From: Gigantopelta aegis
Taxonomy: Eukaryota; Mollusca; Gastropoda; Neomphalida; Peltospiridae
NCBI RefSeq assembly: GCF_016097555.1
Contig: NC_054699.1
Location: 8,194,516-8,258,515, forward strand
DNA length: 64,000 nucleotides
Direction: 5' to 3'
Shown here: positions 1 to 64,000 of the stretch, in pieces
Layout: every line of letters begins with the position of its first letter
Position numbering within the stretch: position 1 is the stretch's first letter
The notes under the pieces: model-generated
What the model was told of the DNA's origin: nothing
What the model saw: the letters and a program-made list of their open reading frames with translations, nothing else
The model's database searches: none
Program-made: the position numbers and the translations under genes

Positions 1-169
1 TGTGATATTAAAAACACCAGGATGAGCACAAACACTTCGAATATATGGAAATTAATAATCTAAACAATAAAATCTAAGTAAAGACTAAAGTATGATTTAA
101 GTGATCAAAAACGGCTCTAATAGTCACAAATATGCACTAGTGTTTAAAAACTAGGGTATGTCCCTTTAA
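1..169. mobile_element. TTAA-flanked MITE, partial
   Basis: The right part of the same element as 34961-35339, cut by the window edge. It ends ACTAGGGTATGTCCCT followed by the TTAA target at 166-169. Lies in RB1 intron 20. Confidence 0.75.
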
Positions 170-225
170 CACCCATCAGCTGACTGCACCAGAAACCTCA
201 CTGACCACGCAAATCACAGACTAAC

Positions 226-303
226 CTGATCTATGTGTCGGTTCTTCACCAGCCCAGGTCTGTTGGTTATGCAGAACTCAAAACACGTCCACACCTTCTG
301 TTG
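226..303 (-). CDS. RB1: RB1 exon 20 (pocket B), last exon in the window
   Basis: 26 codons with QQKVWTCFEFCITNRPGLVK then NRHIDQ, matching human [20 protein letters not shown] then HLDQ. Acceptor tttcag, donor gttagt. The following exons lie beyond the left edge. Confidence 0.93.
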
Positions 304-2904
304 CTGAAATAAATAAACAGAACCATATACTAGTAGCCATCGAGTGGTATAAATCTTGTGCACTATTAACAAGTGCAATGAAGAACATGTCAAATTTATT
401 TTGCACAAGAATATATATACCACGAGACTGCGTAGCAGTCAAGTGGTATGTTCTTTCACAAAATAAACAAGTGCAGTAAATAGGAAGCAAAAACAACGTA
501 TGTGAAGTTCTGTATTTATTACATGCCTTCTTTTATGTTTTATAAAAACAGCTTTAATTTAACGTCATAACAACACTTTGTTAAATCTATGATCAAAACA
601 CTTTTTATGGATTTACTTAACATTAAAAAAAATACTCTGCGGCAGCCTGGTGTAATGTTTCAGATACGATGTGACGTCATTTATAAATCATATATGACGT
701 CAGTAAATAAAAGGTGTTAACTGCAATAAAAATAAAAAGGGAATTCCCCATTTAAAAGTTCCAGTCCAGATCGCACATATGTGCAATACAAAATGTCTTT
801 ATCACCACAGTAAGATTGAATAGGTATGTAATCTTTTTATTTTATTTAATGCACTGGGTATGTAATAAAACAATATTTCTACACTAAAATTGTGGGAAAT
901 TACCACAAGAGTTACCGGCAGTCTGAAAGGACGACACAAGTGAAAGTGATAAATTCCTGTTGTTACTTACCAAGTCTTTTGAAACCTGCAGCATTGTGCA
1001 CAACTTTTGGATTCTGTGGTAACCAAGACGACAAACTGAAATGAAACCATTATAAAAATAATTATCAAGATAAAGCAACTGACCATAGTTGTTAAGGCGG
1101 TGTAAAATATTTTCATCTATTATAGCTTTTTTTACAGTTATCTAACAGGTTACTTAAACGTTTTATTTAAATTATTAATTTTGGCCAATCAAATGAGTTT
1201 TGGACTGTCCTGGTCTTCATACTAGCTTGGTAAAGCGCTCACTTGATGAGCGGTCGGTCTTGGATTGATCCCCATCAGTGGACCTATTGGGCTATTTCTC
1301 GTTCCAGCCAGTGCTCTACAACAGGTGTAACAAAGGCTGTGGTATGTGCTATCCTGTCTATGGGATGGTGCATATAAAAGATCCCTTGCTGCTAATCGAA
1401 AAGAGTAGCCCATGAAGTGGCGACAGCAGGTTTCCTCCCTCAATATCTGTGTGGTCCTTAACCATATGTCTGATGCCATATAACTGTAAATAAAATGTAT
1501 TGAGTGCGTCTTTAAATAAAACATTTCCTTCCTTCGTACTAGCTCAAAGGGTAGATGTAGCCCAGTGGTAAAAAGATCACTTGATGCGCGGTCGGTCTTG
1601 GATTGATCCCCATCAATGATCCCATTGTGTTATTTCTCATTTCAGCCAGTGTACCTAGAATGGTATATCAAAGGTCGTAGTATGTGCTATCCTGTCTGTG
1701 GGATGATACATATGAAAGATCCCTTGCTATTTACGGAAAAATGTAGGATTCTTCTCTAAAATTATATGTCAAAATTAGCAAATGTTTGACATCAAGTAAC
1801 CGATGATTAATACATTAATGTGCTTTAGTGGTGTCATTAAACAAAACAAACTTTAACTTTGAAATAGCTTAAATTTAACTGAGGCTAAAAAAAAGGTAGA
1901 TACCACCAAAAAAAAAGTGGTTGGTGGCTATAATACTTTTAAAATGAAAATAATATAATTAATAGTAAATAGTCAAAAGGTTTTTACGTATCGAAAGTTA
2001 CCTGCTTATATTTTAAAGTCTCATACCCTAGTTTTAACCGTGAAAATGGACACTATTAGTTTTGTTAATCTATGTAAGTTGATTTAATTTTAATACCAAG
2101 AAGTTGATCGATATTATTTTTTAAAATAACACAGGCAAAATTTTACTTTAAAATTATAAAGGCCAGTTAAAATTAAGTTTTTTTTAAAAAGTTTAATGGA
2201 AGATATGGAGAACTAAAAATACAAACAGCAGACACGACAAATTACCTTTATTGAAGAATAACGTCAAACAATATGAACGTTTTGGTGGTTTTGACACCGG
2301 GGAGGCGGAGTTACTGGCTGCACCAATCGTTGAGCTGGATTTCAAAGGACTGGCTTTGGGAACGGATTTACTGGGACTAGCACCGGGTAGAGAGTTCTGA
2401 GAAGCTTTCCTTGGTGTCGGCGGACGAATACCAGAGGAATGGCACACTGGCGATAAATACCTAAATTCAAAACAAAACAGGAATGGTAAAGCTATGACAT
2501 CTCATACGCTATGTATCAAATAGTGAAAAGACAGGGTTTGATCTTAATGGTCGCCCAATCGGCCGTCGATTGAAAATACCGATGGAAAAGTCAATCACAT
2601 CTCAGGTTGCCTGCCTGGCGATAAAAATATTTATTGACAGTCACAGTAGAATGACTGAATATTCAGATTTATATTCATCATAGTGTTGTGCGGTTAACTA
2701 TGGAATCAGTTCGGTTTTGGTTATAGAAGAAAAAACGAAAACCATAACCGTGGAGAGAGAAAAAACCAACATACTTTCAGTTTTCCAAATTTGCCATTTG
2801 CATCCCAGCCAAAGGCCATTTGTCATATGATAAATTTCTTTTTCCTATGCCTTGGTGAAACAGTTATGAGCACTGAGGTCTGAAATATGAAAGCTTCTAT
2901 TGAA

Positions 2905-2949
<45 letters not shown>

Positions 2950-3110
2950 CTCACCTCTCTCTCCTACTCTATATCTCTCTCTCTCCTACTCTATATCTCT
3001 CTCTCTCCTATTCTACATCTCTCTCTCCTACTCTATATATATCGCTCTCTCTCTCCTACTCTATATATCTCTCTCTCTCCTATTCTATATCTCTCTCTCC
3101 TATTCTATAT

Positions 3111-3143
<33 letters not shown>

Positions 3144-6100
3144 CACACACATCTCCACTTCTTGTCTATCTGTCTATGTGTTGTTTTAAATCAATTTTAT
3201 TATTTTGTCTGCCATGAAATTGTTTTAATTGTCAAATGTAGGGGGAGACCTTAATATAGGCATCGCCTGTTGCTCAATCCAAATACAAGGCTAATACAAA
3301 CATCAATAAATATTGTTTAAAAAAGAAACATAATTTATATTAACTGTAAAGAAGGGAAATAACTCCTACATTTCAGCAGCACTTGATGATTGGTTTCCTG
3401 TTGCCAGGGGATCGATGGGTGGAGATATTTCAACCATAGTCGACAGCTGTCCACCATTAGCCTTCTCGATCGCTGTATACAGTGTTGAGCCCTGTTTAAA
3501 AGAGAAACAAAAATTCAAAATCAATCAGTTGGGCTAGGTCAGCTTTTTTTTCTTCTTCTTTTTTGTTAAATACTACAATGATCACTACAGGTCCAGATAA
3601 AATGTTATGTATGTACTCTTTTCACTTACAACACATTTTAACTAAAAAGAAATTGGGATTTTTTTTCTTAAGAGTTGAGACTTTTTTTCTAGGTGCCTGG
3701 AAACACTTTTTTTTTCTACTTTTCAAGTTTTCAATATTTTAATAGTTGTATTTATGGGTTTAAAGAATAGCCAGACACTGCAACATACCCGAGGCATTTT
3801 TTACTTATTTTTCCAGACAGACTTATCTTTTCTTGACGCTACTGTCCACTAAAGCCCCAGTCTCACATACACGAATTATACCCTGAATGTCCAGGAATAT
3901 ACACGATCCTATGCAGCCCTGATTGCTCCCGACTATTCGGAAAAAAATTGCACGATTCGGCTTCTTTCCCGAGCTGCCTACGACTGCTGCCAGAACTAAT
4001 ACGATGCCACTACGATCTTGAACCCGATTCGTAATGAATCGGGACGACCTACTACGTGTCCCCTTGGATGCCTTCCCAAATACGCTACGAATCAGGACGA
4101 TTAATGGGGAACGCGTCAAGAATTACTACGACACGCCTACGAATCCGCACAAACCAGTACGACTACCTCAAGAACCAGTACGACTGCCGCAAGACCCCTA
4201 TATGAAGGCTGCCGAACAGGCCAAATTTCATTTGACGTTCTTTCTGCATGCAGGGAACATCACCATGCCGTTCTTCAATGAGTCAGCAACCGACCAGAAG
4301 CAGAGAAAGAGCCAGAGAGTCGTACGAATACTCCACGTTTAATGACGAATATCCCGAATGCGTCTACGAACATACTACGATTACGCACAATGCCCTCATG
4401 AACTCGTAAGATCGAGTCACGATTTCAACTTTATTCACGATTACTCCCGACAGTTTTGAACATTTCAAAACAGTCGGGAGTCGATCCAGAACATTCAAGA
4501 ATACTGACGAAAGGCCAGAAACCCCCTACGGTCTTAGTACGTATATCCAAGAATCACCAAGAATTCTTAAATCGGGCCCATTTGGGAGATAATTTGTGTA
4601 TGTGAGACTGGGGTTTAAGCAAATATCATTACACTACAATAGCTATAAACTATATTAAGCTCAGGGGTCAATAAATAAATATTCCTTTCACTTTTCAATT
4701 TGGATCCTGGTGGCCCAAATAACAGATTTAAATACACACTAATACTGTACATGATCATGGAATTATTGGCATGAACTTCATGATTTTGTTCAGTATTGGA
4801 TTGCAATTCTCTATGCAAGTTTTTTTCAGAGATGGTTACAAAATAACAACCATACATAAAAATACACCTACCTCTCTCCAGACTATTGAGTCTAGAATTC
4901 TATGTTCAACACTCTGTAGATGCTGCAAGAAAAATTAACAGAATTATTCAAAACCAGAAAGACATTTACAACATGTAATAGCAAGTTGAAATATTTGTTT
5001 TCTGTTGTCATTAGACCAAAAATATGAAATGATGATATGACATTCCAACAGATTCCGAACACTACATGTGTGGAATTAAAGTGTATTTTTGTTTAACAAC
5101 ACCACTAGATGTCTAGAGTATATTAATTTACTAATAATCAGCTATTTGATGCCAAACATATGGTAATTTTGACAGTCTTATAGAGGAAACCTGCTACATT
5201 TTTTTTATTAAGAGCAAGGGATCTTTTACATGCACCATCCCACAGAGAGGAGAGCACATACCACGGCCTTTAATAAAACAGTTGTGGTGCACTGGCAAAG
5301 AGAAATAGCCCAATGGGCCCACCAATGGGGATCGATCCTAGACTGCCTGTGCATCAGGCAGACGCTTTACCACAGGGCTACGTCCCGCACTTTGTGCGGA
5401 ATTCACCAAAGAATAATAGCTGACTGCCCAATCCTGTGAAATGTGCTTTAAAAACATTTTGATGGCAAAAAGTGGGTAACTAATGCTGCTACGTAGCTTC
5501 CTCATAGTCCAAGGTTTAAGAAAACCCTGGTTACCAACGTGGCATTTGACCTCCAAGGTCAAATATTGAGGTCAAAAGGTCAAGTACAGTCAAACATCAG
5601 TTTTCATCTAAAATTATCTATGAATGCTATACTCTAAGAATCTGCAGTGTTTAACTTCATTTGTTGAGGCATGTAAAATCTGAAATAACATACAATTGCA
5701 ATAAAAATTAAGTAGAAAAGTGTTGTTTTGTTCTACAAGTAAATGGTGTAATCTTGAAATAGCGGCAAATGTAGGTATAGTCATGAACTTTTTAATGTTA
5801 AAAGCATCTAGAATTAACATGTTAACATGATTTCAGATGAAAATTGATATTTGATCTTATTTGACCTTTTAACCTCAATATTTGACCTTGAAGGTCAAAT
5901 GATGCAGTGGTAACCGGGTTTTACTCAAAGTTTGGATTATCATGAAACTATATAATATGGTTACCCACTTTAAAATAAAAAAAGCCATCAAAAAAAGTCT
6001 TGGCCGGTCGACTGCTAGGATTAGGGTCATGCTAAAATCCACAATTTCAGAAATATCTAGAAGAATGTTCTTTTTGTGTTGTGCTAGATGTCTGTGAACA

Positions 6101-9100
6101 TTTACAAATGTACAGTTTATGAAATCATTTATAGTTTATGATAAATTATACTGTTTTTTATCAATAATTTTAAAAACAATTAAAGAGTTCCACTTACTCG
6201 AATGACATCACCTGGAAGTTTGGGTTCCGCTTTAATAAATGATTCTAATACTTTGAAGAAATCGTAGGCCTGTAGGTCAAATACTTCTAGTATCCATGGA
6301 AATGAGAATGGCGAGTCTTCATAACTTATAGAAGATCCTTTTGAGTGACTCGCTGAAATAATATTATAAAAATTATTTGTTAATACCTCCGGGCCTCATT
6401 CACATTGAGAAGTCATGATCTTCTAATTGTAGCAAAATGCAGTTTGTATTATTCAATGACAGTATCGGTTAAAATACAACAAGCAATCTGAGAGTATTCA
6501 TAAAGCAACACATGTCCCCTACCGGGTCTAAAAAAAATTCGTATCTCCTAAGTTCAAGGGCCATAACTCTGTGAAAAATGAGTAAATTGCAATGAAATTT
6601 CAGCTAAATATCTTGGGGCATCGGGGGAAAAAATCCAGAATTTTTTTTTTCATATGACTAAACTTCAAGGGACATAACTCTGTCAAAAATGGATAAATCG
6701 GCATGAAAGTCAAAACTTGATTTGTAACAGTACATGATAAAGCTACAAACAAAATTTTAGCTCATTAGCTCAAGGCATTGTGGAAAATGCATCCGGAAAA
6801 CTATATGTGGGACAGACGGATGGATGGTCAGAGAAGAAACCTATAGTCCCCTCCCTTTGGACCAGTAAAGGACAAATAAAGCCAACTTACGGGACAATCC
6901 ATACGTCATGAGAACAATTTCCACACACGCCGCTAGGAGAGATCGATGGAAGTTTTCATGACTCAGCAGATTGCTGAAGTCATTCTGCGACAGCCGTTCA
7001 TGTTCCTGGAGAAAACAAAGTGAGGAATTAGACTATACAGTTGTTGGGGTTTTTTGGTTTAACAACACCACTAGAGCACATTGATTTATTAATAATTGGC
7101 TATTGGATGTCAAACATTTGGTGATTTTGACATTTAGTCTTAGAGAGGAAACATGCTATATTTTTCCATTAGTAGCAAGGGATCTTTTATATGCACCATC
7201 CCACAGATAGGATAGTACATACCACAGCCTTTAATATACCAGTTGTGGTGCACTGGCTGGAATGAGAAATAGCCTAATTGGCCCACTGACAGGGATCGAT
7301 CCCAAATCGACTTCACATCAAGCGAGCACTATACCACTGGGCTACATCCCACCTAGACTATAGAGTGACACTTGAATTAGACTATAGAGTGACACTTGAA
7401 TTAGACTATAGAGTGACACTTGAATTAGACTATAGAGTGACACTTGAATTAGACTATACAGTGACACTTGAATTAGACTATAGAGTGACACTTGAATTAG
7501 ACTATACAGTGACACTTGAATTAGACTATACAGTGACACTTGAATTAGACTATACAGTGACACTTGAATTAGACTATACAGTGACACTTGAATTAGACTA
7601 TACAGTGACACTTGAATTAGACTATACAGTGACACTTGAATTAGACTATACAGTGACACTCGAATTAGACTATACAGTGACACTTGAATTAGACTATACA
7701 GTGACACTTGAATTAGACTATACAGTGACACTTGAATTAGACTATACAGTGACACTTGAATTAGACTATAGAGTGACACTTGAATTAGACTATACAGTGA
7801 CACTTGAATTAGACTATAGAGTGACACATGAATTAGACTATACAGTGACACATGAATTAGACTATAGAGTGACACATGAATTAGACTATACAGTGACACA
7901 TGAATTAGACTATACAGTGACACTTGAATTAGACTATACAGTGACACATGAATTAGACTATACAGTGACACTTGAATTAGACTATACAGTGACACTTGAA
8001 TTAGACTATACAGTGACACTTGAATTAGACTATACAGTGACACATGAATTAGACTATACAGTGACACTTGAATTAGACTATACAGTGACACTTGAATTAG
8101 ACTATACAGTGACACTTGAATTAGACTATACAGTGACACTTGAATTAGACTATACAGTGACACTTGAATTAGACTATACAGTGACACTTGAATTAGACTA
8201 TACAGTGACACTTGAATTAGACTATACAGTGACACTTGAATTAGACTATACAGTGACACTTGAATTAGACTATACAGTGACACTTGAATTAGACTATACA
8301 GTGACACTTGAATTAGACTATACAGTGACACTTGAATTAGACTATAGAGTGACACTTGAATTAGACTATACAGTGACACTTGAATTAGACTATACAGTGA
8401 CACTTGAATTAGACTATACAGTGACACTTGAATTAGACTATACAGTGACACTTGAATTAGACTATACAGTGACACTTGAATTAGACTATACAGTGACACT
8501 TGAATTAGACTATAGAGTGACACTTGAATTAGACTATACAGTGACACTTGAATTAGACTATAGAGTGACACTTGAATTAGACTATAGAGTGACACTTGAA
8601 TTAGACTATACAGTGACACTTGAATTAGACTATACAGTGACACTTGAATTAGACTATACAGTGACACTTGAATTAGACTATACAGTGACACTAATAGACT
8701 ATACAGTGACACTTGAATTAGACTATACAGTGACACTTGAATTAGACTATACAGTGACACTTGAATTAGACTATACAGTGACACTTGAATTAGACTATAC
8801 AGTGACACTTGAATTAGACTATACAGTGACACTTGAATTAGACTATACAGTGACACTTGAATTAGACTATACAGTGACACTTGAATTAGACTATACAGTG
8901 ACACTTGAATTAGACTATACAGTGACACTTGAATTAGACTATACAGTGACACTTGAATTAGACTATACAGTGACACTTGAATTAGACTATACAGTGACAC
9001 TTGAATTAGACTATACAGTGACACTTGAATTAGACTATACAGTGACACTTGAATTAGACTATACAGTGACACTTGAATTAGACTATACAGTGACACTTGA

Positions 9101-12100
9101 ATTAGACTATACAGTGACACTTGAATTAGACTATACAGTGACACTTGAATTAGACTATACAGTGACACTTGAATTAGACTATACAGTGACACTTGAATTA
9201 GACTATACAGTGACACTTGAATTAGACTATACAGTGACACTTGAATTAGACTATACAGTGACACTTGAATTAGACTATACAGTGACACTTGAATTAGACT
9301 ATACAGTGACACTTGAATTAGACTATACAGTGACACTTGAATTAGACTATACAGTGACACTCGAATTAGACTATACAGTGACACTCGAATTAGACTATAC
9401 AGTGACACTTGAATTAGACTATACAGTGACACTTGAATTAGACTATACAGTGACACTTGAATTAGACTATACAGTGACACTGACACTTGAATTAGACTAT
9501 ACAGTGACACTCGAATTAGACTATACAGTGACACTCGAATTAGACTATACAGTGACACTCGAATTAGACTATACAGTGACACTCGAATTAGACTATACAG
9601 TGACACTCGAATTAGACTATACAGTGACACTTGAATTAGACTATACAGTGACACTTGAATTAGACTATACAGTGACACTTGAATTAGACTATACAGTGAC
9701 ACTTGAATTAGACTATACAGTGACACTTGAATTAGACTATACAGTGACACTTGAATTAGACTATACAGTGACACTTGAATTAGACTATACAGTGACACTT
9801 GAATTAGACTATACAGTGACACTTGAATTAGACTATACAGTGACACTTGAATTAGACTATACAGTGACACTTGAATTAGACTATACAGTGACACTTGAAT
9901 TAGACTATACAGTGACACTTGAATTAGACTATACAGTGACACTTGAATTAGACTATACAGTGACACTTGAATTAGACTATACAGTGACACTTGAATTAGA
10001 CTATACAGTGACACTTGAATTAGACTATACAGTGACACTTGAATTAGACTATACAGTGACACTTGAATTAGACTATACAGTGACACTTGAATTAGACTAT
10101 ACAGTGACACTTGAATTAGACTATACAGTGACACATGAATTAGACTATACAGTGACACTTGAATTAGACTATAGAGTGACACTTGAATTAGACTATACAG
10201 TGACACTTGAATTAGACTATACAGTGACACTTGAATTAGACTATACAGTGACACTTGAATTAGACTATACAGTGACACAGTGACACTGAATTAGACTATA
10301 GAATTAGACTATACAGTGACACTTGAATTAGACTATACAGTGACACTTGAATTAGACTATACAGTGACACTTGAATTAGACTATACAGTGACACTTGAAT
10401 TAGACTATACAGTGACACTTGAATTAGACTATAGAGTGACACATGAATTAGACTATACAGTGACACTTGAATTAGACTATACAGTGACACTTGAATTAGA
10501 CTATACAGTGACACTTGAATTAGACTATACAGTGACACTTGAATTAGACTATACAGTGACACTTGAATTAGACTATACAGTGACACTTGAATTAGACTAT
10601 AGAGTGACACTTGAATTAGACTATACAGTGACACTTGAATTAGACTATAGAGTGACACTTGAATTAGACTATACAGTGACACTTGAATTAGACTATACAG
10701 TGACACTTGAATTAGACTATACAGTGACACTTGAATTAGACTATACAGTGACACTTGAATTAGACTATACAGTGACACCTGAATTAGACTATACAGTGAC
10801 ACCTGAATTAGACTATACAGTGATACTTGAATTAGACTATACAGTGACACTTGAATTAGACTATACAGTGACACTTGAATTAGACTATACAGTGACACTT
10901 GAATTAGACTATACAGTGACACATGAATTAGACTATACAGTGACACTTGAATTAGACTATACAGTGACACTTGAATTAGACTATACAGTGACACTTGAAT
11001 TAGACTATACAGTGACACTTGAATTAGACTATACAGTGACACTTGAATTAGACTATAGAGTGACACTTGAATTAGACTATACAGTGACACTTGAATTAGA
11101 CTATAGAGTGACACCTGAATTAGACTATACAGTGATACTTGAATTAGACTATACAGTGACACTTGAATTAGACTATAGAGTGACACTTGAATTAGACTAT
11201 AGAGTGACACTTGAATTAGACTATACAGTGATACTTGAATTAGACTATACAGTGACACTTGAATTAGACTATACAGTGATACTTGAATTACAACTATACA
11301 GTGACACTTGGATTAGACCATACAGTGACAATCGAATTAGACTATACAGTGATACTTGAATTACAACTATACAGTGACACTTGGATTAGACTATACAGTG
11401 ACACTTGACTATACAGTGACACTTGAATTAGACTATACAGTGATGCTTGAATTAAGACTATACAGTGACGCTTGACTATACAGTGACACTTGGATTAGAC
11501 TATACAGTAACACTTGACTATACAGTGACACTTGAATTAGACTATACAGTGATGCTTGAATTAAGACTATACAGTGATGCTTGAATTAAGACTATACAGT
11601 GATGCTTGAATTAAGACTATACAGTGATGCTTGAATTAAGACTATACAGTGACACTTGAATTAAGACTATACAGTGACGCTTGAATTAAGACTATACAGT
11701 GATACTTGAATTAGACTATACAGTGATGCTTGAATTAAGACTATACAGTGATGCTTGAATTAAGACTATACAGTGACACTTGAATTAAGACTATACAGTG
11801 ACACTTGAATTAAGACTATACAATGATACTCAGTCTTTTTATCAATTCAAAATTGGCATAACATGAAAAGGGGTTATGCCAAAAAAAGAATTTGGTTTGA
11901 GTGACATGTTTGTTTTTTAATTGAAAACAAAATAAAATTGTGTTACTGACAAAAAACAACAACAATACATAACTGACAAAAAACAACAACAATACATAAC
12001 AGACATTTTCAGGTCTTTGCCAATTCAAAATTGGCATAACATCAAAAGAGGCTATTTAAAAAAAAGTTTGGTTTGCGTAACATGGTGTATTTTTAAATTT

Positions 12101-15100
12101 TAAAACGAAATAAAATAGTTTAACATACATTCCTTTCCTTTCTTCACGATACTCACCATGTTGAGCATAGACTCCATTACTTGATAGTAGAGTCGCGTTG
12201 CCATGGTGACTCGCTGTTCAGCTACCGATCGTTGACTGGTCTTAGCCATGGAAGCGAACTTGCTGACAAAGGTTTCTTTGAGACTCTTCAATCTATTAGC
12301 TATTGGAACCGTGACGTTGGTAGAGCATTTCTGAAAGGAAACAAAATCATTAACACACTTCTGAGAAAGGAAAGAATAGGTTACGCAAAAATACATTCAG
12401 CTAAACACTTTTTTCTTCTTCACATAACCCATTATGTCTACGTACAGGACTTCTAGATTATCACTAGTGATATTCAATGTTGGGCTAGTAAATAACTACA
12501 ATCACCATGCCCGACAGCTAGTGAATTTTTTTTTTTGTAAATGCTAAATTTAAGTCTAGTTTGTAAATATGAATATCCTCCACCAGCCCCAAATCTAAAG
12601 GATTTTAAGCTCTGTCTCCCTCTTTAGGTGACATATCAGATTATTATTGTTAGTAAAATTGTATTTACTTAAAAATAGGGCTAGTGAGTAAGTGACTTAT
12701 TAATCAAGGCTAGTAAATTGTTAAATCACTAATCCAATGGATAGTGTATTTTTATAAAAAATCTAAAAACCTGTCACTTAAAAGATGTCTTAAATTGAAT
12801 ATGTTAACGGAAAACAGGCATTGTGAATATTTACTAGCCACGATTAAAAATTCACTAGCCCTATTTTACTTAAGTTAATATAATTTTAGTAATAGTAATG
12901 TTACCTAAAGAGGCAGATAGAGCTTAAAAACACTAAGACTGGGGCAGGATATTCATATTTACAAAATATACTTAAATGCAGCATTTAACAACTTTTTATT
13001 TCACTAGCCGTTGGGCATTGCAATAGTTGTTATTGACTAGCCCAACACTGAATATCACTAGCCATGGGAGTGGGGCTACCATAATCTAGAAGCCCTGAAT
13101 AGGTTACACAAAGTTACTTGCTAGAGTGATGTGAGAACTAAATAATTAAGTCTCACAATTTCCAGTGGCCTGATTAACAATTGCTTCATAAATTTGTTTT
13201 TTTTTCAAACACAAACAAAACAAAATTTCTCTATAAAATTAATTCTCTATAAGAAGTAATTATCACATTACGAAAACTGGACACCCATGCATGGGTCAAT
13301 AGAAAATGTTTAGCCATTTAATTGGCTATCAGGATGTCTGGACCACTCTATGTGAATGGGGTGGGGGGATGGGAGCTTATGGTAGTCGTAAGTGCCCCTT
13401 TAACGACTAAAATCTTTTATGCATGTTTTCACAAGTGGATTTTGAAACAGCAAACAAAATGCAGTAAAATCAGTAATGTATAAACTTCAGCTAGATTAAA
13501 AACTATTCCCCCACCGCCACCCTCTAATACTATTAGTAATAGTAATGGCTGTGGACTACATTCCCACCAAGTGAAGAGCATACCTGAAAATATTCCTTAA
13601 GCTTAGACGTAGGTTCGTCACTAGCCTGACGCAGAACACTTTTCAGTTGGGCAACGGTGTTGAGAGCATTTCTGAAATCAGAACAGTTAATATCAAGTTT
13701 TATCCTATAACTTACCCATGATATCCATGTTATAAATCCATGTGAGAATTTAGGGTATTAACCTGTGTAACAATGGTATGCAAATTTAAAGGTATATGCA
13801 AATTTGCAAGGTTTCTAGCTAAAAATGTGTTTCTGTCAATGGGTCGTTTGTTTACAAGCCAACAAGACCTCTATAACTGAGCGTAACGTTTTCATAAGAT
13901 TTATTTCAAATCCATGACGTCAAAGCAATTTGTGCTAATTGTGACGATGTCATATGACTTATGGAAGTGAGTTTAGTTCTGTGATTTACTAAAAATAGAA
14001 TGAAAATGTTATTTTAGAAGTGTTATAGGATAATAGAATTCACTGCTTGTGTTTTTTAATATGTAAAATATCAACCTCTGCAGAGCCTTGACAAATACTG
14101 ATTAACATACAACTTGCATGATATTTTCCATATTAAAAAACACTTATGACGAATCCTCTTTATAAAGGTAATTTTAGAATTAATTATTCAAAAAGCGTGG
14201 TGCTGTACCATGCTAAAATAAGCCACAGAAAACACTACCTATATTCATGGCACCAAAAATGTTATCTCTAAAGACCGACAGATTTAACACATACATTCGC
14301 AAAACATACCTGAAAGATTTAACACATATATTCGCAAAACATACCCGACAGATTTAACACATACATTCACAAAACATACCTGAAATACTTAACACATACA
14401 TTCACAAAACATACCAAACAGATTTGATACATACATTCACAAAACATACTTGAGAGATGTAACACATATATTCACAAAACATACCTGACAGATTTAACAC
14501 ATACATTCACAAAACATACCTGCCAGATTTAACAAATACATTCACAAAACATACCAGACAAATTTAACACACACATTCACAAAACATACCTGACAGATTT
14601 AACACACATTCACAAAACATACCTGACAGATTTAACACACATTCACAAAACATACCTGACAGGTGTAGAAGGTTGTGCAGATCCAAACTTTGTTTTCGAC
14701 GGAGTTATTCTGCACAAAACACAAAAACAACAATTTTTATCATTAAGTTAGTGCTAAAAAATAATTCTGTATAAATAAAAATTAAAGAATGCCATCAAGT
14801 TTGGCTTAATGCCATCAGACGATCTGAAATATTTAACTGTAGAGTTCTTCAACTCCATTACCAGATTGGCATGTGGCATGCTATATGTTTCTTTATAGTC
14901 TTAGTGACTATAACATTTTTATTAATATCAACAGGCCCATGGACTTTTGTATGTACCTTTGCCTGCCTGGGGGACACATACATGCAGCTCTTTCTCCCAG
15001 GATATTGGTTTAAACAAACACACCCTCTAAACCTGGCCAGAGTAAACCCATTTTACACAAAAAGCACTACTTTTGCATGGGCCAGAATTACCACAAACAA

Positions 15101-18100
15101 GTCTTCAATGTCAACGTGTTACGCATGTATACAAACTACATGCTCTCCCCTGTCAACTTCAGTCAAATAGTTGCCACATAGCTGTCTGCCATGAAATAAT
15201 CAGTCAAACAACAGACTACTTGCGCGGACAAATTTCTGGATTTTGGACAACCGAATGGGAAGATAACTATAATCTAAGGCCATGTGACTGACCACCATAC
15301 TCATGAAGAAGAAGTTTGTTTTGTTTAACGACACCACTAGAGCACATTGATTAATTAGTCATCGACTACTAGATGTCAAACATTTGATAATTCTGACTCA
15401 TAGTCATCAGAGGAAACCCTCTACATTTTTCCTAATGCAGCAAGGGATCTTTTATATGTACTTTCCCACAGACAGGAAAGCACATACCACAGCCAGTTGA
15501 GGTGCACTGGTTGGAACAGGAAAAAACCCAATCAGCTGAATGGATCTACTGCAAACAACTCAAGCGAGCACTCAACCGAATGACCTAAATCCTGAACACC
15601 CCCCCCCCCCATACATACAGGAAGGGATGTTTTAATTATTGACGATGCTCTCGCCATATTTTAATTAGATATAATATTATGGTGTTGGACATATGGTTAA
15701 AGAAAGAAATGTTTTATTTAACAACGTGCTAAACACATTTTATTTACGGTTATACGGCGTCAGACATATGGTTAAGGACCACACAGATATTGAGAGGAAA
15801 CTCGCTGTCGCCACTTCATGGGCTACTCTTTTCGATTAGCAGCAAGGGATCTTTTATATGTACCATTCCATACCTTTGATATACCAGTCTTGGTGCACTG
15901 GCTGGAACGAGAAATAGCCCAATGGGCCCACCGACGGGGATCGATCCTAGACCGACCGTACATCGAGCAAGCGCTTTACCACTGAGCTACGGGACATATG
16001 GTTAAACACCACATTGTGCAGGGTCGTACCCTGATCAAAATCCTCGGGGTGGAGGGGGGGGGGGGGGGGGGGGGCACTACTTTTGTATAAACAAATGAAA
16101 CACTAAATAAATTAACCCTGAGATGTGTATGTTATTATATGAATTTTACAAAAAAAAAAGAAAAAAAAACTGAGATTCTCAGGGGGGCAACTACAATTGT
16201 TAAAAAGTCTCTGTTAGTCAATAACATCTTATAAATTGCAGCAAACTCAGGAATGTCCCTTTAACAAACCAAGACTTCTGTGACAATGTGAAAAACCCCC
16301 ACAAACCCAACAATATTAAAATAATATTTAAGAAAAGAAACATAATTTTGAATTTAAGCTGAACATAAAAAACTCAAACTATAATACTAGTGTCAATGTT
16401 TTACATATAAAAAAACTAAAATTGAAACTGTCGTATATTAATCCACCAAAAAAAGTTTGGTTTATTTTGTGTAACAACACCACTAGTGTACACTGATAAA
16501 TAAATTTGTTTGTTATTTCATAACATTTGATCATTTTTACAGTCCAATACATTTTTTCATTAGCAGCAAAGGATAATTTTTTGTTCTTTCCCAAAAACAT
16601 AGCACCCGTAAGAAAAAAAATCTATCAGACAGACACAAATTCTGAGATGTTACCTGTTTTTATTGTAATCCGCTGGCATGACGAACGGATCGTGTTTGAG
16701 AAAAAGAAGTTCATCGATGTCACCGGTCTGCTTATACAAGTGTTCGTATTGCCGCCATAGTTCCTCGAGCTAACATGAAAATAAAGACAAATAAGGGGTC
16801 TGTTTATTTTAGTGCGTCAAAATAAAACATAAAAATGTCTAGAAATAGATACGATATCAACTGCCATAAGTGAGGGGTGTTATTGATGGCAGTATTATTT
16901 CCGCTAGATAAACATTATTGTTGTCGGTTGAAAGAATAATTTTTTATTTTTACTAAAAGCTATTTATTTGTGCAAAAAGTTTTTAAAATTGTTACAGTCA
17001 GAATCAAATTGGCCATAGCGGAGTATTTAGTGTTTCGCAAAACCCCCACCAAAAAACCTTTTGTATTGCCATAAATAACAAAAGTTAAAGTTTGTTTTGT
17101 TTAATGAAACCACTAGTCTTTTATATGTACCATCCCACAGACAGGTAGTACATACCACGGCCTTGATATACCAGTTGTGCTGCACTGGCTGGAACGATAA
17201 ACAGCCCGATGGGTCAACTGACAGGGATCGATCCCAGACCAACCACGCATCAGATGAACGGCTTTACCACTCCCATAGATAACAAATTCTGAAGTGAAGT
17301 CTTGTGGTAACAAACATCACTTGTAACATTCAGACTGCATCACTCTTTTCCATTACCTCCTAGGAGAAATGTGTCAATCGGCCAAATTAGATTTGTTTCG
17401 GTTTTGCATTTATTGAAAGACTTTCTGTCCTAATTCACCAAATAATTTCTTTACAACAATAACAGAGCCATTACTGGCATTAAAAACAATTCATTGCCTC
17501 TGGTGAGACACGAACACAGTACCCATCAGCTTCAAGTCTGAATGCTGTGTAAGTTATTAGTTTAACTTAAAAGTCAAACGCCTATCCCATATATTAATAA
17601 TACATGAAACCTCGCAAAACCGAATTCCCTCAAAACCGGATGTTTTTCATGATCCCTTTTTTAAAAGTCACATGGGTGTCCAGTTCACATGGGTTTCACT
17701 GTAATTCAGAGAAAGAAAGAAATGTTTTATTTAATGATGAACTCGACACATTTTATTTACGGTTATATATATGGCATCAGACATATGGTTAAGGACCATC
17801 CAGAGAGAGAAAACCCGCTGTCGCCACTTCATGGGCTTCTCTTTTCGATTAGCAGCAAGGGATCGTTTATATGCACCATCCTACAGACAGGGTAGTACAT
17901 ACTACAGCATTTGATATACCAGTCGTGGTGCACTGGCTGGAACGAGAAATAGCCCAATGGGCCCACCAATGGGGATCAATCCCAGATTGACCGCGCATCG
18001 AGCGAGCGCTTTACCACTGGGCTACGTCCTGCCCACAAAGTAATTCAAAGCCTCACGTCTAGTTCTCCATCTATCTGCGGTAAACCTTGGAAGAACGCTT

Positions 18101-21100
18101 CCATACAATTATGCTGAAGAGTTTGAGCCTGGAAAAAAACAAAAAAAATCAATATATAAACAGTTAAAAAATAATAATGACAACAAGATTCCTTATAATC
18201 AATGTCTTCATAAACTTTGTAAATAAAAGCAGCAAATAGTTTAAATAATTATTATTATTATGGGAGGTGGGTGGGTGGGGGAGACCAAAATAGACACATT
18301 TTAATCAGTCTTCATAAACCTGAAAACACGATTACTTATAATCAGTCTTGATAAACTTTGTAATATATATGCAGGGCTAGGGCACTCGCCAAATTTACCA
18401 ATTTGTGAATTTCAAAAACACATGGCAAATTTTATTTTAATTTGGCGAAATAATTTCATGTAATAGATATTTTGTTACAAAATAACTGAGTGTGTGAAAT
18501 TTTGAAAGTTTAATAGAAAATTTGTTGAAGGTTTCTGCTGACCTAGAGCTGGCCATTCCTCATAGGCAGGACAGTACATACCACATCCTTTCTAATCAAT
18601 AAATGACCGGATCGCTCCCAACCCACCCACAATGACTTGGGTTTCCAGTGGACTTTCAGTGTTCGATAAAAGTTTGCAAAAGTTACTAGCCCTCAGAGAG
18701 GCTTTAGCTAGTGCCACATGTATTACAGTAACACAGCTGATAATTTCCACACAAACAATTCACTAGCTGAGACCAAGGGCTGTTGGATTTGTCGGACTCA
18801 GTAACTATACGTCTAATGTTTAAAAGTACAGCTCTCTACCTCTTCGACACTGGCGCCAAACTGTTCCGCCAACATACTCAGCATGCCTTGGGTCCTGTGT
18901 TCAGAACTTTGTAGACACCCGATACGAACCGCATCTAAAAAAAAATCAAAACACAGTTGAGGCTTTCTTAAAAATAAATGTGTAGAGAACGTGAATCGTT
19001 TTACTCTTTTCACGAATACTTAATCTGACAACAGCACTGAGGCCTGGTTAAGTTAAAAACAAACTGGTTGGTTAAAAAACGTTTGTGAAAAGCCAGTGCA
19101 ATATCCAGGGCTTCTAGGATATTTTTTTTATTCCACTAGCCATCAGATCAATGATTTTTAAAATTTACTAGCCCTATTTTACATTAAGTTAATATAATTT
19201 TACTAAATAATAGTTAAAATCAGATATGTCACCTAAAGAAGGCAATGGAGCCTAAAAACACTAACATTGGGGGTTGGGGTGGGGTCAAGATATTCATATT
19301 CACAAAATAGACTTTTTTTTCACTAGCCGTCGGGCATGGTAATAGTAGTTATTTACTAGCCCAACACTGAATATCACTAGCCATGGGGGTCGGGCTACCA
19401 TAATCTAGAAGCCCTGAATATCATACATTATGTTATAAAATGTCTACAGACTTGCTTCCCGAAGGATTATAGTTACAGTTTTGTTTTGTTATAAAATGTC
19501 TACAGACTTGCTTCCCGAAGGAATAGAGTTACAGTTTTGTTTTGTTATAAAATGTCTACAGACTTGCTTCCCGAAGGATTAGAGTTACAGTTTTGTTTTG
19601 TTATAAAATGTCTACAGACTTGCTTACCGAACGATTAGAGTTAGTTTTGTTTTGTTACACAGACTTGCTTCCCGAAGGATTAGAGTTACAGTTTTGTTTT
19701 GTATAAAATGTCTACAGACTTGCTTCCCGAAGGATTAGAGTTAGTTTTGTTTTGTTATAAAATGTCTACAGACTTGCTTCCCGAAGGATTAGAGTTACAG
19801 TTTTGTTTTGTTATAAAATGTCTACAGACTTGCTTCCCGAAGGATTAGAGTTAGTTTTGTTTTGTTATAAAATGTCTACAGACTTGCTTCCCGAAGGATT
19901 AGTGTTACAGTTTTGTTTTGTTATAAAATGTCTACAGACTTGCTTCCCGAAGGATTAGAGTTACAGTTTTGTTTTGTTATAAAATGTCTACAGACTTGCT
20001 TCCCGAAGGATTAGTGTTACAGTTTTGTTTTGTTATAAAATGTCTACAGACTTGCTTCCCGAAGGATTAGAGTTACAGTTTTGTTTTGTTATAAAATGTC
20101 TACAGACTTGCTTCCCGAAGGATTAGTGTTACAGTTTTGTTTTGTTATAAAATGTCTACAGACTTGCTTCCCGAAGGATTAGTGTTACAGTTTTGTTTTG
20201 TTTAACTAGATCATACTGAGTTATCAATCGGTGGTTACTGATGTCGAACATTTGATAATTCTGACAAATTGTCTCAGAGGAAACCCGCTATATTTTCCAA
20301 TTACCGGTACCGGCAAGGGGTCTTTTATATGCACTTTCCCACAGACGGTACAGCACATATTATGGCCTTTAAAATACCATTGGTTTAAACAGGAAAAAAA
20401 ATCTAATCAGAGAATGGTCCACCGAGGAGGTTCGATCCCAGGTACCAGAGTTAGAAGCCCTACAGACTGAGCCAGACCCTGCTCCTCTGTAGTTCACTTC
20501 AGGCACGCACCCTACAGACTGAGCCAGACCCTGCTCCTCTGTAGTTCACTTCAGGCACGCACCCTACAGACTGAGCCAGACCCTGCTCCTCTGTAGTTCA
20601 CTTCAGGCACGCACCCTACAGACTGAGCCAGACCCTGCTCCTCTGTAGTTCACTTCAGGCACGCACCCTACAGACTGAGCCAGACCCTGCTCCTCTGTAG
20701 TTCACTTCAGGCACGCACCCTACCGAATGGGACTCAGGAAGTGACGAGAAAGAATTTTTTAATTAACACGGCTAGGCAGGGAACATATTACTTAGTATCA
20801 GAGATATCGCTATACAATTTTAAAACATTAAAACAATAGATGCTAATCAGGTTTCAGTTGACTAGAAATATCACTAATCAAGATTTTGAAAACAAAATGT
20901 TCCCCATTAGTATAAATATGAACTCTGTAACGATTTAATTTTTTGGACAATGCATCTACTGGTTTCACATAGCCATAAACCTTACAACATTGGTAACTTA
21001 ATGAACACGGAGATCTAGAATATTTATAAAATCCATTAGCCATGGGATCAGCGATTTTGAAAAGGCTTTTTTCTTCTTTTTTTTAAAATATTTATTGTCC

Positions 21101-22789
21101 CAGATCATATAGCAGTGTCGGGGTTGGGAGTGATTTTTAAAAGTTACTAGCCACAATTAAAAATTCACTAGCCCTCATTTACTTTAAGTAAATACAATTT
21201 TAATAATTAATAGTAACAGATGTCACCTAAAGATGGAGATAGACCTTAAAAACACTAACAGTGTGTGGTGGTCGCGGAGGGGCAGGATATTTATCAGGGG
21301 TAGGAATTGGTGAACTGTAAAAAAAGAGGAAGTCTAGAGGGGTTCCGGAAATTCTTGAAATCTGCGCCATCCGACATATTTTTGGAAGAAAGGACGATTA
21401 AAATGCGAGAAAACACAGTGTTCCATGAGAGGAAAAAAGCTGATCCGAGGAGAATTCCCACCCATGATTTACATTTAGAAAATAGACTTAACTGCAGCTT
21501 TTGACAAACAAATTTCACTAGCCGTCGGCATGCAATATTAGTTATTTACTAGCCCAACATTGAATATCACTAGCCATGGGAGTGGGGCTACCATAATCTA
21601 ACAGAATCGTGTATCAAGCATTAGGTAAATGTTCCAAATGACAAGTTGTACTCACCGTATGGAGGATTGAGTAGAAAGGATGGCGTGCTTCTCAGAACGA
21701 ATTCTAGACAGGCGAGCAGCAACAGATAAGCATGAATCAAATCCTGGTGGTCCGCTAGGAACGTCCCTGAAACACGAATATATTAGGGCCTGGTTAAGAC
21801 ATATATTGAGAATATATTAGGGCCAGGTTAAGACATATATTGAGAATATATTAGGGCCTGGTTAAGACATATATTGAGAATATATTACGGCCTGGTTAAG
21901 ACATATATTGAGAATATATTAGGGCCTGGTTAAGACATATATTGAGAATATATTACGGCCTGGTTAAGACATATATTGAGAATATATTAGGGCCTGGTTA
22001 AGACATATATTGAGAATATATTACGGCCTGGTTAAGACATATATTGAGAATATATTACGGCCTGGTTAAGACATATATTAAGAATATATTAGGGCCTGGT
22101 TAAGACATATATTGAGAATATATTAGGGCCTGGTTAAGACATATATTGAGAATATATTAGGGCCAGGTTAAGACATATATTGAGAATATATTAGGGCCTG
22201 GTTAAGACATATATTGAGAATATATTAGGGCCTGGTTAAGACATATATTGAGAATATATTAGGGCCAGGTTAAGACATATATTGAGAATATATTAGGGCC
22301 TGGTTAAGACATATATTGAGAATATATTAGGGCCTGGTTAAGACATATATTGAGAATATATTAGGGCCTGGTTAAGACATATATTGAGAATATATTACGG
22401 CCTGGTTAAGACATATATTGAGAATATATTACGGCCTGGTTAAGACATATATTTAGAATTTTCAGTGCCACAGTCTTTTGGGAAGAGGCGTATGTTTGGA
22501 GCCACCAGGTTTAAAAAAAAAAAAGTTCAAGTTGATTTTCACCCCCACAACCCCTTGTGATATACAGTCAAACATAGTCATTTAACCTTTCATTAACTTA
22601 GTCAAGGTTAATCTTCAAAACATCCCACGTAAAAGGAAGATTTTTTTAATCTAACTATTCTTCATGAAACTAAGCAGTAAACTGTAAAAGTGAACATAAA
22701 TACCTTTTGAACGTAAAAACAAAACCCAGCATAACTTTTTACGAAACATAATCCCTTCCGTTTCAGGAATAGGTGGCATGACATTCTCT
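226..22789 (-). CDS. RB1: Retinoblastoma protein RB1, 3' part (exons 6-20), continues past the left edge
   Basis: RB is the nuclear pocket protein that binds E2F/DP and represses S-phase genes until CDKs phosphorylate it. Fifteen exons on the minus strand, all with AG/GT borders and matching phases, read in the order of human RB1: the rest of the N-terminal domain (KKLCWVLFLRSKG, LIHAYLLLLACLEFVL), the linker with TPSK and TPVR, pocket A (RLYYQVMESML; FPWILEVFDLQAYDFFKV), a spacer with MYLSPV, and the start of pocket B (SYCLTLFFNK; NRHIDQ). The motif AAEMYLSPV matches the RB1-specific AADMYLSPV, and the spacer lacks the long p107/p130 insert, so this is RB1 rather than RBL1/2. The last pocket B exons and the C-terminal domain lie outside the window. 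The 5' exons are on the other strand in the neighbouring contig. The introns are packed with SINEs, MITEs and minisatellites. Exon borders are read by eye. Confidence 0.95.
304..970. other. RB1 intron 19, nothing recognised
   Basis: AT-rich intron sequence. I see no gene and no named repeat here. Confidence 0.5.
971..1035 (-). CDS. RB1: RB1 exon 19 (pocket B)
   Basis: Encodes VCRLGYHRIQKLCTMLQVSK then DL, matching human [20 protein letters not shown]. 65 bases, acceptor tttcag, donor gtaagt. Confidence 0.93.
1221..1536 (+). mobile_element. tRNA-derived SINE, head 1 with tail 1
   Basis: Head with GGTAAAGCGCTCACTTGATG and GGTCGGTCTTGGATTGATCC (A- and B-box-like). The body AAAGATCCCTTGCTGCTAAT is shared by all SINEs here. 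The tail is CATATGTCTGATGCC...TGAGTGCGTC...AAATAAAACATTTCC. Confidence 0.85.
1551..1860 (+). mobile_element. tRNA-derived SINE, head 1 with tail 2
   Basis: Same head and body as its neighbour at 1221 but a different 3' end: GTTTGACATC...GTGGTGTCATTAAACAAAAC then AAACTTTAACTTT. Confidence 0.85.
2008..2080. mobile_element. Fragment of the TTAA MITE left end
   Basis: CATACCCTAGTTTTAACCGTGAAAATGGACACT resembles the left end of the element at 34961. Confidence 0.5.
2246..2460 (-). CDS. RB1: RB1 exon 18 (spacer and pocket B start)
   Basis: The spacer holds five SP/TP pairs (SPV, TPRK, SPSK, SPLK, SPVS), three of them full CDK consensus sites, against SPVR and SPKK in the human exon. It ends in SYCLTLFFNK, matching human SLSLFYKK at the start of pocket B. 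Acceptor tttag, donor AAAG|gtaatt. Confidence 0.93.
2909..3150. repeat. (CA)n then (CT)n/CTATAT microsatellite
   Basis: About 37 bases of CA repeat followed by about 200 bases of CT-rich repeat with a recurring CTATAT(CT)n unit, in RB1 intron 17. Confidence 0.95.
3370..3491 (-). CDS. RB1: RB1 exon 17 (pocket A end and spacer)
   Basis: GSTLYTAIEKANG begins where human RB1 has SPLFDLIKQSKDREG. The exon ends NQSSSAAE plus AT, joined to exon 18 as AAEMYLSPV; human has AADMYLSPV. Donor AT|gtagga. Confidence 0.92.
3851..4617. mobile_element. Non-autonomous DNA transposon, about 0.77 kb, long terminal inverted repeats
   Basis: Ends AAAGCCCCAGTCTCACATAC at the left and the reverse complement of AAACCCCAGTCTCACATAC at the right, extended to roughly 28 bases with one indel. 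The inside is rich in TACGA/TACGAC subterminal motifs. No transposase is visible; an open frame of about 100 codons inside shows no recognisable motif. Lies in RB1 intron 16. Superfamily unknown. Confidence 0.75.
4872..4922 (-). CDS. RB1: RB1 exon 16 (pocket A end)
   Basis: 17 codons, HLQSVEHRILDSIVWRE, matching human HLERCEHRIMESLAWLS. Acceptor ttgcag, donor gtaggt. Confidence 0.95.
5089..5388 (-). mobile_element. tRNA-derived SINE, head 1 with tail 2
   Basis: Reads on the minus strand from the head (GGGACGTAGCCCTGTGGTAA) to the tail with GTTGTTAAAC. RB1 intron 15. Confidence 0.8.
5448..6000. mobile_element. Foldback element with about 170-base arms
   Basis: The left arm (5448-5620) and right arm (5825-6000) are inverted copies: ATTTTGATGGC...AAGTGGGTAAC...GGTTACCA...AAGGTCAAATATTGAGGT against its reverse complement. 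Each arm carries several AGGTCA/TGACCT nuclear-receptor half sites. No coding capacity. RB1 intron 15. Confidence 0.8.
6198..6352 (-). CDS. RB1: RB1 exon 15 (pocket A)
   Basis: Encodes SFPWILEVFDLQAYDFFKVL then ESFIKAEPKLPGDVIR, matching human [20 protein letters not shown] then ESFIKAEGNLTREMIK. Acceptor tttcag, donor gtaagt. Confidence 0.97.
6490..6870. repeat. Probable dispersed repeat
   Basis: AAGTTCAAGGGCCATAACTC and AAGTTCAAGGGACATAACTC occur about 115 bases apart with similar surroundings. Looks like a degenerate molluscan interspersed repeat; family unknown. Its left part lies in intron 14 beside exon 14. Confidence 0.35.
6891..7005 (-). CDS. RB1: RB1 exon 14 (pocket A)
   Basis: Encodes EHERLSQNDFSNLLSHENFH then RSLLAACVEIVLMTYGLS, matching human [20 protein letters not shown] then MSLLACALEVVMATYSRS. 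115 bases. Acceptor ttctccag, preceded by a remnant unit of the 24-bp minisatellite. Confidence 0.97.
7042..7353 (-). mobile_element. SINE inserted in the first unit of the 24-bp array
   Basis: Head 1/tail 2 SINE on the minus strand. The flanks TAGACTATACAGT (left) and TAGACTATAGAGT (right) differ at one base; they are either its target duplication or two array units. It separates one remnant unit beside RB1 exon 14 from the main array. Confidence 0.8.
7354..11825. repeat. 24-bp minisatellite, about 4.5 kb, near 185 units
   Basis: Unit ACTATACAGTGACACTTGAA plus TTAG, tandem through RB1 intron 13. Because 24 is divisible by three, one frame on each strand stays open over most of it (repeating TLELDYTV on plus, SLYSLIQV on minus). 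Variants cluster: TATAGAG and CACATGAA near the left end, CACTCGAA at 9360-9610. From about 11280 rightwards, units drift to 24-25 bp with TTAAGACTATACAGTGATGC, as expected at an ageing edge. Not a gene. Confidence 0.98.
12157..12330 (-). CDS. RB1: RB1 exon 13 (pocket A)
   Basis: 58 codons with KCSTNVTVPIANRLKSLKET and TRLYYQVMESML; human RB1 has NCTVNPKESILKRVKDIG and VRLYYRVMESML. Donor ATG|gtgagt. Confidence 0.97.
12445..12773 (+). mobile_element. MITE-1 copy A (CAGGGCTTCTAGA ends)
   Basis: Starts CAGGACTTCTAGATTATC and has the family's inner blocks: TTGGGCTAGTAAATAACTAC, the AAGCTCTGTCTCC region and GCTAGTAAATT. Faces copy B at 12815, making a large inverted pair in RB1 intron 12. Confidence 0.8.
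12815..13097 (-). mobile_element. MITE-1 copy B, inverted relative to copy A
   Basis: Same family in the opposite orientation, ending CATAATCTAGAAGCCCTG. No matching 6-base duplication flanks the pair, so it may be a rearranged double insertion. Confidence 0.8.
13584..13671 (-). CDS. RB1: RB1 exon 12 (pocket A start)
   Basis: Encodes NALNTVAQLKSVLRQASDEP then TSKLKEYFQ, matching human [20 protein letters not shown] then ENLISYF. Acceptor tttcag, donor gtatgc. Confidence 0.95.
14273..14655. repeat. RB1: 31-35-bp minisatellite carrying the RB1 exon 11 donor
   Basis: About eleven units of GATTTAACACATACATTCAC AAAACATACCTGACA on the plus strand. Read on the gene strand, each unit holds CTGTCAG|gtatgttttg, the last bases and the 5' splice site of exon 11, whose own donor is the first unit. 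A few units have mutated donors. Confidence 0.95.
14656..14709 (-). CDS. RB1: RB1 exon 11, 54 bases, carries two CDK sites
   Basis: Encodes ITPSKTKFGSAQPSTPV. TPSK and TPVR correspond to the human CDK sites around T356 (TPRK) and T373 (TPVR), whose phosphorylation closes RB and releases E2F. Phase 2 to 2 and a length divisible by three, so the exon could be skipped in frame. Its donor CTGTCAG|gtatgt is the seed of the 35-bp array that follows. Confidence 0.92.
15305..15597 (-). mobile_element. SINE, variant head with tail 2
   Basis: The body and tail 2 are typical. The head ends ACTCAAGCGAGCACTCAACC and then GAATGACCTAAATCC, unlike head 1; the copies at 20200 and 28905 share this type. Confidence 0.75.
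15701..15991 (-). mobile_element. SINE, head 1 with tail 1, 14-bp target duplication
   Basis: Flanked by GGACATATGGTTAA on both sides (15687-15700 and 15992-16005), an exact duplication that fixes both ends. RB1 intron 10. Confidence 0.92.
16202..16265. mobile_element. End of a TTAA-type MITE
   Basis: AACTCAGGAATGTCCCTTTAA resembles the TTAA-flanked terminal repeat of the element at 34961. Other end not found. Confidence 0.35.
16654..16769 (-). CDS. RB1: RB1 exon 10
   Basis: Encodes LEELWRQYEHLYKQTGDIDE then LLFLKHDPFVMPADYNKN, matching human [20 protein letters not shown] then LDHDKT. 116 bases, donor AG|gtaaca, phase 0 to 2. Confidence 0.95.
17088..17272 (-). mobile_element. SINE with an internal deletion
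   Basis: The tail TTTGTTTTGTTTAATGAAAC is joined directly to the head-side body (CTTTTATATGTACCATCCCA). About 100 bases of the usual middle are missing. Confidence 0.75.
17712..18039 (-). mobile_element. SINE, head 1 with tail 1, 11-bp target duplication
   Basis: Flanked by GTAATTCAGAG (17701-17711) and GTAATTCAAAG (18040-18050). Ends only a few bases from the donor of RB1 exon 9. Confidence 0.88.
18057..18128 (-). CDS. RB1: RB1 exon 9
   Basis: 72 bases, phase 0 to 0, encoding AQTLQHNCMEAFFQGLPQID then GELD, matching human FIPFMNSLGL...GLPEVENL. Acceptor ttttccag, donor gtgagg. Confidence 0.92.
18372..18554. mobile_element. MITE-2 copy (CAGGGCTAG...AGAGCTGGCC)
   Basis: Shares ATTTGGCGAAATAATTTCAT and the ends with copies at 38315, 42059 and 53483. 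Non-coding. Confidence 0.65.
18840..18934 (-). CDS. RB1: RB1 exon 8
   Basis: Acceptor ttttttag and donor gtagag. Encodes ...EHRTQGMLSMLAEQFGASVE, matching human NDTRIIEVLCKEHECNIDE. 95 bases, phase 1 to 0. Confidence 0.92.
19106..19416 (-). mobile_element. MITE-1 copy C with 6-bp target duplication
   Basis: CAGGGCTTCTAGGATA to CTAGAAGCCCTG, flanked by AATATC on both sides (19100-19105, 19417-19422). 311 bases, no coding capacity. Confidence 0.9.
19428..20205. repeat. 56-bp minisatellite, about 14 units
   Basis: Unit TTATAAAATGTCTACAGACT then TGCTTCCCGAAGGATTAGAG and TTACAGTTTTGTTTTG. Its right edge runs straight into a SINE tail (TTTTGTTTTGTTTAAC), so the unit may have formed at that junction. 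RB1 intron 7. Confidence 0.95.
20206..20456 (-). mobile_element. SINE, variant head with tail 2
   Basis: Typical body (GGTCTTTTATATGCACTTTC). The head side ends in CTACAGACTGAGCCAGACCC, which seeds the array to its right. Confidence 0.75.
20457..20725. repeat. 52-bp array of a SINE head, five units
   Basis: CCTACAGACTGAGCCAGACC then CTGCTCCTCTGTAGTTCACT and TCAGGCACGCAC, repeated five times with almost no divergence. It begins at the head of the SINE to its left. Confidence 0.92.
21015..21600 (-). mobile_element. MITE-1 copy D carrying a foreign insert
   Basis: The family sequence is interrupted at about 21293-21470 by some 180 bases (from AGGGGTAGGAATTGGTGAAC to about CCCACCCATGATTTACATTT) not present in the other copies. 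Confidence 0.75.
21656..21766 (-). CDS. RB1: RB1 exon 7
   Basis: 111 bases encoding TFLADHQDLIHAYLLLLACL then EFVLRSTPSFLLNPPY, matching human [20 protein letters not shown] then LLKEPYK. Donor gtgagt. A 34-bp minisatellite begins about 12 bases upstream of its acceptor. Confidence 0.95.
21778..22455. repeat. 34-bp minisatellite, about 20 units
   Basis: Unit TATTAGGGCCTGGTTAAGAC ATATATTGAGAATA, with AGGGCCAGG and ACGGCC variants. Starts about 12 bases upstream of the RB1 exon 7 acceptor, in intron 6. Confidence 0.95.
22704..22789 (-). CDS. RB1: RB1 exon 6
   Basis: Acceptor ttttacag; starts with the A that completes the AG left by exon 5 in the other contig. Encodes ENVMPPIPETEGIM then FRKKLCWVLFLRSK, matching human ALVLKVSWITFLLAKG. 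Donor AAAAG|gtattt. About 1.04 kb from the first gap. Confidence 0.93.
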
Positions 22790-22794
22790 CTGTA

Positions 22795-22965
22795 AAAGAT
22801 AAAAACATCTATTAACCATTGGCTCTTAGGTGTCCAGCAGTCGATAATTCTGATACAGTCTTAGAGGAAACATTCTACATTTTTCTGTTACTAGTAAGTG
22901 ATATTTTACATAGAACATCCTACCAACAGGACAGCACTTATCACAGCTTTTGATATACCAGTGAG
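22795..22965 (-). mobile_element. Degenerate SINE fragment
   Basis: Recognisable body: TTAGAGGAAACATTCTACAT, then ACCAACAGGACAGCACTTAT. Abuts the acceptor of RB1 exon 6. Confidence 0.6.
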
Positions 22966-23476
22966 TCATGGGGTACTGGTTTTTCACCTAAAACTCATTT
23001 ATGGTGCTTGCAGATAACTTATGCATCACAGTGCAATCAACATCAGGTTCACATATAAATCAATTTCTAGTGTATTAATTCAACTGGATTGTATGGCTAT
23101 GGGATTTGGGTCATACATATATATATCACATAGCATTCAACTTCTAGTGTACTAATTGCATTGGCTGGTATTGCTGTGGCAACTCGGTCATCACCATAAT
23201 GGAGAAACCATTACAATGATGTTATTCTGGTGCAATCTCTAGGTTTCTTTTCGTTAGTTGGAGAATTTAGCTCAGTCGATAGCTCACACACAGTATGATT
23301 TTTGCCATGCGTGGCCACAAATATCAGCTACGATAGATATTTTCCTCAAGACCAAGGCAAAAAAACCTTAGCAAATGCACCCATACACAAGAGCTAGAAG
23401 TTAAGCAAGAAGCCTCAAGCAACCATTTACTCAGCTGAATGCTCTCGTATATTTGGTAGGATTTAAAAAACTACAG
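22966..23476. other. RB1 intron 5 side, nothing recognised
   Basis: Unique-looking AT-rich sequence between a SINE fragment and MITE-1. No exon seen. Confidence 0.4.
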
Positions 23477-23809
23477 CAGGGCTTCTAGAATTTTTATAAA
23501 ATCCACTAGCCATGGGATCAGCGATTTAAAAAATTTACTAGCCATGATTAAAAATTCACTGGCCCAACCAAGTTAATACAATTTTACTAAATAGTAGTAA
23601 TAATCAGATATGCCACCTAAAGAAGGAGCTTAAAAACACTAACATTGGAGGGTGAGGACAGGATATTCATATTTACAAAATAGACTTAACTGCAACATTT
23701 GACCAAAAAAATTCACTAGCCGTTGGGCATGGCATTAGCAGTTATCTACTAGCCCAACATTGAATATCACTAGCCATGGGAGTGGGGCCACCATAATCTA
23801 GAATCCCTG
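23477..23809 (-). mobile_element. MITE-1 copy E with 6-bp target duplication
   Basis: CAGGGCTTCTAGAATTTTTA to CTAGAATCCCTG, flanked by CTACAG on both sides (23471-23476, 23810-23815). Ends some 20 bases before the first gap. Confidence 0.9.
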
Positions 23810-23830
23810 CTACAGTCACATCACACACAG

Positions 23831-24030
23831 NNNNNNNNNNNNNNNNNNNNNNNNNNNNNNNNNNNNNNNNNNNNNNNNNNNNNNNNNNNNNNNNNNNNNN
23901 NNNNNNNNNNNNNNNNNNNNNNNNNNNNNNNNNNNNNNNNNNNNNNNNNNNNNNNNNNNNNNNNNNNNNNNNNNNNNNNNNNNNNNNNNNNNNNNNNNNN
24001 NNNNNNNNNNNNNNNNNNNNNNNNNNNNNN
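23831..24030. other. Assembly gap, 200 N (contig A / contig B)
   Basis: Exactly 200 N, the same length as the second gap, so it is a placeholder of unknown true size. RB1 exon 6 ends the left contig and an AADAC-like exon opens the right contig; both genes lack their upstream exons here. Confidence 0.98.
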
Positions 24031-24150
24031 ACAGACTAGCACCCGAACACTCTTTTCCAAAAGGCTTTGACGACTGCGTGACGGCTACGAAACACGTGCT
24101 GAATAATGGTATCAGCTACGGAGTAAATCCAAACAAGATCGCAGTTGGTG
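24031..24150 (+). CDS. AADAC-like, penultimate exon (5' end in gap)
   Basis: 120 visible bases ending GTT GGT G|gtaaat. The G joins GT of the next exon to give GlyAsp of the GDSAGG motif. Confidence 0.92.
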
Positions 24151-25900
24151 GTAAATGAATATTTGTTGTAATAATAGTTTAGTGACTGCTTGCTTAAGCT
24201 TGTTATTGATAGGACAGTTGCATAAAAGAACAAGTGATAAAAAAATCACAAACATACGACGATGTACCAAACTATGGTACCTAGTTCTTTCTGCATTTTG
24301 TTTTTTAATGGTCCCAAACTTTCAAAACGTATCTGCAAAGTCTGATTTGGATTTGCCTCATTTCGGGAGTTTTGTGCTTTACTCCAGTATTAAACATAAT
24401 ATTAACCAGTGCATCTTCTCAGCCTGGTCAAAATTAATGAAGCGGTGTGGTTGCGAACAAGCTTTCATTCTGTCAAGCCAGTCCTAGTCAGGTCAGGTCA
24501 GGTCAGGTCAGGTCATAGGGCTTTACGTGCACATTCAGAACAAGCTGTTGTAGCACACGCCTATCCTGGGCGCAAGAGCTCCTCCGTCCAGGAAAGGTGG
24601 GGGGGGGGGGACCGCCTGCACTGGCAGGTGCAAGGGAGCACCAGCAGCCCGACCAAGGTCGGTGTGTGTGTGTGTGGGGGGGTGATGGTGCTATGGGATT
24701 TTGAATGGAGCAAAGTATTATGCCAAAGAGAGAAAAAGTGCGCAAATTTGGTTGAGGAAATTGGGCGCAATTTTGAACGGTCGGTCAAAAAGAAAGTTCC
24801 AGAGCTAGTATAGGTTTTGACATTAGTGGGAGTCCTGGGAGTGGCAGTCCTCCTATAGACGGTGAAGAAAAAATAGTCTTGTGTCGTGCTTGCATTGGTC
24901 ATACATACCTGACACATTCATGTATTCTTGTGTAGTGTGAATATTGTCAGTGTACACTGAAGGTCCACAGCATGTTGGTGAGGTGTAATCATTTTGAACA
25001 GACGAGGACAGATATGTTGACTTTTATTAAGAATTTTAATATGTTTACCTGTGATTCTTATATACTCAAAATGTTAATATACTTGTGATATACATTTCAC
25101 AGCTTTTTACGATGTTTTAATTTTCTATTGATGTTGATCATCGATTATCCTTATTTTCACCTTTTTCTGACACCCAATATGGATATATTTGTGATGGGGT
25201 GTCGTTAAACATTCATTCATCCATTCTGTGTCGCTCTACAGGTGACAGTGCAGGAGGAAACTTGGCTGCTGCCGTGACCATCAAGTTCCGAGACGAACGA
25301 ATAGAGCCGCGGATCAAAGCCCAGTTATTGATATACCCATCACTGCAAGTCTGCTCTCACTCGCTGCCGATGACTAAACAGCGACTAGCAGACTCTGCTG
25401 ACGAGTTCCTCTTTTTCTACGGCTTGCTGGGGATGTGGCTCAGTCTGAACAAACACCAGCAAGAGATGATGGAATCGGGAAAATACATCACTCCAGAGCT
25501 GGCTGAAAAATGCAAACGATTGGTCGACGTCGACCTTATTCCAGCCAATCTCGTTCAGAAAGGTTACGTCCGTGACGATCACGTGGCTACGCCAATAGAT
25601 GATGACGTCATATCTATGTCAAAACTGATAGAAGACCCGCGAGTTTCGCCCCTCCTTGTTGAAGATCTTTCAGAACTTCCGCCTGCGTACGTGTTCACTG
25701 TGCATTGGGATTATATACGAGACCATGGGATAATTTATGCCAAGAGACTGGAGAAGGCGGGAAACACAGTCGTGTGGCATCCTGAGACGGACACTTTCCA
25801 TGGCGTGTTGAACACGTGTCATACAGAACCTGTCTTTAAGACTTGTCCAAAACTCATAGGCAATATTACTGAGTTTTTAAAGAAACCATTTGCAGAATAG
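24031..25900 (+). CDS. Arylacetamide deacetylase / neutral cholesterol ester hydrolase-like, 5' truncated
   Basis: The family are alpha/beta-hydrolases (hormone-sensitive-lipase type) of the ER membrane that cleave acyl esters and amides of lipids and drugs. Two exons remain. The first (24031-24150) opens inside the gap with RLAPEHSFPKGFDDCVTATK; the second (25242-25900) starts at the nucleophile elbow GDSAGGNLAAAV. The triad is visible: Ser in GDSAG, Asp in HWDYIRDHG and His in DTFHGVL. The HGG oxyanion motif and the N-terminal membrane anchor would lie upstream and are missing. The C-terminus (FLKKPFAE, then a stop) has a normal length for the family. Which member (AADAC, AADACL or NCEH1) cannot be told from this part. 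About 8 kb separate it from RB1 exon 1. Confidence 0.92.
24488..24680. repeat. (AGGTC)n run and flanking probable dispersed repeat
   Basis: CAGGTCAGGTCAGGTCAGGTCA, followed by CATAGGGCTTTACGTGCACA, a C-run context and (GT)n. Probably a dispersed repeat in the AADAC-like intron; family not known. Confidence 0.45.
25170..25230 (+). mobile_element. SINE-3 3' tail fragment
   Basis: ACACCCAATATGG...GGGGTGTCGTTAAACATTCA, then TTCATCC, the same (ATTC)n tail type as the element at 32877. Confidence 0.6.
25242..25900 (+). CDS. AADAC-like, last exon
   Basis: Acceptor gctctacag; 219 codons including TAG at 25898-25900. Holds the catalytic Ser, Asp and His motifs. A SINE tail (GGGGTGTCGTTAAACATTCA) lies just upstream of the acceptor and supplies part of its surroundings. 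Confidence 0.95.
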
Positions 25901-26308
25901 ATTACATGTAAATATAGCATCCGTGTATAGAAATAATAACTAGTATTAAAACAGCCATACCTTAATAAGCCTAATTAGAGGACAGTTTCTTTCTTTTTTA
26001 AAATCAGGTTGTCATAGTAATTAAACATTTCTTTATAAGAAACCAAAGTCTATTTTGAGTGTTGTTGTTGTTGTTGCTGCCTATATTGTTTGATTTGTTT
26101 TGGGACGTTTTTGTTGTTTTTGTATATTTTTTAAAACTATTATTATTATTATTATTATTATTTAAAAACAAATTTACGATATATAAATTGTTTAAGTTTA
26201 ATATATCTTGAAGGGGAAATTACATGGTCATGTGATTTAAAACTACCAAAGGTATTCTAAAAAAAAACATCTCCAGAAATGATATTGCACCCTGGCAACA
26301 TATATATA

Positions 26309-26457
26309 GAGAATAATACATGAGTGGCCATTAGATACCATTTATCTCACAGCGAGTTGTTTTAAAATGTATCTAACGAGCGAAAGCGAGTTTGATACGT
26401 TTTTAAAGACGAGTTGTGAGATAGATGGTATCTAACGGATACGAATGTATTATTCTA
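26309..26457. mobile_element. Foldback MITE, about 150 bases
   Basis: The left arm AGAATAATACATGAGTGGCC then ATTAGATACCATTTATCTCA and the right arm are near-perfect inverted copies around a short centre (AACGAGCGAAAGCGAGTT). A second, interrupted copy lies at 32849-33330. Confidence 0.8.
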
Positions 26458-26774
26458 TTTCTTACATATCCTCAAAAACCAGGTTTTAAGCAAATTGTAT
26501 TATCATTTTGCGTCACAGACTCATGATTGTCAGGTTAACTATACGTCACAGTGTAATCTATTTCCACCGTGTTGTTTTTCATTGGCTGCATGGCACTGGT
26601 GACCTGGTCATCACTTAGGAGCAGCCAGTCGAATGTCTTGAAATTGTTAACACACAGGTGTGTAAGAAAAACATTTAATGGTTCATGGGACACTATCATT
26701 TGTGGAGTTATTCCTAGAGCTATGCCTCGGGTTATTTCCTGAGTTCATATATGACAGTTCATATAGTTATTGTT

Positions 26775-26995
26775 GAACAAGGGAAGAAGAAGGAAATGTT
26801 TTATTTAACGACGTACTCAACACATTTTATTTACGGTTATATGGTTATGGACCACACAGATTTTGAGGGAGGAAACCCGCTGTCGCCACTTCATGGGCTA
26901 CTCCTTTCGATTGGCAGCAAGGGATCTTTTATATGCACCATCCCACAGACAGGATACCACATACCACGGCCTTTGATATACCAGTCGTGGTGTGT
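26775..26995 (-). mobile_element. SINE, tail 1, head truncated
   Basis: AAATGTTTTATTTAACGACG to the body and AGTCGTGGTG; the head is missing. Confidence 0.75.
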
Positions 26996-27049
26996 TGAAC
27001 AAGGGATAATCATTTCTTTAATGAAAACTCCACCGTTTCGATTTAGATC

Positions 27050-27590
27050 TTCTGTCAACGTTCCTTTGAAGTGTATTGTCTCCTACAGTTTTGATTGAAT
27101 TGTTCTGAAACTTGGTACAATGATCCTCCACAAACTAACAGAGATATTTAGAAACTTTTTTTAATTTTTATTAAATTAAAAAATAATTAAATTGAAAATT
27201 CAAAAGTCTATCTTATCCTACAGGTTTGATTGGATAGTTCTGAAATTTAGTGTAACTTATTCTCAGGGGGTAATCTTCACAAACTAATAGAGAGATATTT
27301 TGAAAAAGTTTGAACGTTTAATTTTTTAATTTTTATGAAATGTTATTAAATATTTGATAGTTCTGAAGCTTGGTACTACTTTTCTCTGGATCAGTATTCA
27401 CAAACTAATAAAGAGATGTTTTGAAACTTTTGAATTTTTATTAAATTTAAGCAGTTTAAATAGAAAATGAAAATATAAAAGTGTATCTTCTCCTAGAATT
27501 TTGATCGAAACTTGGTATTTTGATTCTAATGGAGTTTATTTTGCAATTTAGGAACCTTTATTTAAAAAAAAAAAAAAAATTAACATAAAT
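27050..27590. repeat. Degenerate tandem repeat, about four units
   Basis: TCCTACAGTTTTGATTGAAT then TGTTCTGAAACTTGGTAC and CACAAACTAA...AGAGATATTT recur about every 120-135 bases with heavy divergence. Part of the 8 kb between the AADAC-like gene and RB1 exon 1. Confidence 0.6.
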
Positions 27591-27814
27591 TAAACAAATT
27601 CTTAAACCTGACATATGGATGTTCTAAGGTCTTCTTTACAACTTAATTAATTATCTTCTACTGACAAAATAGAAAATTAAATAGTGGAAATCTCTCATTA
27701 ACATAGTTTATGAATTTTCTATTGATCCGATTGTATAGATTTATGGATATATTTAACAAGTAGGAACAAGATTTAACGGCCCTGTTATTTATGTAGTTTC
27801 AAATAAGTTTGGGT

Positions 27815-27882
27815 TTTGTTTTATTTAACGACACGACTAAACCACATTGATTAATTAATCATTGGCTATTGGATGTCGAGGT
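27815..27882 (-). mobile_element. SINE tail fragment
   Basis: TTTATTTAACGACACGACTA then ATTGGCTATTGGATGTCGA, tail 2 type. Confidence 0.65.
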
Positions 27883-27905
27883 TATTCACCATCATTAACT
27901 CCATG

Positions 27906-28116
27906 CAGTGCCAGATTTATAAGGGGGCAATTGCCCCGGGCCCCCCTGCCAGAGCTCCCCCCCCCCCCCCGACAAAGGACTTCCTTTATAAAAAAAAAAG
28001 TAATAATTATAAAATTAGTTCTTTTTTTTATTATTTGTCATGTAATTTAATTTCTATGTTGAGGGGCCCCCGAACCTGAAGTGCCCCGGGCTCCCCAAGG
28101 TCTAAATCCGGCTCTG
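27906..28116. mobile_element. hAT-type MITE with 8-bp target duplication
   Basis: Ends CAGTGCCAGATTTA and TAAATCCGGCTCTG (inverted), with ACTCCATG on both sides (27898-27905, 28117-28124). 211 bases, GC-rich ends, no transposase. An 8-base duplication and CAG..CTG ends are typical of hAT. Confidence 0.88.
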
Positions 28117-28367
28117 ACTCCATGCAGTTCAATACAAGTTCTATGTCAGAATATATTCTGTGAAAATACAACACTATCGAGAGGGTCATGTGACTACTAA
28201 TTTTAGGGAGTGCTCACAACTGACAAGTACCGTATAAAAAATCAACATAGGTCGACCACAAATGTTTTCAGTTAACAGCCACCATGCCCGACCACCGCCC
28301 CATGTTGCTGTTATACAGGTTGCACTATACCACTTGCACAGTTATCAGTTAGCATTACATATAACAA

Positions 28368-28756
28368 ACCGGCCTCGGTGGCGTCGTGGTTAGGCCATCG
28401 GTCTACATGCTGGTAGGTACTGGGTTCGGATCTCAGTCGAGGCATGGGATTTTTAATCCAGATACCGACTCCAAACCCTGAGTGAGTGCTCCACAAGGCT
28501 CAATTGGTAGGTGTAAACCACTTGAACCGACCAGTGATCCATAACTGGTTCAACAAAGGCCATGGTTTGTGCTATCCTGCCTGTGGGAAGCGCAACTAAA
28601 AGATCCCTTGCTGCTAATCGGAAAGAGTAGCCCATGAAGTGGCGACAACGGGTTTCCTCTCAAAATCTGTGTGGTCCTTAACCATATGTCTGACGCCATA
28701 TAACCGTAAATAAAATGTGTTGAGTGCGTCATTAAATAAAACATTTCTTTCTTTCT
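28368..28756 (+). mobile_element. SINE, head 2 with tail 1, 13-bp target duplication
   Basis: Head 2 is GGCCTCGGTGGCGTCGTGGT then TAGGCCATCGGTCT (A box) and GGGTTCGGATCTCAG (B box). Its 3' end is that of the head 1/tail 1 SINEs. TTACATATAACAA flanks it at 28355-28367 and 28757-28769. Confidence 0.93.
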
Positions 28757-28904
28757 TTACATATAACAATAAACCAATGGGTTATTTAAATACTACAGAG
28801 GTCAACCTACGTGTAATCATCAAAGAAAGATATCAAAAAGCATATCAGAATTTTGTAGTATTTTTTTAATGAGGAACTATTCCCTAAACCGCTACAATAA
28901 GTAA

Positions 28905-29150
28905 CGATACAACAACTGGTGGTGTGTTTCCTCAAACATTGGTAATTCTGACTTGTAGTCATCTGAGGAAAGCCGCTACATTTTGCCTAATGCAGCATGG
29001 GATCTTTTATATACACTTTCCCACAGACAAGAAAGCACACACCACGGCCTTAGACCAGTTGTGGTGCACTGGTTAGAACGAGAGAGAAAAAAACTCAGTC
29101 AGCTGACTGCATGCCCTCGAGCGAGCACTCAACCGACTGAGCTAAATCCC
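28905..29150 (-). mobile_element. SINE, variant head
   Basis: Minus strand, head CGGGATTTAGCTCAGTCGGT then TGAGTGCTCGC, which is tRNA-like. The tail is incomplete. Confidence 0.75.
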
Positions 29151-29179
29151 GTCTCTACTTTCAAACAACGCATCCTGTA

Positions 29180-30185
29180 ATTAGTATGAGCATGGTGATA
29201 AAAACATTATCCACCCCCCCCCCCCCCCCCACCCCCGCTCCCTTGCACTATTAATGCATTTTATTACCCAGATGTCACGTTTGTGTTTATGTAATAATAC
29301 ATCAATAAAAGATTGATTTGTTAATCGTTGGCTATTGGATGTGAAACATTTAATAATTCTGACGTATAGGCCCATAATTATGATATAAAGGCGTTTTGTT
29401 TTAAAGCGATTTTTAAAGAAAAATTAGCATTTACAAACCTGCTTTACTTTTTCACATCCATATTTAGAATAGTGTTTTAATACTATAACATGTTTCAACA
29501 TGCCATAAAAAATGTGTTTTTGTAAAACCAACGAAGGATATGATATCTAACTTTAGGCAAATTATATGTACATTAAAGATGGAGGTGTTACAACAGCCAT
29601 AAGATCTTCAACATGTTCAATATATTAACTTTACCGTTCAGAGGGAAAAACCTTTGAAAATTGTCTACTTGTTTTGGAAAAACATATAGGGCAGAACTGA
29701 CATGCTTTGTAAATTCGGCTCACAATGTTTTAATAATCCTGATTAAGAATTGATCTACTGCAATGACTTTTATAAGCGATTTTAAAACAATTTTAAAAGA
29801 AAATTATTTATTAAAGGAGAACTCAAGTCAAATATGAGCCTTATGTGTTGGAAAGATGCATACCCGGACCACCAACAAATACTGACACTTTAAGAAATGA
29901 AAAATGCGTATTTTTAGAATTTTAGTGATTATTCCTGCTAACTGGGGGCAGCCATTTTGTTTCTTTTTCGTCGCGTTCGGTACTCTAGCTTAGGAGGAAA
30001 TGACGTCGGCTCCTACCAACTCCTGTACGCACAGTGTAAACAAACGCAGTAATTTACGACAAGGCGATTCGCTTTCATCAATCTGACTTAAATGACTTGA
30101 TAATATAATCAACTATTTAACTAAATATATTTCATTGTGCATTGGCAGAATGAAATGGGGTTATAGTATATTTCTCTCTTCAAAG
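29180..30185. other. No gene seen; possible unclassified element
   Basis: TTAAAGGAGAACTCAAGTCA at 29813 looks like a transposon end, but its partner was not found. The rest is AT-rich with nothing recognised. Confidence 0.3.
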
Positions 30186-30192
30186 TCAAAAG

Positions 30193-30250
30193 AAAAATGA
30201 ATGAATGAATGAATGAATGTTTAACGACACCCCAGCACGAAAAACCAAAG
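30193..30250 (-). mobile_element. SINE-3 tail fragment
   Basis: (GAAT)n then GTTTAACGACACCCCAGCAC, as in the element at 32877. Confidence 0.65.
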
Positions 30251-30599
30251 AAAAAATGCGTACTGTTAGTCCTATTGGTAGGAGGAAAAACGACCACCCA
30301 CGTGATATTTTTCTTTTCTTTGGGACTACGTAATTGGTCAGTTCAATGATTTTAGATAGGAAAGTCTACTTTTCATTCATTCCTTTTTTTACTTTGAACT
30401 ATAAAACTCATTAGTTATATCAAGAAAATATATAAATGCATAAATACACAAATACACAGGTGAACAATGGTGACACATAATGAAATAAGGTGCAATGGAA
30501 AGTAAGTAAGCAATAAACAAATAAATAAATACATACATAAATAATAATAATCTTTATAAGTAAATACATAAATAAGATAACTACAGTGTTGTTTTTTAA

Positions 30600-31850
30600 C
30601 TGGGTAGCTTGATACAGATAATTTCCTAAACTGTTTAATGTTATTAATAGAAAATAGTTGAATAGATTTTTAAACAGATGGGTTTTTCCAACAATAAGGT
30701 TTTATATATGACCTTAATTCACTATAAAATGGACATACCAGTACAAAGTGAAATTCATCTTCAATATCTTTATCACAAATTAAACATAATCTATTTTATC
30801 TGCCAGTTTCAATAGCTAGAGTTTGTGATGATAGAGGTATCTTGTTATGGCTTTCCTAAGTCGCTCTGGGATGTATTTAGACAAGTAATATTGCAAAGCA
30901 TAAATATCAATGTAATGTAAGTAATGTGTGCATTTAGTGGAATCTGAGATTTGAGCTCTAATGACTTGTTGGGATTGGTCTATTATTCTCTGTTTAATGA
31001 GTGTTAACCGCATTGGGTCTAGCTGTTGATGGGTCCATAAATAACTAAATCCTAGCATGTTTAGTTCGTGTTTTATTTGATATGCCCAGCTGTTTTTATT
31101 TTTATTTTCAGCACAATGGTACAAATATAAATAACAATTTTTGAGAATGCAGTTATCTGTGTTCAGAAGCTTAGACCAGTACTTTATCATGTTAAATACT
31201 CTATTAGTGCGTAATGGGAGGCGGCCGAGTTCAGCATACACCATAGAATTATTAGTAGATCGTTTAACCCCAAGCGGGTTTTTACAACAAATAAGATGTA
31301 CTCTTTCAATAATATCTCCTTTATAAGATCCCCATACCTCTGAAGCATAACATACAATACATGTGATATAACAGTCAAACAATGATAACAATGTTTCAAT
31401 ATTTAACTTCAAAGGTTTTGTTTTAGAATGCAAGGCAAATAAAACTTTTCTACCTTGGTCTGCTAAGTGTTTCACTGCAACTGTGAATTTATTATTATAG
31501 TACAACATAAATCCTAGATACGAAAAACTCTCAACCAATTCTAATATTTTACCGTTATAAATTCATTTCTCTGTACTACTAATTTCCCCACCATTTCTGA
31601 AAATCACTTAAGTTTTATTAATAATAATTTAAATTCCCCATTCAGCTTACTAATCAAATAAACTATCTAACATATGTTGCAGGCCTTGCACGTTCAGAAA
31701 AAAAAGCACCAAATCATCGGCATACATCAACAGAAAAAGACTGATATTTTTATATTCAAATGGAAAACATACTTTCTCAATAAAATTAATTTCAAAATCG
31801 TTAAATGTTAATTTGGGGTAAGTAATTGATTTAGTCTCTGGGTGTGCTAC
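30600..31850 (-). mobile_element. LINE (non-LTR retrotransposon) 3' fragment
   Basis: The RT palm motif MYADDLVLFFLN lies at about 31690-31730. It is followed by the RT thumb region (SFSYLGFMLYYNNKF, ASEVWGS, LGRLPLR) in an open stretch of 240 codons (31538-30816), and then, past a stop, by a C-terminal zinc-knuckle-like CLICDKDIEDEFHFVLVCPF. The YADD part is in another frame with several stops, so the copy is dead and 5' truncated. Related in layout to the LINE at 54-59 kb but a different subfamily. Confidence 0.88.
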
Positions 31851-32069
31851 TTTCTGATGATAACGATTCCACTGACATAATAAGCTAATTGCAGGTTAGT
31901 ACGTTTGTGTAGCTGGACATAATGCTATCTCAAATTTAAGAGAAAAAAAACGATGGTTACTATGTTTTATTATTATTTAGAACTACTAGTACTACTAGAA
32001 GGATGTATTTAGAGAACATTTGGCAGTTTATCAGATGAGTCAGTTCGCATAATTACCGACATACACCAC

Positions 32070-32272
32070 AACTGGTCAAAGGCCGTGGTATGTGCTTTCC
32101 TGTCTGTGGGAAACTGCATACAAAAGATCCCTTGCTACTAATGAAAAAATGTAGCGGATTTCCTCTCTTAGATTATATGCCATAATTACCAAATGTTTGA
32201 CATCCAATAGCCGATGATTAATTAATCAATATGCCCTAGTGGTGTCGTTAAACTAAACAAACTTTAACTTTT
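32070..32272 (+). mobile_element. SINE, head truncated, tail 2
   Basis: CACAACTGGTCAAAGGCCGT through the body to GTCGTTAAACTAAACAAACT then TTAACTTTTG. Confidence 0.8.
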
Positions 32273-32713
32273 GTTACCCACATAGTAACTAATGGAACAA
32301 ATAACACAATTGTCATGCAGAGATATTGCAGTTCTTCTAAAATTCAGTTCATAATTGCTTTTAGTAATGATTAAAGATCGCTCATAATTATATTCACCGA
32401 GATGTGTATTGTACTTACAATTTGTCAAACTATTGTTTTGTGAATGGCAGTCCTCTTGCAAATGGATTATATTAGGAAGGACTCAATCGACCTGGATTGT
32501 GACAGGGTTTTGTTTTAAAGATAAAAGACAGTTGACAATATAACGATTCACAACTTGCTAAAATATCCCTTTCACTCTAATATATGTGCAGAAATACCAT
32601 TTTGATCAAAACTGCATGTTGTCATTCAGATGTAGGTCTTGGTGGTGTAGTGTAGTCATCGGAGTTAAAGCTGGTAGGTAATGGGTTCGAGTTTAACGAC
32701 GATTTATATTTAT

Positions 32714-32715
<2 letters not shown>

Positions 32716-32748
<33 letters not shown>

Positions 32749-32756
32749 TTTTTTTT
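32716..32756. repeat. Poly(T) tract
   Basis: About 40 bases of nearly pure T. Confidence 0.9.
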
Positions 32757-32848
32757 AATACATGAGCTGATCCGGGATTTTAAATACGGAGGCTTGTATC
32801 TTTAGTTGTTACACTTAAAATTTAAAACACAAACAATACTTAAAATAC

Positions 32849-33330
32849 AGAGAATATTACATGAGTGGTCGTTGGAATGAATGAATGAATGAATGAATGA
32901 ATGATTGTTTAACGACACCCCAGCACGAAAAATACATCGGCTATTGGGTGTCAAACTGTGGTAATGCAAACAAATAAGGTGATGATCAACATCAATATAA
33001 AAATTCATGATTTAAATAAAAACAGTGTAAAGAACTGTACAAAAATACAAATATCACAGATAGATACTGACTTTTACTCAAAATTTCAATTGTATCTCGA
33101 AGAAAACAAGAGGATTTGTGCTGTATTGGCCATTCTTAAAGAGAATGTTACACCCCTGCACCACGGTGAGGTTACAGCACGTGCAGGGGAGAGTGGTCGT
33201 TGGATAACATTTATCTTAATTACAACAAGCTATTTGTAAAACATAATTTAAGCAAGTTGGATACCTTCTGATACGTGTTGAAAGACAAATATAAATAGTG
33301 TTTATAGGACACGAATGCAATATATTCTAT
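32849..33330. mobile_element. Foldback MITE, second copy, split by SINE-3
   Basis: Left part AGAATATTACATGAGTGGTC GTTGGA, then the insert, then GTCGTTGGATAACATTTATC to AATGCAATATATTCTATTTC. Outer parts match the foldback element at 26309. Confidence 0.7.
32877..33190 (-). mobile_element. SINE-3, full length, 14-bp target duplication
   Basis: GAGTGGTCGTTGGA lies on both sides (32863-32876, 33191-33204). On the minus strand it begins CCCTGCACGTGCTGTAACCT, and it ends GGGGTGTCGTTAAACAATCA followed by (TTCA)n. 314 bases. Different head and tail from the SINEs with heads 1 and 2. Confidence 0.88.
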
Positions 33331-33929
33331 TTCTCACATTTTCTAAAAACCAAAACCAAAACACACACACACACACACACACACAAAACAACAATACAAA
33401 AACTAACAAAACCCAATACCCCATCCCCCAAAAAAAACCCACCTAAACAAACAAAAACAAAAGCAAAACACACCAACCAAGTTTAAAACAGATTTAAGCA
33501 TCTTTCCCAACTTATTTACGGCATTCGCACTTGCAGTTAATAAACTTATATAAGCACAGAACAATAAAAAAATTGGGAAACTTCGTTATAGAGCAATCAG
33601 TTTCGATCGGACATATTTCATTGAATGGTATGGCTGTGGAAACGAGTTATTACAGTGCAACAATCAATCACAAATCTTAAAAATGATTTCTGGTACAAGG
33701 TTGGAGACGAAAATTATCCACAAACGGTTGGTCATTATGTTCTTCTAGAAACCACACTGCACGCAGTTATATTAATGAAACAGCTTCTGAGAATTGAATC
33801 CAAACCGCATTTTACATGATATTTTTTCTTGACAAGAGTACAAATGTGTTAACTTATTTTTTATTGTTAAAAAACAATATTGGTCTATCTACGCAGATGC
33901 TTCTTGCATTATAGGAGGGATTTGCAAAA

Positions 33930-34179
33930 AACGAACAAACTGTGGCGCGAAATTGATCCATTTGACCTTTATCCTCTGATGACCTGGCAAACCGAACTTG
34001 TGGTAACCAATGAATTGCCGCATAACCATTTAGCGCGCTATTTCGCCAGTTTCTGTGTAGCGTAATAATTTTGTACACAACAGTAATCAAGAAATCCTCA
34101 TTTGTCTTTGTTGAAAGTTATCGATGATTATTAATATTATCTTGAACAAGCAGACTACGTATTGTAGTATCTGAATATT
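33930..34179 (+). promoter_or_regulatory. Candidate RB1 promoter/5' leader with E2F-like sites
   Basis: GGCGCGAAA at 33944-33952 is the reverse complement of TTTCGCGCC, a full match to the E2F consensus TTTSSCGC. About 90 bases further on, TTTAGCGCGCTATTTCGCC (34029-34047) holds two weaker E2F-like cores. The region is richer in CpG than its surroundings and lies 130-240 bases before the predicted RB1 start codon. Vertebrate RB1 has an E2F site in its promoter and represses itself, so feedback control is plausible here. Transcription start not determined. Confidence 0.5.
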
Positions 34180-34229
34180 ATGGCCAGTGAAACTCAGGCA
34201 AGCAGTATTACAGAATGGACTGATGTATC
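34180..34229 (+). CDS. RB1: RB1 exon 1 (candidate, start codon)
   Basis: ATG opens MASETQASSITEWTDV and the exon ends TC|gtaagt, a consensus donor in phase 2. The A at the start of exon 2 completes a TCA codon. No similarity is expected, because RB1 N-termini diverge fast. Support comes from phase, donor quality and the E2F-like sites just upstream. Confidence 0.65.
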
Positions 34230-37200
34230 GTAAGTGAAAAAAAGTCAATTTTATTGCAAAATGTAGGCACTTCCCCGTTTCCGAGTTTGCCACTGGGTAA
34301 CCTCCCCTATATAGTTTGTACTGTTTGTAGAGTTTTATTCAGTGTAAGTCCAATGTCAAAGTAATATTTGTGCATTGGCGGATGCGGAATTATTCTAGGG
34401 AGGGATGCATCAATGAAAATGCATCTATAGTCCGTCCCCTCACCTACAAACAATTTAATGTTTGATTTTTGTTTGGTTTTTGTCAATCATTTCAGTTTGG
34501 TTTGACATATGAAGAAAAGGAAAAGTGTTTTGGTAAGTCTAAGAGCCAAAAAATACAATTTTTGTGACCAATTTAGATAACGGAAAGAGTTTGACCCGTA
34601 CCCCTCAATATCAAAGGCTCTAACCCTAACTCTATCCCTAAAACTACCCAAACTATTAGAGTATCAGGTCGTTTTGTAACCATACCAGTTCGTACCCAAA
34701 GGCATGCCAGTTCGTAACCAGAGGAACATCGGCATACCAGTTCGTACCCACATTTGTACATGTTATTTAATGAAAAACAAAACAATAAAAATCCAAGCCA
34801 ACTGCATTTTAATAATTAGCGATTAGAAATTGTCACAAAGAATCATGTCAAGCGAAGTCAGCTTATTTGTTGATATATTTCAAACACATAGCCTTTTTCT
34901 TTTTACATGACAAATTTTTTTTAATGTACAAACATAATAATATTTACAAACATAGTAATATTAAAGGGACATACCCTAGTTTCAAGCCGTGAAAATTTAC
35001 ACTAACTTTAATTAATATACAAACCTGTAATACATTTGGATAAAATTATAACTGAGTGAAACATGAGTCTGTGACTTTGAAATGGTGAAATACCCTCTAA
35101 AAATAGACTAAAACTCGACTCCATAACTGTTATTTCTCAGACGCAAGTGCGTTTTTAAAAATATGAGAAATACATTTTGCGATATTAAAAACACCAGGAT
35201 GACCAAAAACATTTTGAATGTACAGAAATTGATAATGTAAACCATAAAATCTAAGTAAAGTATGATTTCAGTTATCAAAAACGGCTATAATAGTAAAAAA
35301 TATGCATTAGTGTTTAAAAACTAGGGTTTGTTACTTTAACATAATGATATATAGAGATATTGAAACCCAGTACATTCATACAATTGTATTTATGGTAAAG
35401 GTAAATGTGAAATTAATAAAAACTTATATGTTGGTATATTTCTCAAAACTTTCAAAATGTGACTTATTCCCTATTTAGCACCGAGTCCTTCAATTATTGA
35501 CAGGTGAAAGTAGCATTATGAACTTTTAAATTTGCATATGACATGAAATTTGCATACCGTTATTACACAGGTTGATACAATCAAATATTAAATGGGTTTA
35601 TGACAAAAGAATTGCTCTTTGGCTACGAAAAGGTATGCTTTTTGGTTACGAAAAGGTATGCTTTTTGGTTACGAAACGGCATGCTTCAGTGATGCACAGC
35701 ACATAATTGCTCATTTAATGCTTATAAAAGTGATTATTACAACACATTTTTTGCTAAATGTTACAATATGTTTGTAATATAATATTATAATTGTGTATTT
35801 AAAAAATATACTAATGTTAGGTGTAATGTATGACATTATTTAATTGGTTACGAACTGGTATGCTAGCTGTTACGAAACGGTATGGTACGAATGGGTTTGG
35901 GTACGAAACATCTAGAAACCATTGAAAATGGGGTACGGGTTGAACTCATGCCTAGATAACAATCGGCTCAAAAACAAATAACTTGTAGTGGTAGGACTTT
36001 CCTTTGGCACTGTCACATATAAAAAACATAAATACTTATAATAGGGTTATGGTTAGTGACAATGCCGGTATGAGGTCGTTTCGCCCTTATTCCCGATCGC
36101 CACGTGTAGTTTCGCCCTCTATATAGGGTTGTTTTGCCCTCATGTTTATGTTTGTGAATGATGAATAAATTTGTTTACGTGACTCTAGTTGCAAATCAGA
36201 TATAGGTTATCAATTTGTAACCCTTTATCAACCATTTGCAAATTTGCGTAATTGGCTTCTGTAATATCCATTGACGTGTCATGTTTATATCTATGCTGAA
36301 GAAGATTTATGATGGAATATTAAAAGGTCCATTTGCTTCAGTTTACATTTAAATACATGCAGTTTTCTGCTGTCTGCCAGTTTGGTTTTTTATGGAATAC
36401 TCTTCAAGAGGGGTGAAAGACTCTAAAATATTAATATAAAATCAATGATCTCCAGTGGTATCTTTAAACAATCAAATAATAATAATAATAAAATAATATG
36501 ACGTCATCACATTTGCATTTATATCATAACATGTTATTACATTCAACGGTTGTTAGATTAAGTCATATCCTTTCACCCCAAAGTCAAAATGGCAGCCGAC
36601 AAAAAATTCCATGCTTTTTGCCCTGTGCGATCTCAGTGAAGTCGATACAGGTGACATGGTTATCATCTAGTATGTGGAATCCATGCCATTGTAAAAAAAA
36701 AAATCTAGATTTCTGTCTGGGTAAAATCTAACGAAAAATAAAGGTAGGAGCAATTTATTGTAAACTTTACGTTTAAGTCTACAACCTTGTTGCCTGTTAG
36801 GTGTCTATTGCGACAAAATTTAGGGTAAAAATTTTTTATATGTCAAATTTTGCTTTGACTATATTCAGGGTTTTGTTTCAATGGAATGTGTTTTTGCTGT
36901 GGACATTTTCTAAATTGCAGGGGTTGCCCATCGGATGGCCTATAGTGTTGACCTATGGTATTCAGGGATGAATGTAATGTTTTAAAAAAGGCACTTACAA
37001 TATTTAATAATACACTAATTAAGTATCGGTGCTATGTGCCATGGCCCATGAGATGTCTATGAATTCTAATCACATTTGAAACTGAAATAACTTATATGTT
37101 TCTATTTAATTTTGATTGCTATATAGACTTATGTCTCATCCGGAGCATTCGCATATCACACTACCTGGCTAATCGGCCAATGTAAATAATGACTTAACAT

Positions 37201-40200
37201 TTAAAAAGCAAATTTTATGTGTTGTTTTGCCACTGTTACAAAGGATAAAATCCAGTTAGTGCACCAAGACAGCTTGTATATCAAAGGCCGTGGTATGTGC
37301 TATCTTGTCTGGGATGGTGGACATAAAAGATCCTTTGTTACTAGTTAATGAAAAAAATGTAGTGGGTTTCAGGCCTTCTAGAATAGTTATAAAAATCCAC
37401 TAACCATGGGATCAGTGATTTAAAAAATTTACTAGCCATGATTAAAAATTTACTAGTCCTACTTTAAGTAAATACAATTTTAATAATTGGATATGTCACC
37501 TAAAGAAGGAGATCAAGCTTAAAACCCCATAGATTTGACAGGAGGAATGGACAAGATATTTGAACACATTTACAAAATAGACTAATACAGCATTTGAACC
37601 TTTTTTTCACTAGCCATGGGAGTGGGGCTACTATAATGTAGAAGCCCTGGGGTTTCTTCTGAGACTTATTTGTCAAAATTACCAAAATATTTGACATCCA
37701 ATAGCTGATTATTAATCAATGTGCTTGTCAAACAAAACAAATTTCTAAAAGATAAAAGGAAATTAAATTTTAATTATTAGTCAATAGTGACCAGTACAAT
37801 AGTTAACATTTTTTAGTTTGAACCAATTTTCAGATATATACATGTAGGAGAGTGGCAGCCTAATTTAAATAAAACATTTAATAGGCAAGTACTAAATTTC
37901 AAATGTTTTAGCGACATTGTATAAAATTTAGCAGTTGGCTAATTTGGCAATGGACAGGGTGTCTCCTGATAAAATAATTGGATCTACACATATATTTTAT
38001 TTTTCAGATCAACCAATGAAACGATGGCCATTGTTTCCAATGGTTACACAATTCCGTGTGAGGACGAAATAATGGCGGTGTGTCGCGATTTGTCGATCAT
38101 GAAGGACATCGAGAAGAAAGCCTTTTCTCAACTCAAGTTGTTGTCACCCGCAACCAGGGAACATCAAGTTTGTATTCATTCAAGATCAGGGTTTTTTTTT
38201 GGAGGGGTGTGGGTGCTTTCATTTAAGTTCAAGGAATAATTTTAATGTACTGGATCCAAAACAAAAATAGTCCTGATGTAACCTTGGAAATTTTATGTAA
38301 TTGATAATGTTCACTGGGCTAGTCCTGGCACTCACCGAATTCACCAGATGCCATTTTTAATTATTCTTGGCACCTTTTTGCCGTGGACTATATTCAGTGT
38401 TCAAAACTTCAAGGATTGAGAACAACAGGCAAGTTTTATTTTCATTTGGCGAAATGATTTCATGTAATAATTTATATTTTGTTTTGAAAATAATTGAGTT
38501 TGTGCAAGTTTAATAGATAATTTCAACAAACGTTTTCTTTTCAAAATCTTGATAGGTGATATTTTTAGTCAAGTGAAAATTGATTAGCAACTACTCTTTA
38601 GTATCTTGTGTAGCGAGTCACGACGCGATACTGAACCTAATGTTCCCTAAAATTGGCCCCAATTTTTTTTTTACTCAGAGTTAGCCCTGATTTGTTCTAT
38701 AACATTTAGTGAAATATCTTAAAAATATCAGTGAAATAAAAGTGTCGATTAGTCACCGAGTGACGATAACACATTTTAGAGTGAAAATTTCACTACTTCA
38801 CTCTAAAATGTGTTATCGTCACTGTAGAAAGTGTTTGTTTGCAATCATATCACACTTAACACACACGCGCGACTCGTGAGATATGATTGCAAACTTCACT
38901 CAATGAGATATAAATCATAATTGACAAAAAACATGAAATATCTGCTATACATTGCATTTCAACACATAACCAATTAGTGGTTTGTTTCAATTTAAATTTA
39001 CGTATACAAGTCTATGGGATGGTTTGTGAGGGATATTGTTCCCTGTGCGGCACATCAGAAGTGCTTATATGTCACCGTATTCTGATATTGTGCCATGTTG
39101 GTTTCAGGAACGATATTCGTTTCTGCATTTTAATTTTTTTTATTTATTTAGTTTTTACATTGGGCGTGGCTCAGTGGTAAAGCGCTCACCCGATGCATGG
39201 TCGGTCTGGGATCCCATTGGGCTATTTTTCGTTCATTCCAGCGCATCACGACTGGTATATTAAATGGCGTGTCTATATGCATAATATATTATAACGGATC
39301 CCTTGCTACTAATGGAACAAATTTAGCAGGTTTTCTCGCTAAGACTAAAAATTGTCAAATATTTCACATCCAATAGTCGGTGATAAATATATCAATGTGC
39401 TCTTGTGGTGTTGTTAAACAAAACAAACTTTAATTTCAACTTTTTTATTTACAGTTTCCAGTGAACGAGTCAATAGCCTGTGCGTTGTATATGACTATTG
39501 TGGATGTACGGTGAGTCTGAGGGAATTCATCGGAGAATATGAATAACGGTTGTTATGCCAGCATCAAAATATGAGGCAGTCGAACCAATCAGTCACTTAC
39601 TAATTGTTTGAGTGGAATTTCGGAAGCATAATTTAGCAATGTTTATATGCCGGCATTAATACTGGTCACCTGAATAAAATATATTTATTTATTATTAACC
39701 TTCTGCCTACAGGATTAATTTTTGACAAAAAAACTTGTCGAGAGGGTACAGGTTTATACATTTTTCACTTGAAATGTTTATAAATCTATAAAATATTCAG
39801 GGCTTCTAGATTATGGCAACCCCACTCCCATGGCTAGTGATGTTCAGTGTTGGGCTAGTAAATAACTACTATTGCCATGCCAGACAGGGCTTCTAGATTA
39901 TGGCAACCCCACTCCCATGGCTAGTGATGTTCAGTGTTGGGCTAGTAAATAACTACTATTGCCATGCCAGACAGGGCTTCTAGATTATGGCAACCCCACT
40001 CCCATGGCTAGTGATGTTCAGTGTTGGGCTAGTAAATAACTACTATTGTCATGCCAGACAGGGCTTCTAGATTATGGCAACCCCACTCCCATGGCTAGTG
40101 ATGTTCAGTGTTGGGCTAGTAAATAACTACTATTGCCATGCCAGACAGGGCTTCTAGATTATGGCAACCCCACTCCCATGGCTAGTGATGTTCAGTGTTG

Positions 40201-43200
40201 GGCTAGTAAATAACTACTATTGCCATGCCAGACAGGGCTTCTAGATTATGGCAACCCCACTCCCATGGCTAATGATGTTCAGTGTTGGGCTAGTAAATAA
40301 CTACTATTGTCATACCAGACAGGGCTTCTAGATTATGGCAACCCCACTCCCATGGCTAGTGATGTTCAATGTTGGGCTAGTAAATAACTACTATTGCCAT
40401 GCCTGACAGGGCTTCTAGATTATGGCAACCCCACTCCCATGGCTAGTGATGTTCAGTGTTGGGCTAGTAAATAACTACTATTGTCATGTCAGACAGGGCT
40501 TCTAGATTATGGCAACCCCACTCCCATGGCTAGTGATGTTCAGTGTTGGGCTAGTAAATAACTACTATTGCCATGCCAGACAGGGCTTCTAGATTATGGC
40601 AACCCCACTCCCATGGCTAGTGATGTTCAGTGTTGGGCTAGTAAATAACTACTATTGCCATGCCAGACAGGGCTTCTAGATTATGGTAGCCCCACTCCCA
40701 TGGCTAGTGATGTTCAGTGTTGGGCTAGTAAATAAATACTATTGCCATGCCAGACAGGGCTTCTAGATTATGGCAACCCCACTCCCATGTCTAGTGATGT
40801 TCAGTGTTGGGCTAGTAAATAACTAATATTGCCATACCAGACAGGGCTTCTAGATTATGGCAGCCCCACTCCCATGGCTAGTGATGTTCAGTGTTGGGCT
40901 AGTAAATAAATACTATTGCCATGCCAGACAGGGCTTCTAGATTATGGCAACCCCACTCCCATGGCTAGTGATGTTCAGTGTTGGGCTAGTAAATAACTAC
41001 TATTGCCATATCTGACAGGGCTTCTAGATTATGGCAACCCCACTCCCATGGCTAGTGATGTTCAGTGTTGGGCTAGTAAATAACTACTATTGCCATGCCA
41101 GACAGGGCTTCTAGATTATGGTAGCCCCACTCCCATGGCTAGTGATGTTCAGTGTTGGGCTAGTAAATAACTAATATTGCCATGCCTGACAGGGCTTCTA
41201 GATTATGGCAACCCCACTCCCATGGCTAGTGATGTTCAGTGTTGGGCTAGTAAATAACTACTATTGCCATGCCAGACAGGGCTTCTAGATTATGGTAGCC
41301 CCACTCCCATGGCTAGTGATGTTCAGTGTTGGGCTAGTAAATAACTAATATTGCCATGCCTGACAGGGCTTCTAGATTATGGCAACCCCACTCCCATGGC
41401 TAGTGATGTTCAGTGTTGGGCTAGTAAATAACTACTATTGCCATGCCTGACAGGGCTTCTAGATTATGGTAGCCCCACTCCCATGGCTAGTGATGTTCAG
41501 TGTTGGGCTAGTAAATAACTACTATTGCCATGCCTGACAGGGCTTCTAGATTATGGTAGCCCCACTCCCATGGCTAGTGATGTTCAGTGTTGGGCTAGTA
41601 AATAACTAATATTGCCATGCCTGACAGGGCTTCTAGATTATGGCAACCCCACTCCCATGGCTAGTGATGTTCAGTGTTGGGCTAGTAAATAACTACTATT
41701 GCCATGCCTGACGGTCAAATGTTGCTGCTATAGTCTATTTTGTAAATATTAATATCCTAACACCCACCCTTCAATGTTAGTGTTTTTAAGCTCTGTCTCC
41801 CTGTTTAGGTGACATCTGATTATTACTATTGTTTAATGAAATTTTATTAACTTAAAGAGAAGTAGGGTTAGTGAATTTTTAATAGTGGCTAGTAAATTAT
41901 AAAAATCACTGATCCCATGCTAGTGGGCTTTATACAAATTCTAGAAGCCATGATAATGTTCATATGTGAAAGGTATAAGTATTTTTTTCGTAAGTTGCTG
42001 TGGTTTAAAATTACATTTTTTTTTTTTTTAATAAAGTCACATTTACTTACACACTTTTCAGGGCTAGCTCTGGGTGAGCAAAACAGTTCGCCAAATTGTC
42101 TATTAAACTTAAAAAATTGCAGAAATCAACAGTTATTTTCTAAAAAAAATGTCAATTATTACATGAAATTCTTTCGCCAAACTAAAGTAAAATTCGCCAA
42201 CTGCTTTCAAAATTCGCGAGTGTCAGAGCTTGCCCTGCATATGTCTGGTATTTATGGCAATTCTTCTTAATTACTTTGTTTTGCTAGCCACATTTTTGGG
42301 GCCAAACAAACTATGATACAATATTTCGTGATTTTCGTTGTTGTTAAAATGGTCCAAATTATTTGTGGAGGGGATAAGGTAGTAAGATCCCAGATATAAA
42401 AAAAAAAAAGAAGAAGATTTTAAGGCCAGTTTGGTGTTTGCCTCCTGGATCCACCAGTGCAATAGCTGATGATTATTCAATGTGGTCAGACTAAGCCCAC
42501 AAGCATTGATAGCCACAAGAGACAAACACCAGTCGTTGCAGTTACAAGGACTGGGATGTGGAGATGGACAGCGAAATAAGTTGAAAAATAGGAGGAACTG
42601 CCAGATTGTTAACCACAAGAGACAAACACCAGTCATGATTGAAGTTACAAGGACTGGGGTGTGGAAGTGGACAGTGAAAGAAGTTGAAAAATAGGACGAA
42701 CTGCCAGATTGTTAACCACAAGAGACAAACACCAGTCATGATTGAAGTTACAAGGACTGGGGTGTGGAAGTGGACAGTGAAAGAAGTTGAAAAATAGGAG
42801 GAACTGCCAGATTGATAACCACAAGAGACAAACACCAGTTGTGATTGAATTTACAAGGACTGGGTTGTGGAGGTGGACAGCGAAAGAAGTTGAAAAATAG
42901 GAGGAACTGCCAGAAATGACATGGAAGTCAAAGGAGAGAAAGGACAGGGGGTAGCGGGATATAAAAAAGTTAATCAATGTGCTCTAGTGGTGTAGTTGAT
43001 CAAAACCAATGTTTTTTTCTGCTGTTTATTTCAGGATGCCGTATGGACCTCATGATCCGCAGCTCCAGCGCGGGTTTCTTGAAGCACCTTGTGTCACGGT
43101 GTCAGACATTCTGCAGAGGACAAACATAAAGTGAGTTCTTTGGTTTTCGGTAATACAGTGAAACTCCGCTAAACCGGACACCCTCTGGACTAAGTAAAAA

Positions 43201-44001
43201 GTCAGACATATGGTTACGGACCACACAGATATTGAGAGCAGAAACCCGCTGTCGCCATTTCATGGGCTGCTCTTTTCAATTAGCAGCAAGGGATCTTTTA
43301 TATGCACCATCCCACAGACAGGGTAGTACATACCACAGCCTTTGATATACCAGTCGTGATGCACTGGCTGGAACGAGAAATAGCCCAATGGGCCCACCAA
43401 CGGGGATCGATCCCAGACCAACCGCGCATCGAGCGAGCACTTTACCTCTGAGCTACGTCCCGCCCGTCTTGGCTTGAAGACATGTGGCAATGACCAGGAA
43501 CAACTTAACTTTTTTCTCCGATGTTTTGTCTTGACATCATCTCTTATTTTAAAGGTCTTCTGGATTATGGTAGCCACACGCCCATGTCTAGTGCTGTTCA
43601 ATGTTGGGCTAATAAATAACTAAATAACTACTGTTATCATGCCTGATGGCTATTGTAAAAAACAGTAAAGGATTTTTAAGATCTATCTCCCTCTTTGGGT
43701 GACATACCTGTGATTATTCACATTAATAAAATTATATTTATTAAAGTAGGACTAGTGAATTTTTAATTATGGCAAGCAAATTTTTTAAATCACTGATCCC
43801 ATGGCTAGTGGATTTTTATAACAATTCTAGGAGCCCTGTCTTATTACGTTTATGTTGATGTTTTGCCAGCGTGACGACGCTCTTCCACCGCATGAAGACC
43901 GTGAAGGAGAGTTGTGACGTGAGCGATGCCGTCAGTCAACACCTCCTGCTGTTGGAGAAGAAGTACTGCATTGTGTCGGCTCTGTTCCACACCTTCGAGA
44001 G
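34180..44001 (+). CDS. RB1: Retinoblastoma protein RB1, 5' part (exons 1-5)
   Basis: Five plus-strand exons (34180-34229, 38008-38167, 39455-39510, 43035-43130, 43870-44001) give the N-terminal 164 codons plus two bases. The last two exons read LQRTNI...LFHRMKTVKE...SDAVSQHLLLLEKKY...ALFHTFER, which follows human RB1 LQKNIEISVHKFF...[22 protein letters not shown]. Exon 2 resembles the human stretch beginning TALCQKLKI, and exon 3 the stretch ELWGICIFIAAVD. The part ends in phase 2 (GAG AG|gtttgt) just before a minisatellite and a 200-N gap. The next RB1 exon in protein order (22789-22704, minus strand, contig A) starts with the A needed to complete the codon, so both parts are judged to be one gene. 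Exon 1 is the least certain exon; it is chosen for its ATG, its consensus donor and the right phase. Confidence 0.9.
34582..35952. mobile_element. 1.37-kb TIR element with 8-bp target duplication, host of a TTAA MITE
   Basis: TAGATAAC flanks both ends (34574-34581, 35953-35960). The terminal inverted repeats GGAAAGAGTTTGACCCGTAC and GGCATGAGTTCAACCCGTAC (right end reversed) lead to subterminal repeats of ATACCAGTTCGTAACC on both sides. No transposase frame. The TTAA MITE at 34961-35339 sits inside. RB1 intron 1. Confidence 0.85.
34961..35339. mobile_element. TTAA-flanked MITE, full copy
   Basis: TTAA, then AGGGACATACCCTAGTTTC, and at the other end AAACTAGGGTTTGTTACT, then TTAA. The target choice TTAA is that of piggyBac-type elements. 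Fragments of the family occur at 1-169 and 2008-2080. Confidence 0.85.
36000..37250. other. RB1 intron 1, nothing recognised
   Basis: AT-rich. An open frame of 77 codons at 36498-36731 has no support as an exon. TTTCGCCCT is repeated at 36088-36150 for no clear reason. Confidence 0.4.
37255..37745 (+). mobile_element. SINE split by MITE-1 copy F
   Basis: The body (GGCCGTGGTATGTGCTATCT to AATGTAGTGGGTTT) and the tail (TTTGACATCCAATAGCTGAT, then CAAACAAAAC) are separated by the MITE at 37370-37649. Confidence 0.88.
37370..37649 (-). mobile_element. MITE-1 copy F nested in a SINE, 6-bp target duplication
   Basis: CAGGCCTTCTAGAATAG to GTAGAAGCCCTG with GGGTTT on both sides (37364-37369, 37650-37655). 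280 bases. Confidence 0.9.
38008..38167 (+). CDS. RB1: RB1 exon 2
   Basis: Acceptor ttttcag, then 160 bases encoding ...EDEIMAVCRDLSIMKDIEKKAF..., which resembles the human [22 protein letters not shown] region. Ends in phase 0 at CAA|gtttgt, a weak donor of the same form as that of exon 5. Confidence 0.85.
38315..38545. mobile_element. MITE-2 copy
   Basis: GGGCTAGTCCTGGCACTCAC and ATTTGGCGAAATGATTTCAT, like the copies at 18372 and 42059. The right end is unclear. Confidence 0.55.
38750..38940. repeat. Two adjacent large hairpins (palindromic element)
   Basis: GTGACGATAACACATTTTAG is followed by its reverse complement within 65 bases. Next, GTTTGCAATCATATCACACT pairs with GTGAGATATGATTGCAAAC. 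The second hairpin and its right flank recur at 48600-48715. Confidence 0.8.
39160..39442 (+). mobile_element. SINE, head 1 with tail 2
   Basis: GGCTCAGTGGTAAAGCGCTC then GGTCGGTCTGGGATCC, ending TGTTGTTAAACAAAACAAAC. Ends about ten bases before the acceptor of RB1 exon 3. Confidence 0.82.
39455..39510 (+). CDS. RB1: RB1 exon 3
   Basis: Acceptor tttacag and donor CG|gtgagt. Encodes FPVNESIACALYMTIVDV, matching the helix ELWGICIFIAAVD of the human N-terminal domain. 56 bases, phase 0 to 2. Confidence 0.85.
39798..41952 (+). mobile_element. MITE-1 copy G, its left end amplified into an 87-bp satellite
   Basis: About 22 tandem units of 87 bases (39798-41712), each starting CAGGGCTTCTAGATTATGGC and ending ATTGCCATGCCAGA. 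After the last unit the rest of a normal MITE-1 follows once (GTCAAATGTTGCTGC to TTCTAGAAGCCATG). The units match the first 87 bases of MITE-1, so the array is a terminal duplication within one copy. RB1 intron 3. Confidence 0.95.
42059..42237. mobile_element. MITE-2, best copy
   Basis: CAGGGCTAGCTCTGGG at the left and CAGAGCTTGCCCTG at the right are inverted repeats. 179 bases, no clear target duplication. Confidence 0.7.
42485..42920. repeat. 103-bp tandem repeat, about four units
   Basis: Unit AGTTACAAGGACTGGGGTGT then GGAAGTGGACAGTGAAAGAA and CACAAGAGACAAACACCAGT. RB1 intron 3, about 100 bases before the exon 4 acceptor. Confidence 0.92.
43035..43130 (+). CDS. RB1: RB1 exon 4
   Basis: Acceptor tttcag and donor AA|gtgagt. 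Encodes MPYGPHDPQLQRGFLEAP and then VTVSDILQRTNI, the latter aligning with human FTFTELQKNIEI. 96 bases, phase 2 to 2. Confidence 0.88.
43195..43472 (-). mobile_element. SINE, head 1, tail 1 truncated
   Basis: From the head (CGGGACGTAGCTCAGAGGTA, minus strand) to CATATGTCTGAC at its broken 3' end. Confidence 0.82.
43548..43838 (+). mobile_element. MITE-1 copy H with 6-bp target duplication
   Basis: TCTTAT on both sides (43542-43547, 43839-43844). The left end is slightly changed, the right end is CTAGGAGCCCTG. Ends 31 bases before RB1 exon 5. Confidence 0.85.
43870..44001 (+). CDS. RB1: RB1 exon 5, its donor copied into a minisatellite
   Basis: Acceptor ttgccag; 132 bases encoding VTTLFHRMKTVKESCDVSDA and then VSQHLLLLEKKYCIVSALF, HTFE plus AG. 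The last bases TTCGAGAG and the donor gtttgt are repeated about 25 times in the intron that follows. Reading through the first donor gives FERFVT and a stop. Confidence 0.93.
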
Positions 44002-45061
44002 GTTTGTCACATAATTCATCTTCTTTCTCTCCTTCGAGAGGTTTGTCACATAATTCATCTTCTTTCTCTCCTTCAAGAGGTTTGTCACATAATTCATCTT
44101 CTTTTCTCTCCTTCGAGAGGTTTGTCACATAATTCATCTTCTTTTCTCTCTCCTTCGAGAGGTTTGTTACATAATTCATCTTCTTTTCTCTCTCCTTCGA
44201 GAGGTTTGTCACATAATTCATCTTCTTTTCTCTCTTTCGAGAGGTTTGTCACATAATTCATCATCTTTTCTCTCTCCTTCAAGAGGTTTGTCATATAATT
44301 CATCTTCTTTTCTGTCTCCTTCGAGAGGTTTGTCACATAATTCATCTTTTCTCTCTCCTTCGAGAGGTTTGTCACATAATTCATCTTCTTTTCTCTCTTC
44401 TTCGAGAGGTTTGTCACATAATTCATCTTTTCTCTCTCCTTCGAGAGGTTTGTCATAAATTCATCTTCTTTTCTCTCTCCTTCGAGAGGTTTGTCACATA
44501 ATTCATCTTCTTTTCTCTCTCCTTCGAGAGGTTTGTCACATAATTCATCATCTTTTCTCTCTCCTTCAAGAGGTTTGTCATATAATTCATCTTCTTTTCT
44601 GTCTCCTTTGAGAGGTTTGTCACATAATTCATCTTTTCTCTCTCCTTCGAGAGGTTTGTCACATAATTCATCTTCTTTTCTGTCTCCTTCGAGAGGTTTG
44701 TCACATAATTCATCTTCTTTTCTCTCTCCTTCGAGAGGTTTGTCACATAATTCATCTTCTTTTCTGTCTCCTTTGAGAGGTTTGTCACATAATTCATCTT
44801 TTCTCTCTCCTTCGAGAGATTTGTCACATAATTCATATTCTTTCTCTCCTTCGAGAGGTTTGTCACATAATTAATGTTCTTTTCTCTCTCCTTCGAGAGA
44901 TTTGTCACATAATTCATTTTCTTTCTCTCCTTCGAGAGGTTTGTCACATAATTCATCTTCTTTCTCTCCTTCAAGAAGTTTGTCAAATAATTCATCTTCT
45001 TTCTCTCCTTCGAGAGGTTTGTCACATAATTCATCTTTTCTCTCTCCTTCGAGATGTTTGT
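44002..45061. repeat. RB1: 39-45-bp minisatellite carrying the RB1 exon 5 donor, runs into the gap
   Basis: About 25 units of TTCGAGAG|GTTTGTCACATA then ATTCATCTTC and TTTTCTCTCTCC. The first unit is the end of exon 5 itself. Each unit repeats the exon end, the donor GTTTGT and a pyrimidine tract. Open frames here (SPSRGLSHNSS on plus, NYVTNLSKERE on minus) come only from the repetition. Confidence 0.97.
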
Positions 45062-45261
45062 NNNNNNNNNNNNNNNNNNNNNNNNNNNNNNNNNNNNNNN
45101 NNNNNNNNNNNNNNNNNNNNNNNNNNNNNNNNNNNNNNNNNNNNNNNNNNNNNNNNNNNNNNNNNNNNNNNNNNNNNNNNNNNNNNNNNNNNNNNNNNNN
45201 NNNNNNNNNNNNNNNNNNNNNNNNNNNNNNNNNNNNNNNNNNNNNNNNNNNNNNNNNNNNN
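45062..45261. other. Assembly gap, 200 N (contig B / contig C)
   Basis: A placeholder of 200 N, entered from the exon 5 donor minisatellite. The repeat probably broke the assembly. Confidence 0.98.
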
Positions 45262-45960
45262 AAATTTAAAACATTGACATAAAGATATATTTGTAACAAG
45301 TTGCTCACTGCATTTAAAAACGGCTATTATTGCATGTCACGGTCTAGATAGATTTCATTAAATAGCAGGCATGCTTTTAACAAAACACAGTTATACCTAC
45401 ATAGACCAAATAACCAGTGTTGCTAGTTTACTCTGTGCCATATTATAAATATGCAATCAATGTGTCATTGATAAGGACTACTGACACCAGTTAAAACTAT
45501 ATGTATCTTGGTCTGGGTATTTGCAAGGGCAAAAATTACTTTAAAAATTTCGCGTTTGACGTTCTGTCGAAGTTTATCATGATGGCCTACTTTCAGCTAG
45601 GTGTTTGCTAGGTGGTGTGTGGTTATGTGCGTGACGGTGTGAGGATTACTTCGCATTCAAGCTTTGTAAGACTGCCTGTCCGCTCGTCTGCAGTTACTAG
45701 TATATCGACTAACAATAGAAGAAGAAAAAACATACCACGTTACTGCTATCGGCTTTCACAACTGGCCAAACAATGTATTGTCAAACGTTTTTTAGTTGGG
45801 AATTCAGACTCGTAACAACACTGTACACGCTTTGACAGGAAACAAGATTTTGTATATTTTTATTTGACAATGAATTAGGGCAGGGCGGCGATAATCAGGG
45901 CCGGTGCGGTAACAAATACGACAGGGCGGGCAGGGCGCAGCGCCCCTCTATTTATTGCTA
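45262..45960. other. Contig C left end, nothing recognised
   Basis: No exon of RB1 or of the AADAC-like gene is found here on either strand, and no clear repeat. Confidence 0.4.
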
Positions 45961-45970
45961 GCTAGAACAC

Positions 45971-45972
<2 letters not shown>

Positions 45973-46026
<54 letters not shown>
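45973..46026. repeat. (AT)n microsatellite
   Basis: 27 AT repeats. Confidence 0.97.
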
Positions 46027-46027
<1 letters not shown>

Positions 46028-46164
46028 CATTTTATTGTTAATTTTTCATATTATATAATATATTTGTTGAATAGATTTTTGAAACTATATATTTATATTT
46101 AGAATTTTGATTTTTATAATAAACAATAATAAATACATATGTTTGTTTTAATTTTATCATCACT

Positions 46165-46350
46165 CTAGCCAGTGCACCACGACTGGTATTCCAATAGATG
46201 GTGCATATAAAAGATCCCTTGCTACTAATGAAAAAAATGTAGCAAGTTTCCTCTCTAAAACTACGTCAGAATTACCAAATGTTTTGACAGCCAGTGATTA
46301 ATAAACCAATGTGCTTTAGTGGTGTCGTTACTACAGACTTTTAATTTTAT
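46165..46350 (+). mobile_element. SINE fragment, tail 2
   Basis: CAGTGCACCACGACTGGTAT through the body to GTGGTGTCGTTACTACAGAC. Confidence 0.75.
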
Positions 46351-46579
46351 CAAATACAAATGTAGTTGTATGCAGGACACTATTTACACTTTTCACTGAA
46401 TTGAATTATGGATGTTTATTACTTAATACATTATATAAATACAAATGTAAAATTGTGACCTAGAACATCGATGAATGTCATCATCAGTTGGTAGGGGAAA
46501 CATTCATATCAGGGCGATCAGTGCTACAGTCTTCAACATAGCAGGTGACCATCCTATGAGAGCCACCATATACTCCAAA

Positions 46580-46722
46580 GTTTTAAAAGAGATATTTTTT
46601 ACGTGGATTAAGCCTAAGTCATTGACATTTTGTTCAGTCTGCGGCAATGCAGATGGCCCTCCTTTCACCGAGCTACAACCAACTCCGCAGTTTTGAAAGA
46701 GATATTTTTAAGTGGATTGGGC

Positions 46723-46745
<23 letters not shown>
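46580..46745. repeat. Direct duplication over the stop codon of the TRIM gene
   Basis: AAGAGATATTTTTTACGTGG then CATTGACATTTTG (46580-46635) is repeated at 46690-46745. The right copy covers the last codons (MSMN) and the stop of the TRIM-type gene. Confidence 0.8.
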
Positions 46746-50715
<3,970 letters not shown>

Positions 50716-50783
50716 GTTTCAACGTTCCTAAAACACAAAATAATAATAATTTACATAATCATATTGAGTTTATTTATTGGGAG

Positions 50784-50813
50784 CCCCCCCCCCCCCACCC
50801 CCCCCTCTCTCTC

Positions 50814-50886
<73 letters not shown>
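50784..50886. repeat. (CT)n microsatellite with C-run
   Basis: CT tract directly before the SINE at 50890. Confidence 0.97.
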
Positions 50887-50889
<3 letters not shown>

Positions 50890-51280
50890 ACCGGCCTCGG
50901 TGGCGTCGTGGTTAGGCTATCGGTCTACAGGCTGGTAGGTACTGGGTTCGGATCCCAGTCGAGGCATGGGATTTTTAATCCAGATACAGACTCCAAACCC
51001 TGAGTGAGTGCTCCGCAAGGCTCAATGGTTAGGTGTAAACCACTTGCACCGACCAGTCATCCATAACTTGTTCAACAAAGGCCATGGTTTGTGCTATCCT
51101 GCCTGTGGGAAGCGCAAATAAAAGATCCCTTGCTGCCTGTCATAAAAGAGTAGCTTGTGTGGCGACAGCGGGTTTCCTCTAAAAAAACAGTGTCAGAATG
51201 ACCATGTTTGACGTCCAATAGCCGATGATAAGATAAAAAATCAATGTGCTCTAGTGGCGTCATTAAATAAAACAAACTAC
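50890..51280 (+). mobile_element. SINE, head 2 with tail 2
   Basis: GGCCTCGGTGGCGTCGTGGT head and GGGTTCGGATCCCAG B box, body GATCCCTTGCTGCCTGTCAT, tail GTGGCGTCATTAAATAAAAC. Bounded on both sides by (CT)n. Confidence 0.92.
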
Positions 51281-51285
51281 TTTTT

Positions 51286-51288
<3 letters not shown>

Positions 51289-51374
<86 letters not shown>

Positions 51375-51395
51375 TCCGTCGCTCTCTGTTTGTGT

Positions 51396-51436
<41 letters not shown>
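51289..51436. repeat. (CT)n then (GT)n microsatellite
   Basis: CT repeats to 51360, then TATC and GT repeats to 51436. Confidence 0.96.
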
Positions 51437-51440
<4 letters not shown>

Positions 51441-51653
51441 AGAGCCCACACTCCACATTTTAGTCACGTCAATGTTAACTACTTTCGTTCACTAGACTAT
51501 ACCGCCAAGATACGACCACAGTTACCACCAAACAGTGACGGAATGTAATGCCGAGTTATATGGAATCTGAACAATACCATTATTGCATTCAAGCTCGAAT
51601 AGCTGCAGTCCAAAAGACGTTTTGACAAGCTTTTGACTGTTAACATGAATCAT

Positions 51654-53068
51654 GATCAATGTTAAGTATATCATCTATAGAACGGGGGAAGTGGAGGACG
51701 TGATCTAGCTTAGTCAGTTGAGTACTCGCCGGAGATGCTGGGGTCGTAGAATCGAATCAATGTTAAGTATATCATCTATAGGACGGGGGAAGTGGAGCAC
51801 GTGATCTAGCTTAGTCAGTTGAGTACTCGCCGGAGATGCTGGGGTCGTAGAATCGAATCAATGTTAAGTATAACATCTATAGGACGGGGGAAGTGGAGCA
51901 CGTGATCTAGCTTAGTCAGTTGGGTACTCGCCGGAGATGCTGGGGTAGTAGAATCGAATCAATGGTAAGTATATCATCTATAGGACGGGGGAAGTGGAGC
52001 ATGTGATCTAGCTTAGTCAGTTGAGTACTCGCCGGAGATGCTGGGGTCGTAGAATCGAATCAATGTTAAGTATAACATCTATAGGACGGGGGAAGTGGAG
52101 CACGTGATCTAGCTTAGTCAGTTGAGTACTCGCCGGAGATGCTGGGGTCATAGAATCGAATCAATGTTAACTTTAACATCTATAGGACGGGGGAAGTGGA
52201 GCACGTGATCTAGCTTAGTCAGTTGAGTACTCGCCGGAGATGCTGGGGTCGTAGAATCGAATCAATGTTAAGTATATCATCTATAGGACGGGGGAAGTGG
52301 AGCACGTGATCTAGCTTAGTCAGTTGAGTACTCGCCGGAGATGCTGGGGTCGTAGAATCGAATCAATGTTAAGTATAACATCTATAGGACGGGGGAAGTG
52401 GAGCACGTGATCTAGCTTAGTCAGTTGAGTACTCGCCGGAGATGCTGGGGTCGTAGAATCAAATCAATGTTAAGTATAACATCTATAGGACGGGGGAAGT
52501 GAAGCACGTGATCTAGCTTAGTCAGTTGAGTACTCGCCGGAGATGCTGGGGTCGTAAAATCGAATCAATGTTAAGTGTATCATCTATAGGACGGGGGAAG
52601 TGGAGGACGTGATCTAGCTTAGTCAGTTGAGTACTCGGCGGAGATGCTGGGGTCGTAGAATTGAATCAATGTTAAGTGTATCATCTATAGGACGGGGGAA
52701 GTGGAGCACGTGATCTAGCTTAGTCAGTTGAGTACTCGCCGGAGATGCTGGGATCGTAGAATCGAATCAATGGTAAGTATATCATCTATAGGACGGGGGA
52801 AGTGGAGCACGTGATCTAGCTTAGTCAGTTGAGTACTCGCCGGAGATGCTGGGGTCGTAGAATCGAATCAATGTTAAGTATAACATCTATAGGACGGGGG
52901 AAGTGGAGCACGTGATCTAGCTTAGTCAGTTGAGTACTCGCCGGAGATGCTGGGGTCGTAGAATCGAATCAATGTTAAGTATAACATCTATAGGACGGGG
53001 GAAGTGGAGGACGTGATCTAGCTTAGTCATTTGAGTACTCGCCGAGATGCTAGGGTCGTAGAATCGAA
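51654..53068. repeat. 101-bp satellite of a SINE head, about 14 units
   Basis: Unit ATCAATGTTAAGTATATCAT then CTATAGGACGGGGGAAGTGG, GCACGTGATCTAGCTTAGTC, AGTTGAGTACTCGCCGGAGA and GGGTCGTAGAATCGA. TAGCTTAGTCAGTTGAG and GGTCGTAGAATCGAATC look like Pol III A and B boxes. After the last unit the sequence continues into a SINE-like body. Confidence 0.93.
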
Positions 53069-53365
53069 TTCCTTTCGTGGACCCATTCTCTGGTTGGGAT
53101 TTTGACATCCCAACCAGTGTCTCACGATTGGTATATCAAAGTTAAAAAAAAAAGTGTTTAACGACACCACTAGAGCACATTGATTTATTAATCATCGGCT
53201 ATTGGATATCAAACATTTGGTAATTCTGACATATAGTCTTCAGAGAGGAAACCCGCTACATTTTCGCAATTAGTAGCAAATAATGTTTATATGTACAATC
53301 CCACAGACAGAAAATCAATGTGCTGTAGTGATGTCCTTAAACTAAACAAACATTAACCTTTCTGC
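53069..53365. mobile_element. Composite of two SINE pieces
   Basis: ACCAGTGTCTCACGATTGGT continues the SINE whose head forms the array to the left. Then an inverted tail 2 (GTGTTTAACGACACCACTAG) and body, then another tail end (CAATGTGCTGTAGTGATGTC). Confidence 0.7.
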
Positions 53366-53482
53366 TTTTGTTTTTACTCGGGGTCCTCTACTCAAGAGCG
53401 AGACCATTACTTTTATGAAAGGGGCGGGACATGTTGATATTAAATATCAGCAATGGAAAGTTAATAGGTTGGTCTTGACATG

Positions 53483-53612
53483 TCCCTGCTTTTGACATGG
53501 CAAATCTTATTTTAAGTTGGCGAAATAATTTTATCAAAAATAACTGGCTTTCTGTCTTTGAAGTTTAATTGATAGTTTGGCGAAACCTTGTGTTAACCCA
53601 GAGCTGGCCCTG
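53483..53612. mobile_element. MITE-2 copy, partial
   Basis: AAGTTGGCGAAATAATTTTA to CCCAGAGCTGGCCCTG. Confidence 0.6.
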
Positions 53613-56600
53613 TACATTATTATGGACTAACTAACACTAGTAATAGACATGTTTATGGAAATATTTATTGGAGTACATTTTCTCTTAGTATATTAGCGAA
53701 TACTAGCATAGTATAGTTACTTAACAATGTATAACCTATATTTCATAGTTCCATTACTATGTATTAACAGACATCTACATCATGGAGGAACAAAATAGAA
53801 CAAAACCTTGGTCTTCTATAAACCAAACTCAACTTAACACATCTAAATGAACAATTATCTTTAAAAAACAAAAAACAAAAAAACAAACAATTATATATAT
53901 ACATGTATATACATATATATTTCTCACACACTATTACTGTAATCTTCGTGTATAAGTAAGTGTATGATTCCCGGGACAACTAAATCAATATTTCTTATTT
54001 TAAGTATGTTCCAAAACAGCATGCTATCATTTATGTCATGGAATATAGATGGACTTAAAAAAAACCTAGATATACCTGAAATTAGAGAATTATTTACAAA
54101 ACATGATTTTATTGCAGTTCAAGAAACCCATATACGAGATAAGGAATATGCAGAAAACAATATTGAAGGTTACTCGAACACAACAAAGCTTGCCATAAAG
54201 GACTCAAGAACTCAAAGTGGCAGGGGATCGGGTGGCATAGCCATCTACTACAAAACAAAATACCATAAACAGGTACACACAGTCCAAACAAGCAGCGCAT
54301 ACAGCCTTTGGCTCAGACTTTCATAAAAACATACTTTGGCTCAGACTTTCACGTGATCTGTATATATGTTGTCTATATATACCACCAGCAGACTCCCCAT
54401 ATTTTCAGGACCAATTCCAAACACTCGAAAATGAACTGTCAACATTCAGACAAAAAGGGCTCGGTCTTGATAATGGGTGATTTTAACGCTAGGACTGGGG
54501 ATACTCGCCTACCTATAGTAGACTACATAGAACATGATCCCACAAATCACATACCTTTTCCATCTGATTACATTTCCGATAGCATATACCGACAACGACA
54601 CTCGCAGGACATAACTTACAATAATCACGGCAAAAAGTTAATTGAACTATGTAAAACAAGTGGTGTCAGAATACTCAACGGACGAACACCTGGGGATTAT
54701 CTAGGAAAACTCACATGCTTCAACTACCAGGGAAACAGCGCAGTTGACTATGTTCTAACCGATGACAGAACTATGAAACATGTAGTCGGTCTTTACATCT
54801 CTTACTTAGCAGAAGAATCTATCCACTGCTCCCTATCTGTCAGACTGAAATGTAACATAACCCATACCAGTAGTGACACTATTCCACTTCATCCAATACA
54901 TACAAAATATCAACTGTCTGAAAAAAACAAGATGGCATATATAAACAGTCTCCTAGGAGATGAAGCACAATACAAAATACAAACGTTTATGAATGACCCC
55001 ATCAATAACTCCTACACAAATATAGAAACAGCAGTAAACAAGTTCAACAACATAATCATTGGAGCAGCATCTAGATCATGTCCCAAAACTCGCATCTGCA
55101 ATAACAAAACAAAAAAGCGAAAAATTAAACAAATGCCAATAGACATCCAAAACCTCGAGAGTAAATTTACCGAAATTGTTAAATCACTATCTAAGGAACC
55201 TAATAACACTAGAATTAGGGGAAAATACATCCAATATAAAAAAACAACTAAAAAAAGCAAAGAAAGCACACAAACAATCTGGAAAAAACATGTTGTATGA
55301 CAAACTCCAAAACCTACACAACAGTAACCCACAGGCCTATTGGAAAATAATAAATAACCTAACAGAAAGAACCAGCAAAAGTATCAACCTGCCAGAAAAT
55401 ATGGCAAAGAAAATACACGAACATTTTAGAGATATAAAAGCTGAACCTACCCAACACACAACTGTGAATATAGAATCTGATGCTAGATTGCTCGATGAAC
55501 TTTTGATAACGGAATCCACCCAAACTAATAACAATGTACTAGACCAAAGTATCACGATCAAAGAGATTAAAACAGCCCTACAATCACTGAAAAACAACAA
55601 GGCTTAGACCAAGTTACAAACGAAATGTTAAAATATGGAAATGAAATCATCATATCACCCATAGCAAAATCATTCAACACAGTATTCCAGTATGGGATAC
55701 TACCGTCCTCTTGGACAGTTGGTTATATCACACCAATATACAAAAAGGGATCTAAACAAGACCCAAACAACTCTAGGGGAATTACCATTACAAGCTGTCT
55801 AGGGAAAATATTCTCCTCCATATTAAATAAACGATTAACACGTCACATTGAATCAGAAAACCTAACAGCAGACAACCAAGCTGGCTTTAGAGAGAATAGA
55901 AGAACTACAGATAACATTTTTATCATAAAAACGCTGATTAACAAATACATTGAACAGAAAAAAGCAAGCTTTATCTCTGTTTCATTGATTTCCACAAAGC
56001 ATTCGACACTGTTTGGAGAACCGGCTTACTCCTTAAATTACTTAGACTGGGTATTGGCGGGAAATTCTTTCAGATCTTAAAAGCTATGTACAGCAAAACC
56101 AAACTAGCCGTCAAAATTAACAATCAAATAACTGACATGTTCTCATCTACAGTAGGAGTGAAACAGGGAGATAATTTAAGTCCCACTATGTTTAACATAT
56201 ATTTAGCCGATATGACATTCTCCAGCGACTGCCACTCGCCCCACCTACTAAATGAAAGAGTGTCGCATTTATTATGGGCAGATGACCTAGTACTTTTATC
56301 AGAAACTCAACAAGGTCTACAAAAAGCGTTAGACGAACTCCACACATATAGCCAACAATGACAAACTCCATGGTTATACAGAAAGGAAAACCAAAACATG
56401 TAGCATTTCAGTACGGCATGGAGCAAATCGAACAGACACACACATATATCTTTTTGGGCTATACCATTAACACCAATGGAAACTTAAGTACAACCAAAAC
56501 AGATTTTGCAACTAAAGGACTTAAAACCCTATTCAGACTCCAAAAATCCTTTTCTGGATCACCTCCACCTCCCCAGATATATAACAAACTATTCGACACC

Positions 56601-56727
56601 CTAATCAAACCGATCCTTCTCTATAACTGTGAAATCTGGGGCATTGAACTAAATAATAAGATGAAAATACATGACCCTAATAAACTACTAGACATTTTAG
56701 AATCGGAACCATTCGAAAAAGTACATA

Positions 56728-58225
56728 TACTCTTCAAAAAAAGAAACGTAAAAGGGTACAAATGGGTTATAACTCCGATTTTATGTTTCCTACCGGTTCA
56801 TGCTTTGTGAATATAAGGTCATTGCATGTCCCAAACACATTCCCACGGTTACATTCGATAAAACGCAGCTACTGTACAATAAAGTTCCAAAATGTGAATA
56901 TTCGCAAAAACGCAGCCACGTGCAAACCATGTCACCACTGCACGTGCGTTGTCTGCACGTGCAACATGAACACCGACAGTATAAAAGTGCAGGGTGTTCG
57001 CTTGCCTGGCCTCTGTATCTGGCCGACAGTTGACAATCCAGGACATGCCACGTCTCAGTGAACCGCAGAGAAACAATGCCATCGGCCGACTAGACGCAGG
57101 CGAATCCAGAACGGCCGTTGCCAGGGCATTCCATGTGTCCCCAAGCACCATCTCCAGACTGTGGGACCGTTACCAGCAACATGGATCAACACGTGACCTC
57201 CATAGATCCGGTCGACCACGGGTCACTACCCCCGGGCAGGACCGCTACATCCGGGTACGCCACCTTCGGGAACGATTGACTACTGCCACCTCCACAGCCG
57301 CAGCAATACCAGGTTTGCGCAGGATATCCGACCAGACCGTACGGAACCGCCTACGTGAGGTAGGAATTCGTGCCAGACGTCCAGTTCGAGGTGTCATCTT
57401 AACACCACAACACCGTCGACTCCGACTGCAGTGGTGCCAGATTCATCGACAATGGCCTCAACTGCGATGGAGACAGGTGTGGTTCAGTGACGAGTCCCGA
57501 TTTCTGCTCCGACGTCATGATGGAAGATGTCGCGTGTATAGGCGTCGTGGTGAACGTTATGCGGCAAACTGCGTGCAGGAAGTGGACAGATTCGGCGGGG
57601 GTAGTGTCATGGTGTGGGCAGCCATCTCACACACTGGCAGAACTGACCTGGTCCACGTGCAGGGCAACCTGAATGCACAGGGCTACATTGACCAGATCCT
57701 CCGGCCACACATCGTTCCAGTTATGGCCAACGCCAACGCAGTGTTCCAACATGACAATGCCAGGCCTCACACAGCACGTCTCACAACGGCTTTCCTACAG
57801 AACAACAACATTAATGTCCTTCCTTGGCCATCGATATCACCGGATTTGAACCCAATTGAGAATCTATGGGACGAGTTGGACCGACGCCTCCGACAGCGAC
57901 AACCACAGCCCCAGACCCTGCCCGAGCTGGCAGCAGCCTTGCAGGCCGAGTGGGCCACCATCCCCCGGGACGTCATCCGTACTCTGGTTGCTTCAATGGG
58001 CAGGCGGTGCCAGGCAGTTGTCAACACACGCGGAGGCCACACCCGGTATTGACTCCAGATGACCTTGACCTTGGTGGTGTGTCCTATCACTTACTCACAA
58101 TGGACTAGAGTGAATTGTGAACAATCCTGCAACATTTGGTAATTATCGGACTCACCATTCAATAATTAAATCAATTCTCCAAATGTTACGACAATGTGGT
58201 TTTGCGTTTCTTCTTTTGAAGAGTA
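56728..58225 (+). mobile_element. Tc1-type DNA transposon inserted in the LINE
   Basis: Inverted ends TACTCTTCAAAA...TTTTGAAGAGTA with the TA target doubled (56726-56727, 58226-58227). 1498 bases. Taking it out with one TA leaves the LINE frame intact (EKVHI joined to KFCKF), which fixes the ends to the base. Confidence 0.95.
57045..58052 (+). CDS. Tc1-family transposase (DD34E), intact
   Basis: 335 codons from MPRLSEPQRNN to a stop. It cuts and pastes the element at TA sites. Paired helix-turn-helix at residues 10-110 (AVARAFHVSPSTISRLWDRY; RSGRPRV hook). Catalytic residues: D149 (WFSDES), D237 (QHDNARPHTA) and E272 (SPDLNPIENLWDEL), with 34 residues between the second and third, as in Tc1. 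Full length for the family, with no stop or shift. Noticeably more GC-rich than the LINE around it. The frame is open further up to 56994, but MPRLS fits the family start. Confidence 0.95.
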   Translation: MPRLSEPQRNNAIGRLDAGESRTAVARAFHVSPSTISRLWDRYQQHGSTRDLHRSGRPRVTTPGQDRYIRVRHLRERLTTATSTAAAIPGLRRISDQTVRNRLREVGIRARRPVRGVILTPQHRRLRLQWCQIHRQWPQLRWRQVWFSDESRFLLRRHDGRCRVYRRRGERYAANCVQEVDRFGGGSVMVWAAISHTGRTDLVHVQGNLNAQGYIDQILRPHIVPVMANANAVFQHDNARPHTARLTTAFLQNNNINVLPWPSISPDLNPIENLWDELDRRLRQRQPQPQTLPELAAALQAEWATIPRDVIRTLVASMGRRCQAVVNTRGGHTRY

Positions 58226-59545
58226 TATAAAATTTTGCAAATTCAACTTACAGGTAGGAAGAAACACAACCAATATTGCATGTAAAAGTGAACAAGGCAG
58301 CTACCCACTAATAAATGAAATAAATAAGAAAATTATAAGCTACTGGGCACATCTACAAAATCTACCTCAAGAACGCACACTTCTACTTGATGCAGCTCAA
58401 TACAGCAAGCTACTCGATAACAATAAAAAAAACAGCTTTCACAACTACACAGCAAACATGCTTAAGAAAAACTGCATCGACATAACAGCTATTGACACTA
58501 CACCAAAAAACAAGAAAACTCTCAACAAACTAGTAACTGAAAAACTACAACACAACTACAGGCAATACTTTAAACAAAAATTAAAAGACTCCGAAAAACT
58601 TTTATAGTATAAACACATAGTACGACCATATCAACTTGCCCTATACCTCGAAACATTAAATAATTGTAACCTAAGAAGACATGTAACTAAACTTAGAATA
58701 TGTGCACACCGCCTCGAAATCGAAAGAGGCAGGTATCACAATATTCTCAGAAAAGACCGACTCTGCAAGCTTTGCAAAGAGGCAGTGGAAGATGAGGCAC
58801 ATTTTCTCGTGGACTGCAAACAGCTAGAAACGAACAGAAGAAAATATTTTATTACACTCGCACAAGAATTCCCAATATTCCAAACACTAAATAAATACGA
58901 AAAATGTTATTATATCATCAACTGCCCTAAAACACAACTCATTACAGTCGCACAACTTTGCTCAGATTTGGACACGGCACGAACTAGCCTTCTAACTAGA
59001 CCCCCTGCCACTTAATAATATTTATTTATTTTAATTAACCAAATATCGAAGAACAGACAAAAGACAATAGAACCTGTTACACTACATGTACTTTATTAAA
59101 CAAGAGTTGTAGTTTAGTTTTTTTGATGTTAGCGTTTAATTTTATGTATTTTATTTTTGCTGGTCAACCGGACTATGTTTTTATTATACATATATGAACA
59201 TGGAAATAAAGTTATTGTATTGTATTGTATTCAGTGGTAGTGATGTCTTTAATTACGTATAATCAAAATAAACAGTTAACAAATAGAAATAATAAAAACA
59301 CGATACCTTACTCATACTGTTTTTCGCAGGGCCTGCATGTCTTCACGTAATTGGGTGCATGCATCGGATAAATAGAAATAAAGCCCGACATACAATGTGA
59401 GACTTTTAGAAACGCAAAAAAAAAAAACCCAACGGAATAGTTTAACGACACCTCAGCACGGTTAGTTTTGAATTACAGCCATGTTTTTATTTCTACATTT
59501 GCTACCGTTACATATACCACACCTACAGAAAATAATATTTACGCA

Positions 59546-59852
59546 TTACCGGCCTCGGTGGCGTCGTGGTTAGGCCGTCGGTCTACAGGCTGGTAGGTAC
59601 TGGGTTCGGATCCCAGTCGAGGAATGGGATTTTTAATCCAGATACCGACTCCAAACCCTGAGTGAGTGTTCCTGCCTGTGGGAAGCGCAAATAAAAGATC
59701 CCTTGCTGCCTGTCGTAAAAGAGTAGCATATGTGGCGACAGCGGGTTTCCTCTTAAAAACAGTGTCAGAATTACCATATGTTTGATGATAAGATAAAAAA
59801 AATCAATGTGCTCTAGTGGCGTCGTTAAATAAAACAAACTTTACTTTTTTTA
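59546..59852 (+). mobile_element. SINE, head 2 with tail 2, internal deletion
   Basis: GGCCTCGGTGGCGTCGTGGT, the B box GGGTTCGGATCCCAG, then a jump from GAGTGAGTG to TTCCTGCCTGTGGGAAGCGC, tail GTGGCGTCGTTAAATAAAAC. Confidence 0.9.
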
Positions 59853-60342
59853 TTTACGCACTTTAACTAAGGGTACAGCACAGTGCATACCACGGCCTTT
59901 GATATACCAGTCATGGAGCATAGGCTGCGAAGACTGGGGAGTAGGGGCGGGGGTACCAGAGTCTATCAATGGCGATCGATTGTATGACTCATCGCACATC
60001 AGCGAGCTCTGTACTACAGATGGGTTTCAAAGGCCGTGGTATGTTCTGTCCTTTTTTACGCTTTTTGATAGGAGTAGCTTGTGCTGCGCCTTCTCGACAA
60101 AACATCGAAATAGCCGTGTGTTAGACACCAGATAGCCGTAGATTAAAATGTGCGGCGATGACATTAATACGTATTCATTTCACTGTCACTTATCCATAGG
60201 CATCGACAAGGGAACACGTTTCAACGTGTTAGTTGCATTGTGTATTCTCGGCTTTATATTAAAACGATTGCCCCGCTTGTCTTGTTTTAATCTGATAACG
60301 ATTCGGCCAAAGGTTAGACGTAACAATGGATAACAGAGTTAA

Positions 60343-60562
60343 AGTTTGTTTTGTTTATTAACAGCACTAGAGCACATTGAGTAATTAATGGCCTATGATA
60401 TGCCAGTTGCGGTACGACAAATAGCCCAATGGGCCCACCGACTGGGATCGATCCTAAACCGACCGCGCATGATTCAAGCGATCGATTTACAACTGGGCTA
60501 CGTACATATATCAATGTGCTCTAGTTATGTAGTTAAACAAAACAAACTTTAACTTTTTGTTG
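60343..60562. mobile_element. Two SINE pieces
   Basis: A minus-strand SINE with its middle deleted (60343-60502), then a plus-strand tail 2 fragment (CAATGTGCTCTAGTTATGTA to AAACTTTAACTTT). Confidence 0.7.
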
Positions 60563-60739
60563 AAATTGGTGTGATGGTCGCAGCGGGGGTATAGCACATC
60601 AGTTTCTTAATTTTTTGTGGTTGTTTGCCTCGTATGCCATGGAACGCAAGACGGGCAAACCAAAGGCTGTGGTATGTACTGTCTTCGTGTAAAATATTCC
60701 GTGCTTCGGTAGAAGTAGCTTATGTGACAGCGGCCGGTT

Positions 60740-61190
60740 TCATTTCTCTCTCTCTCTCTCCCTCTCCCTTTCTCTCTCTCCCTCCCTCTTTTTTCCCCTC
60801 CCCCTCTTTCTATCTATCTATCTATATCTCTCTCTCTCTCTCTCCGTCTCCCTTTCTTTCTCTCTGTCTCCCTCTCTTCTTCTCAGTCTCCCTCCCTCCC
60901 TCTCTCTCCCTCCCTTTTTGTCTCTATCTATCCTTCTCTCTCTCTCTCTATCCCTTTCTCTCTGTCTATCTCTGTCTGTCTCTGCCCCCCCCCCCCGCCT
61001 CCCTCTCCCTTTATCTCTCTCTCCGTCTCTCACTCCCCTCTCCTTTCCTCTCTCTCTTTCCCCTCTTTCTCTCCCTCCCTCTCTTTCTCTCTCTCTCTCT
61101 CTATTCTCTCCCTCTATCTCTCCCCGTCTCCCGCTCCCTTTCTCTCTCTCTCCCTGTTTCCCTCCCTCTTTTTGTCTCTCCCTTGTCAGT
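60740..61190. repeat. Long (CT)-rich polypyrimidine tract
   Basis: About 450 bases almost all C and T on the plus strand, with TATC and C-run parts. Open frames over it are artefacts. Confidence 0.95.
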
Positions 61191-61463
61191 TTCTTGTCAT
61201 TATCATTTTAAAAACGTTTTCTTGTTATTATCATTTTAAAACCTTTCCATGTCCTTGGCATACATCGACTACCTGGTCTCAGCTGTAATGGTCATTGGTT
61301 AGTGAGACAAAAGGTTCACTCGGTGTGACGGCCTTACACTCCCCTCTGACCAGTCCGTTTTCTTCTTTTATAATATATTCTTTTATACTTAGCGCCAGGT
61401 GAGATATGTTATATATGCCGCCCCGTTGTTAGATCGAATACTTCTGTCATTCACACTTCCAAT

Positions 61464-62348
61464 TTGAATCACGATGAAGACGGATGTATGTCCAGTTTCT
61501 CTCGAGTTACCCCCCCCCCCCCACCTGGGGGGACTGATGAATTCATACGGAGCTTTGCTAGAGTACCGGATTACGTACACCGGGTCACGGTACCACCGAA
61601 GAAAGGAAGGTGGAGGGAGAGGAGACGTGCGCCAGGGAAGGCTCAGGGGGAGACAAAACCGGCGGCTAAACCGCCGGCAGCGGCTCCTTCTGCTTCGCCA
61701 CCCACCCCCCCCCCCCCCCCCCCAAGAAGACTGGATCTGAAGAGGCACCAGCCCCGGACGACCGGACTTCTAGGATGGACCAAGATGGACCAACTCCACA
61801 GGCCACTACTTCAGCGCTTCCGGATGTGCCGCCGATTATACAGGCGGCACCCGTTGAGGCGCAGGCCCGAAAAACGGCTGTAGTGAAACGGAAGGCGACC
61901 ACTCCCCGGCCAACCGGACAAGCTAAGGCAACCGTTACAACCGCCGAAACCCGACGACCCACAAACCAAACAGTGGACACTACAGGCCGGCAAACTTCAA
62001 CAGCGGTATGCTAACCTCGTGAGGATGAACTTGGAGGACGTCACCAAACTTTATATCAATCCCAGACCAACAACCTGGGTCAAGTTCCCAAGGAGCCCAG
62101 AGGGAGAGTTTGCCATCACCAGAACCCTACTGCGTGACAAGGAGGAGGCGTGTATTCTCACCATACACCAAGCCGGAGTTTACCATCAGGGAATGCTGTT
62201 GAAAGAAATGGACAACCCGACGATACATCGTATCGTGAAGACGATATCGAGGGCCAACTACCGTCCATTGGTCAGGCAACTAGCAGTTAGCCCCTACCGG
62301 CACTTCTTCACGGATATTGACTCCTCCAACTGCATCGGATCACCCTAG
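61464..62348 (+). other. Unidentified open block, perhaps part of a repeat
   Basis: Open frames overlap with normal, non-repetitive composition. The last (about 61941-62348) reads KLQQRYANLVRMNLEDVTKL, later AITRTLLRDKEEACILTIHQ and LVRQLAVSPYRHFFTDID before a stop. Upstream frames are rich in Ala, Pro, Lys and Arg and include poly-C encoded Pro runs. I know no family with these motifs. The GC content is above that of the window. It could be a host gene exon or an ORF of a mobile element. Confidence 0.35.
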
Positions 62349-63120
62349 ACGCCAACCTTTACTAGGACAGGTATTATCCTCCTTTTTGGGCTAGTTGGAC
62401 TTTAAAACTTTTGCGATCGACCTCAAAATTCTATGGTTATTTTTATTTTTTTTATAAACAGTCCGACGTATTTTACTTTGGTGCCCGATCAGTTGCTCAA
62501 AATCACCTTAAAATCCTTTCGGCCGAGCAGTCTTACTACTTTTGGGTCTACTTTTAGAGTCCAAACATGTTTTGGTATGCAGTTATTCTATGCAGACTTA
62601 GACTTTTGACAAGCTTCCCAAGGAATCGAAATTCAGCCAATCACAGCTTGACCTCACTTGGTGTCTGCTATTTGGTCCGCGCTCTCGCTGGACTCCACTA
62701 AATGGCTTGTTTCCAAATTCCGCCCACCTCAAACTCAATCATCCCCCCCCCCCCCCCCCCCTCCTGCCCCGGAATTGGTCACTGGCGAAGTCAGAGGCTA
62801 AATCCGGGGTGGGCGTGCCTGAACCTCTGTGGAGAGGGGCATGTAAATAGAATTCCCTTCCCTTCCTTCTGTCATTCTGCAATTATATTTTGAATACTCC
62901 GCTGCGGAACAAAACGTATTGACCTGGTTGAGAGACCTTGAACTCAGTTACAATAACGGTTTTAACACACATATGGATTTCAGAGAGGGAGACCCGGCTG
63001 CAACTAGTCATTGGAAGTAGGCCTAAGCATTATTATATTGACGCATATATATATTCAAGAGGAGAGAAATACACACTTGTTTTATCAGGTACGTTTTTCA
63101 ACCCAGGACCAAAATTTAAT
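62349..63120. other. Non-coding, probably repeat-derived
   Basis: GC-richer block with a 22-base C run (62743-62762) and CTGGCGAAGTCAGAGGCTAA, then TGGGCGTGCCTGAACCTCTG. Looks like the 3' side of the block at 61.4-62.35 kb. No motif recognised. Confidence 0.3.
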
Positions 63121-63470
63121 TAGCTAAATGGCTAGGTGACAATGATACTAGTTTATCCACAGAGAGCGGACCTAACACGCTGTTGTACGTAGGTTTGTTG
63201 TGATGCACTGCACGATCTATTCATAGCAATACCACATCTGTCCCGAGTCAGGCCCCTGGCTATCCAGAGACAAGACTCGGGACAGACATGCTCGAAACTT
63301 CCGTGATATATGAGCATGACAAAATTATCCGCTCCGCTCCGCAATACCACGGCGACACGGGGTTTCGGTTGCATTGAACTAGCTAGGCTTACAAAAGTGT
63401 GCTTATAATAAATATGCAGCTAAATTTATCGCACTGAACACAGGCAAAAGTGGAAGTAGTTAGTAGGTAG
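63121..63470. other. Nothing recognised
   Basis: Contains a small inverted repeat, CCCGAGTC...GACTCGGG, at 63241-63293. No gene seen. Confidence 0.35.
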
Positions 63471-63474
63471 TATG

Positions 63475-63517
63475 TAGGTAGTAGTAGTATAGTAGTAGTA
63501 GCAGCAGCAGAAGCAGC

Positions 63518-63549
<32 letters not shown>

Positions 63550-63553
63550 GTAG
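63475..63553. repeat. (TAG)n/(CAG)n microsatellite
   Basis: GTAGTAG and CAGCAG repeats over about 80 bases. Confidence 0.95.
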
Positions 63554-64000
63554 TAGCAATATAATGTAGTACCAATAAGTCTTACGATATCTGGAGAGGA
63601 CAGAACAGTTGGACCATGCCCAGGAGAGGTGAAAGGAACGCACCCCAAGTCTGTGTGCACTCTGGGAAATTTGTCGTGACATAGGCATTTCTGTGCTTCG
63701 AACGACATCTACCGGTGACTTCAGAATACTAACTTTCAAAATTATTTCAAGTAATTGAGTCACGGGGATTCCCATGGTATTTATCGATATAAAACTTTCT
63801 TTTTTACTCCATTTTATAAAAACGTGGTCTAAGTGTGTTGCAGGTTTGTAGATTAACCAGAATTATAATTAATTTTCGCGGGCTGACACTAGGGTGTGCG
63901 ACTACAGACAAGTAAACTTTATGTAAATATCTATTTAATGATCGTCTACCTAATTTAGCATTTACTTGTGTTGGCTCTCATTGATGTACAAGATGGTGTT

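Follow-up and report, generated by a model that had tools for sequence, protein, structure and literature searches.

The stretch of DNA analysed (the window) comprises 64,000 nucleotides of NC_054699.1 in the Gigantopelta aegis assembly GCF_016097555.1; all coordinates follow the numbering of the whole window, and values beyond its length lie to its right. It contains an RB1-like gene, with 5' exons on the plus strand of contig B and following exons on the minus strand of contig A, and part of a gene for an AADAC-like esterase (alpha/beta hydrolase 3) at the left end of contig B (Table 1). Contig A is the longest piece seen, being free of gaps over at least 53.8 kb; contig B spans 21 kb with a gap of fixed size on both sides; and contig C (45262-84554) lies to the right of contig B, followed by contigs D and E. 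An earlier reading of the DNA had taken both gaps for 200-N placeholders, and each measures exactly 200 N. The default gap size of YaHS is 200 N.

Table 1. Coordinates of contig B, its gaps and the exons modelled in the two genes
Feature	Position	Strand	Remarks
Gap, contig A / contig B	23831-24030	none	exactly 200 N
Gap, contig B / contig C	45062-45261	none	exactly 200 N
Contig B	24031-45061	- would agree with A	apparently placed reversed relative to A, from RB1 and AADAC exon order
RB1 exon 2	38008-38167	+	modelled; AG / GT flanks
RB1 exon 3	39455-39510	+	modelled
RB1 exon 4	43035-43130	+	modelled
RB1 exon 5	43870-44001	+	modelled; sole assembly match is itself
Minisatellite	43992-45061	+	mostly 39-42 bp; made from exon 5 end and its GT donor; enters gap
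RB1 exon 6	22704-22789	-	modelled; joins exon 5 in phase 2
RB1 exon 7	21656-21766	-	modelled; 22 nt absent from second copy
RB1 exon 8	18840-18934	-	modelled; unmatched in second copy
RB1 exon 9	18057-18128	-	modelled; unmatched in second copy
RB1 exon 10	16654-16769	-	modelled
RB1 exon 11	13584-13671	-	modelled; pocket A begins
RB1 exon 12	12157-12330	-	modelled; pocket A
RB1 exon 13	6891-7005	-	modelled; pocket A
RB1 exon 14	6198-6352	-	modelled; pocket A
RB1 exon 15	4872-4922	-	modelled
RB1 exon 16	3370-3491	-	modelled
RB1 exon 17	2246-2460	-	modelled
AADAC-like exon, left end of B	24031-24150	+	cut by gap or begins within 4 nt of it
AADAC-like next exon, GDSAGG to stop	25242-25900	+	modelled
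AADAC-like 5' exon in contig C	82365-82488	+	outside window
AADAC-like 5' exon in contig C	83630-83693	+	outside window

The RB1-like gene and its second copy

Sixteen internal exons were modelled within the window (four in contig B and 12 in contig A), and the plus-strand exons of B followed by the minus-strand exons of A make a single stop-free frame of 614 amino acids. The exon ends at 44001 (plus strand) and at 22789 and 22704 (minus strand) are exact, with AG or GT alongside. The junction of 44001 with 22789 is of phase 2, the AG left by exon 5 and the A that starts exon 6 forming an arginine codon, and it falls within one N-terminal domain (Pfam DUF3452), of which profile positions 6-64 are encoded in B and 98-133 in A; the joined exons score 47.9 bits against this profile, versus 23.7 and 28.1 bits separately. 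Strands, exon ends and the joined frame thus bear out the sequence-only reading that RB1 lies in two opposed halves, the profile positions agree with its statement that the halves are consecutive without overlap, and the phases fit as it had said. Its expectation that turning contig B would order all 20 exons on one strand holds for order and strand, with 16 exons modelled rather than 20. Likewise, of exons 1-5, which it had placed on the plus strand of B, exons 2-5 were modelled, but the modelling yielded no exon 1 bearing a start codon, so that the numbering used here presumes an unseen first exon. Candidate 3' exons, with peptides that match the pocket B and C-terminal region by eye, run on along the minus strand until about 6 kb to the left of the window.

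The pocket A domain RB_A is present in the RB1-like protein (209 bits, E 8.2e-62). The best PDB match of the joined protein is human RB1 (4elj, 218 bits), in an alignment that continues across the exon 5/6 junction; the protein is closer to RB1 than to RBL1 or RBL2, since RBL1 (4yoz) scores 111 bits and an RBL2 chain is absent among the 15 hits. The N-terminal domain and pocket A of human RB1 are thus also found in the Gigantopelta gene, which as far as seen is an ordinary animal member. A search with RB_A gave nine matches at three places: the window, an unplaced second copy of the part in contig A (C2370), and C14, where the match is taken for a putative RBL relative. A 140-bp query over the exon 5 stretch (43862-44001) had one match in the 1.149-Gb assembly, namely itself.

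The unplaced second copy, C2370, is broken in three places. It covers exons 6, 7 and 10-15 and stops short of exon 5 and the junction; 22 nt are gone from exon 7, exons 8-9 (167 nt) are absent, and about 31 nt past exon 15 it leaves the sequence of contig A, the departing sequence ending as a match to contig E. Among the matches listed for its tail piece (19600-20000, 401 bp), the only full ones were C2370 itself and the left end of E, and the other 40 of 42 span just the first 57-69 bp (the best 40 of 515 candidates were scored). No sequence that bridges either gap was found, exon 5 and the AADAC exons of B being present at one place each and C2370 stopping short. For a 1081-bp DNA query around exons 4-5, 47 of the 48 listed matches fell within a part of the query, about 265 bp long, that is a dispersed repeat (best 40 of 8114 candidates). 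A search within the window for the minisatellite at the end of exon 5 gave 25 matches, all in B and none at the contig ends of A or C, a neutral result.

The AADAC-like gene and the inverted duplication

Contig B starts inside the AADAC-like gene. The exon there can be read from base 1 of the contig (Tyr-Arg-Leu-Ala, of which one residue lies partly in the gap) or alternatively from an AG four bases in, and the frame is kept either way. A motif search of both strands within the window found no AADAC-like 5' exons, an apparent objection to turning contig B; the preceding exons were later located about 60 kb off, flanking the C/D gap, on the plus strand near the right end of C and on the minus strand near the left end of D. 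Against the Abhydrolase_3 profile, the C part matches best over positions 1-36 and the B part over 38-113, the HGGG and GDSAG motifs sit in different contigs, and the score is 186.6 bits with the C and B exons joined, versus 35.4 and 129.7 bits separately. Alignment of the joined protein with an esterase is ungapped at the junction, one residue of which is conjectural. A query with the 5' part listed seven places, four of them above 90% identity (a pair of exons in C and another pair in D), while one with the 3' part listed 13, of which two, both in B, exceeded 90%. The forecast that the true neighbour of this gene would appear at the free end has thus come true at the C/D gap. Since the 5' exons are on the plus strand in C and the minus strand in D, contig B connects with D only if it is turned, and with C only if both B and C are.

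When contig C was compared with the sequence to its right, all 13 pieces longer than 400 bp were inverted, 12 of them in D, and the inverted blocks of C and D are mostly 92-96% identical. Because of these shared blocks we infer that the two contigs are probably alleles, and C is then either itself reversed or a retained haplotig, a copy kept of part of D. Only C 79520-83899 / D 90419-85082 can be matched firmly and the rest is patchy, the same stretch of D is matched by two stretches of C, and two pieces in D fall below 90% identity, so that it may instead be an inverted repeat in the genome. E, to the right of D, matches C in a single 402-bp piece, which makes the order to the right of D tentative as well.

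Orientation of contig B

A single RB1-like gene has almost certainly been cut by a scaffolding error that inserted contig B in the wrong orientation relative to A. The two ends of B carry unrelated genes that both call for it to be turned, RB1 toward A and AADAC toward D. The inversion of 24031-45061 put forward from the sequence thus has the support of RB1 and, as an independent line, of AADAC exon order. The remedy offered with it, turning B, mends RB1 but leaves AADAC unmended in the order A-B-C; with C left beside B this one turn is not enough, C being either reversed too or a copy of some of D that was kept. Once turned, B would face the right end of A (exon 6) with its right end (exon 5 and minisatellite), and its left end, in the middle of the AADAC-like gene, would face the left end of D or the right end of C, the site of the 5' exons. 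Two orders would mend both genes equally well: A - B reversed - D, in which case C is the allelic copy that was kept, and A - B reversed - C reversed, in which case D is that copy. As the cause we infer the Hi-C orientation of a short contig, probably aided by haplotigs kept on both sides.

A correct assembly of a real inversion, in the species or in one haplotype, that splits both RB1 and AADAC is very improbable: both breakpoints are 200-N gaps, joins without supporting sequence; two genes would have been cut at once, yet both keep intact splice sites and frames; and contig C, the partner of B in the right-hand join, runs opposite to D. C2370 speaks for such an inversion, and because of its gap in exon 7, its loss of exons 8-9 and its departure after exon 15, real structural change here keeps some weight. 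A genuine rearrangement of the locus in one haplotype, with C2370 as the altered copy, is nevertheless unlikely; if true, a wild animal has a single broken RB1 allele, and the scaffolder was misled by actual structural variation rather than by chance.

It is scarcely credible that two distinct, incomplete RB genes or pseudogenes came to lie head to head by chance, although the halves are each on their own strand within about 42 kb: they do not overlap, their phases match, their joined frame is stop-free, exon 5 has no second copy, and the RB_A matches are confined to the three places named above. Also unlikely is an error of relative orientation in which B already has its proper direction on the chromosome and A, or the entire block, was set wrongly. 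The order C(+) - B(+) - A(reversed) mends both genes equally, sequence testing relative order only; against it, no other piece seen is as long as A, and D in its present orientation suits an unturned A, with one turned contig (B) needed.

Consequences and comparison with known systems

With contig B taken as reversed, the 21-kb piece lying back to front is very probably an assembly error to be corrected rather than new biology, and the correction is local. Automatic annotation is likely to list RB twice as a partial gene and the esterase as truncated, and comparative work on tumour-suppressor genes could count RB1 as missing or divided. More widely, genes cut at the ends of short contigs offer a free orientation test for scaffolds.

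The kind of error is already well known. Contig misorientation in Hi-C scaffolds is treated in two papers (PMC9861903, PMC9848053), and the former, a Hi-C study, has misplacement and misorientation striking short contigs especially. As in the cases described there, a short contig between gaps of fixed length lies the wrong way here, as revealed by a gene cut by the gap; a difference is that two unrelated genes are involved, one at each end, and second copies are present on both sides. C and D, as well as A and C2370, likewise resemble false duplication by retained haplotigs (PMC9516828), each pair looking like copies of one locus kept side by side or unplaced, but here one kept copy is inverted and adjoins the other, their allelism being probable.

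RB1 exons on two adjoining contigs

The window (C1:8194516-8258515 of a 1.149-Gb assembly of animal DNA in 5216 contigs, C1 being the sequence that carries it) contains two 200-N gaps, at 23831-24030 and 45062-45261, and is thus divided into the contigs designated A, B and C. The flanking sequence was also examined, covering 30 kb on the left side and 80 kb on the right: no gap was found in the left flank, and the right flank contains 200-N gaps at window-coordinates 84555-84754 and 100074-100273 and a 2500-N gap at 137774-140273, which bound D and E.

Features of the region in window-coordinates, which continue beyond the ends of the window
Feature	Coordinates	Strand	Size	Remarks
Contig A	to 23830		at least 53.8 kb	no gap in left flank fetched
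Contig B	24031-45061		21.0 kb	between two 200-N gaps
Contig C	45262-84554		39.3 kb	between 200-N gaps
Contig D	84755-100073		15.3 kb	between 200-N gaps
Contig E			37.5 kb	between 200-N gap (left) and 2500-N gap (right)
RB1 exons in B	38008-38167, 39455-39510, 43035-43130, 43870-44001	+		splice signals and frame
RB1 exons in A	22789-22704, then 11 others as far as 2460-2246	-		splice signals and frame
Esterase HGGG exon	82365-82488	+		contig C
Esterase exon after HGGG exon	83630-83693	+		contig C, 861 bp short of its right end
Minisatellite	43992-45061			about 26 units, mostly 39-42 bp
Satellite	7354-11830		4.5 kb	24-bp period, within RB1 intron
LINE-like reverse transcriptase	55954-56358			RVT_1
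Tc1-like DDE transposase frame	56985-58049	+	355 codons	DDE_3, HTH_Tnp_Tc3_2
RING/B-box (TRIM-like) frame	49242-50715	-		contig C; matches under Pfam cut-offs

Models built from splice signals and reading frame comprise 16 internal exons of RB1, four on the + strand of B (exons 2-5, assuming an unseen first exon) and 12 on the - strand of A (exons 6-17). Spliced in this order, they encode 614 residues without a stop codon, and the AG left by exon 5 at 44001 and the A of exon 6 at 22789 make a phase 2 join within an Arg codon. The RB N-terminal domain (DUF3452 of Pfam) is present in two pieces, profile positions 6-64 from B (23.7 bits) and 98-133 from A (28.1 bits), which score 47.9 bits when joined; pocket A scores 209 bits (Pfam), and in the PDB the joined protein matches human RB1 at 218 bits versus 111 bits for RBL1. 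The first exon was not found in the exon modelling, and candidate exons for pocket B and the C-terminus, read by eye, are located on the - strand, reaching about 6 kb to the left of the window. The two opposed halves of RB1 described in the sequence-only reading are thus observed as claimed and its coordinates were exact; the modelling did not reproduce its figure of 20 exons.

The esterase gene at the left end of B

The left end of B lies within an exon of an alpha/beta hydrolase 3 family esterase, which we take to be AADAC-like. The first bases of B may complete a Tyr codon, with RLAPEH coming next, or the exon may start at an AG four bases in; the frame is kept either way. The HGGG exon is absent from the whole window; it is found in the part of C to the right of the window, together with the next exon, which ends in phase 2 and is followed by GTAAGT. 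Both 5' exons are also present on the - strand of D, the closer one about 530 bp from its left end. The joined protein of C and B (with one junction residue inferred) scores 186.6 bits for Abhydrolase_3, compared to 35.4 bits for the C part (profile positions 1-36) and 129.7 bits for the B part (best stretch 38-113) separately, and its alignment with a PDB esterase is gap-free at the junction.

Four of the seven places listed in the assembly for the 5' part exceed 90% identity, namely both exons in C and both in D, as do two of the 13 listed for the 3' part, both in B. At each of the three other loci that match the 5' part (C1:1.57 Mb, C1:31.0 Mb and C14:47.65 Mb), the same strand also carries 3' matches further on. 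There are also 3' pieces without a 5' match (C1737, C1:1.42 Mb and C1:1.69 Mb), so the pairing of 5' and 3' parts rests on contig position and frame, besides elimination. The HGGG and RLAPEH exons are about 1.8 kb apart at C1:1.57 Mb, and 2.07 kb separates the HGGG exon from the right end of C; thus, the real gap there, between the esterase exons, is probably short.

Second copies and local contig order

When C is aligned with the sequence on its right, all 13 pieces longer than 400 bp are inverted, 12 of them in D and one in E; ten of the C/D pieces are 92-97% identical and the other two 74 and 88%. A firm block (C 79520-83899 versus D 90419-85082) includes the AADAC-like exons, and by eye the reversed end of C starts some 45 bp inside D; at greater distance the two contigs match in patches, and two stretches of C match one stretch of D. 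These near-identical inverted blocks flanking a 200-N gap probably represent a retained haplotig. The simplest reading is that C and D would be two alleles of one locus, with AADAC-like exons facing across the gap; the blocks may instead be an inverted repeat. D as now oriented fits the order A - B reversed - D, and C fits only if it is also reversed, so the local order is wrong at more than one place. The proposed inversion of B is right in substance, and is now more strongly supported than in the sequence-only reading, by RB1 and by the esterase gene at B's left end; turning B alone is insufficient if C is kept beside it, since the AADAC-like gene would remain cut. No contig spanning either gap of B was seen in the assembly.

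An unplaced contig of 20,348 bp, C2370, parallels A between 23116 and 4841, read in the sense of RB1. It matches eight of the 12 RB1 exons of A (6, 7 and 10-15), with no match to exons 8, 9, 16 and 17. Exon 7 lacks 22 nt; the seven others are gap-free, with codon differences of which 10 are synonymous and 4 non-synonymous, and by eye AG and GT are retained at all eight. C2370 diverges from A about 31 nt beyond exon 15, and its final kilobase matches the left end of E; it may represent an allele that is broken, a duplicate of part of the locus, or a contig of chimeric origin. As it stops short of exon 5, it says nothing on the junction with exon 6.

Repeats and a probable cause of the split

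The final 10 nt of exon 5 of RB1, followed by its GT donor, open the minisatellite unit; exact GAGAGGTTTGTC occurs 19 times, the first being the real donor, beyond which read-through meets an in-frame TAA. About 2.7-3.6 kb to the left of the window (C1 ~8190870-8191800, - strand), tandem units of about 102 bp, judged by eye, copy the terminal part of one of the later RB1 exons and keep the frame open through the copies; they appear to be a second exon-end-derived repeat of RB1. The intronic satellite, similar to repeats in C2370, has open frames 997 and 982 codons long, owing to its period. The Tc1-like transposase frame is unbroken and directly preceded by the LINE-like reverse transcriptase, and by eye the sequence from 58170 looks like the remainder of the same LINE-like element, as if the transposon had inserted within it.

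Second copies are present for both flanks of B (C and D; A and C2370). The tested parts of B (exon 5 and the AADAC-like 3' exons) are single in the assembly, and its right end is inside the minisatellite. Ends of this sort break contigs, and the orientation of a 21-kb contig by Hi-C contacts is weak. Hi-C was presumably used to scaffold the present assembly, and we take the 200-N gaps to point to YaHS. The RB1 split belongs to a common class of artefact. In PMC9861903, short contigs are described as especially prone to misplacement and misorientation, and the YaHS paper (PMC9848053) gives 21 inversions for YaHS on a simulated human assembly.
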